Source: Nanobdellati archaeon
GTDB lineage: Archaea > EX4484-52 > GLR71
Assembly: GCA_019429005.1 (NCBI GenBank)
Contig: JAHYJR010000007.1
Location: 1-53,762 of the forward strand
Length of the DNA: 53,762 nt
Reading direction: 5' to 3'
Shown: in pieces, positions 1 to 53,762 of the stretch
Layout: each line of letters opens with the position of its first letter
How positions within the stretch are numbered: position 1 is the stretch's first letter
Notes under the pieces: model-generated
Told to the model about the DNA's origin: nothing
Seen by the model: only the letters and a program-made list of their open reading frames with translations
Databases searched by the model: none
Position numbers and translations under genes: made by a program

Positions 1-155
1 TAAACTATCAAACTTAAACTATCAAACTTAAACTATCAAACTTAAACTATCAAACTTAAACTATCAAACTTAAACTATCAAACTTAAACTATCAAACTTA
101 AACTATCAAACTTAAACTATCAAACTTAAACTATCAAACTTTAATTATCAATCTT
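1..155. repeat. 14-bp tandem repeat at the 3' end of the mre11-like gene
   Basis: Ten perfect copies of AAACTATCAAACTT run from position 2 to 141 and probably continue beyond the left edge. A diverged eleventh copy with three mismatches (142-155) encodes the last codons of the neighbouring minus-strand gene, and the stop codon (141-143) lies at the junction. There are no spacers, so this is not a CRISPR array. It looks like a slippage array seeded by the gene end. Confidence 0.95.
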
Positions 156-1370
156 ATAATTATCCATTATCATAGACTCAGCCTTATCTATATCCCCTTC
201 TGATAACAGATTAAACAGCCCATATATTTCAATATCAAGCTTTAATTCTTTAGCTTTTGATTTCAATATATCAAGACCAAGGTCATCTATAGACATACGA
301 TTCTCACGCATATCATTAAAGAGTTCAATCTTTTTCTTTAGATCTTTATTTTCAAGATTATTCTTTATAGACAGTATAATATCTGGATGAGTTTTAGACA
401 TATCCGAAAAAAGCATTTTTTCACTATGATCCACAACACCATTAATTTTTATGCGTACAATTGGTTTTTTATTATATTTTTGATCTTCAATCTGTTGAAT
501 CTCATCTAAAACTTTATTTTTAATCATCTTAGAATCAAGACCAGTACAATCAATCTCACAATATATGATTGGTCTTGTATTTTTAAGTTCAACAAAATCC
601 ATTTTCCTTGTAACAGTATCAAGTATAAACACACCCTTAGGTGTTTCAGATTCACTTTTCCTTATCTGTGTTGTAACTGTTGAACCTGGCAAAAGAAGAA
701 TTGTCTTATTATCACGACCAATCATAGACATATTTGACCAATGTATATGACCATTTATAATCATATCATAACCTTTAGGTAAATCTTCAAGATCTAATGC
801 GGGCGTATGCTCATCTGTATACATATATTGTTTCAAAGACTGATGCATCATAAAAACATTAAATGCACCCTCAATAGGTTTAGGTTCAAGCTTTTCAAGT
901 ATCTGCTTAGTATATCCTTCAGGAACACCACTCATGCCATATATAGCAACAATCTCACATGTCACTTTATCCTTATATACAACATAGTCACCATGAAGAT
1001 GTATTACAAAACCAGTATTATCAAGAAGTTCAATAGGATTAACTTGCCCTTTACCACGCCTTTCATGAGTACCGTGTATTGCAACTACAGGAATACCTGC
1101 TTTATTAAATTTATGAACTTTATTTTTTTTTGAAATTTCTAAAATCTCAAGATTAGATGAATTAAACTTTGGTATAAAAAATAATTTTAACGCTTCAGAC
1201 CATACTTCCTGTTTAGGTACTCTTGAATCAAACAAATCACCTGCAAGAAGTATAAGATCACAATCTAAAGATATCTCAAATGCCTCTTTTGCCTGAACAT
1301 ATGCATCCGAAGCAAGCTCATTATCATAATTGTAACCAAAATGAGTATCTGAAAAAATCGCGATTTTCAT
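141..1370 (-). CDS. Mre11/SbcD-like metallophosphoesterase (DNA repair nuclease)
   Basis: This 409-aa protein is a calcineurin-type phosphoesterase of the Mre11/SbcD group, expected to be an Mn-dependent nuclease in double-strand break processing. Visible metal-binding motifs are SDTH (7-10), GDLFD (44-48), GTHE (100-103, where the usual motif is GNHD/E), MMHQS (174-178) and GHIH (207-210). An Mre11-like capping region follows to about residue 300, and the C-terminus is short and charged. Start is the ATG at 1370; no strong ribosome-binding box is visible. Its 365-bp upstream region holds two dyad structures and a motif shared with recJ and a DNA glycosylase gene. A rad50 partner is not in the window. 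The Asn-to-Thr change may be a subfamily trait. Nuclease class is fairly sure; Mre11 orthology is likely but not proven. Confidence 0.8.
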   Translation of the reverse strand: MKIAIFSDTHFGYNYDNELASDAYVQAKEAFEISLDCDLILLAGDLFDSRVPKQEVWSEALKLFFIPKFNSSNLEILEISKKNKVHKFNKAGIPVVAIHGTHERRGKGQVNPIELLDNTGFVIHLHGDYVVYKDKVTCEIVAIYGMSGVPEGYTKQILEKLEPKPIEGAFNVFMMHQSLKQYMYTDEHTPALDLEDLPKGYDMIINGHIHWSNMSMIGRDNKTILLLPGSTVTTQIRKSESETPKGVFILDTVTRKMDFVELKNTRPIIYCEIDCTGLDSKMIKNKVLDEIQQIEDQKYNKKPIVRIKINGVVDHSEKMLFSDMSKTHPDIILSIKNNLENKDLKKKIELFNDMRENRMSIDDLGLDILKSKAKELKLDIEIYGLFNLLSEGDIDKAESMIMDNYKIDN

Positions 1371-1580
1371 ACAAAATGATTACAATATAAATTATAAAAA
1401 ACTGATTATTATTAAAAAAACTGAAAAAAAATATTATGTATAACTAAGAACGTATTTGAACAACAATAAAATAATAGTCTATATAATTGATACAAAAAAT
1501 ACGAAAGATTGTATAATATATACAATAATAGAATATTTCAGTGAGGCAAATATATATAGAGAATTAAACAATTAATAAAC

Positions 1581-1622
1581 AGATATGTTACATATGCAAC
1601 ATGTTGCGTTACTTACATATCT
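1581..1622. promoter_or_regulatory. 42-bp dyad upstream of the mre11-like gene
   Basis: Outer arms AGATATGT (1581-1588) and ACATATCT (1615-1622) are perfect inverted repeats, and the core GCAACATGTTGC (1596-1607) is a perfect 12-bp palindrome with exactly the same centre; the 7 nt between core and arms do not pair. It could be an operator for a dimeric protein or an RNA hairpin. It lies 211 bp before the mre11-like start, next to the structured element at 1626-1725. Confidence 0.6.
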
Positions 1623-1625
1623 ACT

Positions 1626-1725
1626 GTGGTTGGGTGGATAGAAAAAAATTTCAAGGAAATGTTCCAAATATCTCACTTAAGAGATTAAAGATTTATGCTT
1701 TTCAGTCCACCTAATCCAGGGGTTC
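1626..1725. other. Structured element E1 with shared CTGGATTAGG motif
   Basis: An unusually G+C-rich outer stem pairs 1628-1638 (GGTTGGGTGGA) with 1706-1717 (TCCACCTAATCC, one bulged T). Inside are two small hairpins, GGAA/TTCC (1655-1665) and ATCTC/GAGAT (about 1670-1685). The 5' end GTGGTT(G/A)GG and the 3' end CACCTAATCCAGGG recur in element E2 (21393-21463). The strand cannot be decided. It may be a small RNA or a control region of the mre11-like gene. The rest of 1371-1735 is A+T-rich leader sequence. Confidence 0.5.
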
Positions 1726-1735
1726 TAAACAATTT

Positions 1736-2293
1736 TTAATTTTTCTTATTACTTTTTTTAATTTTAACTTTTTTCTTTTGATATTCTGTAAAAAAATCAA
1801 TCTCTGAATTTAACGATTTTATAAGATCTGGATTATCATTATTATCAGATATAGCCTGTTTAAGATAATCTAAAGTATATTTAAGATTTAAACCGCCATT
1901 ATGTACTTTTAATGCGTTTTTCTTAATTTCTTTAAGTTTCCTTGCAAGTTCCATCTTATGCATCTTATTTTGTTTATTTTCACTCCGTTCAATAGTATAA
2001 TCTTTTATACCTTGTTTAAATGCCGATTTGGCACCAAGAAAGAAAAAATGCGATGCAATATTTACTTTTTTAATCTTATCAATATTTTCTTTAACTTTAT
2101 ATACACTCCAAATAGGAAAAAAGAAAGAATCCTGAATATTTCTTGCCATAATGCTTAACTGTGTCTGTTTTTTAAGGACTTTATCTTTCTTACGAGATTC
2201 TTTCAAAAATAAGACTTCTTTTTCATTTTTATTAACTGTATCAGTCTCAGATGTATTATCTTTAATATCTTCATTAGTATCATCATTAACCAT
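1736..2293 (-). CDS. Lys-rich hypothetical protein
   Basis: About 185 aa, not recognised. The N-terminal 45 residues are acidic/polar and probably disordered. Residues 50-90 are more hydrophobic and aromatic (FFFPIW, HFFFLG) and could be a membrane-associated or buried segment. The remainder is predicted helical and Lys-rich, ending in a basic tail. The ATG at 2293 is preferred; an in-frame TTG at 2302 would add three residues. It stands alone, divergent from proS, with element E1 just beyond its stop codon. Probably lineage-restricted. Confidence 0.6.
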   Translation of the reverse strand: MVNDDTNEDIKDNTSETDTVNKNEKEVLFLKESRKKDKVLKKQTQLSIMARNIQDSFFFPIWSVYKVKENIDKIKKVNIASHFFFLGAKSAFKQGIKDYTIERSENKQNKMHKMELARKLKEIKKNALKVHNGGLNLKYTLDYLKQAISDNNDNPDLIKSLNSEIDFFTEYQKKKVKIKKSNKKN

Positions 2294-2437
2294 AAAAATC
2301 AAACCATATAGATATTTAGTACATTAAATATATTTATATCCTATATTAATATAAAAATAAAACAAAATAAATCATATCAATCATATAAAGATTAAAATAT
2401 AAATATCAACACACAAAACTGAGATAAGGTGTAATAT

Positions 2438-3895
2438 ATGACACAGAATGCAAACGACCTAGGGATTACAATTAAAAAAGAAGATAACTTTAGCGAATGG
2501 TATCTTGAAGTAGTTAGAAAAGGTAAATTCAAAGATCAAAGAACACCTATTAAAGGTCTAGATGTATTTATGCCATGGGGTTATGCATTATGGGAAAAAA
2601 TACAAGAAAACATCAATTTAAGTCTCAAAAAAATGGATGTTAAAAATATGTATTTTCCGCTATTAATACCTGAAAGTCTCTTAAAAAAAGAAGAAGAACA
2701 TTTTAAAGGATTTACAGTTGAGGCTGCAACCGTAACAGAAGTTGGAAAAACAAAATTAAATGAAAAACTTATAATAAGACCAACATCAGAAACAATAATG
2801 TATCATATGTTTTCACAGTGGATCAGAAGTTACAGGGATTTACCTCTTAAAATCAACCAATGGTGCAATGTAATTAGATGGGAAACAAAAGCAACAAAAC
2901 CATTTATAAGAGACAGAGAATTCTTATGGCAAGAAGGTCATACGGCACATGAAACAAGAGAAGACGCAGTAGAGCAAGTTAATAATTCGGTTGAAATGTA
3001 TTCAAAACTTTATGAAATGCTTGCACTTTCAGCACTTGAACTTCAACGTACACCCGCAGATACTTTTGCAGGTGCTGATTATACAGTTGCTTTAGATACA
3101 CTTGTAGACGACGGAAAAGTATTCCAAGGTCCAGGTACCCACCTTCTTGGACAAAATTTTTCAAAACCATTTGATGTCAAATTTGAAAACAAAAATGAAA
3201 AAACCGAATATGTATGGCAAACAAGTTGGGGTGTATCAACAAGACAAATCGGTGGAATACTTATGCAACATGGCGACAATAAAGGTGCTGTACTACCACC
3301 ACAGATTGCACCAATACAAGTTGTAATTACACCTATAATATTCAAAAATAAAAAAGAACCAGTCATAAAAGCTTCAGAAAAACTTCTAAAACAGCTTGAA
3401 AAAATAGGAATACGCACAGAAATTGATCAACGAGAAGAATATTCTTCAGGGTTCAAATTCAATGAATGGGAACTAAAAGGTGTACCTATACGAATTGAGA
3501 TTGGTCCAAGAGATGTTGAAAACTCGCAAACAATTGCTGTACGTCGAGATACTGGAGAAAAAATAACAATAAAAGAAAATGATAGCAAACACATCGAAAA
3601 AATACTTGATGACATACAAAATGCTCTTAAAACTAAAGCAAAAAACGATCTTTACGACAAAATATTTAATACAAAAGACAAAGCTGAATTTGATAAAATA
3701 ATAAAATCAAAGAAAGGTGGTTTTATAAGAGCAAATTGGTGCGGTAATCCTGTTTGTGAAAAAAAGGTCAAAGAAGATACAAATGGTGTTGAAATCAGAG
3801 GTACATTATATAACAAAAAAGAAAAAGTGTTTGGTACCTGCCTATATTGCAATAAAGAGGCAAAAGAAGTAGTATATCTTGCAAAAGCATACTAA
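2438..3895 (+). CDS. proS: Prolyl-tRNA synthetase, archaeal/eukaryotic type
   Basis: Class II synthetase of 485 aa that charges tRNA-Pro in the cytoplasm. Residues 15-60 match the start of the archaeal/eukaryote-like ProRS catalytic core (NFSEWYLEVVRKGKF). Motif 2 is in RWETKATKPFIRDREFLWQEGHTAH, and the prolyl-adenylate site segment GPGTHLLGQNFSKPFDV and motif 3 (GGILMQHGD) are present. The anticodon-binding domain follows, then a C-terminal zinc-type domain with C-x4-C and C-x2-C pairs (about 434-470). The protein ends in tyrosine, a hallmark of this ProRS type. The length is normal and no editing insert is seen. The ATG at 2438 follows AAGGTGTAATAT, a good ribosome-binding box. Monocistronic by appearance. 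Confidence 0.97.
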   Translation: MTQNANDLGITIKKEDNFSEWYLEVVRKGKFKDQRTPIKGLDVFMPWGYALWEKIQENINLSLKKMDVKNMYFPLLIPESLLKKEEEHFKGFTVEAATVTEVGKTKLNEKLIIRPTSETIMYHMFSQWIRSYRDLPLKINQWCNVIRWETKATKPFIRDREFLWQEGHTAHETREDAVEQVNNSVEMYSKLYEMLALSALELQRTPADTFAGADYTVALDTLVDDGKVFQGPGTHLLGQNFSKPFDVKFENKNEKTEYVWQTSWGVSTRQIGGILMQHGDNKGAVLPPQIAPIQVVITPIIFKNKKEPVIKASEKLLKQLEKIGIRTEIDQREEYSSGFKFNEWELKGVPIRIEIGPRDVENSQTIAVRRDTGEKITIKENDSKHIEKILDDIQNALKTKAKNDLYDKIFNTKDKAEFDKIIKSKKGGFIRANWCGNPVCEKKVKEDTNGVEIRGTLYNKKEKVFGTCLYCNKEAKEVVYLAKAY

Positions 3896-3901
3896 AAGGA
3901 A

Positions 3902-4381
3902 TTATCTATTACGGCGATCCCATAGTTCATGTGCTAAGATATTTGAAAATGTCCCACCAAGAAAGGCAAGAGTCACTTGATTTACACTGCCACCATCAAT
4001 ATGGATATTACTAACATAATTATAAACTGGTTTTAAAATATTAGTATAGATAGACTCAAAACAAATGTCTTTATACTCATTTACTCCGTATAAAAACATT
4101 TCACAATTTCCAATAAAAGGCTCCAAAATATCATTATCAACACCATCAAACAAATATGACGCAAATGATATGTCTGACATATCAAAATCACTTTGTTTTA
4201 CAAAAACACCCAATGCAAGAATACCAACACCAAAAGCAACTTTATTATAAGATTTATATGATTTTTTAGAACGCAATTTTAAACAATCATAATTAAAATC
4301 AGGATTTCCAAAAATATTATCTTTATAACCCATCCAACCACAAAAATAATTTATCAAACAAGTCTTTATGATATTTAGCAA
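3902..4381 (-). CDS. Hypothetical protein with one hydrophobic helix
   Basis: Up to 159 aa, not recognised. A hydrophobic helix (VAFGVGILALGVFV, near residue 50) could be a membrane anchor. The rest is acidic and aromatic and ends in a basic tail (WDRRNR). The start is uncertain: a TTG at 4381 has a G-rich stretch directly abutting it, and an ATG at 4333 (MGYKDN) gives 143 aa. It is convergent with proS, the stop codons being only 6 bp apart. Reality as a gene is likely from length and composition, but no family was recognised. Confidence 0.5.
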   Translation of the reverse strand: MLNIIKTCLINYFCGWMGYKDNIFGNPDFNYDCLKLRSKKSYKSYNKVAFGVGILALGVFVKQSDFDMSDISFASYLFDGVDNDILEPFIGNCEMFLYGVNEYKDICFESIYTNILKPVYNYVSNIHIDGGSVNQVTLAFLGGTFSNILAHELWDRRNR

Positions 4382-4570
4382 CCACTTACGATAGTGACTA
4401 ACTGATTTTTTACTAATATCACACTATAACATTATGTTTAATAGATTGATATAATATGCATAAGTCAATCACAAGAATACTTATAAAGACCACAAAATAT
4501 ATAAATAAATAGTCATTTTTCCGAAACATTTATAAAGCTTTTTTTAAATATTAGATAAACTGACATATAA

Positions 4571-4587
4571 GACCAAAATATTTAAAA
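4571..4587 (+). promoter_or_regulatory. Likely TFB gene promoter (BRE/TATA)
   Basis: GACCAAA followed by ATATTTAAAA (4578-4587) has the form of an archaeal BRE/TATA box. It predicts a start site near 4610 and a leader of about 40 nt before the ATG at 4651. A second candidate, TTTATAAA at 4529-4536, lies further upstream. The region 4382-4650 holds no gene. Confidence 0.5.
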
Positions 4588-4650
4588 AGATATCTGTTAG
4601 TTTAATTTATTACTATTAAATAATACATAATTAATTTTAAGGTGCTCATT

Positions 4651-5613
4651 ATGGAAATAGAAAATACTAAATGTCCCGAATGTGGATTTAATAATTTTGA
4701 AAGAGACGAATCAAAAGGTGAACTCATTTGTATGAAATGCGGTGCAATCGTAAATATAGATATGGTTGACACTAGCCCTGAATGGAGAGCATTTGATGTC
4801 GAACAGAAATCAAAAAGAACACGAACTGGAGCACCAATGACCTTTACAAAACACGATAAGGGTTTTTCAACAGAAATCGGAAGCAGTACAGCAGAATTAT
4901 ATAAGGTTCCTGTTAAAAAAAGAGCACAATATTATAGGCTTAGAAAATGGCACAAAAGACTTACAAAATCAAAAGATAGAAACTTGAGTTATTCTTTCTC
5001 TGAACTTGTAAGACAGATTTCATATTTAAATCTAAGTTCAAGCGTTCATGAAGAAGTCGCAAGACTCTATGAAAAAGCAGTAACAAAAGGTCTTGTGAGA
5101 GGACGTTCAATGGAAAGCATAATCACAGCATTGATATATGCAATTGCTAGAGAACATGGAAGTCCAAGAACTCTTTCAGAACTTTCTGCAGCATCCGGTA
5201 TTGAAAAAAGAGAAATCGGAAGAGCTTACAGATACATTGCAAGAGAACTTAAGATTAGAATATTACCTGCAACAGCAAAAGAATACATACCAAGATTTTC
5301 AAGTCTTTTAGGTCTTTCAGGCGAAGTTCAAGCAAGATCTAAAGAAATACTTGACAAAGCAGCAGACGAAGATATCATCTCTGGAAAAGGTCCAACAGGT
5401 ATTGCAGCTTCAGCATTATATATAGCTGCAGTTCTAGGTGGCGAGAAAAGAACACAGAGAGATATAGCAGATGTTGTCGGTGTAACTGAAGTTACTATTC
5501 GGAACAGGTATAAAGATCTTGTCGAAAAATTAGGAATCGAAGAAGAAGTCGAGAAGAAAGCAGCTGAGACTGAAAAACGTCAGAACAAAAGGGTTGAAGA
5601 TAAAATTCTTTAA
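4651..5613 (+). CDS. tfb: Transcription initiation factor TFB
   Basis: This 320-aa protein recruits archaeal RNA polymerase to TBP-bound promoters. The N-terminal zinc ribbon has Cys pairs at 8/11 and 27/30. It is followed by the conserved B-reader/B-linker segment (SPEWRAFD) and two cyclin-like repeats (about 120-210 and 215-310). The second repeat carries the BRE-contacting helix-turn-helix (TQRDIADVVGVTEVTIRNRY). The ATG at 4651 is chosen because GGTGC sits 5 nt upstream. The last 15 residues are highly charged. No second TFB is in the window. Assignment is secure. Confidence 0.97.
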   Translation: MEIENTKCPECGFNNFERDESKGELICMKCGAIVNIDMVDTSPEWRAFDVEQKSKRTRTGAPMTFTKHDKGFSTEIGSSTAELYKVPVKKRAQYYRLRKWHKRLTKSKDRNLSYSFSELVRQISYLNLSSSVHEEVARLYEKAVTKGLVRGRSMESIITALIYAIAREHGSPRTLSELSAASGIEKREIGRAYRYIARELKIRILPATAKEYIPRFSSLLGLSGEVQARSKEILDKAADEDIISGKGPTGIAASALYIAAVLGGEKRTQRDIADVVGVTEVTIRNRYKDLVEKLGIEEEVEKKAAETEKRQNKRVEDKIL

Positions 5614-5639
5614 TCACTTTTTTTATTTTTCTTTAATCT

Positions 5640-5722
5640 ATTTTTTTATTTTTTTTATAATAAAATTTTAGATTTTTTTTATTTTTTTTATAATAAAATT
5701 TTAGATTTTTTTTATTTTTTAA
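5640..5722 (+). terminator. T-rich termination region with a 33-bp duplication
   Basis: Beginning about 25 nt after the TFB stop codon are long oligo-T runs, the usual archaeal termination signal. A 33-bp unit containing ATAATAAAATTTTAG starts at 5657 and is repeated at 5690. The rest of 5614-6006 holds no supported gene apart from the promoter at 5931-5942. Confidence 0.55.
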
Positions 5723-5930
5723 TAATCACTTTTTATTTTAAGCATTTTAATTCTATTTTAGACAATATTTAACATTTTTATTTGATCATATATCATATTC
5801 TCAAAAAAAAGGACATTTAATTTCAAATACAAGCGTTTTAAGACCTTTAAATTAGATATTTTAAACTTCTTTTTAATACCAAACCTATATTATTTAATTT
5901 ATTTGTTACTATTATATACTAAATTATAGA

Positions 5931-5942
5931 AAACTTTATAAA
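5931..5942 (+). promoter_or_regulatory. TATA box for the small gene at 6007
   Basis: AAACTTTATAAA preceded by purine-rich AGA is a good archaeal BRE/TATA match and predicts initiation near 5965, about 40 nt before the ATG at 6007. Confidence 0.5.
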
Positions 5943-6006
5943 CAGAAGAAGTTAATATAATTTTACTAACTAAGAGTAACAATTAAATATGATTTATGGT
6001 GATTTT

Positions 6007-6204
6007 ATGGAAGTTGATCAGGTAAAAACAATGATGCGTTTGGCTAAAGAATCGGGTAACTTAAGAGATCTTGAGAGACTTGAAAAGATTATGAAATTTC
6101 AAACACCTAATTTCAGGTATCCTGAAAAAAGAAGAAGATCTCTATTTGGAAATAATTTCTGGGAAACAGCAATTAAAAACAACAGAATTACACCAAGAGA
6201 TTAA
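6007..6204 (+). CDS. Small basic hypothetical protein (65 aa)
   Basis: Not recognised. An N-terminal helix (MEVDQVKTMMRLAKESG) is followed by a charged helix and a basic C-terminal half with an RRRS cluster and aromatic residues. The ATG at 6007 has GGTGA 4 nt upstream and so is preferred over an in-frame ATG at 5989. A TATA box lies at 5931-5942. It precedes another tiny gene (6304) that has its own ribosome-binding box, so both are probably expressed. DNA or RNA binding is only a guess from charge. Confidence 0.65.
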   Translation: MEVDQVKTMMRLAKESGNLRDLERLEKIMKFQTPNFRYPEKRRRSLFGNNFWETAIKNNRITPRD

Positions 6205-6303
6205 ACAAAAACAGATAGAAACAACACAAAATTAGATTACTACAATAATTTTTTAAAAAAATAGTAATCACAACATAAAAAAATATACATAAACGGTGTG
6301 AAA

Positions 6304-6435
6304 ATGACAAAATTATTTGAACTAATTAAAAAAAATATTGACGAACTAAATAATAAATCTGAAACAGATATGGCAAAACATATTATGTCTAAAGTAAATA
6401 AACAAATTATCAAAAAGATTGCAACAACAGCTTAA
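6304..6435 (+). CDS. Small hypothetical protein (43 aa)
   Basis: A 43-codon reading frame starts at an ATG with GGTGT 4 nt upstream, the standard ribosome-binding spacing in this window. The peptide is Lys/Asn/Ile-rich and predicted helical, with no cysteines or membrane segment. Its stop codon is 3 nt from the convergent trm1 end. No family recognised; the strong ribosome-binding site is the main support. Confidence 0.5.
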   Translation: MTKLFELIKKNIDELNNKSETDMAKHIMSKVNKQIIKKIATTA

Positions 6436-6438
6436 TTA

Positions 6439-7614
6439 TTATTTTTTATCTTGAATCGATAAAATAAGCTCAGTTACATCTGCATCAGTTCTAATTCCAG
6501 TCGGTGTAAAATGAGTTTTTGATACAGAAAAACCTAGAGATTTTAGTTTTTCAATAATTATATCCATCTTAGGTATACTAAGACTATTTTTCTTACAAAA
6601 ATCATGCAAATCATAAAATAAATAATTAATCTTTGATTCTTCCATTACAAGATTAAGAAATTTATACATTTTAACAACATTCTTATCTTCACTCAATTCA
6701 GAATCAAAATTATCAAGAACAGACTTTAAAAAAGGGGAATCTGACATAGATCCAATCCATAAAGGTCCACCCGTCTGAATTGTTTTAGAGCATTTAGGGC
6801 ACGTAATTAAAGACTTGTCACTAGATAAAAACGTTCTAAACCCACAATGTGTGCAGTACGCAACATACCCTATATTTTTAAGTGAATTATCTGTTTTAGT
6901 CTTACCTTTTGTTGCAATTGCAAATATTCTAAAATAATGTTGATCTGAAAAACTCAATACTGGCATAAAAGCCTTATCATATCTTGAAACTGCAAAAGCT
7001 ACCTGACCCATAAGAATCCTAAGGCCAACTTCATGCATAATATCATGATGTAATGGCCTTGCACCATATTTTCTAAAACAAGCTTTGGGATAAGTACCAG
7101 AAAGTGGTGCAGTATCAGTTGCAGTAACAGCAATCATTGAATATCTACTTAAAGCCCTTGCAGCAGAATCCAAAAATATATTAGGCGAACCAAAAGGATC
7201 AATATCAACAAAATCAATTGAATCTTTATATCCTGATAAAAATTCATTTGCATCTAATAGAGAAAATTCAAGAGAATCAACATCATTTAAGATAGCATTC
7301 TCTTTTGCAAGATCTAATGCGGTTGGATTAAGATCATTAAGATAAACAACATCGCAACCAGATTCTTTCCTATATCGTATACCTCTAACACCTGATGCAC
7401 AAAAGACATCTGCAGCAAAAAAAGGATGTACTTTATCTTTTGTTTCTAATAACTTATTTTTTTGAGCTGAAAACTCATTCAATACAATAACAGATATATC
7501 CCTATTTAACCTCATCAAAGGGTTATAAAATACAGAATCCGACTTCTTGATATCTCCAGAATATATTCTAAATGAACATTTGCCTTCAATAATTTTTTGA
7601 GATTTATCTGCCAT
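6439..7614 (-). CDS. trm1: tRNA (guanine(26)-N2)-dimethyltransferase Trm1
   Basis: About 391 aa. Makes m2,2G at position 26 of tRNAs using SAM. The N-terminal part matches Trm1 (SVFYNPLMRLNRDISV). The SAM-binding Rossmann fold shows FCASGVRGIRYRKESG and YLNDLNPTALDLAKEN, and the catalytic motif is DIDPFGSP. The segment TATDTAPLSGTYPKAC is diagnostic. A zinc-binding insert has two C-x2-C pairs (CTHCGF and CPKC). The ATG at 7614 is preferred; ATG 7623 and TTG 7635 are in-frame alternatives. Convergent with a small + strand gene. Confidence 0.95.
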   Translation of the reverse strand: MADKSQKIIEGKCSFRIYSGDIKKSDSVFYNPLMRLNRDISVIVLNEFSAQKNKLLETKDKVHPFFAADVFCASGVRGIRYRKESGCDVVYLNDLNPTALDLAKENAILNDVDSLEFSLLDANEFLSGYKDSIDFVDIDPFGSPNIFLDSAARALSRYSMIAVTATDTAPLSGTYPKACFRKYGARPLHHDIMHEVGLRILMGQVAFAVSRYDKAFMPVLSFSDQHYFRIFAIATKGKTKTDNSLKNIGYVAYCTHCGFRTFLSSDKSLITCPKCSKTIQTGGPLWIGSMSDSPFLKSVLDNFDSELSEDKNVVKMYKFLNLVMEESKINYLFYDLHDFCKKNSLSIPKMDIIIEKLKSLGFSVSKTHFTPTGIRTDADVTELILSIQDKK

Positions 7615-7675
7615 AAGAATCATAATAGAAATCAAATATAAAAATCTTAGTAAAAATTAAAAAAAATCACTTATT

Positions 7676-9310
7676 TTAGTGATCAATTAATTTTTTCTCT
7701 TCATAACTCTCTTTAGCAAGATCATCACGAACTCTCTCAAGAACAATATCATCCTCAGGTGGTTTTTTATTATCTTTTATCTTATCACCTTTTAAAGTCG
7801 CTTTAACAACATCATCTTTAATTATAGAATTTTTAACAGACTTGTCACCTTTAGGCTCTTTAAGTTCACCTGCATCTTTAAGTTCCTTAAGTTTCTTTCC
7901 AAGCACAAATATGAAACGTTTTGTATCTTCCTTAATCTCATAAATTTCACGCTCAGGAACCATCTCGGCTTGACCTTTCTTTGCAACAACCATAGCTTTT
8001 GCAATCTTTTCAAAAACAAATTCATGTTGTTCTTTAAGATCTGGGAATGTACTTGCCATCACTTTTGGAAGATCTTTAAGTTTCTCAGGTGGTTTTATAC
8101 CTTTAAGTTCAAGAGCACCAACATTTGCTCTCAAAAAAGTCTTATAAGTATCAAGCAGAATACTTGATTTTTTCTTTTGTTCAAGAACTTTCAAAAGCTC
8201 AACCATACGCTTAACAAACTGATCACAAATCTCTATATGTTCATCAACCTTAACACCAAGCCCTTTCAAATTTGCTTCATCATCATCATGTTCCATCTCT
8301 TTTGCAAATTTATGGATTTTATCTGCATAATCAACATATTTCTGCTCAAGAAGTTTCTGTTCAACAAAATAATGTTTTAATTGTTTTGATGTCGCTTCTT
8401 TTCCAGCTGGAATCTTTCCAATAAACATCAAAGGTGCCTGACCTGCTGCAGCCATTGCCTGTTCAAGGTAATGTGCGGCAGATTTCACTCTATATTGAGC
8501 CATCTTAAGATGTTGTGGTGCTATATGAATTCTTTTTGATACAGCTTCCATAGTGGTTGGAAGTTTACCTCGCTGAAGCATCCTTTTTGCAGGCATAAAT
8601 ACACCCACATCAAACACAGGAATACCATTCCGTAATACAACCATAACAAGGGGTTCTACACTCCGTATAGACTCCCAGAATTCAGTTAAAAACATAAATG
8701 CTTGTATTGTAATATTTTTATCAATTTTAGCTGCAATCTTTCTAAGATCAGCCCAAATACGATCTTTTACTTCTGCAGGAATATCATTTTCTAACTTTGT
8801 ATCATCAATAATAACAAAAGTGTCTATATCACTTGTCTCCTTATGATCCCCTCGTGCAGTAGAACCATAAACAACAACAGCTTTCAATGATTTCTTAAAC
8901 TCTTTTGCAAGTTCCTTAGCATATTTCTGTGCAATTTCAAACCTAAGCCTTTGACTTTCCTCTGTTGTTAATATTTTCTTATTTGTATCATCTTTTGTAT
9001 CTGATTTTACATCATCTTTTGTATCTGATTTTACATCATCTTTTGTATCTGATTTTACATCATCTTTTGTATCTGATTTTACATCATCTTTTGTATCTGA
9101 TTTTACATCATCTTTTATATCTGATTTTACATCATCTTTTGTATCTGATTTTACATCATCTTTTATATCTGATTTTACATCATCTTTTGTATCTGATTTT
9201 ACATCATCTTTTATATCTGATTTTACATCCTCTTTAGATACATCATCCGAAACAGAACTCTCTTTTTTATTATCTTTAACAACTGCTTTGGAATGGTCTT
9301 TTTCAGTCAT
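7676..9310 (-). CDS. Nucleotidyltransferase-domain protein with 8-aa acidic repeats
   Basis: A 544-aa protein in three parts. Residues about 25-110 contain roughly ten tandem copies of DDVKSD(T/I)K, a highly charged and certainly disordered linker. Next comes a minimal nucleotidyltransferase fold (VVVYGSTARGDHKETSDIDTF): the GS...D-x-D pattern of the pol-beta superfamily, with both metal-binding Asp present. The C-terminal half is helical and Lys-rich. The ATG at 9310 is chosen because GTGA sits 5 nt upstream; an in-frame ATT at 9319 is not needed. The substrate is unknown. Such proteins can be tRNA- or protein-modifying enzymes or MNT-type antitoxins, but no toxin partner is adjacent. Confidence 0.75.
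   Translation of the reverse strand: MTEKDHSKAVVKDNKKESSVSDDVSKEDVKSDIKDDVKSDTKDDVKSDIKDDVKSDTKDDVKSDIKDDVKSDTKDDVKSDTKDDVKSDTKDDVKSDTKDDVKSDTKDDTNKKILTTEESQRLRFEIAQKYAKELAKEFKKSLKAVVVYGSTARGDHKETSDIDTFVIIDDTKLENDIPAEVKDRIWADLRKIAAKIDKNITIQAFMFLTEFWESIRSVEPLVMVVLRNGIPVFDVGVFMPAKRMLQRGKLPTTMEAVSKRIHIAPQHLKMAQYRVKSAAHYLEQAMAAAGQAPLMFIGKIPAGKEATSKQLKHYFVEQKLLEQKYVDYADKIHKFAKEMEHDDDEANLKGLGVKVDEHIEICDQFVKRMVELLKVLEQKKKSSILLDTYKTFLRANVGALELKGIKPPEKLKDLPKVMASTFPDLKEQHEFVFEKIAKAMVVAKKGQAEMVPEREIYEIKEDTKRFIFVLGKKLKELKDAGELKEPKGDKSVKNSIIKDDVVKATLKGDKIKDNKKPPEDDIVLERVRDDLAKESYEEKKLIDH
8990..9231 (-). repeat. 24-bp coding tandem repeat
   Basis: About ten 24-bp units encode DDVKSD(T/I)K in the nucleotidyltransferase-like protein. 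Units are nearly identical at DNA level, the Thr/Ile alternation being one base, so the array is recent and likely variable in copy number without breaking the frame. Confidence 0.95.
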
Positions 9311-9364
9311 AGGAATCACTTAGATATTTATTAAATTTGAACGTTATATATAATTAACGATTTA

Positions 9365-11470
9365 TTATTTGTATCGCGATTTCAACCAAACATTCATTTT
9401 ATTTTTATTGAACGCATTTGTACTTCTCATAGTTCGATCAGGTAAAGAAAACATAAATAGATTATCCTTAAGCATGTCAAACGCATGTTCACGCACCGCA
9501 AACTGCTGCATTGCCTTAAATGACTCATCAATACCAAACAGCCTTGGCGGTAAATTTTCAGGTTCTATCTCTTGAATAAGACAATCTTTAAGATCCCTAT
9601 AAACTATAGCAGACTCTCCCGGATTACCCCAACTACCCCATTCCCATATTATATATGCATTTTTAATATCTGCTTTCCTCATAGCCCATAACTGCTCATA
9701 CAATATTTCAGGATCTAATGAAAGACGACGTATTGCACCATGAACACCCCAAAGAGGTCTTGGCGCATTAAGATGAAACATTGAAAAATATTTATTTGGA
9801 TTAAGACCTGTCTTATCTCTCCATCTTTCAAGAAGTTTAGCTTCATCAACAGGATTAAGATAATTAAGATTAAGATGCTCTGTATCCATACAATAATTAA
9901 TCATTTCGCCATCATCAATAGCCCGACAGATTTCAACATGATCAAGTATACTCATAACCCTTAAACGTCCCTCATTATTATCTACACTAGGCATATTTGT
10001 CTCAATATAGATTGTAAGTCCTTCATCTTTCAAATAATCATAGAGAGATTGGGTTTTTATAACCTCACCCTTAATATCTTTATAGCATTCATTATCATTA
10101 AGTAAATTTTTATGCGAATGTATTGACGTAGTATGCGGTGGATTCGTTGACTCTTTAGATGTTTCACCATCTATACGCATACCACCCTCAAAACTATTTA
10201 CTTTCAAATGCCCTTCAATGTATTTTCCAGCAACAGCTGTCACCATCTTCGAAAGAGGCACAGTTATCCGCGCAACAAGTTCTGAATTCTGAACAATATT
10301 ATCAGGATCAAACTCGTCTGAAAATGGATTCTTACTATCTGTAATATCAGACAATACATATGCCCACATTTTATCTTTAGTTTTCCACATCCACTTTGCA
10401 ATTATATGATAAGCCACAGATTCATCTGCAACAGAACCCTCCTTGACCCAGGTCTCAAAAAGATCATAAAAATTATATTTAGAAATCTCTAAAATAGTAC
10501 CAAATGTCCTTTCATCAAAATCATTTTTCTTAAATAACTCATCTGAAAAGTTTGTTAATTTAACATTTTTTTCATTTTTCAATTTTTGAAACTTAAGATA
10601 TAATTCTTTATATTTTTCGGAATTTTCGGGTTCATTTTTATGACATTTTTCCAACTCATTTTCAACACCATATATTTCGTTATCTAATTTTTTATCATAT
10701 TCAAATATTTTTTTAGACACGTAACTAATTACACTAAATGCCTCTGTAAAACCAATATCCTTTTTTAATCTACGCCTAAAATAATTTCTTGCTTTAACAA
10801 TCCCTGCAAGATTAATTTTAACATACTCATCAAGATAATAAGACATAAACCAATCTTGCATATATGGCTTATCTGAATTGTCCTTATGCTTCAAGTCATC
10901 TATCTTTTTACCATAAATAAGACTAGTATTTTCACTGTAATATGTAATACCATCATTTTTTATAAATGAACCAATATTAGTCCCCCACGGACTAAACAAA
11001 ATAGCTTGACCTTGTTTAGGATTCACAGATACTGGCCTTATGTTTGACGAAGAATGGAACAAAACCCATTTAGGCTGTATTTTATCAACCGCACCTTTCA
11101 CACTATCTATCAAAATCTTATGCCATAAAGACCATTGCTGACCATACGCAAGAGTCAAGTCCATACGGACATTAAGATGAAGACCAAAATTAAACCCTGT
11201 TTTTTCTTTAACAACCTTCATTTGTTCCCTCAACATAGGTTCATGAACTTCTGATGTCTCTTCAAGTGTCATCATCGCAAAATCAAAACCAAGATATGAT
11301 GCTTTAACAAGTTTATTTGCAAGACCCAGATAATTATTACCAGCCGGCTTAGCAAAACCGGGATCACCTGAGACTATATAACCCACAGGCTTACCTTTTT
11401 TAATGTCCCAAGCCCTAAGTTTATCTAATGCTTCATTCGAAATACCTGGTTTACTATTATCCTGCGTCAA
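9365..11470 (-). CDS. Large TIM-barrel-like protein, function unknown
   Basis: 701 aa. The pattern resembles divergent xylose-isomerase/AP-endonuclease-2 TIM barrels: an N-terminal GYIVSGDPG strand, GLHLNV, VLFHSSS, then late in the protein IYIETNMPS, CMDTEHLNLN, MFHLNAPRP and YIIWEWGSWG, each at a likely strand end with His/Glu/Asp that could bind metal. A charged helical insertion (about 270-330) splits the barrel. The start is a TTG at 11470, because GGTGA lies 4 nt before it and no ATG fits. Transcribed divergently from the Q/N-rich gene. It could be an isomerase or phosphodiesterase; I would not name a substrate. Confidence 0.6.
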   Translation of the reverse strand: MTQDNSKPGISNEALDKLRAWDIKKGKPVGYIVSGDPGFAKPAGNNYLGLANKLVKASYLGFDFAMMTLEETSEVHEPMLREQMKVVKEKTGFNFGLHLNVRMDLTLAYGQQWSLWHKILIDSVKGAVDKIQPKWVLFHSSSNIRPVSVNPKQGQAILFSPWGTNIGSFIKNDGITYYSENTSLIYGKKIDDLKHKDNSDKPYMQDWFMSYYLDEYVKINLAGIVKARNYFRRRLKKDIGFTEAFSVISYVSKKIFEYDKKLDNEIYGVENELEKCHKNEPENSEKYKELYLKFQKLKNEKNVKLTNFSDELFKKNDFDERTFGTILEISKYNFYDLFETWVKEGSVADESVAYHIIAKWMWKTKDKMWAYVLSDITDSKNPFSDEFDPDNIVQNSELVARITVPLSKMVTAVAGKYIEGHLKVNSFEGGMRIDGETSKESTNPPHTTSIHSHKNLLNDNECYKDIKGEVIKTQSLYDYLKDEGLTIYIETNMPSVDNNEGRLRVMSILDHVEICRAIDDGEMINYCMDTEHLNLNYLNPVDEAKLLERWRDKTGLNPNKYFSMFHLNAPRPLWGVHGAIRRLSLDPEILYEQLWAMRKADIKNAYIIWEWGSWGNPGESAIVYRDLKDCLIQEIEPENLPPRLFGIDESFKAMQQFAVREHAFDMLKDNLFMFSLPDRTMRSTNAFNKNKMNVWLKSRYK

Positions 11471-11570
11471 AAAATCACCATAATCAAAAAAAGATACAAA
11501 TTTTAAATAATATATATATAGAATTAAATTGAATATATAGTTAAGTGTTTTAAAAAAAAAGTGTTTTCAT

Positions 11571-12365
11571 ATGGAACTTTTCGAAAAACTAAAAGATTTT
11601 GTCACAGATGCAAAAGACAATATAGTAGATCGCCTACCTGGAAGATCTAACGATATAGACAGTATGTTAAAAAATGACAGATCAACAAGCTCAGAAGGTA
11701 GAAAACCATATTCTGCAAATGTTCTTGAAGGCAGCAAACCCTTTGAAAGCACTTTAGACAAATCAGATTTCATGCAAACCCCAACACAACCACAAAGCGG
11801 AATAAATAATATAGGAATGTCGCAAAACACAAATTTTAATCAACAAGTTCAACAAGCACCACCAACAACATATCAAAATACACAAACCTTAGGACATTCA
11901 ACAGGCGCACTTGATATCGGAGGCTCAATGGACCTTGCAAGACATCTTGGAGTTGAACATCCGCTTGAACAAAGAATTAATGAACAAAATTCATTCCAAA
12001 CAACAAATTTTCAACCAAACCCTGTAAGCCCACAGACACAAAACCCTTTCCAGGACTCACAAAACACCACACAAAATCAATTTCAAAATCCTCAAAGCAT
12101 AACACAAAACCCTTTCCCAAACCCCCAAAGCATAACACAAAATCCAATGCAACAACAACCAATAAATCCAGACCCATTTTTAACATTTCAACAAACACAG
12201 ACAAACAATTTATTGCAACAAGACACATTCAATCCAAATAATAATTCACAAAACCCAACAAATCTAGATAGCATCAAAATGGACATAAAACAACTTAAAG
12301 TGCAACAAGAACTGATTCTTGAAAAACTTAATCTGATTGAAGAGAGAACAAGAAGACTAGGTTAA
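11571..12365 (+). CDS. Gln/Asn/Pro-rich protein with C-terminal coiled coil
   Basis: 264 aa in three segments. An N-terminal amphipathic helix (MELFEKLKDFVTDAKDNIVD) could lie on a membrane or bind a partner. A long low-complexity Q/N/P/T-rich centre (about 60-225) contains internal repeats of the type NPQSITQNP. The C-terminal helix (KMDIKQLKVQQELILEKLNL) has clear heptad spacing and is probably an oligomerising coiled coil. No catalytic motif. The architecture resembles scaffold or adaptor proteins. Convergent with the paralogous pair downstream. Function unknown. Confidence 0.7.
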   Translation: MELFEKLKDFVTDAKDNIVDRLPGRSNDIDSMLKNDRSTSSEGRKPYSANVLEGSKPFESTLDKSDFMQTPTQPQSGINNIGMSQNTNFNQQVQQAPPTTYQNTQTLGHSTGALDIGGSMDLARHLGVEHPLEQRINEQNSFQTTNFQPNPVSPQTQNPFQDSQNTTQNQFQNPQSITQNPFPNPQSITQNPMQQQPINPDPFLTFQQTQTNNLLQQDTFNPNNNSQNPTNLDSIKMDIKQLKVQQELILEKLNLIEERTRRLG

Positions 12366-12367
12366 AT

Positions 12368-12847
12368 TCACATTGCATTTATACCTAATGCAGAAAGATA
12401 TTCACCTTTTATCCTATCAACAAAATGCCTAGATTCTTTCATATATTGCAATCTCTTTTCATGATAAAACATTTTAGCATATATATTCCATAACATAATC
12501 TGAAACGGATTAGAATAAACATATTTAGTTGTAATAGTTGGATATATGACAATCATAGCATCACCATCTTTAGTAGTAAGATCTTGTGAACCCGAAATTT
12601 CAATAGTAATCTCTAATTTTGTCCAAGCATCAAATTTCAATATCCCAATAACACGTCCTTTAAAATAACCATCTAAAGAACTCCACGAAAACTTAGGATT
12701 TTGTATTCCAGAACTTGCAATATTAAGAACAGTTTTATATATAGTAGCAGCCTTATCTATTAAACTGACAGGATTATTCATCTTACCTTCAACCTTTATC
12801 ACTTTAGAAGGTGAAAGAAGATCATCTGTAATTTTAAGATCCTTCAT
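12368..12847 (-). CDS. Hypothetical protein, paralogue of the upstream gene
   Basis: 159 aa, not recognised. It overlaps the preceding gene by 14 bp, so the two are co-transcribed and probably translationally coupled. Both share a pattern in the same order: a beta-rich segment with F-S-W, then a G-D/G-A-x-I-x-x-x-PT-x-x-T-x-Y strand, then an alpha-helical C-terminus with YHEKR/YQKKR followed by ESR. That suggests a tandem duplication, perhaps forming a heterodimer. Cytosolic by composition. No catalytic residues stand out. Confidence 0.65.
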   Translation of the reverse strand: MKDLKITDDLLSPSKVIKVEGKMNNPVSLIDKAATIYKTVLNIASSGIQNPKFSWSSLDGYFKGRVIGILKFDAWTKLEITIEISGSQDLTTKDGDAMIVIYPTITTKYVYSNPFQIMLWNIYAKMFYHEKRLQYMKESRHFVDRIKGEYLSALGINAM

Positions 12848-13352
12848 TATGTCTCAACTCCTCAGCGAAATCTTTAATAGCCTCTGCAAACTTATTTGAA
12901 AGCATACGAGATTCATCAGCAAATTTTTGTCTTTTTTTCTGATAAAATAAAGTATCATGTATACGTCTCATAATCTCATATAATATACTTTGCTCATAAA
13001 GAGAATCCTGTGGATATTCAGTATACATTGTAGGCTCAAGAGAAATTGTTGCATTACCATGACCATCTTCAGATGCACCTTTAAGTCCTATTGAAATCTG
13101 AAGAAATGAAAATTTATCAAAATCTTTAGTAAGCATCCAAGAAAAACCAAATTTACTCTTATTACCTGATTTTTCCCAAGTATAACTTTGTTCCTGTATA
13201 AATTCTTCAGGAACACCAAATATTTTAATCATAAAAGTACGAATTTTTTTATAAAACAGCTCAGGCGTAGGTCCTGAATAATTCATTGATATGTCTGGTT
13301 TAGGTCTAAACACTTCAACAGCGATTGTCAATTTTGTTCTTGCATATACCAC
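12834..13352 (-). CDS. Hypothetical protein, first gene of a paralogous pair
   Basis: 172 aa starting at a GTG (13352) behind a GGTGTT box. The N-terminal strand-rich half contains FGFSWMLTKDFDKFSFLQISI, then ATISLEPTMYTEY, and the C-terminal half is helical with YQKKR and DESR, mirroring the second gene. A (TTA)12 microsatellite lies 15 nt upstream in its leader or promoter, so expression of the pair may vary with repeat number. Family not recognised. Confidence 0.65.
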   Translation of the reverse strand: MVYARTKLTIAVEVFRPKPDISMNYSGPTPELFYKKIRTFMIKIFGVPEEFIQEQSYTWEKSGNKSKFGFSWMLTKDFDKFSFLQISIGLKGASEDGHGNATISLEPTMYTEYPQDSLYEQSILYEIMRRIHDTLFYQKKRQKFADESRMLSNKFAEAIKDFAEELRHNEGS

Positions 13353-13365
13353 TTAAAAAACACCA

Positions 13366-13405
<40 letters not shown>

Positions 13406-13466
13406 TAGGTCTTGCTTTTATATATTTAGACTTAGCTATATAAATATTTGTCACTAATATACAAAT

Positions 13467-13802
13467 ATGTTGGTAGAATTAATAGCTGCATTATTTATTA
13501 CAATCGGCATAGTTTTCATATATATAATGTCAACAAAAAAAGATGAAAATACAACTAAATTCATGACAATGTTCTTTCTTTCAATTGTGTTAACATACAC
13601 AGGAATCACTCTTTTTGGTATCACTTGGGAAATATTTATAACAAAAATAAAAGCACTTATTCTAATCCTAATAGGTGTATTTTTCGCATACAATTTCCAA
13701 GGAAATGTTAGTGATGAATACCAATATGAAGGATTTGCTATGATAGGTATGATAACAGGCATTATTTTATTGATTCTCGGATTATATTGGTTAATATTTT
13801 AA
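13467..13802 (+). CDS. Small integral membrane protein (111 aa)
   Basis: Four hydrophobic segments: 3-20, 33-50, 60-77 and 92-110, joined by short charged loops (STKKDENT; NVSDEYQYEG). No motif, signal-peptide cleavage site or conserved cysteine was recognised. The ATG at 13467 has a TATA-like CTATATAAATA about 25-30 bp upstream (near 13436-13446), so the mRNA may be leaderless or nearly so. Function unknown. Confidence 0.65.
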   Translation: MLVELIAALFITIGIVFIYIMSTKKDENTTKFMTMFFLSIVLTYTGITLFGITWEIFITKIKALILILIGVFFAYNFQGNVSDEYQYEGFAMIGMITGIILLILGLYWLIF

Positions 13803-13871
13803 CAATTTTATTTAAATTATTTTTAAAAAACTACATTTTGTAACCCATCCAAACGGTAATATTAAGTGTAA

Positions 13872-13882
13872 TATTAATATAC
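13872..13882 (+). promoter_or_regulatory. TATA box giving a probable leaderless mRNA
   Basis: TATTAATATAC is centred about 27 bp before the ATG at 13905, the distance expected for transcription starting at or next to the start codon. No ribosome-binding box precedes that ATG, in agreement. Confidence 0.4.
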
Positions 13883-13904
13883 AAGTAAACAAATATATTA
13901 TATA

Positions 13905-15611
13905 ATGAAAGAAGCAATTGATTTACATAGTATAGGATCAGAATGGATGAATAAAGCTTGGCCTAGGGCAAAATTTACCTGTTTTGAAGGTGATGAAGGT
14001 ATGCAAACCGAATTATCATATTCGGGGTCTTTAGGCTCAGTAGAAACTCTATGGGTCGGTAGTCTTTTTGGATTATCAGGCAAAGATTTCACAATAATCA
14101 ATTTACACCGTTCCTTTAATGTTACTCCAGCACAAGATAACCCCTATTACCAATCCACACTAGCCCAAAAAGACGCACTTCAAAAACAAATAAGAGAGAC
14201 TTTAGGCGGTATTGGAGCTAATGTAAATGATCTTGAACTTGTTAAAAATGATATAAGAAAATTAAAAGAATTCAAAAGTTATTTTAAAAAGGCTGAAGAG
14301 GGTAATGATTTACCATTAAAGACTATGTTTATAACGGAAGTTGATTTCTATGCAGGTGGTCAAGCTAATATTCAAGGTCAAACAGGCAGACTCAGCATAG
14401 AATTTCAAAGGATAAATAATTTTATGCCGACAGTTGTTGAAGATTTTAATGAAATAAAACCTAAAAAATATTTTGAAAACATCAAAGAAGATTATTTAGA
14501 TAAAGAAAACAGATTCAAAAACATTTCAACAGTTGAAAAAAACTTTCTTGCAGCAAAATGGGAATCATACCAAGAATGGATCAAAATGTTAAAAACTAGG
14601 ATAAATAATGACTATAAATTAATGAAAATACAAGAAAAAAGTAGAAAAAGCACAATAAATATGATGCGAGAAGATATTAAACCACTCATTGCAAGATACA
14701 AAATTAAAAAAGATTCTTTAAGTGATCCAGAAAATCGAAAAAATCTGCTTACAAACTGGACAGATACAGAAAAAAGAATAAATTCAAGCGAAAATATAGA
14801 AGTTTTCGCAATAAAAACAATGGACTCAACAGAATTCCATAAAGCACCTTCAGAAATGGTTGTAAAGGCAGATGTAAAAGCAAATGATAAATGGACACAA
14901 GAAGTTTTGTTATACGGAAAAAAAGATAAAAATGGAGTCCTTACACAACCAGGTTACCTTAAAAAAACATACCCTTGGATTGATGAAAAATGGATCAATG
15001 ACAAAATCAAAAATATTAGTGATTTATCCGGAATTAATCCAGAAAAATCAATGTACTGGACAGTATATAAAATCAGCTATAAAAGATCAAATTTGACACT
15101 ATTAGGAACACCAAGCGAAGATGGTGACTTTTCATTTAAAACATTCATGTTAAGCAAAAACATGCTTCTTGCAAAACTTCTTGACATTGAAGCAAATAAA
15201 GAAAACTTTGAATATGAAATAGATGAAATTGTCGGAACCAGCACAAGACAAGAAGGTACAATAAAATATAAAATTCAAAAAAAAGATAATTCTACTAAAT
15301 ATATAGTATCCGAACAAACAATTGAAACTACGGGCGAAGATATCTATGCCGGAACATACACATCTGAAGAAAACATGAAAGATGAATACGGTAGTGAATA
15401 TGATTACATAGAAACAAAACAAGAAAAGACAAAAAAGAAACTAGAACTATTAAAATATTTTAACATACCCTTTTTCTTTACTAGGCCGACAGGTCCTTAT
15501 GAATCACGTTTCAAAGACAGAATTACCAAAATGTATCTAGGTGTCGTTGGAAAACGATTTTCAGTAGAAGTTGTTGGAACATTCAAAGGCAATATGAAAA
15601 TTGGTGGCTAA
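13905..15611 (+). CDS. Large hypothetical protein (568 aa)
   Basis: Not recognised. The N-terminal 175 residues look like a mixed alpha/beta domain with Gly-rich turns (SYSGSLGSVETLWVGSLFG; FYAGGQANIQGQTGRLSIEF). Residues 180-290 are charged, Lys-rich and probably helical or coiled. The rest alternates charged helices and strands, and the last 70 residues return to strand-rich sequence (KMYLGVVGKRFSVEVVGTFKG). The terminal strand segments resemble the one at 160-175, suggesting a domain split by a long insertion. No membrane segment or obvious active site. Confidence 0.65.
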   Translation: MKEAIDLHSIGSEWMNKAWPRAKFTCFEGDEGMQTELSYSGSLGSVETLWVGSLFGLSGKDFTIINLHRSFNVTPAQDNPYYQSTLAQKDALQKQIRETLGGIGANVNDLELVKNDIRKLKEFKSYFKKAEEGNDLPLKTMFITEVDFYAGGQANIQGQTGRLSIEFQRINNFMPTVVEDFNEIKPKKYFENIKEDYLDKENRFKNISTVEKNFLAAKWESYQEWIKMLKTRINNDYKLMKIQEKSRKSTINMMREDIKPLIARYKIKKDSLSDPENRKNLLTNWTDTEKRINSSENIEVFAIKTMDSTEFHKAPSEMVVKADVKANDKWTQEVLLYGKKDKNGVLTQPGYLKKTYPWIDEKWINDKIKNISDLSGINPEKSMYWTVYKISYKRSNLTLLGTPSEDGDFSFKTFMLSKNMLLAKLLDIEANKENFEYEIDEIVGTSTRQEGTIKYKIQKKDNSTKYIVSEQTIETTGEDIYAGTYTSEENMKDEYGSEYDYIETKQEKTKKKLELLKYFNIPFFFTRPTGPYESRFKDRITKMYLGVVGKRFSVEVVGTFKGNMKIGG

Positions 15612-15638
15612 AACCAATTTAAAAAACAATCATAAAAA

Positions 15639-16457
15639 TTATTTTATATCATATAAAAATTTCTGAAGATACACTTCACAAAGACCTTGATAAGGTCCCC
15701 ATGATTTTTTTGCAAAATATCTTAGATTTTTATCATTATCAAAATCAATTTTATAATCATCTCTAACAATCTTTCTTATAAGAGAATCCGTATAAAAAAA
15801 ATCAAATTTGCGCATCTGAAACAAACAAAATATATCTATAGAATAGGGACCTAAACCTTTAATTCTTGAAAGTCTAGAAATATCATCAATTTTAGGATTA
15901 AATAACATGAACTTTGCAACATTCAATATGTAATCAGAACGATATCCAACACCACACTCTGAAAGATGTTCTGGCTTTAGAAGAATATCTTTAGGTTCTG
16001 GAAACGCACCAAATCCATATACATTAATCAGATTCAAAACCATCTTCTTATACTGTAGAAAAGACACATTTTGTGAACATATAATTGACACTAATGCTTC
16101 AAAATCTGTATACGCACTCAAAAGCCTATTACCACATATTGCACCCATATACTTTTTAAGAATTTTATCAGATTCGCATGTGACATAAAACCCTGAAAGA
16201 TCCTCACCACAACCTAGACAATATGATACCCTTTTTGAGATGATATCAGAAACATTCGAAGTTACACCCTTTTCATAAGACAAAATCAAATCATTGTCAA
16301 CCTGACTAAATTTAATCTTAATAGAATTTGAACCGACCTTAATTACTTTTTCAGGAAGATTACCCGTAAAAAAAAAGAAAGGTTTATATTTCAAAATCAA
16401 ATCTAAATTAAAATCTTTCTGAAGCGCTATAGATACACTACTGACAAGATTAGCCAT
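15639..16457 (-). CDS. HhH-GPD DNA glycosylase (AlkA/OGG-like)
   Basis: 272 aa base-excision repair enzyme. The N-terminal ~95 residues resemble the AlkA/OGG1 beta domain. The catalytic HhH-GPD fold begins near residue 100 (FEALVSIICSQNVSF), the helix-hairpin-helix is IKGLGPYSID, and the catalytic Asp follows in FFYTDSLIRK. The hairpin position occupied by Lys in OGG1 is not Lys here, which points to a monofunctional AlkA-like glycosylase for alkylated or deaminated bases. The ATG at 16457 lacks a strong ribosome-binding box. Motif CTGGATTAGG lies 79 bp upstream, above a TATA-like stretch, as it does for the mre11-like and recJ genes. Family good, substrate uncertain. Confidence 0.85.
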   Translation of the reverse strand: MANLVSSVSIALQKDFNLDLILKYKPFFFFTGNLPEKVIKVGSNSIKIKFSQVDNDLILSYEKGVTSNVSDIISKRVSYCLGCGEDLSGFYVTCESDKILKKYMGAICGNRLLSAYTDFEALVSIICSQNVSFLQYKKMVLNLINVYGFGAFPEPKDILLKPEHLSECGVGYRSDYILNVAKFMLFNPKIDDISRLSRIKGLGPYSIDIFCLFQMRKFDFFYTDSLIRKIVRDDYKIDFDNDKNLRYFAKKSWGPYQGLCEVYLQKFLYDIK

Positions 16458-16512
16458 GCCTATAATTCCATAACAAGATATAAATAGATAGTTTATATAA
16501 ATTATATAAAAC

Positions 16513-16545
16513 GGATTATTACACTCTTAAATTATCCTAATCCAG
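16513..16545 (-). promoter_or_regulatory. Element E3: CTGGATTAGG motif upstream of the glycosylase gene
   Basis: On the minus strand CTGGATTAGG (16536-16545) is followed by a matching TAATCC (16513-16518), so GGATTA/TAATCC form a 6-bp dyad with a 19-nt loop. It lies upstream of TATA-like sequence (about 16490-16510) of the glycosylase gene, where an archaeal activator site would sit. The same 10-mer is in E1 and E2. Confidence 0.5.
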
Positions 16546-16571
16546 TATTCTAAAATCAAAGGTGAATTAAT

Positions 16572-17789
16572 ATTAATAAAAATAAACAAATTATTGCAAT
16601 CTTATTATTACTAATAACATTCATCACTATAACACCAACTGTATTTACAGAAGAACAACTTTCATGCGAAGACACATCTGAAGGGACTTGTGAACTTGAA
16701 CAACCAAATATAACACAAATAACACAATACAGTAACTTAAATACACATGATAATTGTGCAGAAAACATAACAAATATACATTTTTTCTATGGTACTGGAT
16801 GCCCTCATTGCGCTAATGTTGAACCTTTAATAGATGAAATGGATGAAAAATATAAAAATGAAATAATCATACACCGTCAAGAAATCTATCATGATAACGA
16901 AAATTACAAATTATTTGAAAAAACAAAAGAAAAATTTGATCTGAAAAATGCAGGCATACCACTTATTGTAATAGGAAACACTTATCTTATGGGCGATAAA
17001 TCAATAATTAAAGAGTTAGAAAATGAAATTATCAGATGCGAAACAAAAGACTGTGAATGCCAATTAAGTTGTGATGACACATTACCTGAAGACATATCAC
17101 CAGCACAAATTAAACCAAAATCAATAACATTACCAGTAATAATCATATCAGGACTAATTGATGGAATCAATCCCTGCGCATTTGCAGTAATAATCATACT
17201 TCTGACATACTTAAAAGGCATTGGCAACAAAAAGAAAATGTTTGTAGTTGGTATGACCTACATCTTTGCTGTATATGTTACTTATTTCGTTGCAGGCCTT
17301 GGACTTCTTTCAACATTCCAATTCGCAGGAATAACAAGATCAATCTTTGACATATCTGCAATACTTGTGATTATATTTGGACTTATAAACCTAAAAGATT
17401 TCTTCTGGTATGGTAAAGGTATAAGTCTCGAAATACCAAAACAATACAAAGGAACGATTCATAAATATATCTTAAAAGCCACAATACCTGCCGCATTAAT
17501 ACTTGGTGTTCTAGTCTCTATGTTTGAACTCCCATGCACAGGTGGCGTTTACCTTGCAATCCTAGGCCTTCTATCAAACTCAATGACACAATTAAGTGCA
17601 ATACCATATCTGCTCCTATACAATTTTGCATTTATATTGCCTTTGATAATCATAATGATTGTTATGTATAAAGGTTACGACCCTAAAAAAATTGAAGATG
17701 CAAGAAAAAAAGAGAGAAAATGGATGCGATTAATGATGGGTCTTCTCATGGTCGCGCTTGGAGTTGCTATGCTAACCGGTCTGATATAG
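16572..17789 (+). CDS. Thioredoxin-like/CcdA-like fusion membrane protein
   Basis: About 405 aa, a disulfide-exchange membrane protein. The N-terminus is a membrane segment or signal anchor (about 6-25). A thioredoxin/glutaredoxin-like domain follows with active site CPHC (77-80) in FFYGTGCPHC. A Cys-rich linker (about 156-167) has four more Cys. The C-terminal six-helix CcdA/DsbD-type domain has redox Cys in INPCAF and ELPCTGG. It should carry electrons across the membrane to an outward thioredoxin domain. The frame is open to 16566. GGTGA (16561-16565) points to ATT at 16572 as initiator; the first ATG (16839) would remove the membrane anchor and active site, so it cannot be the functional start. 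Confidence 0.82.
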   Translation: MNKNKQIIAILLLLITFITITPTVFTEEQLSCEDTSEGTCELEQPNITQITQYSNLNTHDNCAENITNIHFFYGTGCPHCANVEPLIDEMDEKYKNEIIIHRQEIYHDNENYKLFEKTKEKFDLKNAGIPLIVIGNTYLMGDKSIIKELENEIIRCETKDCECQLSCDDTLPEDISPAQIKPKSITLPVIIISGLIDGINPCAFAVIIILLTYLKGIGNKKKMFVVGMTYIFAVYVTYFVAGLGLLSTFQFAGITRSIFDISAILVIIFGLINLKDFFWYGKGISLEIPKQYKGTIHKYILKATIPAALILGVLVSMFELPCTGGVYLAILGLLSNSMTQLSAIPYLLLYNFAFILPLIIIMIVMYKGYDPKKIEDARKKERKWMRLMMGLLMVALGVAMLTGLI

Positions 17790-17814
17790 ACACAACAACC
17801 AACCCATCCACTCT

Positions 17815-17834
17815 CTTAAGATAAATTATCTAAG
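17815..17834. terminator. Hairpin between convergent genes
   Basis: CTTA-A-GATAA-A-TTATC-TAAG forms a 9-bp stem with one bulge in the 40-bp gap between the convergent thioredoxin-CcdA gene and the gene ending at 17830. It could serve transcripts from either side. No long T run follows on either strand. Confidence 0.35.
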
Positions 17835-18438
17835 GTAAATTATTTAACAGATATGATGCAACAGTCATAGTATCATAATAAACATCACTTTTAGGCTCAA
17901 TCCTTTCAGCAAAATCTAAAGGTGATGTTTGCGTATTCAACATAAGCATACCAAGATAATTGTCTTGACGAAATCTTTTATTTTGCCATTCGTATGATTC
18001 TTTAAGAACGTCGTGATAAGTCTTAATCAACCCTATTGGAACATCTACACAAAATGTCTCAAGAACAATCATATCTTGAAGCATTTCATACACATCCGGA
18101 ACATCCTCCATAATATCTTCAGGACTAGATATACCATATATCAAATCAAGCTTTTCCTTCAGATTATATTGCATAGGATCTGATTGAACAAAACTTTCAA
18201 ATTGAGGATCAATAAGATACATAACAAAATTCAAAGTATCATCTATTATTTTCTTTCCGATTTCAACAGATTTACTTTCAATATAATCATTTCTTATTGA
18301 TACTAATGCACTTGAACGATCTTGAGGACTAAGACAATTCAATGCAGAATTACCAAAAGCCAATGATTTACTATATACATCAACCTCAATTGGTTGTTCA
18401 AGCCACAACTGTTTTGCATCTTCAATTTGATTTTTCAT
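17830..18438 (-). CDS. Acidic hypothetical protein, second of a coupled pair
   Basis: 202 aa, predicted almost all alpha-helical and acidic, with Trp/Tyr/Met-rich segments and no membrane helix or catalytic motif. Its ATG directly abuts the TGA of the upstream gene, and the GGTGA ribosome-binding box lies inside that gene's last codons, so translation is coupled. The two products probably act together. Family not recognised. Confidence 0.65.
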   Translation of the reverse strand: MKNQIEDAKQLWLEQPIEVDVYSKSLAFGNSALNCLSPQDRSSALVSIRNDYIESKSVEIGKKIIDDTLNFVMYLIDPQFESFVQSDPMQYNLKEKLDLIYGISSPEDIMEDVPDVYEMLQDMIVLETFCVDVPIGLIKTYHDVLKESYEWQNKRFRQDNYLGMLMLNTQTSPLDFAERIEPKSDVYYDTMTVASYLLNNLP

Positions 18439-19167
18439 TCAATTCACCTCATTAACTAACATACTAGCCCCATACGTACCTGGTGGTGACCTATAGGAAA
18501 ACATAATATCATCTGGTATAACTATCTTAGGCTCAGTTATATCAAAAACCATAACATCACCATCTCTTGTACTTTTCACAAAAGGTCCATAATTTTTAAG
18601 TCTACGTTCTTCAACCCTTTGCCTAAGTAAATCTCTAATTTCCATCGGATCATCATAAATCCACAAAGGTTCATCAAAATCTTCAACAACACAAGATATT
18701 CTTTGAACTTCTGACAAATTCAAATCAGATATAAATTCACAACCTTTCGCAAGCCTTAAACTAATATCATCATATATGGACAAATGAAGTCTTTCAAATT
18801 TAGCATCATATCGAGGACAGTTAATATTGCCACTATATTCAATTAATTGCGAAAGCTCATCAACAAGATTCGTATCAATACCGCATTCATAGTCTTTATA
18901 CGCTTTTAATACCGTTGGCTCACATTCAAGCAAATACGAAGCATGTATAACCATATCATTTCTTAAAGGATGATAATTTTCTAATAACATTGAACCAATC
19001 AAATAAAGAGTATCTTGATATTCATCAGTCTTAAATCTAGGCTGATATATCCAACCCTTATCTTCCACAAGACACATAAGCCTACGAAATTCATCGAAGT
19101 AAATATACTGTCTATCTGATTCATTTAATTCCAAAGTCTCTATCAAAAGACTACTTTCACTTAACAT
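18439..19167 (-). CDS. Acidic hypothetical protein, first of a coupled pair
   Basis: 242 aa, not recognised. The N-terminal two-thirds are helical and acidic with scattered Cys (positions near 32, 80, 94, 117, 142 and 158) that do not form a regular zinc motif. The C-terminal third is Pro/Gly-rich with a repeated basic stretch (RQRVEERRLKNYG). ATG at 19167 follows GGGGTGTTAAGG, a strong ribosome-binding region. Coupled to the next gene by zero spacing. Base composition is like its neighbours. Confidence 0.6.
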   Translation of the reverse strand: MLSESSLLIETLELNESDRQYIYFDEFRRLMCLVEDKGWIYQPRFKTDEYQDTLYLIGSMLLENYHPLRNDMVIHASYLLECEPTVLKAYKDYECGIDTNLVDELSQLIEYSGNINCPRYDAKFERLHLSIYDDISLRLAKGCEFISDLNLSEVQRISCVVEDFDEPLWIYDDPMEIRDLLRQRVEERRLKNYGPFVKSTRDGDVMVFDITEPKIVIPDDIMFSYRSPPGTYGASMLVNEVN

Positions 19168-19462
19168 CCCTTAACACCCCCTAATTATTTTTTAAAACAT
19201 ATCCAACAGATTTTTAGCTAACGCTAATTGATTGAACCAACATAAATGATAGCTTAAACAAAACAAAAAAATAAAAAACGGCTATCAAAAATCTAAGATA
19301 GACTTAGATAATATACATAAAATTTAAACAAAAAAAGAGGTCATCAATATATACCATATTGGCATATTATTAGCGAATCATCCCAATTTATTGCTCAAGG
19401 CACATAAATCCCTTAAGTTTATAAGTAGATGTTTTACAAATAGAATTGACTTTATAGGTTAA

Positions 19463-19504
19463 ACTATGCACTGCGAGATTCAATTTTGCAGTTAATAACA
19501 TAGG
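19463..19504. other. Two-tier hairpin in a 476-bp gene-free stretch
   Basis: CTATG-c-ACTGC, a 13-nt loop, GCAGT, six nt, CATAG form nested stems; a third dyad CTAAAT/ATTTAG follows at about 19517-19531. The region 19168-19643 contains no convincing reading frame on either strand. A small RNA or a control region is possible. A TATA-like AAGTTTATAAG lies near 19415-19428. Weak support. Confidence 0.3.
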
Positions 19505-19612
19505 TAACATAATAATCTAAATATTATTTAGATATTTAAGTATATATATGTTACTATTTGGGTAAAAATAACAAAATAATTACATAAATTAACAAATACC
19601 ACTATAATATTT

Positions 19613-19645
19613 CAAAAAAAATTAAAAAAAGGTCCTTTTAGACCT
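19613..19645 (-). terminator. Intrinsic-type terminator of the recJ-like gene
   Basis: On the minus strand AGGTC, a 6-nt loop and GACCT form a 5-bp stem overlapping the stop codon, followed immediately by T7, AA and T8. This has the form of a factor-independent terminator. Confidence 0.6.
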
Positions 19646-21290
19646 ACATCTTCTTTATCTCTTCAATTATCTTTGAAAAAACTTCATCTTTTGCACCTTC
19701 AACAAACTTTATTGAACCTGCAGCATGATGACCACCACCAGATATTGAACCATACGGCATCTCACGCACTAACTTAACAATTAAATCATTAACATTAAAC
19801 CCACGTTCAACAGCAGGGTCTGATATACGCATAGTCACAAAAAACGGACCAAGGCCAATAGTCACAACCATCCTACCTATATATTTATCTTTAAGGGAAT
19901 CATGTGCCATACCTGTCGCCATGCCCGGTGCTGGGAACTCGCCTCTATGAGTCGTAAGACTTGTATCTAATATACCAACAATTACCTTATTATCAAATTC
20001 TTCAACAGACAGGTATTCATCATTCACTAAGTTCTGGTTCTTAAGCGCAAGTCCGATTTCATCATTCAAAAGAGTAACAAGAACACGCTGTTTTTTCAAA
20101 TCAACACCAAGAAGATCATCAACAAGTTTCCAACCTTCAGAAAATCTAAGATAATGTGCTTCAAAATCAACAGCTAATGCAATCTGTTTCAAATAATCTA
20201 AATCAAACCCCATCTCTTTTGCAATAGACATATACTTATCAAAATCATCACCTTTAGCTCGATCTGCTACACCAGCTAAAGCAGGGAAAAAATCAAGATT
20301 GGATACATTTTCATTAAGTAACCTTGCAAGTTCTACACAAAGCATACCTGCTGTAAGATTATTATCACCACCAAACAGATATGGATTCATATGAGCATCC
20401 AAAAATTCATCAACTTTTGATTTGCCATCAATGACTTCACCAGGATAATGATGATCTACAACAATAACCTTTGCATTATAAATTTTTGCTTTACGTATAG
20501 CCAAAATATCTTCTTCAGTAGAACCATTATCTACAAGGATTATCAAAGGTTCAATCTGACCAAAACGTTCCATATCTTTAAGTGCCATAGAAATATCTCT
20601 TAAAACATCAGAATATTCATAGAACGGTGCTTTTGATGGCGAACGTGAAAAATAACGCCATTTTGAATCCTTACTGCCATATTGTGCTTCAATCAAAGGT
20701 ATAATAGCACGCTGAAGAGCAATACCACCACAATACCCATCAGTATCCGCATGATGCCTTACAATAATAGGCCTACCTTCAATGATTGCTCTTTTTATCA
20801 AAGATGCAACCTCAATAAATCGCTGTTTCATTTTATCAAGCATAGGACTTTCAATCAAAAAATCTGAAGATTTAGGTTCAGATAATTTTTTTATATTTTC
20901 TTCAATCTGATTCGAAACCTCAATCTCTTTGGGTGGTAATAATTTACGAATTATAGTTATTTCATTTTTCTTACGCCCATTTTGATTCTTAATAGACAAT
21001 AAGATACTTACAATATCCTCAGAATTAATTTCCGGATTTGCTCTAACACCAGCACCATTAAAAGCTGTAACTTCAATAGAACCTGTACCATCATTAATCA
21101 TAAATACTGTCGGTCCTGAAGTCTGTTGTACTGATATAACTTTACCTTCAATTTGATATATACCTAAACTCTGTTCTAACACAAATTTAATTGTCTTTTT
21201 TTGAATTTTAGATTCACTTGAATTATCATTATTATTATTATCATTAGGAGAACTATTTTCAGAACTCTTTTTAATTATTATTTTATTCAT
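19644..21290 (-). CDS. RecJ-like DHH exonuclease (GAN type) with OB fold
   Basis: 548 aa. A low-complexity Asn/Ser-rich head (1-30) precedes an OB-fold (about 45-110, IEGKVISVQQTSGPTVFMIN). The DHH phosphoesterase core has motif I HHADTDGYCGG, motif II VDNGS, and the name motif VVDHH (near 275). The DHHA1 domain ends in GGGHHAAGSIKF. This matches archaeal RecJ-like single-strand nucleases, including GAN, which in other archaea binds the GINS complex at the replication fork. A GINS subunit gene is in this window (33868-34524). The ATG at 21290 has AGTGATTTT upstream. Element E2 lies about 105 bp upstream. Confidence 0.9.
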   Translation of the reverse strand: MNKIIIKKSSENSSPNDNNNNDNSSESKIQKKTIKFVLEQSLGIYQIEGKVISVQQTSGPTVFMINDGTGSIEVTAFNGAGVRANPEINSEDIVSILLSIKNQNGRKKNEITIIRKLLPPKEIEVSNQIEENIKKLSEPKSSDFLIESPMLDKMKQRFIEVASLIKRAIIEGRPIIVRHHADTDGYCGGIALQRAIIPLIEAQYGSKDSKWRYFSRSPSKAPFYEYSDVLRDISMALKDMERFGQIEPLIILVDNGSTEEDILAIRKAKIYNAKVIVVDHHYPGEVIDGKSKVDEFLDAHMNPYLFGGDNNLTAGMLCVELARLLNENVSNLDFFPALAGVADRAKGDDFDKYMSIAKEMGFDLDYLKQIALAVDFEAHYLRFSEGWKLVDDLLGVDLKKQRVLVTLLNDEIGLALKNQNLVNDEYLSVEEFDNKVIVGILDTSLTTHRGEFPAPGMATGMAHDSLKDKYIGRMVVTIGLGPFFVTMRISDPAVERGFNVNDLIVKLVREMPYGSISGGGHHAAGSIKFVEGAKDEVFSKIIEEIKKM

Positions 21291-21392
21291 AAAATCACTT
21301 TAATATTAATTATTTATACATATATTATAAAAAAACCTTTAGATATCCACTGTTTATAAGTCAATTAAAAAAAATGCAAAGAATATAAATTA

Positions 21393-21463
21393 GTGGTTAG
21401 GCGTATAAAAATTAATCAAAAAACTTACGTCAAATGATTGTTTAACGCCCACCTAATCCAGGG
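21393..21463. other. Structured element E2 with shared CTGGATTAGG motif
   Basis: GGTTAGG (21395-21401) pairs with CCTAATCC (21452-21459, one bulged T). Inside, AATCA/TGATT can pair. The ends GTGGTTAGG and CACCTAATCCAGGG match element E1. It lies about 105 bp upstream of the recJ-like start and 75 bp beyond the stop of the small Cys-rich gene. It may be a small RNA or a regulatory site. Confidence 0.5.
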
Positions 21464-21536
21464 TATTTCAAAAATATTTGCTAATTAATTAATAATACAT
21501 AAACTTTATAAAACTATTGTTTATAAAAAATTATAA

Positions 21537-21674
21537 TCAATTAACATTCCAAATTAGATTTTGAATAAATGTACGCTTTTCACATTCTTCTTTTTGATCC
21601 AGACCCTCTTTCACAGGAAGTGTACATTCCCCATTAACATAATCTTTACACGTAGCACATTTTTTTGTTAACAT
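21537..21674 (-). CDS. Small Cys-rich protein (45 aa)
   Basis: A 45-codon frame with four Cys (6, 9, 17 and 31) in a C-x2-C-x7-C-x13-C arrangement, suitable for one zinc ion or an Fe-S centre. ATG at 21674 has GAGGTCAT upstream as a ribosome-binding box. Similar short C-x2-C...C...C proteins occur widely in archaea and usually lack a known role. Divergent from the GNAT gene, and upstream of E2 and recJ in the same direction. Confidence 0.65.
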   Translation of the reverse strand: MLTKKCATCKDYVNGECTLPVKEGLDQKEECEKRTFIQNLIWNVN

Positions 21675-21785
21675 TCTATGACCTCTAATAATTATTAACA
21701 ATTTTGTTTTTTAAATACTTTATTGTTGGTAACCTTCAGAACAATAAATAATAAAATATAAAAAGAAAAAAACTATAAAAAATAT

Positions 21786-22271
21786 ATGGAAATACGAAAA
21801 GCTACAGAAAATGATGTTAACAAATTAATAAAAATAATAATAAATTTAAAAACAGAACTATCTCAATTCAAATCTAAAGAAGAACAAAAAATTATGAAAG
21901 AGACAAAAACAAATGATGAGATTAAAGAAAATATTAAATCCCTTATATCTAAAAAACATTTTCTTGTAGCTTGTGAAAATACCGAAATCATCGGTTATGT
22001 TTATGGTAATATTAAAGAGTTAAAACATATAATATATAAACCAATCAAATATGGAACACTAAACTATCTCTGGGTAAAAAAAGAATTCCGTAAAAATAAA
22101 ATATCTTCAAAATTGAAAAATGAACTACTTAAATGGTTCAAAAAAAACAACTGTAAATATATTGATCTTTTAGTTCTTAATGAAAATCCAGCTCAAAATA
22201 TTTATGAAAAATGGGGCTTTAAAAAATATCTTATCAAAATGAGAAAAATAATTGATAATCAGAATAATTGA
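21786..22271 (+). CDS. GNAT-family N-acetyltransferase
   Basis: 161 aa. Opens with the GNAT pattern MEIRKATENDVNKLIKI. Strand beta-3/4 is FLVACENTEIIGYVYG. The acetyl-CoA loop is LWVKKEFRKNKISSKL, a degenerate form of R/Q-x-x-G-x-G/A in which both glycines are replaced. The end NENPAQNIYEKWGFKKY is the classic beta-5/alpha-4 region. Substrate unknown. Its last codons and stop are part of a 16-bp tandem repeat. The missing P-loop glycines leave CoA binding to be tested. Confidence 0.8.
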   Translation: MEIRKATENDVNKLIKIIINLKTELSQFKSKEEQKIMKETKTNDEIKENIKSLISKKHFLVACENTEIIGYVYGNIKELKHIIYKPIKYGTLNYLWVKKEFRKNKISSKLKNELLKWFKKNNCKYIDLLVLNENPAQNIYEKWGFKKYLIKMRKIIDNQNN

Positions 22272-22340
22272 TAATCAGAATAATTGATAATCAGAATAAT
22301 TGATAATCAGAATAATTGATAATCAGAATAATTGATAATT
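22247..22340. repeat. 16-bp tandem repeat anchored on the GNAT stop codon
   Basis: Five perfect units of AATAATTGATAATCAG (22247-22326) plus a partial copy. The first unit encodes the penultimate residues and the second contains the TGA stop (22269-22271); the other units are non-coding. Confidence 0.95.
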
Positions 22341-22376
22341 AAGATAATCTTATTAACAACAAGATTAAAAACATTC

Positions 22377-23765
22377 TTAAAACCCGCAAATCAGATTAAC
22401 ACCACTTTCTACAAAATATGGTCCAAATAATGTAAACAATACCAAGAAGAATGTAATAAAAGTCAAAATATATGCAATCTTACCAGAATATTTAAACCCT
22501 GTAGAACCGATTGCCTCTTTAGCTAATAAGCCACCATCTAAAGGTCCCATTGGAAGAAGATTAAAAAGACCTACACCCAAGTTAAGCATAAAAAGCCATA
22601 AAAATAACTCAACAAGATAAGGATAGAATGTTTCAAATCCTGAACTAATTACTGAAGGTAAATTATATTTAGTCAAAATACCCATAGATACTCCTGTGAT
22701 ACCAAGATATCTTGAAGTGATTGTCTGATTCTCAACAACACATTCTGTTCCAGATAATTTAAAATCAACAGCTTGAACAAATGATGGATATTGTTCATAC
22801 GAATCAATAATATCTGTAGCTGACAAATCATAAATTGTGCCATCAACATCAACTGATAAAACACCATCATTACTATTGATAATAGTAATAAAATCATTAA
22901 GAGTTGTTATATTAATACCATTTACAGATAAGATAGTACCTGATTCGGGAAGAATCCCAAATGCTTGAGTATCATCCATCAATCCACTATAATTAATACC
23001 AATATCTGCTGTGAAAAATAAAGAATATGACATAACAGATATTAACAATAAAAATAAAGACAATCCCGCAAATATAAAATTGCTAAAACTCCCTGCAGCA
23101 AAAATCCTTGACTTTGTAAGCGAACTTTTTTTGCTTAATTGAACTTCATCAGGTTCTGCAAAACCAAGCGGAAGCACAGCAAAAAAACCATAACCCATAG
23201 ATTTAACCCTAACATTTTCAACTCTTGCAATAATAGCGTGAGCTAATTCATGAACAACAACAAGGAAAAATATAGATATCAACCAATATGTTATAGGCAC
23301 ATAAAAAATTGGTGCACCCGAAACCTGAACTGGTAATACAAGCTGTAATGGCGCAAGAAGTTTAGGCATAGTAAATACAGATACCGAATTAGATAAAAGA
23401 TAATAAAACATTGAACCCGAAACACCAAAAAGAACAGTTGCAATAAGCACAAAACCGCTCATAACTGTTGAGAACACTGGATACAATACTAAAAATGCAA
23501 TTGCAGAATACATAATATATTTTCGATTCTTTTGCTCTTTCAAAACATACCAAATACCAAAAACACCAAGACTTATCATAATCCCAATATCTGCAAAAAC
23601 CTTGAAAAAACGATTATATTTTTTTGCTAAATTATCTACAAATTCAAGACCTCTATCAGTTCGTCTTAAAAAAAGAAGTCCAGTTCTTTTAAAATTTTTA
23701 CCATCAACAATCCAAATTATAAAAAATAAAGCTAAAAGAATTATTAACGACTGATAATTATCCAT
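22377..23765 (-). CDS. Site-2 protease family (M50) membrane metalloprotease
   Basis: 462 aa multi-pass membrane protein that should cut substrates within the membrane. The zinc motif HELAHA (near 167-172) is in a transmembrane helix. A PDZ-like domain follows (GTILSVNGINITTLNDF, about 275-330). The second catalytic motif N-x2-P-x-G-P-L-D-G-G (LFNLLPMGPLDGG) supplies the third zinc ligand. Two helices precede the HELAHA helix and several follow. Length and architecture match archaeal S2P. The ATG at 23765 is the only sensible start. Tail-to-tail with the GNAT gene across a tandem repeat. Substrate unknown. Confidence 0.92.
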   Translation of the reverse strand: MDNYQSLIILLALFFIIWIVDGKNFKRTGLLFLRRTDRGLEFVDNLAKKYNRFFKVFADIGIMISLGVFGIWYVLKEQKNRKYIMYSAIAFLVLYPVFSTVMSGFVLIATVLFGVSGSMFYYLLSNSVSVFTMPKLLAPLQLVLPVQVSGAPIFYVPITYWLISIFFLVVVHELAHAIIARVENVRVKSMGYGFFAVLPLGFAEPDEVQLSKKSSLTKSRIFAAGSFSNFIFAGLSLFLLLISVMSYSLFFTADIGINYSGLMDDTQAFGILPESGTILSVNGINITTLNDFITIINSNDGVLSVDVDGTIYDLSATDIIDSYEQYPSFVQAVDFKLSGTECVVENQTITSRYLGITGVSMGILTKYNLPSVISSGFETFYPYLVELFLWLFMLNLGVGLFNLLPMGPLDGGLLAKEAIGSTGFKYSGKIAYILTFITFFLVLFTLFGPYFVESGVNLICGF

Positions 23766-23965
23766 ATCATGTTGTTGTATATAACATATATATATCTTTA
23801 CAAATTATTAAAAAATATTTAAATATTAAAAACAGATATATCTATAAATAGCAAAAATTCAATACTTCTAGATACTAACAAATATAAAATTATATCCAAC
23901 TTATTAATCTATTGAATAAAATAATATTACAATTTATTAAATATTATTTTAAAATGTTGATTAAT

Positions 23966-25027
23966 ATGACAAATTTAAATCCAATTGATTATAGAGGACA
24001 TCATGTCGCAATAACTACACCTCTCGAGTACGGTGGTTCAATCGACGAAAATGGATTAAAACAAAATATTGAATTTCTTCTTGAATATGGTGTCAATGGA
24101 ATTGTTGCTGTAGGCACAACCGGTCAAAGTCCAACTTTAACACCAGATGAACATCTTAAAGTCATTGCTATTACAGTAGACACTGTCAATGGTAAAATTC
24201 CTGTTATTGCCGGCACAGGCTCAAACAACACAAAAGAAGCTATATATTTTACAAGAGAATCCAATAATATTGGTGCAGATGCAACACTACAAGTAGATCC
24301 ATATTATAACAAACCAAATTCAAATGGTATTGCAAGACATATAGATCAAATTGCAAAAAGTGCAGACATTCCAATAATATATTATTCAATACCGGGTCGA
24401 AGTGGTACAACAATAAATGTAGCTGATCTTGCACAACTAACAGAAGAATATTCACAGATTATAGGTATAAAAAATGCAACATCAGATTTTGAAAACATGA
24501 AAAATATAAGAAAATATTGTGGTAATGATTTCTTAATATTATCTGGAAATGACACAGACACACAAAGAATGATGTGGCACCCAGACATAAAAGCTGATGG
24601 TGTTGTAAGTGTAATGGGTAATTTGACACCACAGATCTCAACAGAAATCATCAAGAACAGTCTTGATTTACCACGAAATACATCAAAAAAAGATATATAT
24701 GACAAAGATAACAAATTATTACCCCTATACAATCTTGAAATGGGAACAGACAAAAAGAACTCCTTAAGCCATATAAAAAAAGTAATATTAAAATATAAAA
24801 CAAACTTAGATTCACTTCAAAAATATCCAAATCCTGTAGGAATACATACAATGATGGATATCTTAGGTATGCCAACTGGAGAACTAAGATCACCACTTGA
24901 ACCTGTACCAGATGTATTAAGACAAAAAGTGAAAAATGTATTAAGTAAATTTCAAAAAGAAACAGGATATCTTGATCCTGTCAGTGAATTTTTTGATATC
25001 AATTTAGAAACAAAACTTAACCTATAA
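23966..25027 (+). CDS. dapA: DapA-like aldolase (dihydrodipicolinate synthase family)
   Basis: 353 aa, longer than the usual ~295 because of a C-terminal extension. The (beta/alpha)8 motifs are clear: GVNGIVAVGTTGQSPTLT (pyruvate-binding TT), VIAGTGSNNTKEAI, the YSIPGRSGTTI loop with Tyr and Arg, and Schiff-base Lys in IIGIKNATSDF. If it is a true DapA it condenses pyruvate with aspartate semialdehyde for lysine or peptidoglycan-type pathways; no other lysine gene is near, so another aldolase of the family is possible. ATG at 23966 is chosen over an upstream TTG at 23912. A purF gene follows 63 bp later. Confidence 0.8.
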   Translation: MTNLNPIDYRGHHVAITTPLEYGGSIDENGLKQNIEFLLEYGVNGIVAVGTTGQSPTLTPDEHLKVIAITVDTVNGKIPVIAGTGSNNTKEAIYFTRESNNIGADATLQVDPYYNKPNSNGIARHIDQIAKSADIPIIYYSIPGRSGTTINVADLAQLTEEYSQIIGIKNATSDFENMKNIRKYCGNDFLILSGNDTDTQRMMWHPDIKADGVVSVMGNLTPQISTEIIKNSLDLPRNTSKKDIYDKDNKLLPLYNLEMGTDKKNSLSHIKKVILKYKTNLDSLQKYPNPVGIHTMMDILGMPTGELRSPLEPVPDVLRQKVKNVLSKFQKETGYLDPVSEFFDINLETKLNL

Positions 25028-25090
25028 CAAATATATATAAAAAATAAAATAAAATAAACTTTAACAATATAAAAAACAGGTTTGATAAAT

Positions 25091-26575
25091 ATTTGCTTTA
25101 TTGCTGGTGTATACTTACTTGAAAAAAATGAAAAAAGACTTTCAAAAGTCCATCAATATATTGAAAATCTTATGACACTTTGCTGGAACAGAGCAAATGA
25201 TGAAGGTTCGGGTATTGGTTGGTATGATTTTGATAAAAATACCCTTGGACGTGAAGTAAAAGAAGGTCCGCTTGTATGGTCAAAAAGTTTTCATGAAAAT
25301 TATCCTGTAATGATATCACATGGCATATATTCTAATTCAGGCACAAAAAAAAATATCGAAGAAAAATTACACCCTTTATACAGTGAAAATGATAAACTTC
25401 TTTTTGCATTCAACGGTAACATACCAAACCATGAAAAACTCCGTAAATTAATGCCAGAATATACATTTAATATAGATGGCGATACAGAAACTCTTGCAAA
25501 CCTTCTTGAAAAAGCATATGAACAAAGTGGCGACATATTCAAATCAGTCAAACTTATGTATTCTGTAATTGATGGACCTTGTAACTTTGAAACAATACTT
25601 GATGATGGTAGTCTTGTAATTGGAAGAAGTCCAGATGGAAACAAACCACTCCACATGGCAAAAAATAGAAAAAGAAATGTATTTTCATTTGCATCTGAAA
25701 GTTCTGCATTACAACAATACTTCAGAGACGAAGATATATGCCCAGTTAAACCTGGAGAAGTTATTAAAATTACAAAAGGTATTATTGAATCAAAAATATA
25801 CCCAATAAAACCAATAAAAAGATGCCCTTTCGAATTCCCCTATTTCGCTAAACCTGATTCATATATAGATGGTATCAATGTAGGTTCTGCAAGACGTAAT
25901 ATTGGAAAAATACTAGCATTAAAAAATGATATCCCTACAGATGCTAAAACTGGTGCAGTACCTGATTCAGCAATTGAATTAGCACAAGGTTTTGCAGGTG
26001 GTATGCTAGAACAATGGATAAATAATTGTGAAACACTTAAAGAAGCAAAAGAAATAGCAAACAAGGGTATTCCACTTTATAACGTACTTATGAGAAACAG
26101 ATTTGGTGGTATAAAACGAACTTTTATGCAAAGCTCGGAAGAACTAAGAGACCATGCAATAAGAATCAAATTCAATCCAGTAAAAGAAAACATAACAGAT
26201 GAAGATATATATATTATAGATGACTCAATCGTGCGTGGAAGAACAATAAAGCAAATTGTTAGAGACATAAAACGTTATAATCCTAAAAAAGTACATATGC
26301 TGATTGGTTTTCCAGAGATAAAATATCCATGTCACATAGGTATTGATATGCAAACAAAGGAAGAACTGATTAGTGCAAACATGACACAACAAGAAATTAT
26401 AAATTATGCTAACCTTGATAGCCTTGAATTCGCAACAATGGAAGATATCTCAAAAGCGACAGGTTTTCCAATTGAAGAATTCTGTTTAGGTTGCACAGAA
26501 GGAATACAACCAATAACACCAACTATTGATATTGACCATATTGATCCTGATAATCTGTTTGAACAACTTTATTGA
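25091..26575 (+). CDS. purF: Amidophosphoribosyltransferase PurF, ATT start likely
   Basis: 494 aa. Transfers the glutamine amide to PRPP, the first step of purine synthesis. The glutaminase is an N-terminal-nucleophile enzyme whose Cys must become residue 1. Here TGC (25094) follows directly after ATT (25091), so ATT is the probable initiator; a TTG at 25082 would give a four-residue propeptide. The phosphoribosyl site is IYIIDDSIVRGRT. The four [4Fe-4S] ligand positions appear kept: CPFEF, PCHIG and the pair in FCLGCTEG. The usual GIRPL is GNKPL. The stop codon lies in a 67-bp tandem repeat. No other purine gene is in the window. Confidence 0.92.
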   Translation: MCFIAGVYLLEKNEKRLSKVHQYIENLMTLCWNRANDEGSGIGWYDFDKNTLGREVKEGPLVWSKSFHENYPVMISHGIYSNSGTKKNIEEKLHPLYSENDKLLFAFNGNIPNHEKLRKLMPEYTFNIDGDTETLANLLEKAYEQSGDIFKSVKLMYSVIDGPCNFETILDDGSLVIGRSPDGNKPLHMAKNRKRNVFSFASESSALQQYFRDEDICPVKPGEVIKITKGIIESKIYPIKPIKRCPFEFPYFAKPDSYIDGINVGSARRNIGKILALKNDIPTDAKTGAVPDSAIELAQGFAGGMLEQWINNCETLKEAKEIANKGIPLYNVLMRNRFGGIKRTFMQSSEELRDHAIRIKFNPVKENITDEDIYIIDDSIVRGRTIKQIVRDIKRYNPKKVHMLIGFPEIKYPCHIGIDMQTKEELISANMTQQEIINYANLDSLEFATMEDISKATGFPIEEFCLGCTEGIQPITPTIDIDHIDPDNLFEQLY

Positions 26576-26723
26576 ATATTATTTCATACGATTTTATTTA
26601 TGTTTATTCAGAGCTTACTTCTCATAAGAACAACTTTATTGAATATTATTTCATACGATTTTATTTATGTTTATTCAGAGCTTACTTCTCATAAGAACAA
26701 CTTTATTGAATATTATTTCATAC
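26561..26723. repeat. 67-bp tandem repeat anchored on the purF stop codon
   Basis: Units begin at 26561, 26628 and 26695 with GAACAACTTTATTGA; the last is partial (about 29 bp). The first unit contains the final PurF codons and the TGA, and the later copies are non-coding spacer before the convergent lysS. Confidence 0.95.
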
Positions 26724-26747
26724 TCAATTATTTCGTATTCAAACAAA

Positions 26748-28340
26748 TCATTTTATACTCTTTAATATTCCTAAAACTTTCTCTTTACCAATATTCTTAA
26801 TAAAACCTGTAAGTCTTGGACCTCGCTCTTTACCAATCAATACAAGATACACTGCCGTAAAAAACTCTTTTGTTGAAAGCTCTGTAGATACCATTATACT
26901 TTTAAACATCTCAAAAATCGCATCTTCAGTGTAATCTTTTTCAAGCAATTTTTCAGAAAGCATCTTAAGCGCACTTATCTGATTCTTTGATAACTTTGAA
27001 ATAACTTCAGCAGATACAGACTCATTTATCTTAATAATATACTGCTCTGGAGCATATTTAAAAAGCCACGTCTCAGCACAAGCAATCATGTTTTCAACTC
27101 GCATAACATCATAAAGCATAGGAGCCTTAACATCTGCAAGAATCAATTTTTTAGTTTTCTCTTTATCCTGAGTTGCTTGTAAAATATCGCATATTGTCCT
27201 AAATGCAGGCTGTATTGGAAGCTTTTTTGGTATGATGCCTGGAATAGAAAATCTATATATACGCTTCATCTGATTCAATTTCTTGGCATTCTCCTCATCC
27301 TCTATAAAATAAGATCGCTCAACATTATAGAAATCCTCATATATCTTAAAGACCTCATCATCAAAAGCAATAGCAAATTCCTTATTAGGTTTTGTGCCCA
27401 CAAAAAGAAATCTTGTAATCTCTGGAAGATAGACACCCAACACATCAGTCACAGATATAACATTACCTGTTGACCCTGCCATCTTTCCGCCGACACCTTT
27501 AAGGATTATGAAATCATACATTTTATATATCGGAGGCTCTTTTTGAAAAATATGTTTAACAACAACTTTTGCAGTATCCCTAGAACCGCCCGCACTTGAA
27601 TGCTCTTTACCTCCTGGCTCAAAATCAACATTTTCAAAATCCCATCTCATAGGCCAATCAATTCTCCAAGGCGGTTTTACAATACCAACTTTCCTAAAAT
27701 CAATAGTATTTTTGAATCCGCATTCACAAGAATATTTGATTGAATATTCCTCATCATATTTCTCAACCTTGGTTGAATCTTTACCACATTTCTCACAATA
27801 AACTTCAAGAGGAATCCAATCTTCTGAATGTGCTTCTTTTCTAAATTTATCCAGAATCTTTCTAATTCTAGCTCGTGCTTTAAGTGCAGTTCTTATTGAT
27901 TCAGCATACATGCAAGCCTTAAAATTCTCATTCTGTCTTATAAATGTTGGATGTATATCAAGAACTTTAATAGATTCTTCAAGTTCTTTTTCAAAATGTT
28001 CAGCATAAGATTTATGACAACCAAACGGATCTATTGTAGAAGATACTGGAAGCCCTATACATTCTTTAAGCTTATCTTTTTCAGGCAGATTTCCAGGAAC
28101 TTTTCTAAACCGGTCATAATCATCCCAGGAATATATGAACTTAACATTTTTTCCTCTATCAGCAAGCGCTTTAACAACAAGATCTGTAGTAATTATCTCT
28201 CTAAAGTTTCCAATATGAACTGTTCCAGACGGAGTTATACCTGATGCACAAACGTACTCTTTTTTATCGCCTTTTTCTTGTATTACCTGCTCTGCAATTT
28301 GATCTGCCCAATGAATCAATTGTATATCCTTATCTGTCAT
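26748..28340 (-). CDS. lysS: Lysyl-tRNA synthetase, class I
   Basis: 530 aa class I LysRS, the type used by most archaea and some bacteria in place of the class II enzyme. HIGH motif is HIGN (42-45) in ITPSGTVHIGNF. KMSKS equivalent is KMAGSTG. The zinc-binding insert has C-x2-C and C-x-C (CEKCGK...YSCECGF). The conserved GGKEHSSAGGSRDT segment is diagnostic. The C-terminal helical anticodon domain is complete. ATG at 28340 has CAGGTGATATT upstream. The cognate tRNA-Lys(UUU) is 3 kb away. Confidence 0.97.
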   Translation of the reverse strand: MTDKDIQLIHWADQIAEQVIQEKGDKKEYVCASGITPSGTVHIGNFREIITTDLVVKALADRGKNVKFIYSWDDYDRFRKVPGNLPEKDKLKECIGLPVSSTIDPFGCHKSYAEHFEKELEESIKVLDIHPTFIRQNENFKACMYAESIRTALKARARIRKILDKFRKEAHSEDWIPLEVYCEKCGKDSTKVEKYDEEYSIKYSCECGFKNTIDFRKVGIVKPPWRIDWPMRWDFENVDFEPGGKEHSSAGGSRDTAKVVVKHIFQKEPPIYKMYDFIILKGVGGKMAGSTGNVISVTDVLGVYLPEITRFLFVGTKPNKEFAIAFDDEVFKIYEDFYNVERSYFIEDEENAKKLNQMKRIYRFSIPGIIPKKLPIQPAFRTICDILQATQDKEKTKKLILADVKAPMLYDVMRVENMIACAETWLFKYAPEQYIIKINESVSAEVISKLSKNQISALKMLSEKLLEKDYTEDAIFEMFKSIMVSTELSTKEFFTAVYLVLIGKERGPRLTGFIKNIGKEKVLGILKSIK

Positions 28341-28530
28341 AATATCACCTGAAACTTAAGTGTAATAGAAATAATAACCATAAAATTATAAAAGGATTAT
28401 TATTTTACCTTTTATTTTAACTTACCAACCAATATACTATTTATTTAATATAAAAAATATTTAATAAAATCATTAAATAATAATCAATTTTTTCATCAGA
28501 ACAAATCTATTTTTAATATTTCACACCCTA

Positions 28531-28629
28531 TATATTATATAATAAAATTATGTATATTATTATAATACAACAACTTGAAAAAATAGTATATTATTAATAT
28601 ATTATATAATAAAATTATGTATATTATAG
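28531..28629. repeat. Partial 67-bp-period duplication in a divergent intergenic region
   Basis: TATATTATATAATAAAATTA and the following bases through GTATATTAT occur at 28531 and again at 28598, 67 bp apart, giving about 1.5 copies. The surrounding 343-bp gap (28341-28683) is nearly pure A+T, contains the divergent promoters of lysS and the next gene, and shows no other gene. Confidence 0.75.
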
Positions 28630-28683
28630 TCTATTTAGGGCATATTATGGTTATTATTAAAATAAAGTATTTAATTGATTTAA

Positions 28684-29751
28684 ATGACGTTACGACTTTC
28701 AGAGGAATTAAGTTATGAACAACATCGTCGACGTATGGAATATTTTTATTACAGAAAACAACTAGATTTGATAATATTACAATTTACACTATTAGATTCA
28801 TATAATAATTTCAAGAAAGCTAAATGTCCATATCCTTTTGTTGATATTAAATCATTAGAACATACATTTTCCTACGACGATAGTATAGATGTAGAATATG
28901 AACATCAAAACTCAGCATTAATTCTATTTTATGAAGACAAAATAGATCCTAAATATGAACGACATTTTAGATTTAATTCGAAAAACCGTGTTATGCAAGA
29001 AAATTTTTATCCGTTGCTTGTTGTTGATAATTATAATCCAGAACATCAAAAAATGGAACATCCTGAATTTGAAAACTTTTTTAAAAAATTCCTTTATGTA
29101 GATAGTGCAATATTGATACAAGAAAATGAAGAAAAACATTATTCAATGACAAATTTCCATATGCGAATTGACAAAAGTTATTACGAATGCACAGAACAGT
29201 TTGCAGTATTTTTACGATATGTATCTAGAAATCTTCAAGAATTAAATCCCGAACTTAAAGAAAATATGCAAGCTAAAATTGCACAATATTATGGCTTTAA
29301 TTATTACAGAACATCAAATAGACGTCAAGCTGCAATAGTTGCAGCATCAACTATAAATACAGACTTAGATTTTATAGGAACTGTATATGTTTCCAGTTCT
29401 TCAGAACGTACACTTACAAAAATATCTGAAAAAGGTGTTTCTAAATACATTTTACTTAGACTAACCCCTGAAGAAATCGAAGAACTTAACATAATAATAG
29501 GCACTAATGGAAATCTAAATGATTATATAATTGAAATGGAACAAGATTCAGCTATCGTAATCCTCCAAGTTATCTATGTACCAACAACACATTCTAAACC
29601 ACCTGAAGACGACAAACTTAGAGAATTCTCTGCTAAAAACTCATGGATCAAAGTTGAAAAACAATTAATTATACCTCGTCTAGATAAAAAAAATGTAGCA
29701 CCTATAAAAATCAAAAAACTTTATGGTTGTAAGATCAAAGCTGATAATTAG
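28684..29751 (+). CDS. Hypothetical protein (355 aa)
   Basis: Not recognised. The N-terminus is basic and aromatic (EQHRRRMEYFYYRKQLD). The middle (90-190) is rich in His/Tyr/Phe and acidic residues, and the C-terminal third has regular strands (AIVILQVIYVPTT) and ends basic. No membrane segment, Cys cluster or nucleotide-binding motif. The ATG at 28684 lacks a ribosome-binding box. Several His and Asp/Glu could bind metal, but no known arrangement was identified. Confidence 0.6.
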   Translation: MTLRLSEELSYEQHRRRMEYFYYRKQLDLIILQFTLLDSYNNFKKAKCPYPFVDIKSLEHTFSYDDSIDVEYEHQNSALILFYEDKIDPKYERHFRFNSKNRVMQENFYPLLVVDNYNPEHQKMEHPEFENFFKKFLYVDSAILIQENEEKHYSMTNFHMRIDKSYYECTEQFAVFLRYVSRNLQELNPELKENMQAKIAQYYGFNYYRTSNRRQAAIVAASTINTDLDFIGTVYVSSSSERTLTKISEKGVSKYILLRLTPEEIEELNIIIGTNGNLNDYIIEMEQDSAIVILQVIYVPTTHSKPPEDDKLREFSAKNSWIKVEKQLIIPRLDKKNVAPIKIKKLYGCKIKADN

Positions 29752-29850
29752 CAATTAATTTCAAATACTTAATCTCTACAATTAATTAAACATTTTTATC
29801 AAGTTAAAACATTTAATCCCTATAAAAATCTAAGCTTATAATATATAAAC

Positions 29851-31422
29851 ATGATTTCAAAAACTGGCAAAGATTTTGACATAATCCTAATTACTGCAGA
29901 ATATTATGATGACCATCCTTTAAGCCCAGCTGGAGTTATTGCAAAAATCCTTGATGCTAAAGGTTACAATGTAGGTATCATTGAGGCACCAGATTGGAAA
30001 AAAGATGATGATTTCTTAAAACTAGGAACACCAAAACTCTGCTTCTGTGTAACATCAGGTTCAATTGACAGCATGCTTAACAATTATACACCACTTAAAA
30101 GACAACGATCTGAAGACCCACATGCAAAAATGAACCTTATGCCAGATAGAACATTGATTGTATACTGTAACAAAATAAAACGATTATTTAAAAGAAAACC
30201 TATTGTTTTAGGTGGAATCGAAGCTTCCTTAAGACGTTTTGCGCATTATGATTACTGGGATAATTCTGTTCGCTCAAACATACTTGCAGACACACGAGCC
30301 GATATATTAATCTATGGAAACGGTGAAATCCAGTCACTTGAGATTGCAGAACGCCTCAAAAATGGTAAAGACCTGTTCGGTATTGAAGGCACATCAGTCT
30401 TGTCAAAAGAATTGCCTAAAGATTTCAAAATATTACCATCAACTGAAGATGTGAAAACAGATAAAATAAAATTCATTGAAATGCAAAACATGTTCTCAAA
30501 CAATGAAAATCTAGCACAACCACATGAAACACGTTTTGTATTACAATTCAAATATCCTAAATATACAAGCGAATTTCTTGACTGGATCTATTCTCTTGAT
30601 TACTCAAGAAATTTAAACGAAAAATCATTTCTAAAACTTGCACAATTTTCAGTTGTAACGCATAGAGGTTGCATTGGTGAATGCAGTTTCTGTGCAATAA
30701 CATTTCATCAGGGAAACAAAATTATATCACGTTCAAAAGAAAGCATAATAAAAGAGATTGAAAAGATTTCAAAACATCCAAAGTTCAAAGGTTACATAGA
30801 TGACCTTGGTGGACCTTCTGCAAACATGTACGGCATGGATTGTAATACACCATGCAAAAATAGCTGTATAGGTTGCAAAAAACTAAACTTAACCCACAAC
30901 AGAATCATAAATCTTCTGCAATCTGTACGTAAGATAAAAAATGTCAAGAAAGTCTTTATCCGAAGTGGCATAAGATATGACCTTGCAAATGAAAGCGATA
31001 AGTACATTGAAGAGGTCTCAAAATATCATGTGTCTGGTTACTTAAAAATTGCACCTGAACATTTTTCTGATGACGTTCTTGAACTTATGAACAAACCAAA
31101 AGATAAATTAGATCAATTCAAAACCAAATTTGAAGAAATGAATAAAAATTCTAAACAAACACTAAAATATTATTTCATGGTAGCTCATCCAGGCGATGAG
31201 ATCGATAAATGTAACGACTTAGGTTTAAAACTTAAAGACCAAGATAATGTAGAATCAATACAAATATTCACACCAACCCCAATGACAACATCAACCTGCA
31301 TGTACTGGACTGGAATGAACCCAAAAACTCTTGAAAAAGTGCATGTTCCATATACTTACAACGAAAAGAAGAAACTTAAGAATGAGGTATTTAAGCATTT
31401 GAAAGTGTATTATAGGAAGTAA
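29851..31422 (+). CDS. YgiQ-family (UPF0313) radical SAM protein
   Basis: 523 aa. The N-terminal domain (10-180) resembles the family-specific cobalamin-like domain, with VLGGIEASLRRFAHYDYW. The radical SAM cluster motif C-x3-C-x2-C is in RGCIGECSFCAI. A second Cys-rich patch (about 330-346, CNTPCKNSCIGC) and the conserved C-terminus (IQIFTPTPMTTSTCMYWTG) match YgiQ closely. The reaction is unknown in the family as far as I know. It ends 27 bp before the convergent tRNA-Lys gene. Confidence 0.93.
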   Translation: MISKTGKDFDIILITAEYYDDHPLSPAGVIAKILDAKGYNVGIIEAPDWKKDDDFLKLGTPKLCFCVTSGSIDSMLNNYTPLKRQRSEDPHAKMNLMPDRTLIVYCNKIKRLFKRKPIVLGGIEASLRRFAHYDYWDNSVRSNILADTRADILIYGNGEIQSLEIAERLKNGKDLFGIEGTSVLSKELPKDFKILPSTEDVKTDKIKFIEMQNMFSNNENLAQPHETRFVLQFKYPKYTSEFLDWIYSLDYSRNLNEKSFLKLAQFSVVTHRGCIGECSFCAITFHQGNKIISRSKESIIKEIEKISKHPKFKGYIDDLGGPSANMYGMDCNTPCKNSCIGCKKLNLTHNRIINLLQSVRKIKNVKKVFIRSGIRYDLANESDKYIEEVSKYHVSGYLKIAPEHFSDDVLELMNKPKDKLDQFKTKFEEMNKNSKQTLKYYFMVAHPGDEIDKCNDLGLKLKDQDNVESIQIFTPTPMTTSTCMYWTGMNPKTLEKVHVPYTYNEKKKLKNEVFKHLKVYYRK

Positions 31423-31448
31423 TTCTAAAACAAAAAAATAAAAATTAG

Positions 31449-31523
31449 TGAGCCCGAAGGGATTCGAACCCTCGACACCCGGATTAAAAGTCCGGTGCTC
31501 TAGCCAGACTGAGCTACGAGCCC
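31449..31523 (-). tRNA. tRNA-Lys (UUU)
   Basis: A 75-nt cloverleaf. Acceptor GGGCUCG pairs with CGGGCUC (two G-U pairs), the anticodon stem is CCGGA/UCCGG around loop CUUUUAA (anticodon UUU), the T arm is GAGGG-UUCGAAU-CCCUU, and the discriminator is A. The 3' CCA is not encoded (ACT follows). T runs downstream can terminate it. No intron. Confidence 0.97.
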
Positions 31524-31604
31524 ATAATTTTAAAAACAAACTACAGTTACTATATTTACTTATAATTTAATTAAACTAAAGCTTTAAATAGATTTTGGAT
31601 ATTC

Positions 31605-31904
31605 TTAAAAAGGCATATTGTAACTAGATGGTTTACTAAGAGCTAAATAAGCCAAAGGCGTCTCTTTCTCAAAAAGATATCCATACACTTTAGATCCTCT
31701 CATTCCAACATATGTCAATGCCTGAGGAATAAATAATGCCGGAACACACCAAAATAGAGATTCACCAACAATTGAAGCAATAAGTAATGTACCATAACCA
31801 GAAAGAAACGAAACAGGTCCCTCTACAACATAAAAAAAAGTTTCTTGAAATGAAGGTTTCAAAAAGTCCTTAACTTCAGATAAAGATGTACTTTTAGCAT
31901 CCAT
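31605..31904 (-). CDS. Small membrane protein (99 aa)
   Basis: Not recognised. Two or three hydrophobic segments (FLSGYGTLLIASIVG, SLFWCVPALFIPQALTYVG) follow a polar N-terminus, so it is probably an integral membrane protein. ATG at 31904. It lies alone between tRNA-Lys and the PUA gene, on the same strand as both. Confidence 0.55.
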   Translation of the reverse strand: MDAKSTSLSEVKDFLKPSFQETFFYVVEGPVSFLSGYGTLLIASIVGESLFWCVPALFIPQALTYVGMRGSKVYGYLFEKETPLAYLALSKPSSYNMPF

Positions 31905-31962
31905 ATAAACTTAAGATAAATCTTTCATACAACTACTATATAATGAAAATTTTATAAACCTT

Positions 31963-32424
31963 TCAACCAAGAGCCCAAATCAAATCTCCAGCAAAATGCA
32001 GGTTCCGAACAACTTTACCAGACTTTAAAGCCATAAGTTCAAAAGAATCCAAAAGAGCAAGCCCAACTGCAAGAGGCACCTTATTTTTCTCATCAATTAT
32101 AACAATAAAATCTCCAGATTTAACATCTTCAGACACAGAAACAATTCCAGGACGCATAATATCTGCACCCTTTGTAACAAACGGAATAGCACCCATATCA
32201 ATAGTTACAGTCTTAAAAGAAATATCTAAATTAGCTCTAACAACTTTAAGCGTCGGATAATACTTACCTTCAAACAAAAAAGCTTTAGGTTTACCATCAA
32301 CAAAAAGCACATCATTATCTAATTCCAAACGACCTTTTACATCAACAATACCCAAAAAACCCATAGCCTCAAAATCAGAAACAATAGATTTCTTATCCCT
32401 TTTACTTATCTGCTTCAAGACCAT
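31963..32424 (-). CDS. PUA-domain RNA-binding protein (MCT-1/Tma20-like)
   Basis: 153 aa. The C-terminal PUA domain (about 75-150) shows the MCT-1-type signature DMGAIPFVTKGADIMRPGIV. The N-terminal half resembles the pre-PUA domain of MCT-1/Tma20 and archaeal homologues. These proteins act in translation initiation or ribosome recycling in eukaryotes; the archaeal role is less clear. It follows the HIT gene by 9 bp with AAGTGTTTAT as ribosome-binding box, so it is the third gene of a DUF2283-HIT-PUA operon. Confidence 0.85.
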   Translation of the reverse strand: MVLKQISKRDKKSIVSDFEAMGFLGIVDVKGRLELDNDVLFVDGKPKAFLFEGKYYPTLKVVRANLDISFKTVTIDMGAIPFVTKGADIMRPGIVSVSEDVKSGDFIVIIDEKNKVPLAVGLALLDSFELMALKSGKVVRNLHFAGDLIWALG

Positions 32425-32433
32425 ATAAACACT

Positions 32434-33072
32434 TTAATCAAAATAAAATTTTGCAGGCGACACAGTAGGTTGTGCTAGAGGCGGTGCAACTGATGCAACC
32501 GAAAGATCACTAAATATCTTATCAAGAACAAACGGTGGCACTTTCTGAGACTGTAATATGCTCATGATAGGAAGATCAACAGCATCACTTGAATACGTCG
32601 GTAATATATGAAGTGCAAAATGCGGCATAGCCTGACCAGAACTAAAACCACAAGATGTTACAACCGAATACCCTGTAGCTTTAAGTTTAGAGTTAAGCCT
32701 TGAAATCAACTCAAACTGAACCTTACCAAGATTTGACGCCTCAGATGCATTAAGCTCATGATACATTGCAACGTGTCTCTTTGTCACAACAACGATATGA
32801 CCTGAAGTCTTTGGCTGAATATCAAAAAATGCAGCAAACTCATTATCCTCATATATCATCTTTGAAGGTATCTCCTTTTTTGCAATCTTACAAAAAATAC
32901 ATTCAGGTGCAGGGGGTAGACCTTGTGCAACAGGAGCCATACCTTGCATAACAGGTGTAGCCATTTCCAATGCATTGGGTGGCAACCCTATCTTTTGAAG
33001 TACTTGTGCTCTCTGCTCAGGAGGCATATTCTGTAATTGAGTTATTTGTTCTGGAGTTAATTGTGGTGCCAT
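32434..33072 (-). CDS. HIT-family protein with altered catalytic triad
   Basis: 212 aa. A Gln/Pro-rich N-terminal extension (1-57) precedes a HIT domain: CIFCKI zinc/structural start (58-63), the IYEDNEFAAFFDIQPKTSGH core, and the triad region PHFALHILP (150-158). The family motif is H-x-H-x-H with the central His as nucleophile in nucleotide hydrolysis. Here H151 and H155 are kept but the central position is Ala153 (codon GCA). The protein may bind but not hydrolyse nucleotides. ATG at 33072 is 6 nt after the upstream small gene, whose end supplies GTGAT as ribosome-binding box. Confidence 0.88.
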   Translation of the reverse strand: MAPQLTPEQITQLQNMPPEQRAQVLQKIGLPPNALEMATPVMQGMAPVAQGLPPAPECIFCKIAKKEIPSKMIYEDNEFAAFFDIQPKTSGHIVVVTKRHVAMYHELNASEASNLGKVQFELISRLNSKLKATGYSVVTSCGFSSGQAMPHFALHILPTYSSDAVDLPIMSILQSQKVPPFVLDKIFSDLSVASVAPPLAQPTVSPAKFYFD

Positions 33073-33078
33073 AATTTA

Positions 33079-33249
33079 TCACATATCTTGCATAATATCT
33101 AAAATCTTAATATGAAGTATCTCGCCTTTACTGTTTCGTGTAATAAATACATTGGATGCAACCTTCTCAATCTTAGCATCTTTAACTTCTTTCAAACTAA
33201 CATTAAGAATATCTTTCTCACAATCCCACTTAATCTTTGCGAAAACCAT
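33079..33249 (-). CDS. DUF2283-like small protein (56 aa)
   Basis: The pattern I-K-W-D-x-E-K-D-I-L-N-V at the start and GEILHIKILDIMQ at the end fits the small beta-rich DUF2283 family, which often appears in toxin-antitoxin-like or stand-alone contexts and has no known biochemical role. ATG at 33249. It is the first gene of the DUF2283-HIT-PUA operon. Family assignment is by pattern only. Confidence 0.6.
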   Translation of the reverse strand: MVFAKIKWDCEKDILNVSLKEVKDAKIEKVASNVFITRNSKGEILHIKILDIMQDM

Positions 33250-33435
33250 CAACATCAACTGTTTTAATATATATTATATATATTTTAAATTATTTAGTAT
33301 ATATAATAATCAGATATTATAAAAATAAAAACACTAAATATATAATAAAAACTAGAATAATATCAAAAAGAGACCACAATAAATATAAAACTTGTTTATC
33401 GAAAATATGATTACATTAAAAAAAACGTAAATAAT

Positions 33436-33513
33436 GGACTGGTGGCCCAGACTGGCTATGGCGCATGGCTGATAACCATGAGATCGTGAGTTCGAATCTC
33501 ATCCAGTCCACCA
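33436..33513 (+). tRNA. tRNA-Ile (GAU), CCA encoded
   Basis: Acceptor GGACUGG/CCAGUCC pairs perfectly. The anticodon stem is CAUGG/CCAUG with loop CUGAUAA (anticodon GAU), the T arm is GUGAG-UUCGAAU-CUCAU, and the discriminator is A510. The next three bases are CCA (33511-33513), so the mature 3' end seems encoded, unlike tRNA-Lys. The D stem is short (3 bp). No intron. Confidence 0.97.
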
Positions 33514-33532
33514 TTATTTTTAAATGATACTT

Positions 33533-33871
33533 ATGAACCCTTTAAACACCCCTATAAAAACAATTGACGCTAAAACACATAATAAATATAATCTTGTTCT
33601 TGATACAAAAAGTTTTTTTGTCATAAAATTAGATAATGAAAACAAAAAAATACAAATAACCTATTATAAACCCATAATAGAAAACAATGGTAAGATTATC
33701 AAAGGCACACCGCAATTTATAATCTCAGGAGAAAACGGTCGAGATCTTTACAGAGACATAATAGACCAAAACCTAATATCACAAAAAGATCATGCTGCCT
33801 ATCTAGGATATGAAATAGCAAGAGTAGAAAACGCATTAAAAAACAATACTAAATACATACAAGATAACTAA
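33533..33871 (+). CDS. DUF4346-type protein
   Basis: 112 aa. The C-terminal block DHAAYLGYEIARVENALK followed by YIQD matches the domain often attached to archaeal dihydropteroate-synthase-related proteins (DUF4346). The central ISGENGRDLYRDIIDQNLIS is also typical. Here the domain stands alone. A role near pterin cofactors is only suggested by that association. ATG at 33533 preferred; ATG 33524 is in frame. It starts 20 bp after tRNA-Ile and overlaps the convergent GINS gene by 4 bp. Confidence 0.6.
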   Translation: MNPLNTPIKTIDAKTHNKYNLVLDTKSFFVIKLDNENKKIQITYYKPIIENNGKIIKGTPQFIISGENGRDLYRDIIDQNLISQKDHAAYLGYEIARVENALKNNTKYIQDN

Positions 33872-34524
33872 TCAGAATCTGTTATTTCTCGAACCTTACC
33901 TGCACCAATAAGAATCTCTGCCGTAGCCCCTGGTATTTTAGCTTCATTACCCTTAGAGAATGGTCCATAATCTTTCATATCATTACCAACAAATTGTGGT
34001 ATCTCATCAAGAATTTCAACAGACACTAAATCATCTGAAACAGTCTCTTCAACCTTTTCAACAACACTATCATCAGACAAATCCAATTTTTCTGAATCTT
34101 TCAATAGACTATTATCATCAAGTTCGGATTCCTCTGTATCCTCAACAGATTCAGATGGCTCCTCAGAATATAATATATCACTCAAACCCATCTTATATTT
34201 AGCAACAGCCACTTCAACAACTTCAAAAAGTGCTTTCTCATCAGGAAGCATATTTTTTGGTATTGAACCACCATCCAGTCTCAATCGTGCAGATTCAATT
34301 ATTTTACGTACCCTTCCATCAATAATTGACCTTACAACAGTAAGCGTATGCTGAAGATTAGCCTGATCCTTAAGACTACCTTTTTTAGATAATTTCACAA
34401 TTGTAGCAATATGATTCTTAAGATGCTTATACAGCGCAACATCAAGAGGTTGTAAATCTTGCTTAAACTCTTTTTCGTTTTTCTGTAATTCTCGAAGATG
34501 CTTAAAAGTAATTATTCCTGACAT
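33868..34524 (-). CDS. GINS complex subunit, Gins51/Gins15 type
   Basis: 218 aa. Residues 1-120 form a helical A domain (FKHLRELQKNEKEFKQDLQPL...) typical of GINS. An acidic, disordered linker (about 125-180) follows. The small B domain is at the C-terminus (DYGPFSKGNEAKIPGATAEILIGAGKVREI). The order A then B defines the Gins51/Sld5-Psf1-like class. GINS joins MCM and Cdc45/RecJ-like proteins in the archaeal replicative helicase; the window's RecJ-like gene (19644-21290) is a plausible partner. ATG at 34524. Not linked to primase or MCM genes here. Confidence 0.75.
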   Translation of the reverse strand: MSGIITFKHLRELQKNEKEFKQDLQPLDVALYKHLKNHIATIVKLSKKGSLKDQANLQHTLTVVRSIIDGRVRKIIESARLRLDGGSIPKNMLPDEKALFEVVEVAVAKYKMGLSDILYSEEPSESVEDTEESELDDNSLLKDSEKLDLSDDSVVEKVEETVSDDLVSVEILDEIPQFVGNDMKDYGPFSKGNEAKIPGATAEILIGAGKVREITDSD

Positions 34525-34678
34525 ACTTACAAATTGAAATATTACAAATAAAAAAGTTAGTATTGAAAATTAAATAATCAAAATAAAAAGATATAATTAT
34601 TTTAAAAAATACTCTTATGCTACATAATTTACAAAAAATACAAGAAACCTAACATTACAACTATTTGAAAGATATAAC

Positions 34679-34688
34679 TAATATAAAA
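34679..34688 (+). promoter_or_regulatory. TATA box, probable leaderless sua5 mRNA
   Basis: TAATATAAAA is centred about 27 bp before the ATG at 34711, and no ribosome-binding box lies between, as expected for a leaderless transcript. Confidence 0.45.
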
Positions 34689-34710
34689 TTAAACCCCCCT
34701 ATAAAAAACT

Positions 34711-35334
34711 ATGCTAATCCTAAAAATCGATAAAAATAACCCAGATAAGGAAATTCTCAAACTAGCAAGCGATATCATCAAAAGCAAAGGACTTGTCATA
34801 TACCCAACAGATACCGCTTACGCTATCGGTGCAGACCTTCTTAACTCCGAAGCAATAGACAATCTCGACATCTCAAAACAAAGACAAAAAGAGAAAAATT
34901 ATACGGCAATCGTATGCGATATAGAAATGGCTAAACGATTTGCGCATCTTAGCAATCAAGAAATAAAAGTCATAAAAACACTCATGCCCGGACCATTGAC
35001 TCTCGCAGTACCAAAAAACGAGATAATACCTAACAAAATCCACAAATCAGAGTTCACATTCAGAATCCCTGACAGCATAATCTCAAAAGAGATCTCAAGA
35101 TTATCAAATACAGCAATAACCGCAACAAGTGCAAACATTAGCGGCGAAAATACTCCTTACTCCATAGATAAAATAAACCCCCTACTAAAAGACAAAATAG
35201 ACCTTATCCTTGATGCCGGCGTCCTTAAAAAAACAAAAACAAGCACAATCTGTAAAATAAATGACTTAAAGGTCATAATACTACGAGAGGGTGCAATAAG
35301 TAAAGAAGATATTATAAAAACAATTTCTGATTAA
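34711..35334 (+). CDS. Sua5/YrdC threonylcarbamoyl-AMP synthase
   Basis: 207 aa YrdC-type enzyme making threonylcarbamoyl-AMP for the t6A modification of ANN-decoding tRNAs such as the tRNA-Ile and tRNA-Lys in this window. Motifs: GLVIYPTDTAYAIGADL near the start, KQRQKEKNYTAIV, MPGPLTLAVP, FRIPDS and the T-ATSANISG loop. It lacks the C-terminal Sua5 domain found in many archaeal forms, so it is the short YrdC version. ATG at 34711, likely leaderless. Confidence 0.93.
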   Translation: MLILKIDKNNPDKEILKLASDIIKSKGLVIYPTDTAYAIGADLLNSEAIDNLDISKQRQKEKNYTAIVCDIEMAKRFAHLSNQEIKVIKTLMPGPLTLAVPKNEIIPNKIHKSEFTFRIPDSIISKEISRLSNTAITATSANISGENTPYSIDKINPLLKDKIDLILDAGVLKKTKTSTICKINDLKVIILREGAISKEDIIKTISD

Positions 35335-35471
35335 AAAACCCTTAATAACAATTTAAAAATATTAAACGCAAGAAACTATTCTGTTTTTAAACCATATACA
35401 ACACAATTAAACAAACTATAACAGAAACAAAATAAAAATATAAAGATTAATCACTTATTAGTGATATATAA

Positions 35472-35960
35472 AATAACCAACAAATAATAGATTTTATAGA
35501 TGAAATATATAAACTTAAATAAGATTATTTATCAAATGCGTTTATTGATAACGAAAATGAGATACCTAATTTAACTAATAATGTTGAAACTTTTGAAAAA
35601 GAATGTAATGCAATTGCAAATGAATTTTAAAAACAGATTAATATTGACATAAATGATAACCCAAATATGACTGTATACCCTTATAACGTAACTGAAAATA
35701 AAAATCAAAAAGCAGTTTCAATAAGTATAAATATTCAAAAAAAGAACGAAAACGATGCGTCTTATACTGAAACTGAACAGATTTTAATCAATATACCAAC
35801 AACCTTAGAGATTATTTATTCAAGTATACAAGACGATTATATCATGATTAAAAATGGAAAAAAACAAACAAGAATATAATATCCAAAACAAATATATAAT
35901 TCCATAATTGAATTTATAATTGAACCAAATAAACCAATAAAAACTAGATACCATAACTGA
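35472..35960 (+). pseudogene. Decayed gene with three in-frame TAA codons
   Basis: One reading frame gives protein-like sequence across about 160 codons, interrupted only by TAA at 35520, 35628 and 35877 with no frameshift. Segments read QQIIDFIDEIYKLK, then DYLSNAFIDNENEIPNLTN, then KQINIDINDNPNMTVYP and, after the third stop, PKQIYNSIIEFIIEPNKP. Composition is acidic and Asn/Ile-rich like real genes here. The longest intact piece is 35667-35879 (70 aa). Other genes in the window use TAA as a normal stop, so this is best read as a recent pseudogene. Family not recognised. The flank 35335-35471 holds a TTCTGTT/AACAGAA dyad and an ATCACT/AGTGAT hairpin. Confidence 0.55.
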
Positions 35961-36075
35961 AGCCAACCCAAACCTTTTTAAACTTATATCGTAAATTATT
36001 TACAATATCTAGTAACTAAAGAATTCTATATTTTTTACAGAACTGGAAATTAAAATTATATTACTGGTGAAATAA

Positions 36076-36375
36076 ATGAAATTACCAAAAGAAATGAAAA
36101 GACACTGCCCTTTTTGTAACAGCCATCAACTACATACTTTAAAACAAGTTAAACCTAAAGGACGAAGCAAATCCAGTTTCAACCAAGCAGACCGATATAG
36201 ACAAGAAAAACTTAACAAAGGTTATGGTGGATCCCCTTATGTTATAATAGCAAACGGTAAAAAATATGGTGCTAAATCAAGTAAAAAAATCATGATTAAA
36301 TACACATGTGGTATATGTAAAAAAGCACATCAATCAAAAAACCCACAAAGATCAAAGAAATTTGAACTAATTTAA
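36076..36375 (+). CDS. rpl44e: 50S ribosomal protein eL42 (L44e)
   Basis: 99 aa zinc-ribbon protein of the large subunit near the E site. Cys pairs C-x2-C at HCPFCNSH and TCGICKKAH bind zinc, and the central basic segment (KPKGRSKSSF) and the GYGGSP motif are diagnostic. ATG at 36076 has GGTGA 5 nt upstream. First gene of the run eL42-eS27-aIF2a-nop10-PAC2, a well-known archaeal order. Confidence 0.97.
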   Translation: MKLPKEMKRHCPFCNSHQLHTLKQVKPKGRSKSSFNQADRYRQEKLNKGYGGSPYVIIANGKKYGAKSSKKIMIKYTCGICKKAHQSKNPQRSKKFELI

Positions 36376-36401
36376 TCTATAATCAAAATATGGTGTAATA
36401 A

Positions 36402-36566
36402 ATGGTCGGACAATTCATAAAAGTTAAATGTTCAAAATGTAATAATGAACAAAACATTTTTAACAAAGCATCTACAGTTATAAAATGTGTTGTATGCAAC
36501 GAAATACTTGCAGAGCCAACAGGTGGTAAGATAAAACTCAAAGCAGACATCATAAGCAATTTATAA
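36402..36566 (+). CDS. rps27e: 30S ribosomal protein eS27
   Basis: 54 aa. Four-Cys zinc ribbon: VKCSKCNNEQ and IKCVVCNEIL, followed by the family end GGKIKLKADI. ATG at 36402 with GGTGT 5 nt upstream. Lies between eL42 and aIF2-alpha as in many archaea. Confidence 0.96.
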   Translation: MVGQFIKVKCSKCNNEQNIFNKASTVIKCVVCNEILAEPTGGKIKLKADIISNL

Positions 36567-36601
36567 CTCAAATAACGAGCACCTTGCATAAAGTGATGTA
36601 C

Positions 36602-37372
36602 ATGAATTCAAAAAAAAAGAAAAACCCTGAAAAAGGGGATTACGTAATATGTACAGTCACAAAACTATATCCAAACAGTGCAAGTGTAACACTAGATGAA
36701 TTTAAAGACCTTGAAGGTATAATTCCTGTTTCTGAAGTTGCAAACAATTGGGTCAAAGATATACGAAAATTCATAAAAATGGACCAAAGAATTGTTTTAA
36801 AGGTTATGCCATCACATAAACGATATGAAGGTCGTATGTTAACATTATCATTAAAAAGAGTCAAACCAATGCAACAAAAGCTAAAAATGAATGAATGGAA
36901 AAATAATAAAAAAGCCATGAATTATTTCATGATTATTGCAAAAAATCTTTCTCAAGACAACATTTCTGAAGAACGCAAAGATGAAATAAAAGACTATTTC
37001 GAAAACCTATACAATGTATTTGAAATTGCTGCAAAAGAAGATGGACAAAGCATACTTGAAGACTTTGGATTTGATAAAGATTGGATATCTGAAATAATAA
37101 AAATTGCAAAAACAAATATTAAAGAAAAAATTATTGAAAAAAGAAAAATCCTTAATATAAAAACCTTCAATATGGGTGGAATTGACGCAATTAAAAAAAC
37201 ATTAGATATAAATAAAAACAATGTTGAAATACGTTATATCAGTGCACCAAAATATGAAGTTTTAACAACTGGAAAAGATTACAAAGAAGCTGAAACACTT
37301 TTAACAGATACAATTGCAGAAATTGAAAAAAATGCCAAAAAGAACAATATTGAAATGACAATCGTAGCATAG
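36602..37372 (+). CDS. eif2a: Translation initiation factor 2 subunit alpha
   Basis: 256 aa. The N-terminal S1 domain (GDYVICTVTKLYPNSASVTL...EGIIPVSEVA) is followed by the helical domain 2 and the C-terminal alpha/beta domain that binds the gamma subunit (GIDAIKKTLD...YISAPKYEVLTTGKDYKEAE). Part of the ternary complex delivering initiator tRNA. ATG at 36602 is preferred: AGTGAT lies 4 nt upstream; the TTG at 36584 has no box. A run of Lys near residues 4-7 extends the N-terminus. Confidence 0.95.
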   Translation: MNSKKKKNPEKGDYVICTVTKLYPNSASVTLDEFKDLEGIIPVSEVANNWVKDIRKFIKMDQRIVLKVMPSHKRYEGRMLTLSLKRVKPMQQKLKMNEWKNNKKAMNYFMIIAKNLSQDNISEERKDEIKDYFENLYNVFEIAAKEDGQSILEDFGFDKDWISEIIKIAKTNIKEKIIEKRKILNIKTFNMGGIDAIKKTLDINKNNVEIRYISAPKYEVLTTGKDYKEAETLLTDTIAEIEKNAKKNNIEMTIVA

Positions 37373-37382
37373 GTGTAATAAT

Positions 37383-37556
37383 ATGGCACATATATTCAAA
37401 TGCCCAACTTGTGATACATACACAATGAAAGAAAAATGTAGCAAATGTAAAGAAAAAACAAAAAGACCCGTACCTCCTCGATTTTCACCACAAGATCAAT
37501 ACGGAAAATATAGACGTGCTATGAAAAAACTAAATGAGGACAAAATTAACAAATAG
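37383..37556 (+). CDS. nop10: Ribosome biogenesis protein Nop10
   Basis: 57 aa core component of the H/ACA RNP that guides pseudouridylation. Zinc ribbon CPTC and CSKC, then the linear RPVPPRFSPQDQYGKYRR segment that wraps Cbf5. ATG at 37383 with GGTGT 6 nt upstream. No H/ACA RNA could be assigned in the window. Confidence 0.95.
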   Translation: MAHIFKCPTCDTYTMKEKCSKCKEKTKRPVPPRFSPQDQYGKYRRAMKKLNEDKINK

Positions 37557-37566
37557 ATGTGTTATT

Positions 37567-38355
37567 ATGGATACTACTGAAATAATTATACTAAAAAAAC
37601 CAACACTTAATAAACCAATATTTATTAGTGGTCTTCCTGGTGTAGGTTATATTGGACGTAATGTTGTTGCATACATTATAGATCAATTAAAAGCAGAGAA
37701 ATTTGCAAAATTAAGATCTCATCATTTTCCACCAGTTGTTCTTTTAGATCATGATAAAACCGGAAAAATAACAGAACTAGCAAACGAATTTTATTTTTAT
37801 AAAGCAAAAAAAAAAGATGAAAGAGATTTAATATTACTTATAGGCGACGCACAAAGCATAGATTCTATTGGTCACTACGAAATTTCCGAAAAAATAATTA
37901 AACTTGCAAAAAAATTAAAAACTGAAGAATTAATTACAATTGCAGGATTTCCAACAGGACAACTTGAAGATACTAAAGATTGTAAAGTCTTTGGAGCAGC
38001 AATAAAAGATAAAGTCATAAAAAAGTTTGAAAAAGAAAAAATTATATTCAAAGACACAAACATTGGTCAAATCATAGGTGCCTCCGGACTTCTTGTTGTG
38101 GATGCAGAAAAAGAAAATATAGATGCTGTTTGCCTTATGGGTGAAACCTCAGGTATGCTATTAAGTGATCCAAAAGCAACAGAATCAGTACTTAAAATTA
38201 TTGTAAAATATTTAAATATCAAAATTGATATGACAAAAATAAAAGAAAATGTAAAAGATACTGAAAAAGTCATTAAAAAAATAGAAAGTATCCAAAAGAA
38301 AATGACAAATAATGCATCAAAAACAAAAACAGAAGAATTAGGATATATTGGTTAA
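37567..38355 (+). CDS. PAC2-family protein (proteasome assembly chaperone-like)
   Basis: 262 aa. FISGLPGVGYIGRNVVAYIIDQL near the start, the IGDAQ strand and the FGAA...GQIIGASGLLV region match archaeal PAC2 proteins, homologues of eukaryotic proteasome assembly chaperone 2. The C-terminal 45 residues are a Lys-rich helix. The ATG at 37567 is chosen; an in-frame ATG at 37534 would overlap nop10. Fifth gene of the eL42 operon. Confidence 0.92.
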   Translation: MDTTEIIILKKPTLNKPIFISGLPGVGYIGRNVVAYIIDQLKAEKFAKLRSHHFPPVVLLDHDKTGKITELANEFYFYKAKKKDERDLILLIGDAQSIDSIGHYEISEKIIKLAKKLKTEELITIAGFPTGQLEDTKDCKVFGAAIKDKVIKKFEKEKIIFKDTNIGQIIGASGLLVVDAEKENIDAVCLMGETSGMLLSDPKATESVLKIIVKYLNIKIDMTKIKENVKDTEKVIKKIESIQKKMTNNASKTKTEELGYIG

Positions 38356-38385
38356 TCATAATAATAAAATTATTAGGTGATAAAA

Positions 38386-38568
38386 ATTAAAATTTATATA
38401 AAACCAAAAGAAATGAATAGATTTGAAAAAGCAAGAGTTATAAGTGCAAGAGCACTTCAGCTTTCTATGGGAGCACCACAGCTCATAAAGACAAAAGAAA
38501 TCGATTCAATAACAATTGCAGAACTTGAGTTTGAAAAAGACGCAATACCAATAACAGTATTACGATAA
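38386..38568 (+). CDS. rpoK: RNA polymerase subunit RpoK, likely ATT start
   Basis: About 60 aa, the archaeal omega/Rpb6 homologue. FEKARVISARALQLSMGAPQLI is the diagnostic core, and DAIPITVLR the conserved end. The box AGGTGA (38374-38380) would place the start 5 nt further at ATT 38386. A GTG at 38377 lies inside the box itself and has no box of its own; the first ATG (38413) has none either and would shorten the protein to 51 aa. Followed by eno as in many archaea. Confidence 0.9.
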   Translation: MKIYIKPKEMNRFEKARVISARALQLSMGAPQLIKTKEIDSITIAELEFEKDAIPITVLR

Positions 38569-38586
38569 GTTTAATAGGTGAATCCT

Positions 38587-39750
38587 ATAAAAACAGATGA
38601 CACTATAAACAAAATACATGGATACAAAATTCTTGACAGCAGAGGTAATTGGACACTTGCTGTTGAAGTCAATAACTATATAGGTATAACTCCAAGTGGT
38701 GCAAGCACAGGTACATATGAAGCAAAAACCATTGATACCGAAAAAAGTGTTAATCTTGTAAATACTAAACTACAAAAACTTGTTGGAATGCCATTAAATC
38801 AAAAAATAATTGATAATGAACTTGAAACGATTGATGGTACAGACAATTTTTCAAACCTAGGTGGAAACACAACAACTGCAATATCAATGGCTGTTTATAA
38901 TGCCATCGCATCAAAAACACAAGTGGGAAACATATTCCCATACCCACTTGGAAATGTATTCGGTGGTGGTGCACATGGTGGATATACAGAATTTCAAGAA
39001 TTTCTTGCAATACCTACAAAATCTAAAACAATCATAAATGCAATTGAAACAAATGAAATTTTATACCATACTTTAAAAACAAAATTACTTAAGATTCAAA
39101 AAGGTAATATAGGCATCAACGATGAAGGTGCACTTACTGCAAAACTTAATAACATACAAGCACTTGATATTATCACAGACATCGCAGATGATGTAGGGTG
39201 TAGAATTGGTCTTGATATTGCTGCAAGTGAATTTTTTGATGGTAAAACATATAATTATAAAACAAGTGGAAAAAAACTAAAACCTGAAGAACAAATTGAA
39301 TTCGTAATTGAACTTATAAAAAAATACAATTTATATTATGTTGAAGATCCACTAAATGAGTTAGATTTTGAGGGTTTTAAAGAAATTACAAAAAAAGTAG
39401 GTAAACAATGTTTAATATCAGGAGACGATCTTTTTGTAACAAATACAAAAAGACTTGAAATGGGCCTAAAATCTGCAAACGCAATCATAATAAAACCAAA
39501 CCAAAGAGGCTCAATAACAAGAACAATCGAAACCATAAATTTAGCTAAAAAAAACAATTATACTCCCGTAATATCACACAGATCAGCAGAAACCACAGAT
39601 ACAACAATAGCAAGACTTGCACTTGACTATAGCATACCTATAATTAAAGCAGGTGTAGTCGATATGAGAATTGTAAAACTTAACAGTTTAATACAATACT
39701 GGAATAATTCAGAAAAACCAAAAATGACAAAACCGAACCTTAAATTATAA
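38587..39750 (+). CDS. eno: Enolase, likely ATA start
   Basis: About 387 aa glycolytic/gluconeogenic enzyme interconverting 2-phosphoglycerate and PEP. N-terminal GYKILDSRGNWTL, the mobile loop SGASTGTYEA, metal ligands at IGLDIAASEF, VEDPL and ISGDDLFVTN, the catalytic Lys in IIKPNQRGSITRT and SHRSAETTDTTIARLA. The usual SRGNPT is SRGNWT and overall length is about 30 aa below typical, with a shortened middle. Box AGGTGA is 5 nt before ATA 38587; GTG at 38578 is within the box. Sits 18 bp after rpoK. Confidence 0.93.
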   Translation: MKTDDTINKIHGYKILDSRGNWTLAVEVNNYIGITPSGASTGTYEAKTIDTEKSVNLVNTKLQKLVGMPLNQKIIDNELETIDGTDNFSNLGGNTTTAISMAVYNAIASKTQVGNIFPYPLGNVFGGGAHGGYTEFQEFLAIPTKSKTIINAIETNEILYHTLKTKLLKIQKGNIGINDEGALTAKLNNIQALDIITDIADDVGCRIGLDIAASEFFDGKTYNYKTSGKKLKPEEQIEFVIELIKKYNLYYVEDPLNELDFEGFKEITKKVGKQCLISGDDLFVTNTKRLEMGLKSANAIIIKPNQRGSITRTIETINLAKKNNYTPVISHRSAETTDTTIARLALDYSIPIIKAGVVDMRIVKLNSLIQYWNNSEKPKMTKPNLKL

Positions 39751-39843
39751 AAACAAAAATTTAAAAAAATAAACGATTAATTTATAAAAACAAATCAAAA
39801 TAGTATACTAATAATAATTAAACATAATATATTGTGATTTAAT

Positions 39844-40533
39844 ATGGAAGATAATACAAAAAATACAAGTGATGAAAGCAGCACACAAGATACATTAGTA
39901 CCAATACAGGCATATTTGTCAACAGGTATACATATAGGTATGAAACAGCGATTAAAAGCAATGTCAAAATACATATATAAAGTACGAGATGATAAACTAG
40001 CTGTATTTAATATTCAAATGATAGATGACCAGCTAAAAAATGCTGCAAAAATGATATCAAAATATGATCCTAAAGATATTCTTGTAACAAGCAGAAAAAA
40101 ATATGGCCAAAAACCTGCTGTTATGTTTGCAAAAGCAATAGGTGGTGCAAACGCAGTATACGGTAGATTTTTCCCAGGTTCACTTACAAACCAAAAATAC
40201 CGAAAATATATGGAACCTAAACTTGCAATGGTTACAGACCCACACCTCGATAAACAAGTTGTAAAAGAGGCATTTAACTGTAATATACCAATAATCGGTA
40301 TTTGTGATACATTCAATAATCCACAATATCTTGATTTAGTTATATCCTCAAACAACAAAGGTAGAAAATCATTAGCACTTGTATACTGGATTTTAGCAAA
40401 AGAAGTTCTTAAACTCAGAGGCGATATAAAAGGCGATGCTGAATTTAAATATACAGTAGAAGATTTCGAAATGCCTGAAGAAAAAATAGTAAGAACTGAA
40501 AAAACAGACAGTAGAAATAAACAAAGACGATAA
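39844..40533 (+). CDS. rpsB: 30S ribosomal protein uS2
   Basis: 229 aa. Acidic N-terminal tail, then the archaeal uS2 core (YLSTGIHIGMKQRLKAM; ILVTSRKKYGQKPAVMFAKAIG; PHLDKQVVKEAFNCNIPIIGICDT; NNKGRKSLALVYWILAKEVLKLRG). Follows eno, as in other archaea. ATG at 39844. A strong hairpin lies just downstream. Confidence 0.97.
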   Translation: MEDNTKNTSDESSTQDTLVPIQAYLSTGIHIGMKQRLKAMSKYIYKVRDDKLAVFNIQMIDDQLKNAAKMISKYDPKDILVTSRKKYGQKPAVMFAKAIGGANAVYGRFFPGSLTNQKYRKYMEPKLAMVTDPHLDKQVVKEAFNCNIPIIGICDTFNNPQYLDLVISSNNKGRKSLALVYWILAKEVLKLRGDIKGDAEFKYTVEDFEMPEEKIVRTEKTDSRNKQRR

Positions 40534-40561
40534 TAAAGTGTTTAATTAAAATTAATTCAAT

Positions 40562-40609
40562 TACAGCATTGCCATAAATATGATAATTTCGTCATATTTT
40601 GGTGCTGTA
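40562..40609. other. 18-bp bulged hairpin downstream of rpsB
   Basis: TACAGCA (40562-40568), CCA (40572-40574) and AAATATGA (40576-40583) pair perfectly with TCATATTT, TGG and TGCTGTA (40592-40609) around an 8-nt loop. All unpaired bases are on the 5' side (UUG and U). No long T run follows, so a simple intrinsic terminator is less likely than a structured RNA or mRNA end. Two imperfect copies of TTTGTTCTTTCACAT follow (near 40610 and 40670). The rest of 40534-40807 holds nothing supported. Confidence 0.6.
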
Positions 40610-40807
40610 TTTGTTCTTTCACATTATGAATCATTTTTTCCCTAGTAGCCACAGCAATTATTACACAATTTGTTCTTTTCACATATTTCGATAGAGTTAT
40701 AACACTTTACCTACCATTCTGATTAAATATATATAATTACCTAAATTATTTCTTAAGTTAAATATATATTAATTAAATCACCATTAATTAAGGTTAAGGT
40801 GATTTTA

Positions 40808-42022
40808 ATGAAAGATGATAAAACAATAGTAGCCGGGCTTATAATGGATACAGATTTAAAAACAATTGAATCTGAAAAATATATACAAAATGCTATAGAT
40901 ATAATGCGAAACAAAAACACTGAATATCTTATAGTTATGAATGAAAAAGAATTCAAAGGGATATTTAGATACAAACAACTCCTCTATACAATGAATAAAA
41001 ATCTATCTAAAACAAAAATAAATAAAATCACACTTTTAAAACCACCAATAATACCAAAAGACACATCTTTCGAAAATATCGCATATGAAATGTATAGACA
41101 CAACATAAAAAATATACCTGTCGGAGATACAACTATTGAAGGCATAATCTCAGAAAAAGATATGTTATCTATCGCAATCCAAAAAGGATTCCTTAAAAAC
41201 AAAAAAGTTATAGACTTCATTACAGCAGAACCAATTTGCCTTAATGATTCAGACACAATTGGAAAAGCCGAATCAATAATGCGTGAAAATGATATAAGCA
41301 GATTACCAGTAATAGATTCAGATGATAAACTCATAGGTCTTGTAGAATCAAAAGATATAATCACAAAAAAAATTGAACAAAACCTAGAACAAGGCGTTAT
41401 AAAATCAAAATCTGAAAACAATAGTATGACTGCGACAACATACACACCTAATGAAGTCGCAAATAGTGAAATAAACATCAAATCAATAATGAACACACAG
41501 ATTGTTACAACTGATATATATGATGATGTTGAAAATTGTTTCAAAAACGCTAAAAACCTTAATATCACAACCATCATCGCTGTTGATTCTGAAAATATAC
41601 CACTTGGACTGATAGCACCAAAAGATATAATACAATATATCGCAAGCTTTGTTGAAACAGAACAGATATTATATCAAATATCGGGAATAAATAAGCTAGA
41701 TCTGGATGAATTTGAGATTGAAAAGATCCATAACATAATAAAAGATACAATTATGAAAATATCAAAACAATGCGAAGTAAACTCATTTACAATCCATATT
41801 AAAGAATACAAAAAACAAGGCGAAAACACAAAATATACATTAAGATGTAAAACAGACACTTATTTAGGACTTTTCAGAACAAAAACATTTGGATGGGATG
41901 TACTAGATATCACAAGCAATCTCTTAAAAAATCTTGAAAAAAATATATTGACTAAAAAAGGATACATGAGAGATACTGCTCATAAAAAAAAGAGAGACAA
42001 CAAACACATTAACAATAATTGA
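40808..42022 (+). CDS. Four-CBS-domain protein with C-terminal alpha/beta domain
   Basis: 404 aa. Four CBS motifs, roughly 10-65, 72-130, 135-190 and 220-280, expected to bind adenine nucleotides (ISRLPVIDSDDKLIGLVESKDI; GIISEKDML). The C-terminal 100 residues (SFTIHIKEYKKQGENTKYTL ... FGWDVLDITSNLLKNLEKN) have a beta-alpha-beta look reminiscent of ribosome hibernation/HPF domains, which occur fused to CBS domains in archaea; that link is inference. ATG at 40808 has GGTGA 5 nt upstream. A clear terminator follows. Confidence 0.8.
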   Translation: MKDDKTIVAGLIMDTDLKTIESEKYIQNAIDIMRNKNTEYLIVMNEKEFKGIFRYKQLLYTMNKNLSKTKINKITLLKPPIIPKDTSFENIAYEMYRHNIKNIPVGDTTIEGIISEKDMLSIAIQKGFLKNKKVIDFITAEPICLNDSDTIGKAESIMRENDISRLPVIDSDDKLIGLVESKDIITKKIEQNLEQGVIKSKSENNSMTATTYTPNEVANSEINIKSIMNTQIVTTDIYDDVENCFKNAKNLNITTIIAVDSENIPLGLIAPKDIIQYIASFVETEQILYQISGINKLDLDEFEIEKIHNIIKDTIMKISKQCEVNSFTIHIKEYKKQGENTKYTLRCKTDTYLGLFRTKTFGWDVLDITSNLLKNLEKNILTKKGYMRDTAHKKKRDNKHINNN

Positions 42023-42049
42023 AGCTTATATCAGCTTCAATCTTTTTTT
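42019..42049 (+). terminator. Intrinsic-type terminator after the CBS gene
   Basis: TTGAAGC, loop TTATATCA, GCTTCAA form a perfect 7-bp stem overlapping the stop codon, followed by TC and seven T. The best intrinsic-type terminator in the window. Confidence 0.75.
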
Positions 42050-42133
42050 ATATTTTTAAAAAAATGTCATTTTAGATAAAACAAGATATCATAATATTAA
42101 TGGATATATTACTAAATAGTTACAAATAATAGA

Positions 42134-42145
42134 TATATTTATAAA
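42134..42145 (+). promoter_or_regulatory. TATA box of the metallophosphoesterase gene
   Basis: ATATTTATAAAT is centred about 28 bp before ATG 42168 with no ribosome-binding box between, predicting a leaderless mRNA. Confidence 0.45.
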
Positions 42146-42167
42146 TAAAAAACACCATATAATATAT

Positions 42168-43076
42168 ATGGATCAAAATTACGCAATTATGTCTGACATG
42201 CATACAATAAAACCTAAAATGGTACAAAAGACTATCAAAAAATTAACCGATTTAGGTTTTGATTCATTAGTATTTAACGGAGATATCATAGGAGATAGGT
42301 CTGGTATTGATCCTGTGACATACCTACATAGCATACTTAAAACGGCAGGAGAATCAGGACTTGAAGTTTATGTCCAGCCAGGAAGTCATGAAAATTCAGA
42401 TTCTTATCAACCTGTAATTGAACACATAACTGATAAATATCCAAATGTTCAAGACGCACTTAAGATGCCAACTATTGAAAAAATAGGTCATGATATTGTA
42501 TTTCTCCCAGGCTCTGATTTTATGGTAAGGGATGCAAGCTATAAACTTGAAAATGGAGATATTCCAACAGGTACATACGAAACAGATGATAGTATTGAAA
42601 GATCTACAAACATGAAAGATCTTGAAAAACTTGTCACAGATGCAGAAAATACAATCCTTTTCAGCCATGTACCCGCAAAATATTATGGCAAACACGCACC
42701 AGATAATGCTATTTATGGTGAAGTGATACAAGAATTTAAATTAGATCAAGAAATTATTAAAATAGGATCAATATTCCCTGGACCCATAGGTTATCAATTA
42801 GCACAACTAGGAGCACCAATACAAATTAAACAAGAAAATAGAGGAAACCTTGATTTAGGTAAAACCTGTGATACAATAGGTATAAACAAAAAAGTCAGTG
42901 GACATTTCCATGAATCTAAAGGTAATGCGATAACACTAGACAATAAACAACTTCCCGAAAATACAAGAACAAATAACATCGCATGGAACGCAAGTTATAT
43001 GGATGGCGGCCTTGTTGGAGCTCTAACAGTACATGATGATGGAACTATAAGTCATCAGAATCTAAATATGGGATAA
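42168..43076 (+). CDS. Calcineurin-like metallophosphoesterase
   Basis: 302 aa. Metal motifs in order: SDMH (9-12), NGDIIGD (39-45), PGSHEN (in place of GNHE), FSHVP and SGHFHES. This is a complete two-metal phosphoesterase site with an Asn-to-Ser change in the third motif. No membrane or DNA-binding addition is visible, so it may act on nucleotides or small phosphodiesters. It is unlike the Mre11-type protein at the left end beyond the fold. Probably leaderless. Confidence 0.85.
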   Translation: MDQNYAIMSDMHTIKPKMVQKTIKKLTDLGFDSLVFNGDIIGDRSGIDPVTYLHSILKTAGESGLEVYVQPGSHENSDSYQPVIEHITDKYPNVQDALKMPTIEKIGHDIVFLPGSDFMVRDASYKLENGDIPTGTYETDDSIERSTNMKDLEKLVTDAENTILFSHVPAKYYGKHAPDNAIYGEVIQEFKLDQEIIKIGSIFPGPIGYQLAQLGAPIQIKQENRGNLDLGKTCDTIGINKKVSGHFHESKGNAITLDNKQLPENTRTNNIAWNASYMDGGLVGALTVHDDGTISHQNLNMG

Positions 43077-43137
43077 ATTATCCCATTTTCATAACCATTT
43101 AAAAAAGTATTTATTCTATTCTGCACACAAATAACAC

Positions 43138-43872
43138 ATGGAACATAAAATTATCGGAGACGATATGCAACTTGTTGAAATCGCTCTTAACTCAGGTGAA
43201 AGCATACGTGCTGAAACAGGCACAATGCTTTATATGAACAAAGATATAGATATGGAAACAAATACCGGTGGCGGTCTTTTAAAAGGCTTCAAACGTGCAT
43301 TGACAGGTGAAAACTTTTTCATAACAACATACACACACAATGGACAAAACAAAGGTCAAATAGCTTTTGGAGCACCATACCCAGGTAAAATAATAAAACT
43401 AGACTTAACAGAATCAAACAAAGAGTTCCTATGTCAAAAAGATTCATTCTTATGTGCATCAGATAAAGTTGAAATTGATATCGCATTTACAAAAAAACTT
43501 GGTGCTGGATTTTTCGGTGGTGAAGGATTCATACTACAGAGACTTAAAGGTAAAGGCGAAGCATTTATCCACGCAGGTGGTACTATTGTTGAAAAAGTAC
43601 TTGGAGTTAATGAAATCATTAAAGTTGATACCGGATGCATTGTAGCTTTTGAATCAGGTGTTGATTACGACATCAAGATGATTAAAGGCGTAAAAAATAT
43701 GCTTTTTGGTGGCGAAGGAATATTTCTTGCAACACTTACAGGCCCAGGTAAAATCTATCTTCAAAGTCTACCATTCTCACGTCTTGCTTCAAGAATAAAT
43801 AACTTTGCTCCAAAAAGAGGCGAAAACCGTGGTGTAGTTGGAACAATGTTAGGTGGAGATCGTAGTTTTTAA
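43138..43872 (+). CDS. AIM24/TIGR00266-family protein
   Basis: 244 aa. Gly-rich beta-strand protein with family patterns ETGTMLYMNKDIDMET, GGGLLKGFKRALTGENFF, FFGGEGFILQRLKGKGEAFIHAGG and the closing GGEGIFLATLTGPGKIYLQS. The family forms beta-helical trimers of unknown biochemical role. ATG at 43138 with a TATA-like CCATTTAAAAAAG about 35 bp upstream, so the leader is very short. Confidence 0.85.
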   Translation: MEHKIIGDDMQLVEIALNSGESIRAETGTMLYMNKDIDMETNTGGGLLKGFKRALTGENFFITTYTHNGQNKGQIAFGAPYPGKIIKLDLTESNKEFLCQKDSFLCASDKVEIDIAFTKKLGAGFFGGEGFILQRLKGKGEAFIHAGGTIVEKVLGVNEIIKVDTGCIVAFESGVDYDIKMIKGVKNMLFGGEGIFLATLTGPGKIYLQSLPFSRLASRINNFAPKRGENRGVVGTMLGGDRSF

Positions 43873-44083
43873 TATCGACAAATTAAAAAATAAACAAAAA
43901 ATCAGTTTAAAAAACTTAGACCTAATTGATTTATAATACAAAATTATATGTTTTAAATCAATTTATCTAATGTTTTTTTTTAATTTACCATATACCACAC
44001 ATCTTAAACGATTTTATATTTTATAATCATTAATTTTAAATATATAAAAAAATACTATAATTATTAGATAAAAAGGTGTTATT

Positions 44084-44656
44084 ATGGATGAAACAATAAA
44101 AAATCTGGCAAGAGCGTTCATTGGCGAGAGTCAAGCAAGGAACAGATACACAATGTATGCAAAAATTGCAAAAAAAGAAGGTTTTGAACAGATTGGAGAC
44201 ATATTTCTTCTGACAGCTGACAATGAAAGAGAACACGCAAACGGACTCATGAAATTGATTCAAGTATTGAAAGAAAAATCTGAAAATAAAGATGAAATTA
44301 TTGTTGATTCTGAAGTACCTACAACCATATCAACAACTGAAGAAAATCTTAAAGCTGCAATTAACGGTGAAAATTTTGAGCATGAAACAATGTATCCAAA
44401 ATTTGCAGACATTGCCGAGAAAGAAGGTTTTGATGATATCGCAGTACAACTTAGAGCAATTGCAAATGCTGAAAAACATCATGAAAAACAATATATAAGC
44501 CTTCTAAAAGAACTTCAAGAAAAAAAAGTTTTCAAAAAAAATAAAGAAGTTGAATGGGTATGTCTAAACTGTGGTTATACACACACAAGTGAATCAGCAC
44601 CAAAAATCTGTCCCTCATGTTACCATAGCACCGCATATTTTCAGGTAAACAAATGA
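44084..44656 (+). CDS. rbr: Rubrerythrin
   Basis: 190 aa peroxide-reducing di-iron protein. Ferritin-like domain (1-140) with iron ligands in FIGESQARNRY, DNEREHANG, EHETMYPKFADIAE and NAEKHHEKQY. The C-terminal rubredoxin-like domain has WVCLNCGYTH and ICPSCYHS. Suggests an anaerobe or microaerobe coping with oxidative stress. ATG at 44084 with GGTGT 4 nt upstream. Confidence 0.96.
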   Translation: MDETIKNLARAFIGESQARNRYTMYAKIAKKEGFEQIGDIFLLTADNEREHANGLMKLIQVLKEKSENKDEIIVDSEVPTTISTTEENLKAAINGENFEHETMYPKFADIAEKEGFDDIAVQLRAIANAEKHHEKQYISLLKELQEKKVFKKNKEVEWVCLNCGYTHTSESAPKICPSCYHSTAYFQVNK

Positions 44657-44748
44657 AAATATTAAATAAAAACATCTCTATTTTTAATAATTAAGACATA
44701 AAAATATATACTTTAAACGCTATATTATAAGTATTAAAGGTGTATTAT

Positions 44749-44802
44749 ATGAAAATAGAAGTTATTGAAAAGATTGTTTTAATACTACATCTAGTTCTAT
44801 GA
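44749..44802 (+). CDS. Possible 17-aa micro-ORF
   Basis: An ATG with AAAGGTGT 5 nt upstream and a TATA-like AAAAATATATACTTTA (about 44700-44715) opens a 17-codon frame of hydrophobic residues. It may be a micropeptide or the remains of a gene. The rest of 44657-44957 shows only a 12-bp palindrome CCTTTATAAAGG (44887-44898). Confidence 0.3.
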   Translation: MKIEVIEKIVLILHLVL

Positions 44803-44957
44803 AAACCCTAAATATATCTTTGTTTTAATATATATAAGCTTAATTACAGCTTCTTTTAAGAATTGCCCAGTCATCTAAAATAAAATCCTTTATAAAGGTA
44901 GGACTAAATTAATAATTATATTTTGTTCTATAAACATATTCTTATTAATTAAACCCT

Positions 44958-45560
44958 TCACAACCGCCCAATCTTCCCCGCATCAGTCAATCTAAGCCCA
45001 CCATCAGTTGTGATAAACCCAGAATCGCGAAGGTCATCAATGTTCCTATAAAACATAGCCCTAGAAAGCCCGCATTTCTCACTCATCTCAGCCAAAGATA
45101 TATTATCAGGTGACGAAGAAATCACATCCAAAACAGTCTTCTGACTTTCTGTAAACTTAAATGACATCTTTGGAAGATACACTACAGAACTTTTATCTTC
45201 TTCAGGATTATAAGCAATCTTACTAACACGAGAACTACGCGCATATGCAGCAAACAAAAGTCCAAGTGCCTTAGTCTTCCGACCTGCAGTGATGTTCACA
45301 AATATCTCATCATCTTTAGGCTGAAGATCAATTATCTCCACACATTTACGGGCAACAGACACAATATCATACACATCTGTACGGACCTCCTTAACATCCA
45401 CCACACGCCCTAGAGAATTCTTGATAAGATCAAAATTCTGTTGCTGAGTCTTATCAGGTTTATCATCCATAAGCAATATCAGCCTATTAGGTCCAAGCTG
45501 TGTAGCTGCCACAAGCACAGGATCTGGAGAATATATTGTTGCTATAAGAACTTTAGCCAT
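44958..45560 (-). CDS. Csa3-like CARF-HTH transcription regulator
   Basis: 200 aa. The N-terminal Rossmann-like CARF domain (1-125) opens KVLIATIYSPDPVLVAATQL and contains the ligand-site strand FVNITAGRKTKALGLLFAAY. The C-terminal winged HTH (about 135-200) includes LAEMSEKCGLSRAMFYRNID. Csa3 proteins sense cyclic oligoadenylate or related ligands and control CRISPR-Cas genes in Crenarchaeota. No cas gene or array is present here; the divergent neighbour is a double-AAA+ ATPase. The gene looks richer in G+C than its surroundings, hinting at transfer. A perfect 12-bp palindrome lies between the two divergent genes. Confidence 0.75.
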   Translation of the reverse strand: MAKVLIATIYSPDPVLVAATQLGPNRLILLMDDKPDKTQQQNFDLIKNSLGRVVDVKEVRTDVYDIVSVARKCVEIIDLQPKDDEIFVNITAGRKTKALGLLFAAYARSSRVSKIAYNPEEDKSSVVYLPKMSFKFTESQKTVLDVISSSPDNISLAEMSEKCGLSRAMFYRNIDDLRDSGFITTDGGLRLTDAGKIGRL

Positions 45561-45593
45561 GATATATATTACACATTTATACTTTATATGTAT

Positions 45594-45605
45594 TTTGTAT
45601 ACAAA
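45594..45605. promoter_or_regulatory. Palindrome in the divergent CARF-regulator/AAA+ promoter
   Basis: TTTGTATACAAA is a perfect 12-bp palindrome 34 bp upstream of the CARF-HTH start and about 65 bp upstream of the AAA+ start. Position and symmetry fit an operator for the dimeric regulator. Confidence 0.45.
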
Positions 45606-45669
45606 CCAATAGACAAATATATAAAATTATACACGAATATTATATTTAATACAATTAATGGTGATTATT

Positions 45670-47136
45670 ATTGAAGCGAATATGGCTGAATTTGTTAACA
45701 TACAAGAGAACGATATCAAAACAATAAAATACCTATTGAACTATTTCAAAAAAGATAACGATTCAACTTTACTAAGCAAAAGCTACCTATTCTTTGGAAC
45801 TCCAGGTATTGGAAAAACAACACTTGTAAAAGACATCATAACTTCAATGAATGAAGATATAATCTATATGGCATGGAGACAACTTAATCTGAAAAATGCA
45901 ACAAAAGTAGACACTTTTGAAAAATTAAATGAACTTGCAAACAACAACAAAAAACAAATCATATTCATTGATGACATAAACATATTACTTGAAAAAAATG
46001 AATTTGATGTCATAATTCCAAAACATCAAAAATCAATAATGGAACTTCTTGATAATGTAAAAGAAAATGCAAATAAAGTCTTACTAATGACATCAAACAA
46101 TATTGACTTTTTTGAGATGCCAATACTTGATAGGATAGAGATTACCATCAATTTTGACTTGCCTTCAGAAAAAAATAAACTTAACTTCATAAATTCTAAA
46201 TATTCAAAATACATAACACCTGAAAACATATCATTCATAATCAAAAATTCAATTGGTTATAATTACAGAGATCTCTCAGAAATGATAAAATTTTCTTGGC
46301 GCATAAACGATAAAAAAATAACAAACAAATCGTTGAAAAGAGCATTACATACATGCAAACCAAAAGGTCTTCATACTTTTGATATACATCATCAGATTGA
46401 TACAAACCTAAAAGACATAATTGGCAAAGATAAGGCAGTACAGCTTGTAAACAGATTATCATTGCTTCAAAAAAATGAAAAGCTTAAGCAAAACCTAGGC
46501 ATAAGAAGAAACAACTTAATTCTTTTCCACGGTCCGCCTGGCACAGGAAAAACATTCATGGTTAAAGCGATCTCAGGCGAACTTAAAATCCCTATAATAA
46601 ACATAAGCACAAAAGAGATTTTAGGTGGAAATGTATACCGTACACTTGACATAATAGCAGAGATTGCAAAGACACACAAAGATTACATAATATTCATAGA
46701 TGAGGCTGACAAGATAATGGGTGGCAATATGTTTGATGAAGATAATTCACTAGTAGGTTCATTCCAAGCAGTTCTTGACAACATAGACAGCAAAGAGATA
46801 CAAGCACTATTGATATTGTCTGTCAACAACCCTAAACGTTTCGGCAAAGCATTCAGGGATAGATTTGTAAACATACCGTTCCTATTGCCAAACTTTGAAG
46901 AGAGACTGATCTTTTTAGAGAACAAAATTAAAACTGCAAAGGCTCACATCAAACTGGATATTGAGAGTTCGTACATTGCAGAAGAAACTGAAAACATGTC
47001 TTACAGAGACATGGACCGTATCTGGAACGACCTGATGTTCTATGCTCTTGAGAACGATGAACCTATAACTAATGATACCTTTGATGAGATAATGGGTGCG
47101 TCTAAGAAAAAGATTGTAAATTGTATTGTTGATTAA
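45670..47136 (+). CDS. Double AAA+ ATPase, likely ATT start
   Basis: About 488 aa. AAA-1: Walker A GTPGIGKT (43-50), Walker B IIFIDDIN, with Asn in the sensor position (MTSNN) and a degenerate end. AAA-2: Walker A GPPGTGKT (288-295), Walker B IIFIDEAD, sensor LSVNN and arginine finger FRDRF, so ring 2 looks fully active. No N-terminal substrate domain of CDC48 type is present. Box GGTGA (45660-45664) places the start at ATT 45670; ATG 45658 overlaps the box and ATG 45682 lacks one. It may remodel a protein or nucleoprotein under control of the CARF regulator. Ends 11 bp before the next ATPase gene. Confidence 0.8.
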   Translation: MEANMAEFVNIQENDIKTIKYLLNYFKKDNDSTLLSKSYLFFGTPGIGKTTLVKDIITSMNEDIIYMAWRQLNLKNATKVDTFEKLNELANNNKKQIIFIDDINILLEKNEFDVIIPKHQKSIMELLDNVKENANKVLLMTSNNIDFFEMPILDRIEITINFDLPSEKNKLNFINSKYSKYITPENISFIIKNSIGYNYRDLSEMIKFSWRINDKKITNKSLKRALHTCKPKGLHTFDIHHQIDTNLKDIIGKDKAVQLVNRLSLLQKNEKLKQNLGIRRNNLILFHGPPGTGKTFMVKAISGELKIPIINISTKEILGGNVYRTLDIIAEIAKTHKDYIIFIDEADKIMGGNMFDEDNSLVGSFQAVLDNIDSKEIQALLILSVNNPKRFGKAFRDRFVNIPFLLPNFEERLIFLENKIKTAKAHIKLDIESSYIAEETENMSYRDMDRIWNDLMFYALENDEPITNDTFDEIMGASKKKIVNCIVD

Positions 47137-47147
47137 TGGTGTTAAAT

Positions 47148-47771
47148 ATGAAATTTAAAAAAATAACAATAAAAAATTATAAACTATTTAATGATGCTAC
47201 AATTACCTTTAATGACAATTTAACTGTTATTGTTGGTAATAATGGTTCTGGAAAAACCATACTTTTTAATTTACTTAAAAATTATAAAAATACATCAAAA
47301 GACTATTCAATAGATATTGACGGAACTATACCAACAGAAGAAACATATGGTTTTATATCTGAAAACCGTTTATCACAAACGGATCTTTTACAAGAATTTG
47401 ATGAAACTAATGAACTCTTTATGAATGAAATACAACAATTAATTCCACAAATTACAACAGATTTAAAATCACACAAAAAAACATTTAATCAATTAAAAGA
47501 AACCTTTGCCGTTGGTGAAAAAATACTATTTGATTTTGCTAAAATTTTTACATTAAGACAAATAAATAATACCCAGTTCCCTATTGTTTTAGATTCACTT
47601 TTTAGTATTTTAAGTAAAGATAAATCAGAATTATTACTAAAAAGATTACTTAATTTAAACGAACAAGTGATTATTATTGAAAATGAACATTCATTACCAG
47701 ATGGATTAAGTATGAATTATAAATTGAACTATAAAGATGAAAAAACGAATATTGAACAGATTCATAATTAA
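47148..47771 (+). CDS. Compact SMC/DndD-like ABC ATPase
   Basis: 207 aa. Walker A GNNGSGKT (30-37) in an SMC/Rad50/RecF-type N-terminus (KKITIKNYKLFNDATITF), a degenerate signature FAVGEK (120-125) and Walker B FPIVLD (144-149) followed by Ser as in VLDSPF-type ATPases of the DndD/AAA_23 group. The long coiled coil is replaced by about 70 residues, so it is a head-only enzyme. ATG 47148 with GGTGT 5 nt upstream, probably co-transcribed with the AAA+ gene. No nuclease domain. Small ATPases of this kind are common in defence loci. Confidence 0.7.
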   Translation: MKFKKITIKNYKLFNDATITFNDNLTVIVGNNGSGKTILFNLLKNYKNTSKDYSIDIDGTIPTEETYGFISENRLSQTDLLQEFDETNELFMNEIQQLIPQITTDLKSHKKTFNQLKETFAVGEKILFDFAKIFTLRQINNTQFPIVLDSLFSILSKDKSELLLKRLLNLNEQVIIIENEHSLPDGLSMNYKLNYKDEKTNIEQIHN

Positions 47772-47860
47772 TGACGAGTTAACTAAGTTTGAATACAAAA
47801 TATATAAAATGTTTAAATGCATCAAAAACTAATAAATTAAATTATATAAAAAAACGAAAT

Positions 47861-47917
47861 AATGTACACATAAAACGTTACAATGACCTAAATGTGAATT
47901 TAGATAACAAGGGATAA
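47861..47917 (+). pseudogene. R1: decayed copy of the helicase N-terminus
   Basis: The frame at 47861 reads NVHIKRYNDLNVNLDNKG then TAA, two nt before the RhuM ATG. The SNF2 helicase begins MNIDNVRTKLGDDLKVNIDSKS. Residues N-V, K, D-L, V-N, D and K coincide without gaps, and the DNA shares ATAATGT and ATGACCTAAA at the same offset. The start codon is lost. Confidence 0.65.
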
Positions 47918-47919
47918 AG

Positions 47920-48942
47920 ATGACTATTAAAAAAATCACCCCAAAAGATAAAACTACAGAATTCTTACTCTATAATTCACCTGATGGAAAAATAAAAGTA
48001 GAAGTCTTTTTGCATAATGAAAATATCTGGCTCACTCAAAAACGAATAGCAGAATTATTTGATGTGACAATCCCTACTATTAATGAACATTTAAAAAACA
48101 TTTTTAATTCAAATGAATTAGACGAAATTTCAGTTATTAGGAATTACCTAACAACTGCTAATGATGGGAAAAAATATGCTACTAATTTCTACAATCTTGA
48201 TGCAATAATTGCAATAGGGTACAGAGTAAATTCAAAAAAAGCAACTCAATTTAGAATCTGGGCAACTAAAATCCTGAAAGAATACATGCTCAAAGGATTT
48301 GCAATGGATGATGAACGACTCAAAAATGGGAAATATTTTGATAAAGATTATTTTGATGAGCTTTTGGAACGAATTAGGTCCATAAGGTCAAGTGAAAGAA
48401 GAATCTATCAAAAGATAACAGATATTTTTGCAGAATGTAGTATTGATTATGATAAAGATTCCATGATTACAAGAAACTTTTATGCAACAATCCAAAATAA
48501 ATTCCACTATGCGATATCTGGAAAAACTGCAGCAGAAATAATATACAAAAAAGCAGATGCAAAAAAACAAAATATGGGTCTGTCAACATGGAAAAATGCG
48601 CCCACAAGTAGGATTTTGAAATCAGATACAATAATTGCTAAAAATTATCTGTCTGAAGAAAATATTAAAAAATTAGAACGAACGATTTCAAGCTTTTTTG
48701 ATTATATTGAAAGGATCATTGAAAATAGAACTACAATGGTTATGAGTGATTTGGCAAAAAGTGTGAACAACTTTTTAGAATTTCATGAATTCAAACTATT
48801 AGATGGAAAAGGAAAAAGATCTTATAAACAAGCTGAAGATAAAGCGTTTAAAGAATATGATCTATTTAACAAGACCCAAAAAATAGAATCTGATTTTGAC
48901 AAACTGACTAAGAAATTAAACCAAAAAATTGAAGATATCTGA
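47920..48942 (+). CDS. RhuM family protein
   Basis: 340 aa. WLTQKRIAELFDVTIPTINEHLKNIF is the N-terminal HTH-like motif of RhuM (COG3943), followed by the diagnostic NFYNLDAIIAIGYRVNSKKATQFRIWATKILKEYMLKGFAMDDERL and a helical C-terminus. RhuM proteins are frequent passengers in restriction-modification and other defence loci; the biochemical role is not established. ATG at 47920 has AAGGGATAAAG upstream. Its TGA is one nt from the micro-ORF R2. Flanked on both sides by helicase-start copies. Confidence 0.92.
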   Translation: MTIKKITPKDKTTEFLLYNSPDGKIKVEVFLHNENIWLTQKRIAELFDVTIPTINEHLKNIFNSNELDEISVIRNYLTTANDGKKYATNFYNLDAIIAIGYRVNSKKATQFRIWATKILKEYMLKGFAMDDERLKNGKYFDKDYFDELLERIRSIRSSERRIYQKITDIFAECSIDYDKDSMITRNFYATIQNKFHYAISGKTAAEIIYKKADAKKQNMGLSTWKNAPTSRILKSDTIIAKNYLSEENIKKLERTISSFFDYIERIIENRTTMVMSDLAKSVNNFLEFHEFKLLDGKGKRSYKQAEDKAFKEYDLFNKTQKIESDFDKLTKKLNQKIEDI

Positions 48943-48943
48943 G

Positions 48944-49033
48944 ATGAACATAAATTATGTACACACAAAGTTGAACAAAGACTTAAATGTAAAAGTACTT
49001 GAAAAACCAAATACAATTGTGAAGGTTATTTAA
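48944..49033 (+). CDS. R2: 29-aa micro-ORF, truncated duplicate of the helicase N-terminus
   Basis: An intact ATG-to-TAA frame whose peptide begins MNINYVHTKLNKDLNVKV, against MNIDNVRTKLGDDLKVNI for the helicase. The first 53 bp are about 75% identical with no gap. It starts 1 nt after the RhuM TGA and stops 1 nt before the DinD ATG, so it could be translated by coupling. Either a remnant of the helicase gene left by insertion, or a retained coupling peptide. Confidence 0.7.
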   Translation: MNINYVHTKLNKDLNVKVLEKPNTIVKVI

Positions 49034-49034
49034 T

Positions 49035-49877
49035 ATGGAAAAAAATATAATCACAAAACTCACTAAAACATTTGAAGATTATATTCATATAGAAGACAGA
49101 ATCGAATTTTGGTTTGCAAGAGATTTACAAACACTTTTAGGTTATTCTAAATGGGAAAATTTTGTAAAAATTATAGAAAAAGCAAAAATTTCTTGTAAAA
49201 AGGCAGGACAAGAAGTAAACAATCATTTTCCTGACGTCAAGAAAACGATAAACATGCCAAAAGGTGCAACAAGAAATATTGACGATTATATACTAACAAG
49301 ATATGCCTGTTACCTTATTGCTCAAAATGGAGATTCAAGAAAAGATGAAATTGCATTTGCACAAAGTTATTTTGCAATACAGACAAGAAAACAAGAATTA
49401 ATTGAAGAAAGGATTGCATTAAAAGAACGCGTTGATGCAAGAGAAAAATTAGTGAAATCTGAAACAGAACTTTCAAAATTAATTTATGAACACGGTGTAG
49501 ATAATAAAGGTTTTGCAAGAATTAGAAGCAAAGGTGATCACGCTTTATTTGGTGGACATAACACAAAACAAATGAAAATAAAACTAAATATCCCACAAAA
49601 TAAACCAGTTGCGGATTTTCTTCCAACAGTTACAATTGCAGCTAAAAACTTTGCAACAGAAATAACAAATTTTAATGTTAAAAAAGAAGATTTGCAAGGC
49701 GAATCTAAAATTACAAATGAACACATAAAAAACAATAAACGAATTAGAACTGTACTTCTAGAAGATGATATTATTCCTGAAGAGTTGCCTCCTGAAGATG
49801 ATATTAAAAAGCTAGAAAGAAGAATTAAAAAGGATGAAAATACACTAGCTAAAGTGTCAAAGACGCTGTTAAAATAA
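49035..49877 (+). CDS. DinD-like DNA-damage-inducible protein
   Basis: 280 aa. WFARDLQTLLGYSKWENFVKIIEKAKISCKKAG is the Bro-N/antirepressor-like N-terminal domain. HFPDVKKTI, ILTRYACYLIAQNGDSRKDEIAFAQSYFAIQTRKQELIEER and NKGFARIRSKGDHALFGG are diagnostic of DinD. In E. coli DinD modulates RecA and is damage-induced; homologues often sit inside defence or R-M islands. The C-terminus is acidic, then coiled. Preceded by R2 and followed by a short gap holding a weaker copy, R4. Confidence 0.9.
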   Translation: MEKNIITKLTKTFEDYIHIEDRIEFWFARDLQTLLGYSKWENFVKIIEKAKISCKKAGQEVNNHFPDVKKTINMPKGATRNIDDYILTRYACYLIAQNGDSRKDEIAFAQSYFAIQTRKQELIEERIALKERVDAREKLVKSETELSKLIYEHGVDNKGFARIRSKGDHALFGGHNTKQMKIKLNIPQNKPVADFLPTVTIAAKNFATEITNFNVKKEDLQGESKITNEHIKNNKRIRTVLLEDDIIPEELPPEDDIKKLERRIKKDENTLAKVSKTLLK

Positions 49878-49917
49878 AACAACAATTTCAACTTAGGGTG
49901 AAATGAAAAATTGTTGA

Positions 49918-49962
49918 TTAAACGCTGAGGATTTAAATGTGACAAACACCAATAAATTAAGA
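49918..49962 (+). pseudogene. R4: weak copy of the helicase N-terminal segment
   Basis: The frame here reads LNAEDLNVTNTNK, comparable with KLNKDLNVKV of R2 and YNDLNVNLDNK of R1, with one extra codon. At DNA level only TTAAATGTGA is clearly shared. Flagged because it occupies the expected position between DinD and the next gene. Confidence 0.35.
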
Positions 49963-49987
49963 TATAAAATAAAAAAGATGTTCAATT

Positions 49988-51313
49988 ATGATAAAATTAG
50001 AAAAAACAATGAAATTTTATGATGAAATTAAAAATATGGGGTTTTTTAAAAGATTATTTTCATGGGGTAGTATAATACCTTTACTGACTGAATCCTATTC
50101 TGAAATAACAAAACTTGATGAGATATCAGAAACAAATAATAAGCTTACATCAGATCTCAAAGTTGCAGAAGGAACTATAGAATCATTAACTAATACAATA
50201 AATAAACATGAAATGAAAATATCCAGTTTAGATACTGAGATAAAACATCTGAATCAAGATATCAAGAAAGAAGAATCTGAAGTTGCTAAATTAGAAGAGA
50301 CAAAAGAACAGAACACAGATTTAATATCTAACTTAAAAGCTAATATTAGGACTCTTGAAGATAAAAGAGAGACTTTAACAAAAGAGACTAAAGATTTAAG
50401 CGGTAAAATAAGCCAATTTGAAAAAGTCAAAGAAGAACAACAAAAAAAATACGATGAGACTATTGCAAAACTAGAAAAAAGAGAAGACACTCTTGAAAAG
50501 AGAAGACAAGAACTTGAAGATCAAGAAGTTGGTAAAGAAACACAAAAATTTGAAGAAATGAAAAAAACATGGCGAAATCATGAAATCGCAATTGAACAAT
50601 CAATAAAAAAGATATGCAATAAATATACAATTGATTATTTTGATAAAGAAAAAGTGCCATTCAAAGGTAAACCAGATAACAGCATAAAGATTGCAAACGA
50701 ATTCATCATTTTTGATGCAAAAAGTCCATCAAATGATGATTTAAATAATTTCCCAACATATATCAAAAATCAAGCAATTTCTGTCAAAAAATACATTACA
50801 GAATTAGATGTAAAAAAAGATATTTTTTTAGTCGTACCTACAAACACAATCGATATTTTAGATACAACATTCTATGATATGAGTGATTATAGAGTATATG
50901 TAATAACAATAGATTCTTTAGAACCTATAATACTAAGTCTAAGAAAAATTGAGGATTATGAATTTGCAGAAAAGCTAAGTCCGGAAGACCGAGAATCTAT
51001 ATGTCGTGTTTTAGGTCATTTTGCGCATCACACTAAACGAAGACTCCAGCTTGATACATTTTTAGCTAATGCATCTTTAGACTTGCTTAAAAGTTGTGAA
51101 TACTTGCCTGAAGAAATATTAGATGAAGTAAAAAATCATGAGCTAAAAACAATAATCAATGTCCCTATGGACAAACGTTCTAAAAAGTCCAACTTAGAAA
51201 AACTAATAATTGACACAAAAAGGTTAACTGGTGAAGTTGAGCCTCAAGACATAAATACAAAGCAAACCGCAAAGAAGATTGAGAGTATCGATCTATACAA
51301 CAAAGAAGATTGA
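49988..51313 (+). CDS. Coiled-coil protein with PD-(D/E)XK nuclease core (RmuC-like)
   Basis: 441 aa. Residues 1-30 may be membrane-associated (FFKRLFSWGSIIPLL). A long coiled coil follows (40-200, heptads rich in Glu/Lys/Leu). The nuclease core then shows PD at 229-230, E238 and D243-A-K245 (KPDNSIKIANEFIIFDAKSP), the layout of RmuC and related nucleases. The C-terminal 150 residues are helical. RmuC limits DNA rearrangement in E. coli. Its TGA is 2 nt before the helicase ATG, so the two are translationally coupled and probably form one functional unit. Confidence 0.75.
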   Translation: MIKLEKTMKFYDEIKNMGFFKRLFSWGSIIPLLTESYSEITKLDEISETNNKLTSDLKVAEGTIESLTNTINKHEMKISSLDTEIKHLNQDIKKEESEVAKLEETKEQNTDLISNLKANIRTLEDKRETLTKETKDLSGKISQFEKVKEEQQKKYDETIAKLEKREDTLEKRRQELEDQEVGKETQKFEEMKKTWRNHEIAIEQSIKKICNKYTIDYFDKEKVPFKGKPDNSIKIANEFIIFDAKSPSNDDLNNFPTYIKNQAISVKKYITELDVKKDIFLVVPTNTIDILDTTFYDMSDYRVYVITIDSLEPIILSLRKIEDYEFAEKLSPEDRESICRVLGHFAHHTKRRLQLDTFLANASLDLLKSCEYLPEEILDEVKNHELKTIINVPMDKRSKKSNLEKLIIDTKRLTGEVEPQDINTKQTAKKIESIDLYNKED

Positions 51314-51315
51314 GT

Positions 51316-53762
51316 ATGAACATAGATAATGTGCGCACAAAGTTAGGCGATGACCTAAAAGTAAACATAGACAGCAAATCTAAGATAAAGTTATGCGCTG
51401 CCTATTTTTCAATATATGCCTTTGATGAACTAAAAAAAGAGCTATCAAAGATAAAAGAATTTTCATTTCTATTTAATTCTCCAACCTTTTTTGAAACAAA
51501 TAATAAGGATAAGAAGGAAAAAGAGTTTTTTATACCACCTTTTGTAAGAGAGAGAACTATTGCTGGTGGTGAATTTGAGATAAAATTAAGAAATAGTCTT
51601 AGTCAGAGAGCAATCGCAAGAGAATGTAGAGAATGGATTGAGAAAAAAGGAAAATTCAAAACTTTAAAGCAAAACATAAGAGCTAATAATGGTATATTCA
51701 TTGAAAATAAAGATGATACGATTGCATATACAAATTTTGACAGCTTTACTGCAGACGGTCTTGGATATGAACAAAATAAAGAACTTATAACTCCAATATA
51801 TCCAAAGATGACAGGTGATAATGCAAAACAATTTATAGATCAATTTAATCAAGTCTGGGATAATAAAGACTTTACAAGTGATGTAACTGAAAAAGTAATT
51901 AATTATATTTCATCAGTCCACAAAGAGAACTCTCCAGAGTACCTTTATTTCATAACACTTTATAATATATTTAGTGAATTTTTAGATGATATCAACGAAG
52001 ACAATATCGCAAATGAAAAAACGGGGTTTAAAGACACATTAATCTGGGATATGATGTATAATTTTCAAAAAGATGCAGTTCTTGGTGCAATAAATAAACT
52101 AGAGAGATTTAATGGATGTATTCTTGCAGATGGCGTAGGTCTTGGAAAAACATTTACAGCTTTAGGTATTATTAAATATTATGAGCTTAGAAATAAGCAA
52201 GTTTTAGTTCTGTGTCCAAAAAGATTATCTGAAAATTGGACAAGTTTTAAATCAAATTATACGACAAATTTATTGTTTAAAGATAGATTTAATTATGATG
52301 TCCTTTTTCATACCGATTTATCAAGAGAACGTGGTGAGAGTAACGGTATAGATCTTGAACGGATTAATTGGGGTAATTATGATTTGATTGTAATTGATGA
52401 AAGTCATAATTTTAGGAATAATACTGCAAGAGCTGACCGTGATACACGTTATCAGACATTGATGAAAAAAGTAATTAGATCTGGTGTTAAAACAAAAGTA
52501 TTGATGCTTTCTGCCACACCAGTCAATAATAAATTTTTGGATTTAAAAAATCAACTAGCTTTAGCTTATGAGGGTGATACAGGGAATATTAATGAGTCTC
52601 TAAATATCTCAAAAGATATAGACTCAGTATTTCGTGATGCACAGGCATCATTTAATGCATGGTCTAAACTAGATACAACTGAGCGCACTACACAAAGACT
52701 ATTAGATTCATTAAGTTTTGATTTTTTTGAATTATTAGATTCAGTAACTATTGCTCGTTCAAGAAAACATATACTGAAATATTATGATACAAAAGATATA
52801 GGAAAATTTCCAGTAAAAAATAAACCAATAAATAAAACTTTTGAATTGACAAGTATAGAAAACTTTCTATCATTTAAAGATTTTTTCGATATATTAAGCT
52901 CATTAAATCTTGAAATATATTCACCGTCAAAATGGATTTTACCAGATAGAAAGGCATATTATGAAGCGAAATATGATACTCAGTTAAGTAATAAATCATC
53001 ATTAAAACAATCAACAAGAGAAACAGGAATTATGAAATTGATGAGAGTCAATATCCTTAAACGGTTAGAGAGTAGCATTGAATCATTTAGGATAACTATG
53101 ACTAAATTAAACAACAATATTGAAATGACACTTAAAGCAATTAATAATTTCAATAATGGTGGTTCTGATGAGTTACAAGCTGTTGATTTAAGTAATGTTG
53201 ATGATGAAGATATAGATAATTATGATAATGGATTCAATATAGGTACAAAAATAAAGATAAATCTTAAAGATATGGATGTCTTATCCTGGGAACGAGAGCT
53301 TAAGCAGGATAATAAAATAATTTCAGACTTATTGGTTGAGATTAAAAAAATAACTCCGCAAAAAGATAGTAAATTAGAAAGTCTTATATCTACAATTGAA
53401 GGAAAAATTAATAGTCCTATAAATCCAGATAATAAAAAAGTGATTATATTTTCAGCTTTTGCAGACACAGTACATTATCTATATGAACATATATCTAAAC
53501 ATTTTTTAGAGAAACATAACTTGCATTCTGCATGTGTCAGTGGGACAAAAACAAATAAATCAACATTAGACATAGGTCATAATGATATGAATCGTATTTT
53601 AACATGTTTTTCTCCAATATCAAAAAATAAAGACTTAATTGGACTTAAAATATCCGGAGATATTGATATTTTAATTGCAACAGACTGTATTTCTGAAGGA
53701 CAAAACTTGCAAGATTGTGATTATTTAATTAACTATGACATCCATTGGAATCCAGTTCGCAT
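51316..53762 (+). CDS. SNF2-family helicase with degenerate PLD-like N-terminus (partial)
   Basis: At least 815 aa, open to the right edge. The N-terminal 200 residues resemble the PLD-like domain of defence-associated SNF2 proteins (KLCAAYFSIYAFDELKK; later FDSFTADGLGYEQNKEL corresponding to the usual GSSNFT..GLG..N.EL), but the catalytic His and Lys of the HKD motif are not seen. The helicase core has motif I ADGVGLGKT (near 271-279), motif II IDESH (near 361-365), motif III LSATPVNN (near 398) and, at the edge, motif V/VI ISEGQNLQDCDYLINYD. Relatives travel with DNA methyltransferases and type III-like restriction genes, expected beyond the window. Confidence 0.88.
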   Translation, partial: MNIDNVRTKLGDDLKVNIDSKSKIKLCAAYFSIYAFDELKKELSKIKEFSFLFNSPTFFETNNKDKKEKEFFIPPFVRERTIAGGEFEIKLRNSLSQRAIARECREWIEKKGKFKTLKQNIRANNGIFIENKDDTIAYTNFDSFTADGLGYEQNKELITPIYPKMTGDNAKQFIDQFNQVWDNKDFTSDVTEKVINYISSVHKENSPEYLYFITLYNIFSEFLDDINEDNIANEKTGFKDTLIWDMMYNFQKDAVLGAINKLERFNGCILADGVGLGKTFTALGIIKYYELRNKQVLVLCPKRLSENWTSFKSNYTTNLLFKDRFNYDVLFHTDLSRERGESNGIDLERINWGNYDLIVIDESHNFRNNTARADRDTRYQTLMKKVIRSGVKTKVLMLSATPVNNKFLDLKNQLALAYEGDTGNINESLNISKDIDSVFRDAQASFNAWSKLDTTERTTQRLLDSLSFDFFELLDSVTIARSRKHILKYYDTKDIGKFPVKNKPINKTFELTSIENFLSFKDFFDILSSLNLEIYSPSKWILPDRKAYYEAKYDTQLSNKSSLKQSTRETGIMKLMRVNILKRLESSIESFRITMTKLNNNIEMTLKAINNFNNGGSDELQAVDLSNVDDEDIDNYDNGFNIGTKIKINLKDMDVLSWERELKQDNKIISDLLVEIKKITPQKDSKLESLISTIEGKINSPINPDNKKVIIFSAFADTVHYLYEHISKHFLEKHNLHSACVSGTKTNKSTLDIGHNDMNRILTCFSPISKNKDLIGLKISGDIDILIATDCISEGQNLQDCDYLINYDIHWNPVR

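What the first reader, a model, noticed from the sequence alone, without database searches (positions are those of the whole stretch)
1626..21463. Shared CTGGATTAGG motif upstream of three DNA-repair genes
The 10-mer CTGGATTAGG occurs on the minus strand at 1710-1719, 16536-16545 and 21452-21461. Each copy is upstream, in the right orientation, of a minus-strand DNA-repair gene: mre11-like (start 1370), HhH glycosylase (16457) and recJ-like (21290). A 5-G/C 10-mer is not expected even once in 54 kb of such A+T-rich DNA. In E1 and E2 the identity extends to 14 nt at the motif and 8-9 nt at the partner arm, and all three can form GGATTA-type stems. This could be an archaeal DNA-damage regulon operator or a family of small structured RNAs.
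Basis: partly seen in the sequence, partly recalled or inferred. Interest (0 to 1): 0.8.

Follow-up and report, generated by a model that had tools for sequence, protein, structure and literature searches.

The report
Lineage-specific family of hairpin RNAs
Two of the three reported motif copies belong to a previously undescribed family of small hairpin-forming elements, most likely RNA genes, scattered through the genomes of one group of tiny archaea; the apparent link to DNA-repair genes does not hold, and the third copy is a chance match.

Summary
Only two, at 1710-1719 and 21452-21461, belong to a larger element: a hairpin whose foot is CCTGGATTAGGTG on one side and CACCYAACCAC on the other, with a variable stretch between. 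A covariance model trained only on relatives recovers both (60.7 and 37.0 bits) and rejects the copy near the HhH glycosylase (4.8 bits, no partner arm). The genome has five strong copies; seven of eight other genomes of the family, and one of another family in the same order, have two or three each. None of 385 other archaeal genomes has it, and no Rfam family matches. The stem above the invariant foot differs between copies yet stays complementary (0 of 20,000 re-pairings as good), so pairing is under selection. The copy beside mre11 keeps its place across two genera. Other copies lie beside MC1, proteasome, V-ATPase, glmS and RNase P genes, in mixed orientations, and mre11 has its own conserved TATA box downstream, so a repair regulon is not supported. 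Best reading: a lineage-specific family of small structured RNAs, partner unknown, transcribed strand unresolved.

The parts
1622..1723 (.). Hairpin element, copy 1 (mre11 locus); transcribed strand unresolved. Read on the minus strand it is ACCCCTGGATTAGGTGGA...TATCCACCCAACCACAGTA
   Evidence: R3, a model built from relatives only: 60.7 bits, E 1.3e-12; R1 78.1 bits; same neighbours in relatives
1706..1719 (-).
   Evidence: sequence; pairs with 1627-1638 in the minimum-free-energy fold
1627..1638 (-). Other arm of copy 1 (TCCACCCAACCA)
   Evidence: fold; re-pairing test of the inner stem
21389..21465 (.). Hairpin element, copy 2 (recJ locus); transcribed strand unresolved
   Evidence: R3: 37.0 bits, E 6.5e-7; R1 79.2 bits
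21450..21461 (-). One arm of copy 2 (CTGGATTAGGTG; A21457 bulged)
   Evidence: sequence and fold with the foot helix enforced
21394..21403 (-). Other arm of copy 2 (CGCCTAACCA)
   Evidence: sequence and fold with the foot helix enforced
16536..16545 (-). Third 10-mer copy near the HhH glycosylase: chance match, not part of the family
   Evidence: no partner arm; 4.8 bits with filters off; fold no better than shuffles, z +1.08
141..1370 (-). mre11-like gene; the contig ends before any rad50
   Evidence: Pfam Metallophos 4.3e-12; about 47-51% identical homologues in 6 relatives
1736..2302 (-). 188-aa conserved protein of unknown function, neighbour of copy 1
   Evidence: 38-41% identical to the corresponding gene at the mre11 locus of relatives; no Pfam family
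19644..21290 (-). recJ-like DHH gene
   Evidence: Pfam DHH 2.6e-8, OB-fold 9.9e-8; no homologue found in 8 other family genomes

Best explanation
The two real copies are members of a family of small structured non-coding RNAs, about 50-100 nt, confined to one family of Nanohaloarchaea-like archaea and a near neighbour. Each has an invariant closing helix, UGG[A]UU(A)GGU paired with ACC(C)AACCA, with a bulged nucleotide and one weak or wobble pair. Above it is a copy-specific stem that stays complementary. Most long copies then have a short inner hairpin of the GGAA...UUCC kind. Shown: the family, its copies, its pairing, its conservation and its dispersed positions. Inferred: it acts as RNA. 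Inferred with less support: the invariant helix is the docking site of an RNA-binding protein not yet identified, and the variable upper part gives each paralogue its own job in trans.
For: Covariance-model hits in own genome and relatives; a relatives-only model recovers both window copies; re-pairing test, 0 of 20,000 permutations reach the observed inner-stem energy, about 6 sd; conserved synteny at the mre11 locus across two genera; intergenic positions independent of neighbour gene or orientation; no Rfam match on either strand.
Against: No transcript evidence. No TATA box at a fixed distance on either strand. Strand signals conflict. Covariation inside the invariant foot itself is weak because it hardly varies. 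A hairpin acting as DNA is not excluded. No partner protein found.
Confidence: 0.66

Rival explanations
1. Cis-acting RNA leader or attenuator in the untranslated region of the neighbouring gene, for example a protein-binding or ligand-binding switch.
For: Some copies sit 80-450 nt before a gene on one strand or the other: glmS (96 nt), MC1 (about 80 nt), recJ (99 nt), mre11 (250-450 nt). One widely used protein could in principle control unrelated genes.
Against: In neither orientation do all copies precede a same-strand gene; neighbours share no pathway. mre11 has its own TATA box between element and start codon, kept in G004, which lacks the element.
Confidence: 0.15
2. DNA-level hairpin or inverted-repeat site: a cruciform, or a recombination or protein-binding site such as an attC-like site.
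For: The hairpin folds about equally well on both strands, and no promoter is at a fixed distance. attC sites are also hairpins with conserved feet, and integrons occur in archaea (PMC9668308).
Against: Arm order is the reverse of attC (my knowledge: RYYYAAC...GTTRRRY). Copies are single, not in clusters, and stay in the same place between genera. The two arms differ in a constant way (bulge, A.C), unlike a symmetric DNA site.
Confidence: 0.1
3. DNA-damage operator or regulon of repair genes.
For: Copies near mre11 and recJ in the window; type A lies on the herA side of MC1 in relatives.
Against: The HhH copy is chance. Three of five strong copies in the genome are not near repair genes. Type B is near proteasome and stomatin-like genes in relatives. 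mre11 occurs without the element in G004. recJ has no homologue in the other family genomes.
Confidence: 0.03
4. Dispersed non-coding mobile or repeat element (MITE-like).
For: Several copies per genome with inverted ends; absent from the mre11 locus of G004.
Against: Interiors unrelated in sequence and length; orthologous positions kept across genera; inner-stem pairing selected; no hits in viral contigs.
Confidence: 0.05

Closest known systems
Candidate structured RNA motifs found by comparative genomics (e.g. Weinberg et al. 2010, PMC2864571)
   Same: Intergenic, conserved foot, covarying stems, found by covariance models, function unknown, strand sometimes uncertain (that paper discusses G-U pairs and GNRA loops for the L17 downstream element)
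   Different: This family has no match in Rfam 15 and is confined to one small archaeal lineage
Y RNAs (Ro60-bound)
   Same: Few paralogues per genome, invariant closing helix with a bulged base, variable upper part (recalled resemblance)
   Different: No TROVE/Ro60 protein in any of the 34 genomes of the phylum held; sequence unrelated
Archaeal H/ACA and C/D guide RNAs
   Same: Small hairpin-bearing archaeal RNAs in several copies
   Different: No box C on either strand of 20 elements, no ACA at a fixed place, no kink-turn seen by eye, 49-nt members leave no room for a guide pocket
Integron attC sites
   Same: Imperfect hairpin with conserved feet and variable top
   Different: Arm order reversed, no arrays, conserved chromosomal positions

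Membership tests
Any Rfam 15 family | Covariance-model match over the element | tested here: not met
   gathering search of the window and E-value search (up to 5) of nine element loci: no match overlaps an element
H/ACA guide RNA | ACA box directly 3' of the hairpin, 14-16 nt from the target site (PMC7991803) | tested here: not met
   ACA loosely present after 9 of 20 elements on one strand and 3 of 20 on the other, at no fixed place
H/ACA guide RNA | K-turn or K-loop 5-6 nt above the pocket | tested here: inconclusive
   no tandem G.A motif seen in folds by eye; no formal K-turn search
C/D guide RNA | box C RUGAUGA and box D CUGA | tested here: not met
   box C in 0 of 20 elements on either strand; CUGA in 4 and 1
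Y RNA | Ro60/TROVE protein in the same genome | tested here: not met
   PF05731 in 0 of 34 genomes; control genome Deinobacterium positive
Integron attC | clusters of sites less than 4 kb apart and 5' RYYYAAC ... GTTRRRY 3' order | tested here: not met
   single copies, about 19.7 kb apart in the window; arms in the opposite order on both strands (sequence; attC order from my knowledge); the clustering criterion is from PMC9668308
DNA-damage regulon operator | site upstream of several repair genes in conserved promoters | tested here: not met
Riboswitch or leader | consistent position before genes of one pathway | tested here: not met
   mixed orientation and unrelated neighbours
Small structured non-coding RNA | pairing kept by compensatory change | tested here: met
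   own arms pair better than any of 20,000 re-pairings
Small structured non-coding RNA | discrete transcript | not testable with these tools
   no RNA data available

The most novel reading that the evidence does not exclude
A lineage-specific ribonucleoprotein system: a dedicated RNA-binding protein of these archaea docks on the invariant bulged helix of two to six paralogous RNAs, each with its own upper domain and task, comparable in logic to Y RNAs or 6S-like RNAs but unrelated to any of them.
Probability: 0.25. Interest if true: 0.65.

Novelty: new member of a known kind. Interest (0 to 1): 0.45.

Why it matters
Very little is known about non-coding RNA in these small-genome, uncultivated archaea. 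A family that keeps a near-invariant foot at the same locus while the neighbouring proteins have drifted to 40-50% identity is under strong selection and so has a job. It gives a defined probe (consensus, coordinates, model) for RNA-seq and for pulling down a partner protein. It also removes a false lead: there is no sign here of an archaeal repair regulon.

Tried and rejected
(1) Repair-gene operator: rejected on neighbours, orientation and the mre11 promoter. (2) Known RNA families: Rfam in two modes, nothing over the elements. (3) Y RNA: TROVE absent. (4) C/D and H/ACA guides: boxes absent. (5) Antisense to rRNA: complements of the conserved arms are not in the rRNA operon region; the 16S hit is a sense match. 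(6) Small peptide: type B has ATGCGAAAG... after an AGGTG sequence, but no start codon is kept there in type A or in the G002 copy of type C (my reading of the sequences). (7) attC site: arm order reversed, single copies. (9) The bacterial pattern hits of the genome scan score only 12-22 bits, chance level. (10) Viral contigs: no hits. (13) Two literature searches for this RNA in DPANN archaea gave nothing relevant.

Full report
OBSERVATION. CTGGATTAGG occurs on the minus strand at 1710-1719, 16536-16545 and 21452-21461; 0.07 copies are expected by chance in the window and none of 100 shuffles reaches three. The whole genome, 1.08 Mb in 15 contigs, has nine copies against two for the reversed control pattern. 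Reading the nine in context splits them. Five (C7 copies at 1710 and 21452; C10:47980; C11:44113; C13:46943) continue as CCTGGATTAGGT and are followed downstream by a partner arm of the form YYYAAYCAC. One (C11:124261) has a degraded partner, one reads as coding sequence, one is in 16S rRNA, and the copy near the HhH glycosylase (16536) has no partner.

FAMILY. A covariance model from the five copies (R1) finds exactly those five strongly in the genome. It also finds two or three copies in each of seven of the eight other genomes of the same family and two in one genome of another family of the same order (G011); all 34 genomes of the phylum held were searched. Among 394 archaeal genomes only these nine have a match at E up to 1e-4. 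A pattern scan of 84,980 named genomes gives ten hits in records titled Candidatus Nanohaloarchaea archaeon (CSMAG_1717, CSMAG_1348, GLR72), archaeon GLR71, DPANN group archaeon KA24 and Candidatus Aenigmatarchaeota RS_11_38, plus five single bacterial hits. The bacterial hits score 12-22 bits and look like chance. A third model, built only from relatives (R3), recovers window copy 1 at 60.7 bits (E 1.3e-12) and copy 2 at 37.0 bits (E 6.5e-7). It also finds the C11 and C10 copies (60.2 and 40.6 bits) and, weakly, C11:124219 (22.7 bits), but not the C13 copy. The HhH copy scores 4.8 bits with filters off and folds no better than shuffles (z +1.08).

STRUCTURE. Pairing each 5' inner segment with its own 3' partner gives -172.8 kcal/mol over 15 elements; 20,000 re-pairings average -117.3 (sd 8.6) and the best reaches -156.2. 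A less redundant set of 11 gives the same result, 0 of 20,000. This is the main evidence that pairing, not only sequence, is selected. The foot itself hardly varies, so its own covariation is weak. Most long copies carry an inner hairpin of the kind GGAA-loop-UUCC. The shortest members (type B, about 49 nt) end in a GCGAAAGC-like loop.

TYPES AND POSITIONS. In relatives the copies sort into types by locus: A between the HerA-helicase side and the MC1 chromatin-protein gene; B next to a stomatin-like (Band_7) gene, with the proteasome alpha gene on the other side in G003 and G008; C upstream of mre11. In the window's genome the other copies lie inside the V-ATPase gene cluster, beside glmS and a winged-helix gene, and between the RNase P genes (rpp30, pop5) and the FttA gene. 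Neighbours share no pathway, and in neither orientation do all copies precede a same-strand gene.

MRE11 LOCUS. Window copy 1 is the orthologue of type C by position. It lies between a 188-aa conserved protein (38-41% identity to the corresponding gene in G005, G006, G007) and mre11 (about 47-51% identity). G002 has it too, and G008 holds its last part at a contig end. In G005 two other genes separate the 188-aa orthologue from the element, which stays with mre11. In G004 the 188-aa orthologue runs straight into mre11 with no element. In all six relatives a conserved CTTTTAAAT box stands just before the mre11 start codon, some 250-300 nt downstream of the element where the element is present. 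mre11 therefore appears to have a promoter that does not include the element, and one relative does without the element. The recJ-like gene beside copy 2 has no detectable homologue in the other family genomes, so that association is private to this genome.

STRAND. This is unresolved. If the opposite strand is right, both window RNAs are transcribed away from mre11 and recJ.

FUNCTION. I propose small RNAs acting in trans, with the invariant bulged helix as a protein-docking site; the protein is unidentified and this step is inference. The rivals (cis leader, DNA hairpin, mobile repeat, repair operator) are scored in their own section.

CLASS. No Rfam 15 family matches. It is not a C/D or H/ACA guide by the tested boxes (defining features from PMC7991803), not a Y RNA by the absence of TROVE, and not an attC site by arm order and lack of arrays (archaeal integrons: PMC9668308). 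It belongs to the broad kind of candidate structured RNAs (PMC2864571), as a new family.

Noticed in passing
   Followed up: partly
Type A loci L042, L044, L022, L032, L052, L054, about 30-110 nt past the element: An unexplained block of about 75 nt, nearly invariant in six genomes, bounded by two TATA-like boxes.
   Followed up: no
G002, G005, G006, G007, G008 between element and mre11 (L111, L115, L114, L113, L116): A further conserved TATA-like box (TATAAAYCTRACYCA) and flanking sequence, lost together with the element in G004; possibly another small transcript.
   Followed up: no
L059:1501-1586 and L061:1501-1579: Candidate divergent member (type F), CCCTGGATTTGGTGGGGGGAAA..., weak score but conserved in G003 and G005.
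   Followed up: partly
G000:C11:124219-124274 (L016): Weak sixth copy with degraded partner arm (22.7 bits with R3).
   Followed up: partly
window 1-140: 14-nt tandem repeat TAAACTATCAAACT at the contig end, directly after mre11.
   Followed up: no
window 8934-9293: 12/24-nt tandem repeats inside the 547-aa minus-strand ORF 7676-9319.
   Followed up: no
window 26561-26761: 67-nt direct repeat, two identical copies and a third partial one.
   Followed up: no
window 19644-21290: The recJ-like protein (DHH plus OB-fold) has no homologue detected in the eight other family genomes.
   Followed up: partly

Follow-up and report, generated by a model that had tools for sequence, protein, structure and literature searches.

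A CARF-HTH transcription regulator of a Nanobdellati archaeon probably acts as a CRISPR-independent, ligand-sensing local switch that controls both its own gene and a divergent operon encoding an AAA+ ATPase and defence proteins, a reading to which we assign a probability of about 0.6. The computed features behind it are the genes themselves, the fold, a recurrent gene pairing, a motif conserved in sequence and position, a conserved pocket and the absence of Cas1 and Cas10, and from these we infer DNA binding, a dimeric state, a ligand, a sign of regulation and an activity for the AAA+ protein. The DNA analysed (the window) is 53,762 nucleotides long and is a whole contig (JAHYJR010000007.1) of a 1.08-Mb, 15-contig genome that is 93.6% complete; related genomes and loci are given below by G and L numbers.

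The regulator, its pocket and the lack of Cas1 and Cas10

The regulator gene (44958-45560, minus strand) is an intact open reading frame for a 200-aa CARF-wHTH transcription regulator of the CARF3 clade. The protein exceeds the cut-offs for Pfam HFX_2341_N (PF19810; 49.3 bits, cut-off 30), Pfam Card1 CARF (29.1 bits, cut-off 24.6) and, just barely, NCBIfam Csa3 (TIGR01884; 66.4 bits, cut-off 60.2), has a Pfam HTH match, and is matched over its full length by PADLOC CARF3 (E 2.7e-66). Comparison of its sequence with solved structures yielded nothing beyond weak HTH matches and chance matches to kinesin, so a comparison of folds was needed: the AlphaFold model (pLDDT 93.3) has Csa3 of Sulfolobus (2wte) as its top Foldseek match (E 7.7e-11), and the protein has the order of the CARF-wHTH superfamily, a CARF Rossmann domain followed by a wHTH. 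The sequence-only reading had called the protein Csa3-like, a description that stands for its CARF-wHTH architecture, its fold and its TIGR01884 match but does not make it a typical Csa3, as Pfam Csa3_N (PF22662) reaches 14.1 bits, below its cut-off of 27, with no match anywhere in the genome, and cA4 motif 1 is missing. The same reading was right that the gene is richer in G+C than its neighbours (0.406, as opposed to 0.311 ± 0.040 for the other genes in the right half of the window).

Across 27 sequences of the clade, the predicted pocket positions T8, Y10, N89, T91, G93-R94-K95-T96, Y117, P119 and E120 are invariant or nearly so, and the window copy keeps them all. With the cA4-bound Csa3 structure as a reference (PMC8844856), motif 1 (hydrophobic-G-F-N/D-x-x-F) is represented by T8-I9-Y10-S11-P12-D13-P14, which retains only the aromatic position and lacks the glycine and second phenylalanine (Csa3 G9 and F14), and motif 2 (small-x-G-x-R) by T-A-G93-R94-K95, which keeps the glycine and has a lysine at the arginine position (Csa3 R98). 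A conserved pocket with the motif 2 glycine and an incomplete motif 1 suggests that the protein likely binds some ligand, although cA4 itself is not assured. Searches of the window genome with Cas10 and SMODS profiles found no recognised producer of a cyclic nucleotide; its sole match in the SMODS search for a CBASS cyclase was rejected as such a producer because it is a CCA-adding enzyme (tRNA_NucTransf2, E 3e-42), and the only convincing additional SMODS match is in G397. Separately, a nucleotidyltransferase with an HTH and a small neighbour, resembling an MNT-HEPN toxin-antitoxin pair, lies near the CARF-HTH gene in three loci (L052:8829-9377, L061 and L075), and the window encodes at 7676-9319 (minus strand) a protein that by eye is nucleotidyltransferase-like, with nearly identical DVKSDTKDD units in a long N-terminal array.

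Profile searches, limited to Cas1 and the Cas10 palm domain, found neither in the window genome, and among 34 genomes with the CARF family or its remnants, 27 are without Cas1 and 32 without Cas10, in agreement with the earlier proposal that the regulator is independent of CRISPR. The nearby CRISPR-Cas locus that would speak against this proposal did not appear in the window genome with these profiles, but for L063, one of the related pairs, the contig also encodes Cas1, ~9 kb away. In addition, the gene immediately after CARF-HTH in L062 is Cas6-like, and the more distant G220 has Cas1 and Cas10 on the same contig. These exceptions suggest that the lineage can join CRISPR loci and mostly lives without them.

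Such cases bear on the possibility that the regulator is the leftover of a lost CRISPR-Cas locus, decaying or idle after the cas genes were deleted. This would fit with the presence of Cas1 in 7 and Cas10 in 2 of the 34 family genomes, with distant Csa3-like genes (20-25% identical) that in the same order as the window genome lie beside genes resembling Cas6 and Cas1 by eye (L022:3962-6286 and L023:912-3383), and with the breakage of the CARF gene in all three nearest relatives (G020, G018 and G004). The window copy, however, is intact, retains every pocket residue and is under purifying selection, as indicated by CARF-HTH copies whose retained coding parts are ~83% identical while their 4-fold sites differ by more than 40%. 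Pocket and upstream motif are also conserved in phyla without Cas1, and the neighbours are other defence genes rather than cas remnants, so we regard decay after CRISPR loss as unlikely.

Several observations concern the condition of the gene in relatives. The three broken copies are interrupted at different points (L018:2993-3731, L019:2-340 and L021:3620-3676), two of them adjoin SLFN_AlbA_2 genes, and in G020 the joint between the CARF gene and a truncated SLFN_AlbA_2 gene has, by eye, the look of an illegitimate fusion through a short sequence common to both. Many orthologs (L050, L054-L057, L059, L063, L065, L069, L070, L073 and L075) are extended in frame at the N terminus by ~18 residues (MENYI...), and the initial codons of this extension resemble a BRE/TATA box. 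Searches of viral contigs with the CARF and AAA+ proteins gave one distant match each and were uninformative.

The divergent AAA+ gene and the operons led by CARF-HTH

The divergent partner (45658-47136, plus strand; 492 aa, intact) had been described as a two-ring AAA+ protein, and this is borne out by two Walker A motifs (GTPGIGKT and GPPGTGKT) and by its model (pLDDT 82), both rings of which Foldseek aligns with Cdc48/p97. It thus shares with Cdc48/p97 the trait of two tandem AAA rings; unlike Cdc48/p97, it has no N-domain, and the CDC48 family model gives 76 bits against a cut-off of 802.65. Its Walker B motifs read IIFIDD in ring 1 and YIIFIDE in ring 2, and because the aspartate-aspartate form, common to the whole double-AAA+ family, is in ring 1, ring 2 may do most of the ATP hydrolysis. 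The C-terminal ring resembles that of IetA (E 2.9e-24) at 77 bits, below the curated cut-off of 510, but unlike in IetAS there is no IetS subtilase partner detectable by Pfam among the genes at 44084-53760.

Failure of this pair to recur elsewhere had been named as grounds for giving up a link between the two genes. A survey of gene neighbourhoods shows that it does recur: all six double-AAA+ loci with visible flanks, from Nanohaloarchaeota, Woesearchaeota and one uncultured archaeon, are divergent from CARF-HTH or its remnant. The regulator is intact in L063, L069 (where the AAA+ gene runs off the contig end) and L075, which come from two Woesearchaeota and one uncultured archaeon; G020 has the same divergent layout, with an AAA+ protein 47% identical to that of the window and a truncated CARF gene, and in G004 the AAA+ gene faces an 18-codon CARF remnant. 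A double-AAA+ profile run against 394 relatives found only G000, G020 and G004, plus one protein of Cdc48 length that lies at the threshold (E 1e-40). An AAA+ gene of any sort occurs in 10 of ~31 related loci, always upstream and divergent, and is of two kinds, the equivalent position being taken in another six loci by a different AAA+ with a single ring. The AAA+ gene persists in two of the three closest relatives with a broken CARF gene, so it may not need CARF-HTH.

In public genomes, 29 loci contain a CARF-HTH gene or fragments of one (50-83% identical), in Woese-, Nano-, Pace-, Micr- and Nanohaloarchaeota and one Thermoplasmatota bin, the family's nearest members being from Nanohaloarchaea and a DPANN archaeon. 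The gene following CARF-HTH is co-directional in 25 of the 31 other intact loci, with a gap of at most 28 bp in 22, and of 40 genes belonging to eight recurrent families, 35 are downstream of the regulator and co-directional with it. These downstream families include UvrD+PDDEXK helicase-nucleases, PDDEXK_1, SLFN_AlbA_2, GmrSD_N, DUF2779, ORF6N and Bro-N/DinD, single loci also carry DUF1016, NucS or McrBC, and several of the genes match PADLOC candidate defence families; the beta-lactamase-fold protein encoded downstream in L051 is an exception, not being a defence protein.

In the window, the downstream side of the CARF gene is empty and the defence-like genes lie on the AAA+ side, all on the plus strand. 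A small ABC/RecF-like ATPase (47136-47771; 211 aa), whose start overlaps the AAA+ stop (TAATG), is followed by a RhuM-family protein (47920-48942; Pfam Virulence_RhuM, PADLOC candidate PDC-S05), a DinD-like Bro-N protein (49035-49877; PADLOC PDC-S13) that clusters with genes of CARF-led operons elsewhere, a coiled-coil protein (49988-51313) whose C-terminal part appears RmuC-like by eye, and an SNF2-type helicase (51310-53760) cut by the contig end. A role for the small ATPase (P0003) as a constant partner was rejected, as none of the related loci yielded a homologue. The PADLOC candidates beside the pair and the recurrent defence families in related loci substantiate the defence-island setting that had been suggested for it.

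A candidate operator between the two genes

The gap between the CARF and AAA+ genes is 97 bp long (15% G+C) and contains, as the sequence-only reading reported, the perfect palindrome TTTGTATACAAA (45594-45605), the only exact copy in the genome, of which 0.02 occurrences would be expected in the window. By itself this is weak evidence, because 18% of shuffles of the gap carry some perfect 12-bp palindrome; it is made notable by a conserved motif that covers it. This motif was found de novo upstream of CARF-HTH orthologs, with the window excluded from training, and reads TAtAatTTTCTAtTAttTAGTAtAaaaT, a 20-bp palindrome. Matches on the two strands are offset by 1 or 20-21 bp, as for a 20-bp palindrome repeated at 20 bp, and several loci have a second copy exactly 20 bp, or two helical turns, away.

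The motif lies between back-to-back TATA boxes and is largely confined to the regulator's promoter. At 14 bits or more it occurs in 60% of CARF upstream regions and in 2% of 606 other upstream regions, nearly all of the latter belonging to the divergent partner that shares the same gap. In held-out scans, 30 of 33 loci had their best site no more than 200 bp upstream of CARF-HTH, where 0.64 would be expected; L060, one of the failures, has a Bro-N gene inserted before CARF-HTH, and its site is upstream of that gene. In G004, which was not used in training and retains only 18 CARF codons, a 15.1-bit match at the AAA+ promoter is the best in a 7-kb contig; in G020 the operator is lost. One bin (bin-0934) has two CARF-HTH paralogs (L055 and L069) on separate contigs, each with its own operator.

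The corresponding candidate operator unit in the window is TGTCTATTGGTTTGTATACA (45596-45615, minus strand), which overlaps TTTGTATACAAA and lies between TATA-like elements assigned by sequence reading and archaeal promoter rules, CATATAAAG facing the CARF gene (45582-45590, minus strand) and ATATATAAAA facing the AAA+ gene (45617-45626, plus strand). It is a weak match (core score 10.3; 28-mer score 14.2 bits, equalled or exceeded by 0.4% of shuffled gaps) that ranks second in the window and ninth in the whole genome (E 6), and a second unit 20 bp from it was sought and is absent. The earlier suggestion that the palindrome is a control site therefore stands insofar as it falls within the conserved motif, but the unit seems to be the 20-bp palindrome at about 45596-45615 and not the 12-mer alone. 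A sequence one mismatch from the palindrome, TTTGAATACAAA at 47788 before the RhuM gene, was rejected as a second operator, since the best motif score in that gap is just 8.2 and belongs to another place.

It could be argued that palindrome and motif reflect the layout of divergent core promoters (BRE/TATA) and that the pair are hitchhiking neighbours in a defence island with no regulatory link. The motif is AT-rich, its ends (TTTC/GAAA) coincide with BRE-like elements, and perfect 12-bp palindromes arise readily in the shuffled gaps. The TAGTA/TACTA core and the 20-bp palindromic spacing are not core-promoter signals, however, the remaining upstream regions of these loci hardly ever match, and the motif was kept at the G004 AAA+ promoter after the CARF gene was lost, all of which makes this explanation quite improbable.

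The genome's strongest operator-like site is elsewhere in the window (5911-5938, minus strand; 23 bits in the window scan, genome E 0.0095), has a TATA-like element and lies upstream of a 71-aa open reading frame (5989-6204, plus strand) without a Pfam match, which makes this a possible distant target of the regulator. A stronger site away from the regulator would suit a housekeeping or global regulator with defence neighbours by coincidence, as would the rank of HFX_2341_N as the best Pfam domain and the finding that haloarchaeal HFX_2341 regulates many genes in species with and without CRISPR (PMC11434293). Against this, most of the genomes with a match among 36 scanned show only the regulator's own promoter (promoters from the set that trained the model), and the tight co-directional spacing with recurring defence families points to local control, so we consider a global role very unlikely.

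A proposed switch and its relation to known systems

CARF-HTH switches of this kind usually serve CRISPR immunity and, to our knowledge, CARF sensors are understood almost only through the cyclic oligoadenylates made by Cas10. In the local switch that we favour, CARF-HTH, probably as a dimer, would bind the 20-bp palindromic operator, here 45596-45615, and from its place between back-to-back TATA boxes set transcription of the CARF gene and the AAA+ operon; in the majority of related loci CARF-HTH would itself head the operon, with genes of nuclease, restriction or antirepressor-like type behind it. A small molecule arising from infection or DNA damage would enter the CARF pocket and alter DNA binding. 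Relief of repression by the ligand is the preferred sign, as the operator adjoins the BRE/TATA elements or overlaps with them and its ends coincide with BRE-like sequence. Among the induced effectors would be the two-ring AAA+, predicted to be a remodelling machine that resembles Cdc48 but has no N-domain.

Since close relatives of the regulator head a variety of defence operons in archaea with tiny genomes, another alarm molecule may drive the switch. More tentatively, and with the odds somewhat against it, the DPANN CARF-HTH lineage may represent a non-CRISPR second-messenger response of the Csa3 type, which would work without Cas10, sense the ligand of an unknown enzyme and switch on interchangeable defence cassettes, including the two-ring AAA+, through the 20-bp operator.

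Like Csa3a and Csa3b of the Sulfolobales, the regulator has a CARF domain with a C-terminal wHTH, the same fold and a position divergent from its candidate targets. It differs in a genome without Cas1 or Cas10, in scoring below the Csa3_N cut-off, in the absence of G9 and F14 and the lysine in place of R98, and in its candidate targets, which are AAA+ and other defence genes. Csa3a of Sulfolobus is reported to act as an activator and to bind DNA at an imperfect palindrome that immediately precedes the core promoter (PMC4333418). With HFX_2341 of Haloferax the regulator shares the N-terminal Pfam domain and its status as an orphan CARF-HTH-type regulator whose host genomes may be without CRISPR (PMC11434293); HFX_2341 is described as a conserved, vertically inherited global repressor with targets that include nutrient transport (PMC11434293), whereas the window regulator lies in a defence island with a local predicted operator. 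MM_0565 of Methanosarcina mazei is likewise a CARF-wHTH regulator, dimeric, DNA-binding and with a preference for AT-rich DNA, but it belongs to a type I-B CRISPR locus and has no distinct binding motif (PMC7465815).

Orphan CARF genes were already known (PMC4012209), and the full-length match to PADLOC CARF3--CARF (PDLC01849) means that this protein family is already catalogued as CARF, in an entry to which no operator, partner or mechanism is attached. In the literature consulted, the 2020 CARF classification survey excepted, we found no description of the operator, the operon-leading role or the consistent link to a double AAA+. The authors of the Csa3-cA4 study considered Csa3 homologues from organisms without Cas10 or CRISPR to be of high interest for other ligands (PMC8844856), and this lineage is a set of such homologues, with an invariant pocket, 32 of 34 genomes without Cas10, a predicted operator as a read-out and candidate defence targets. 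As DPANN archaea are reported to be poor in CRISPR-Cas and restriction-modification (PMC12988326), the switch would give them a candidate means of inducing defence.
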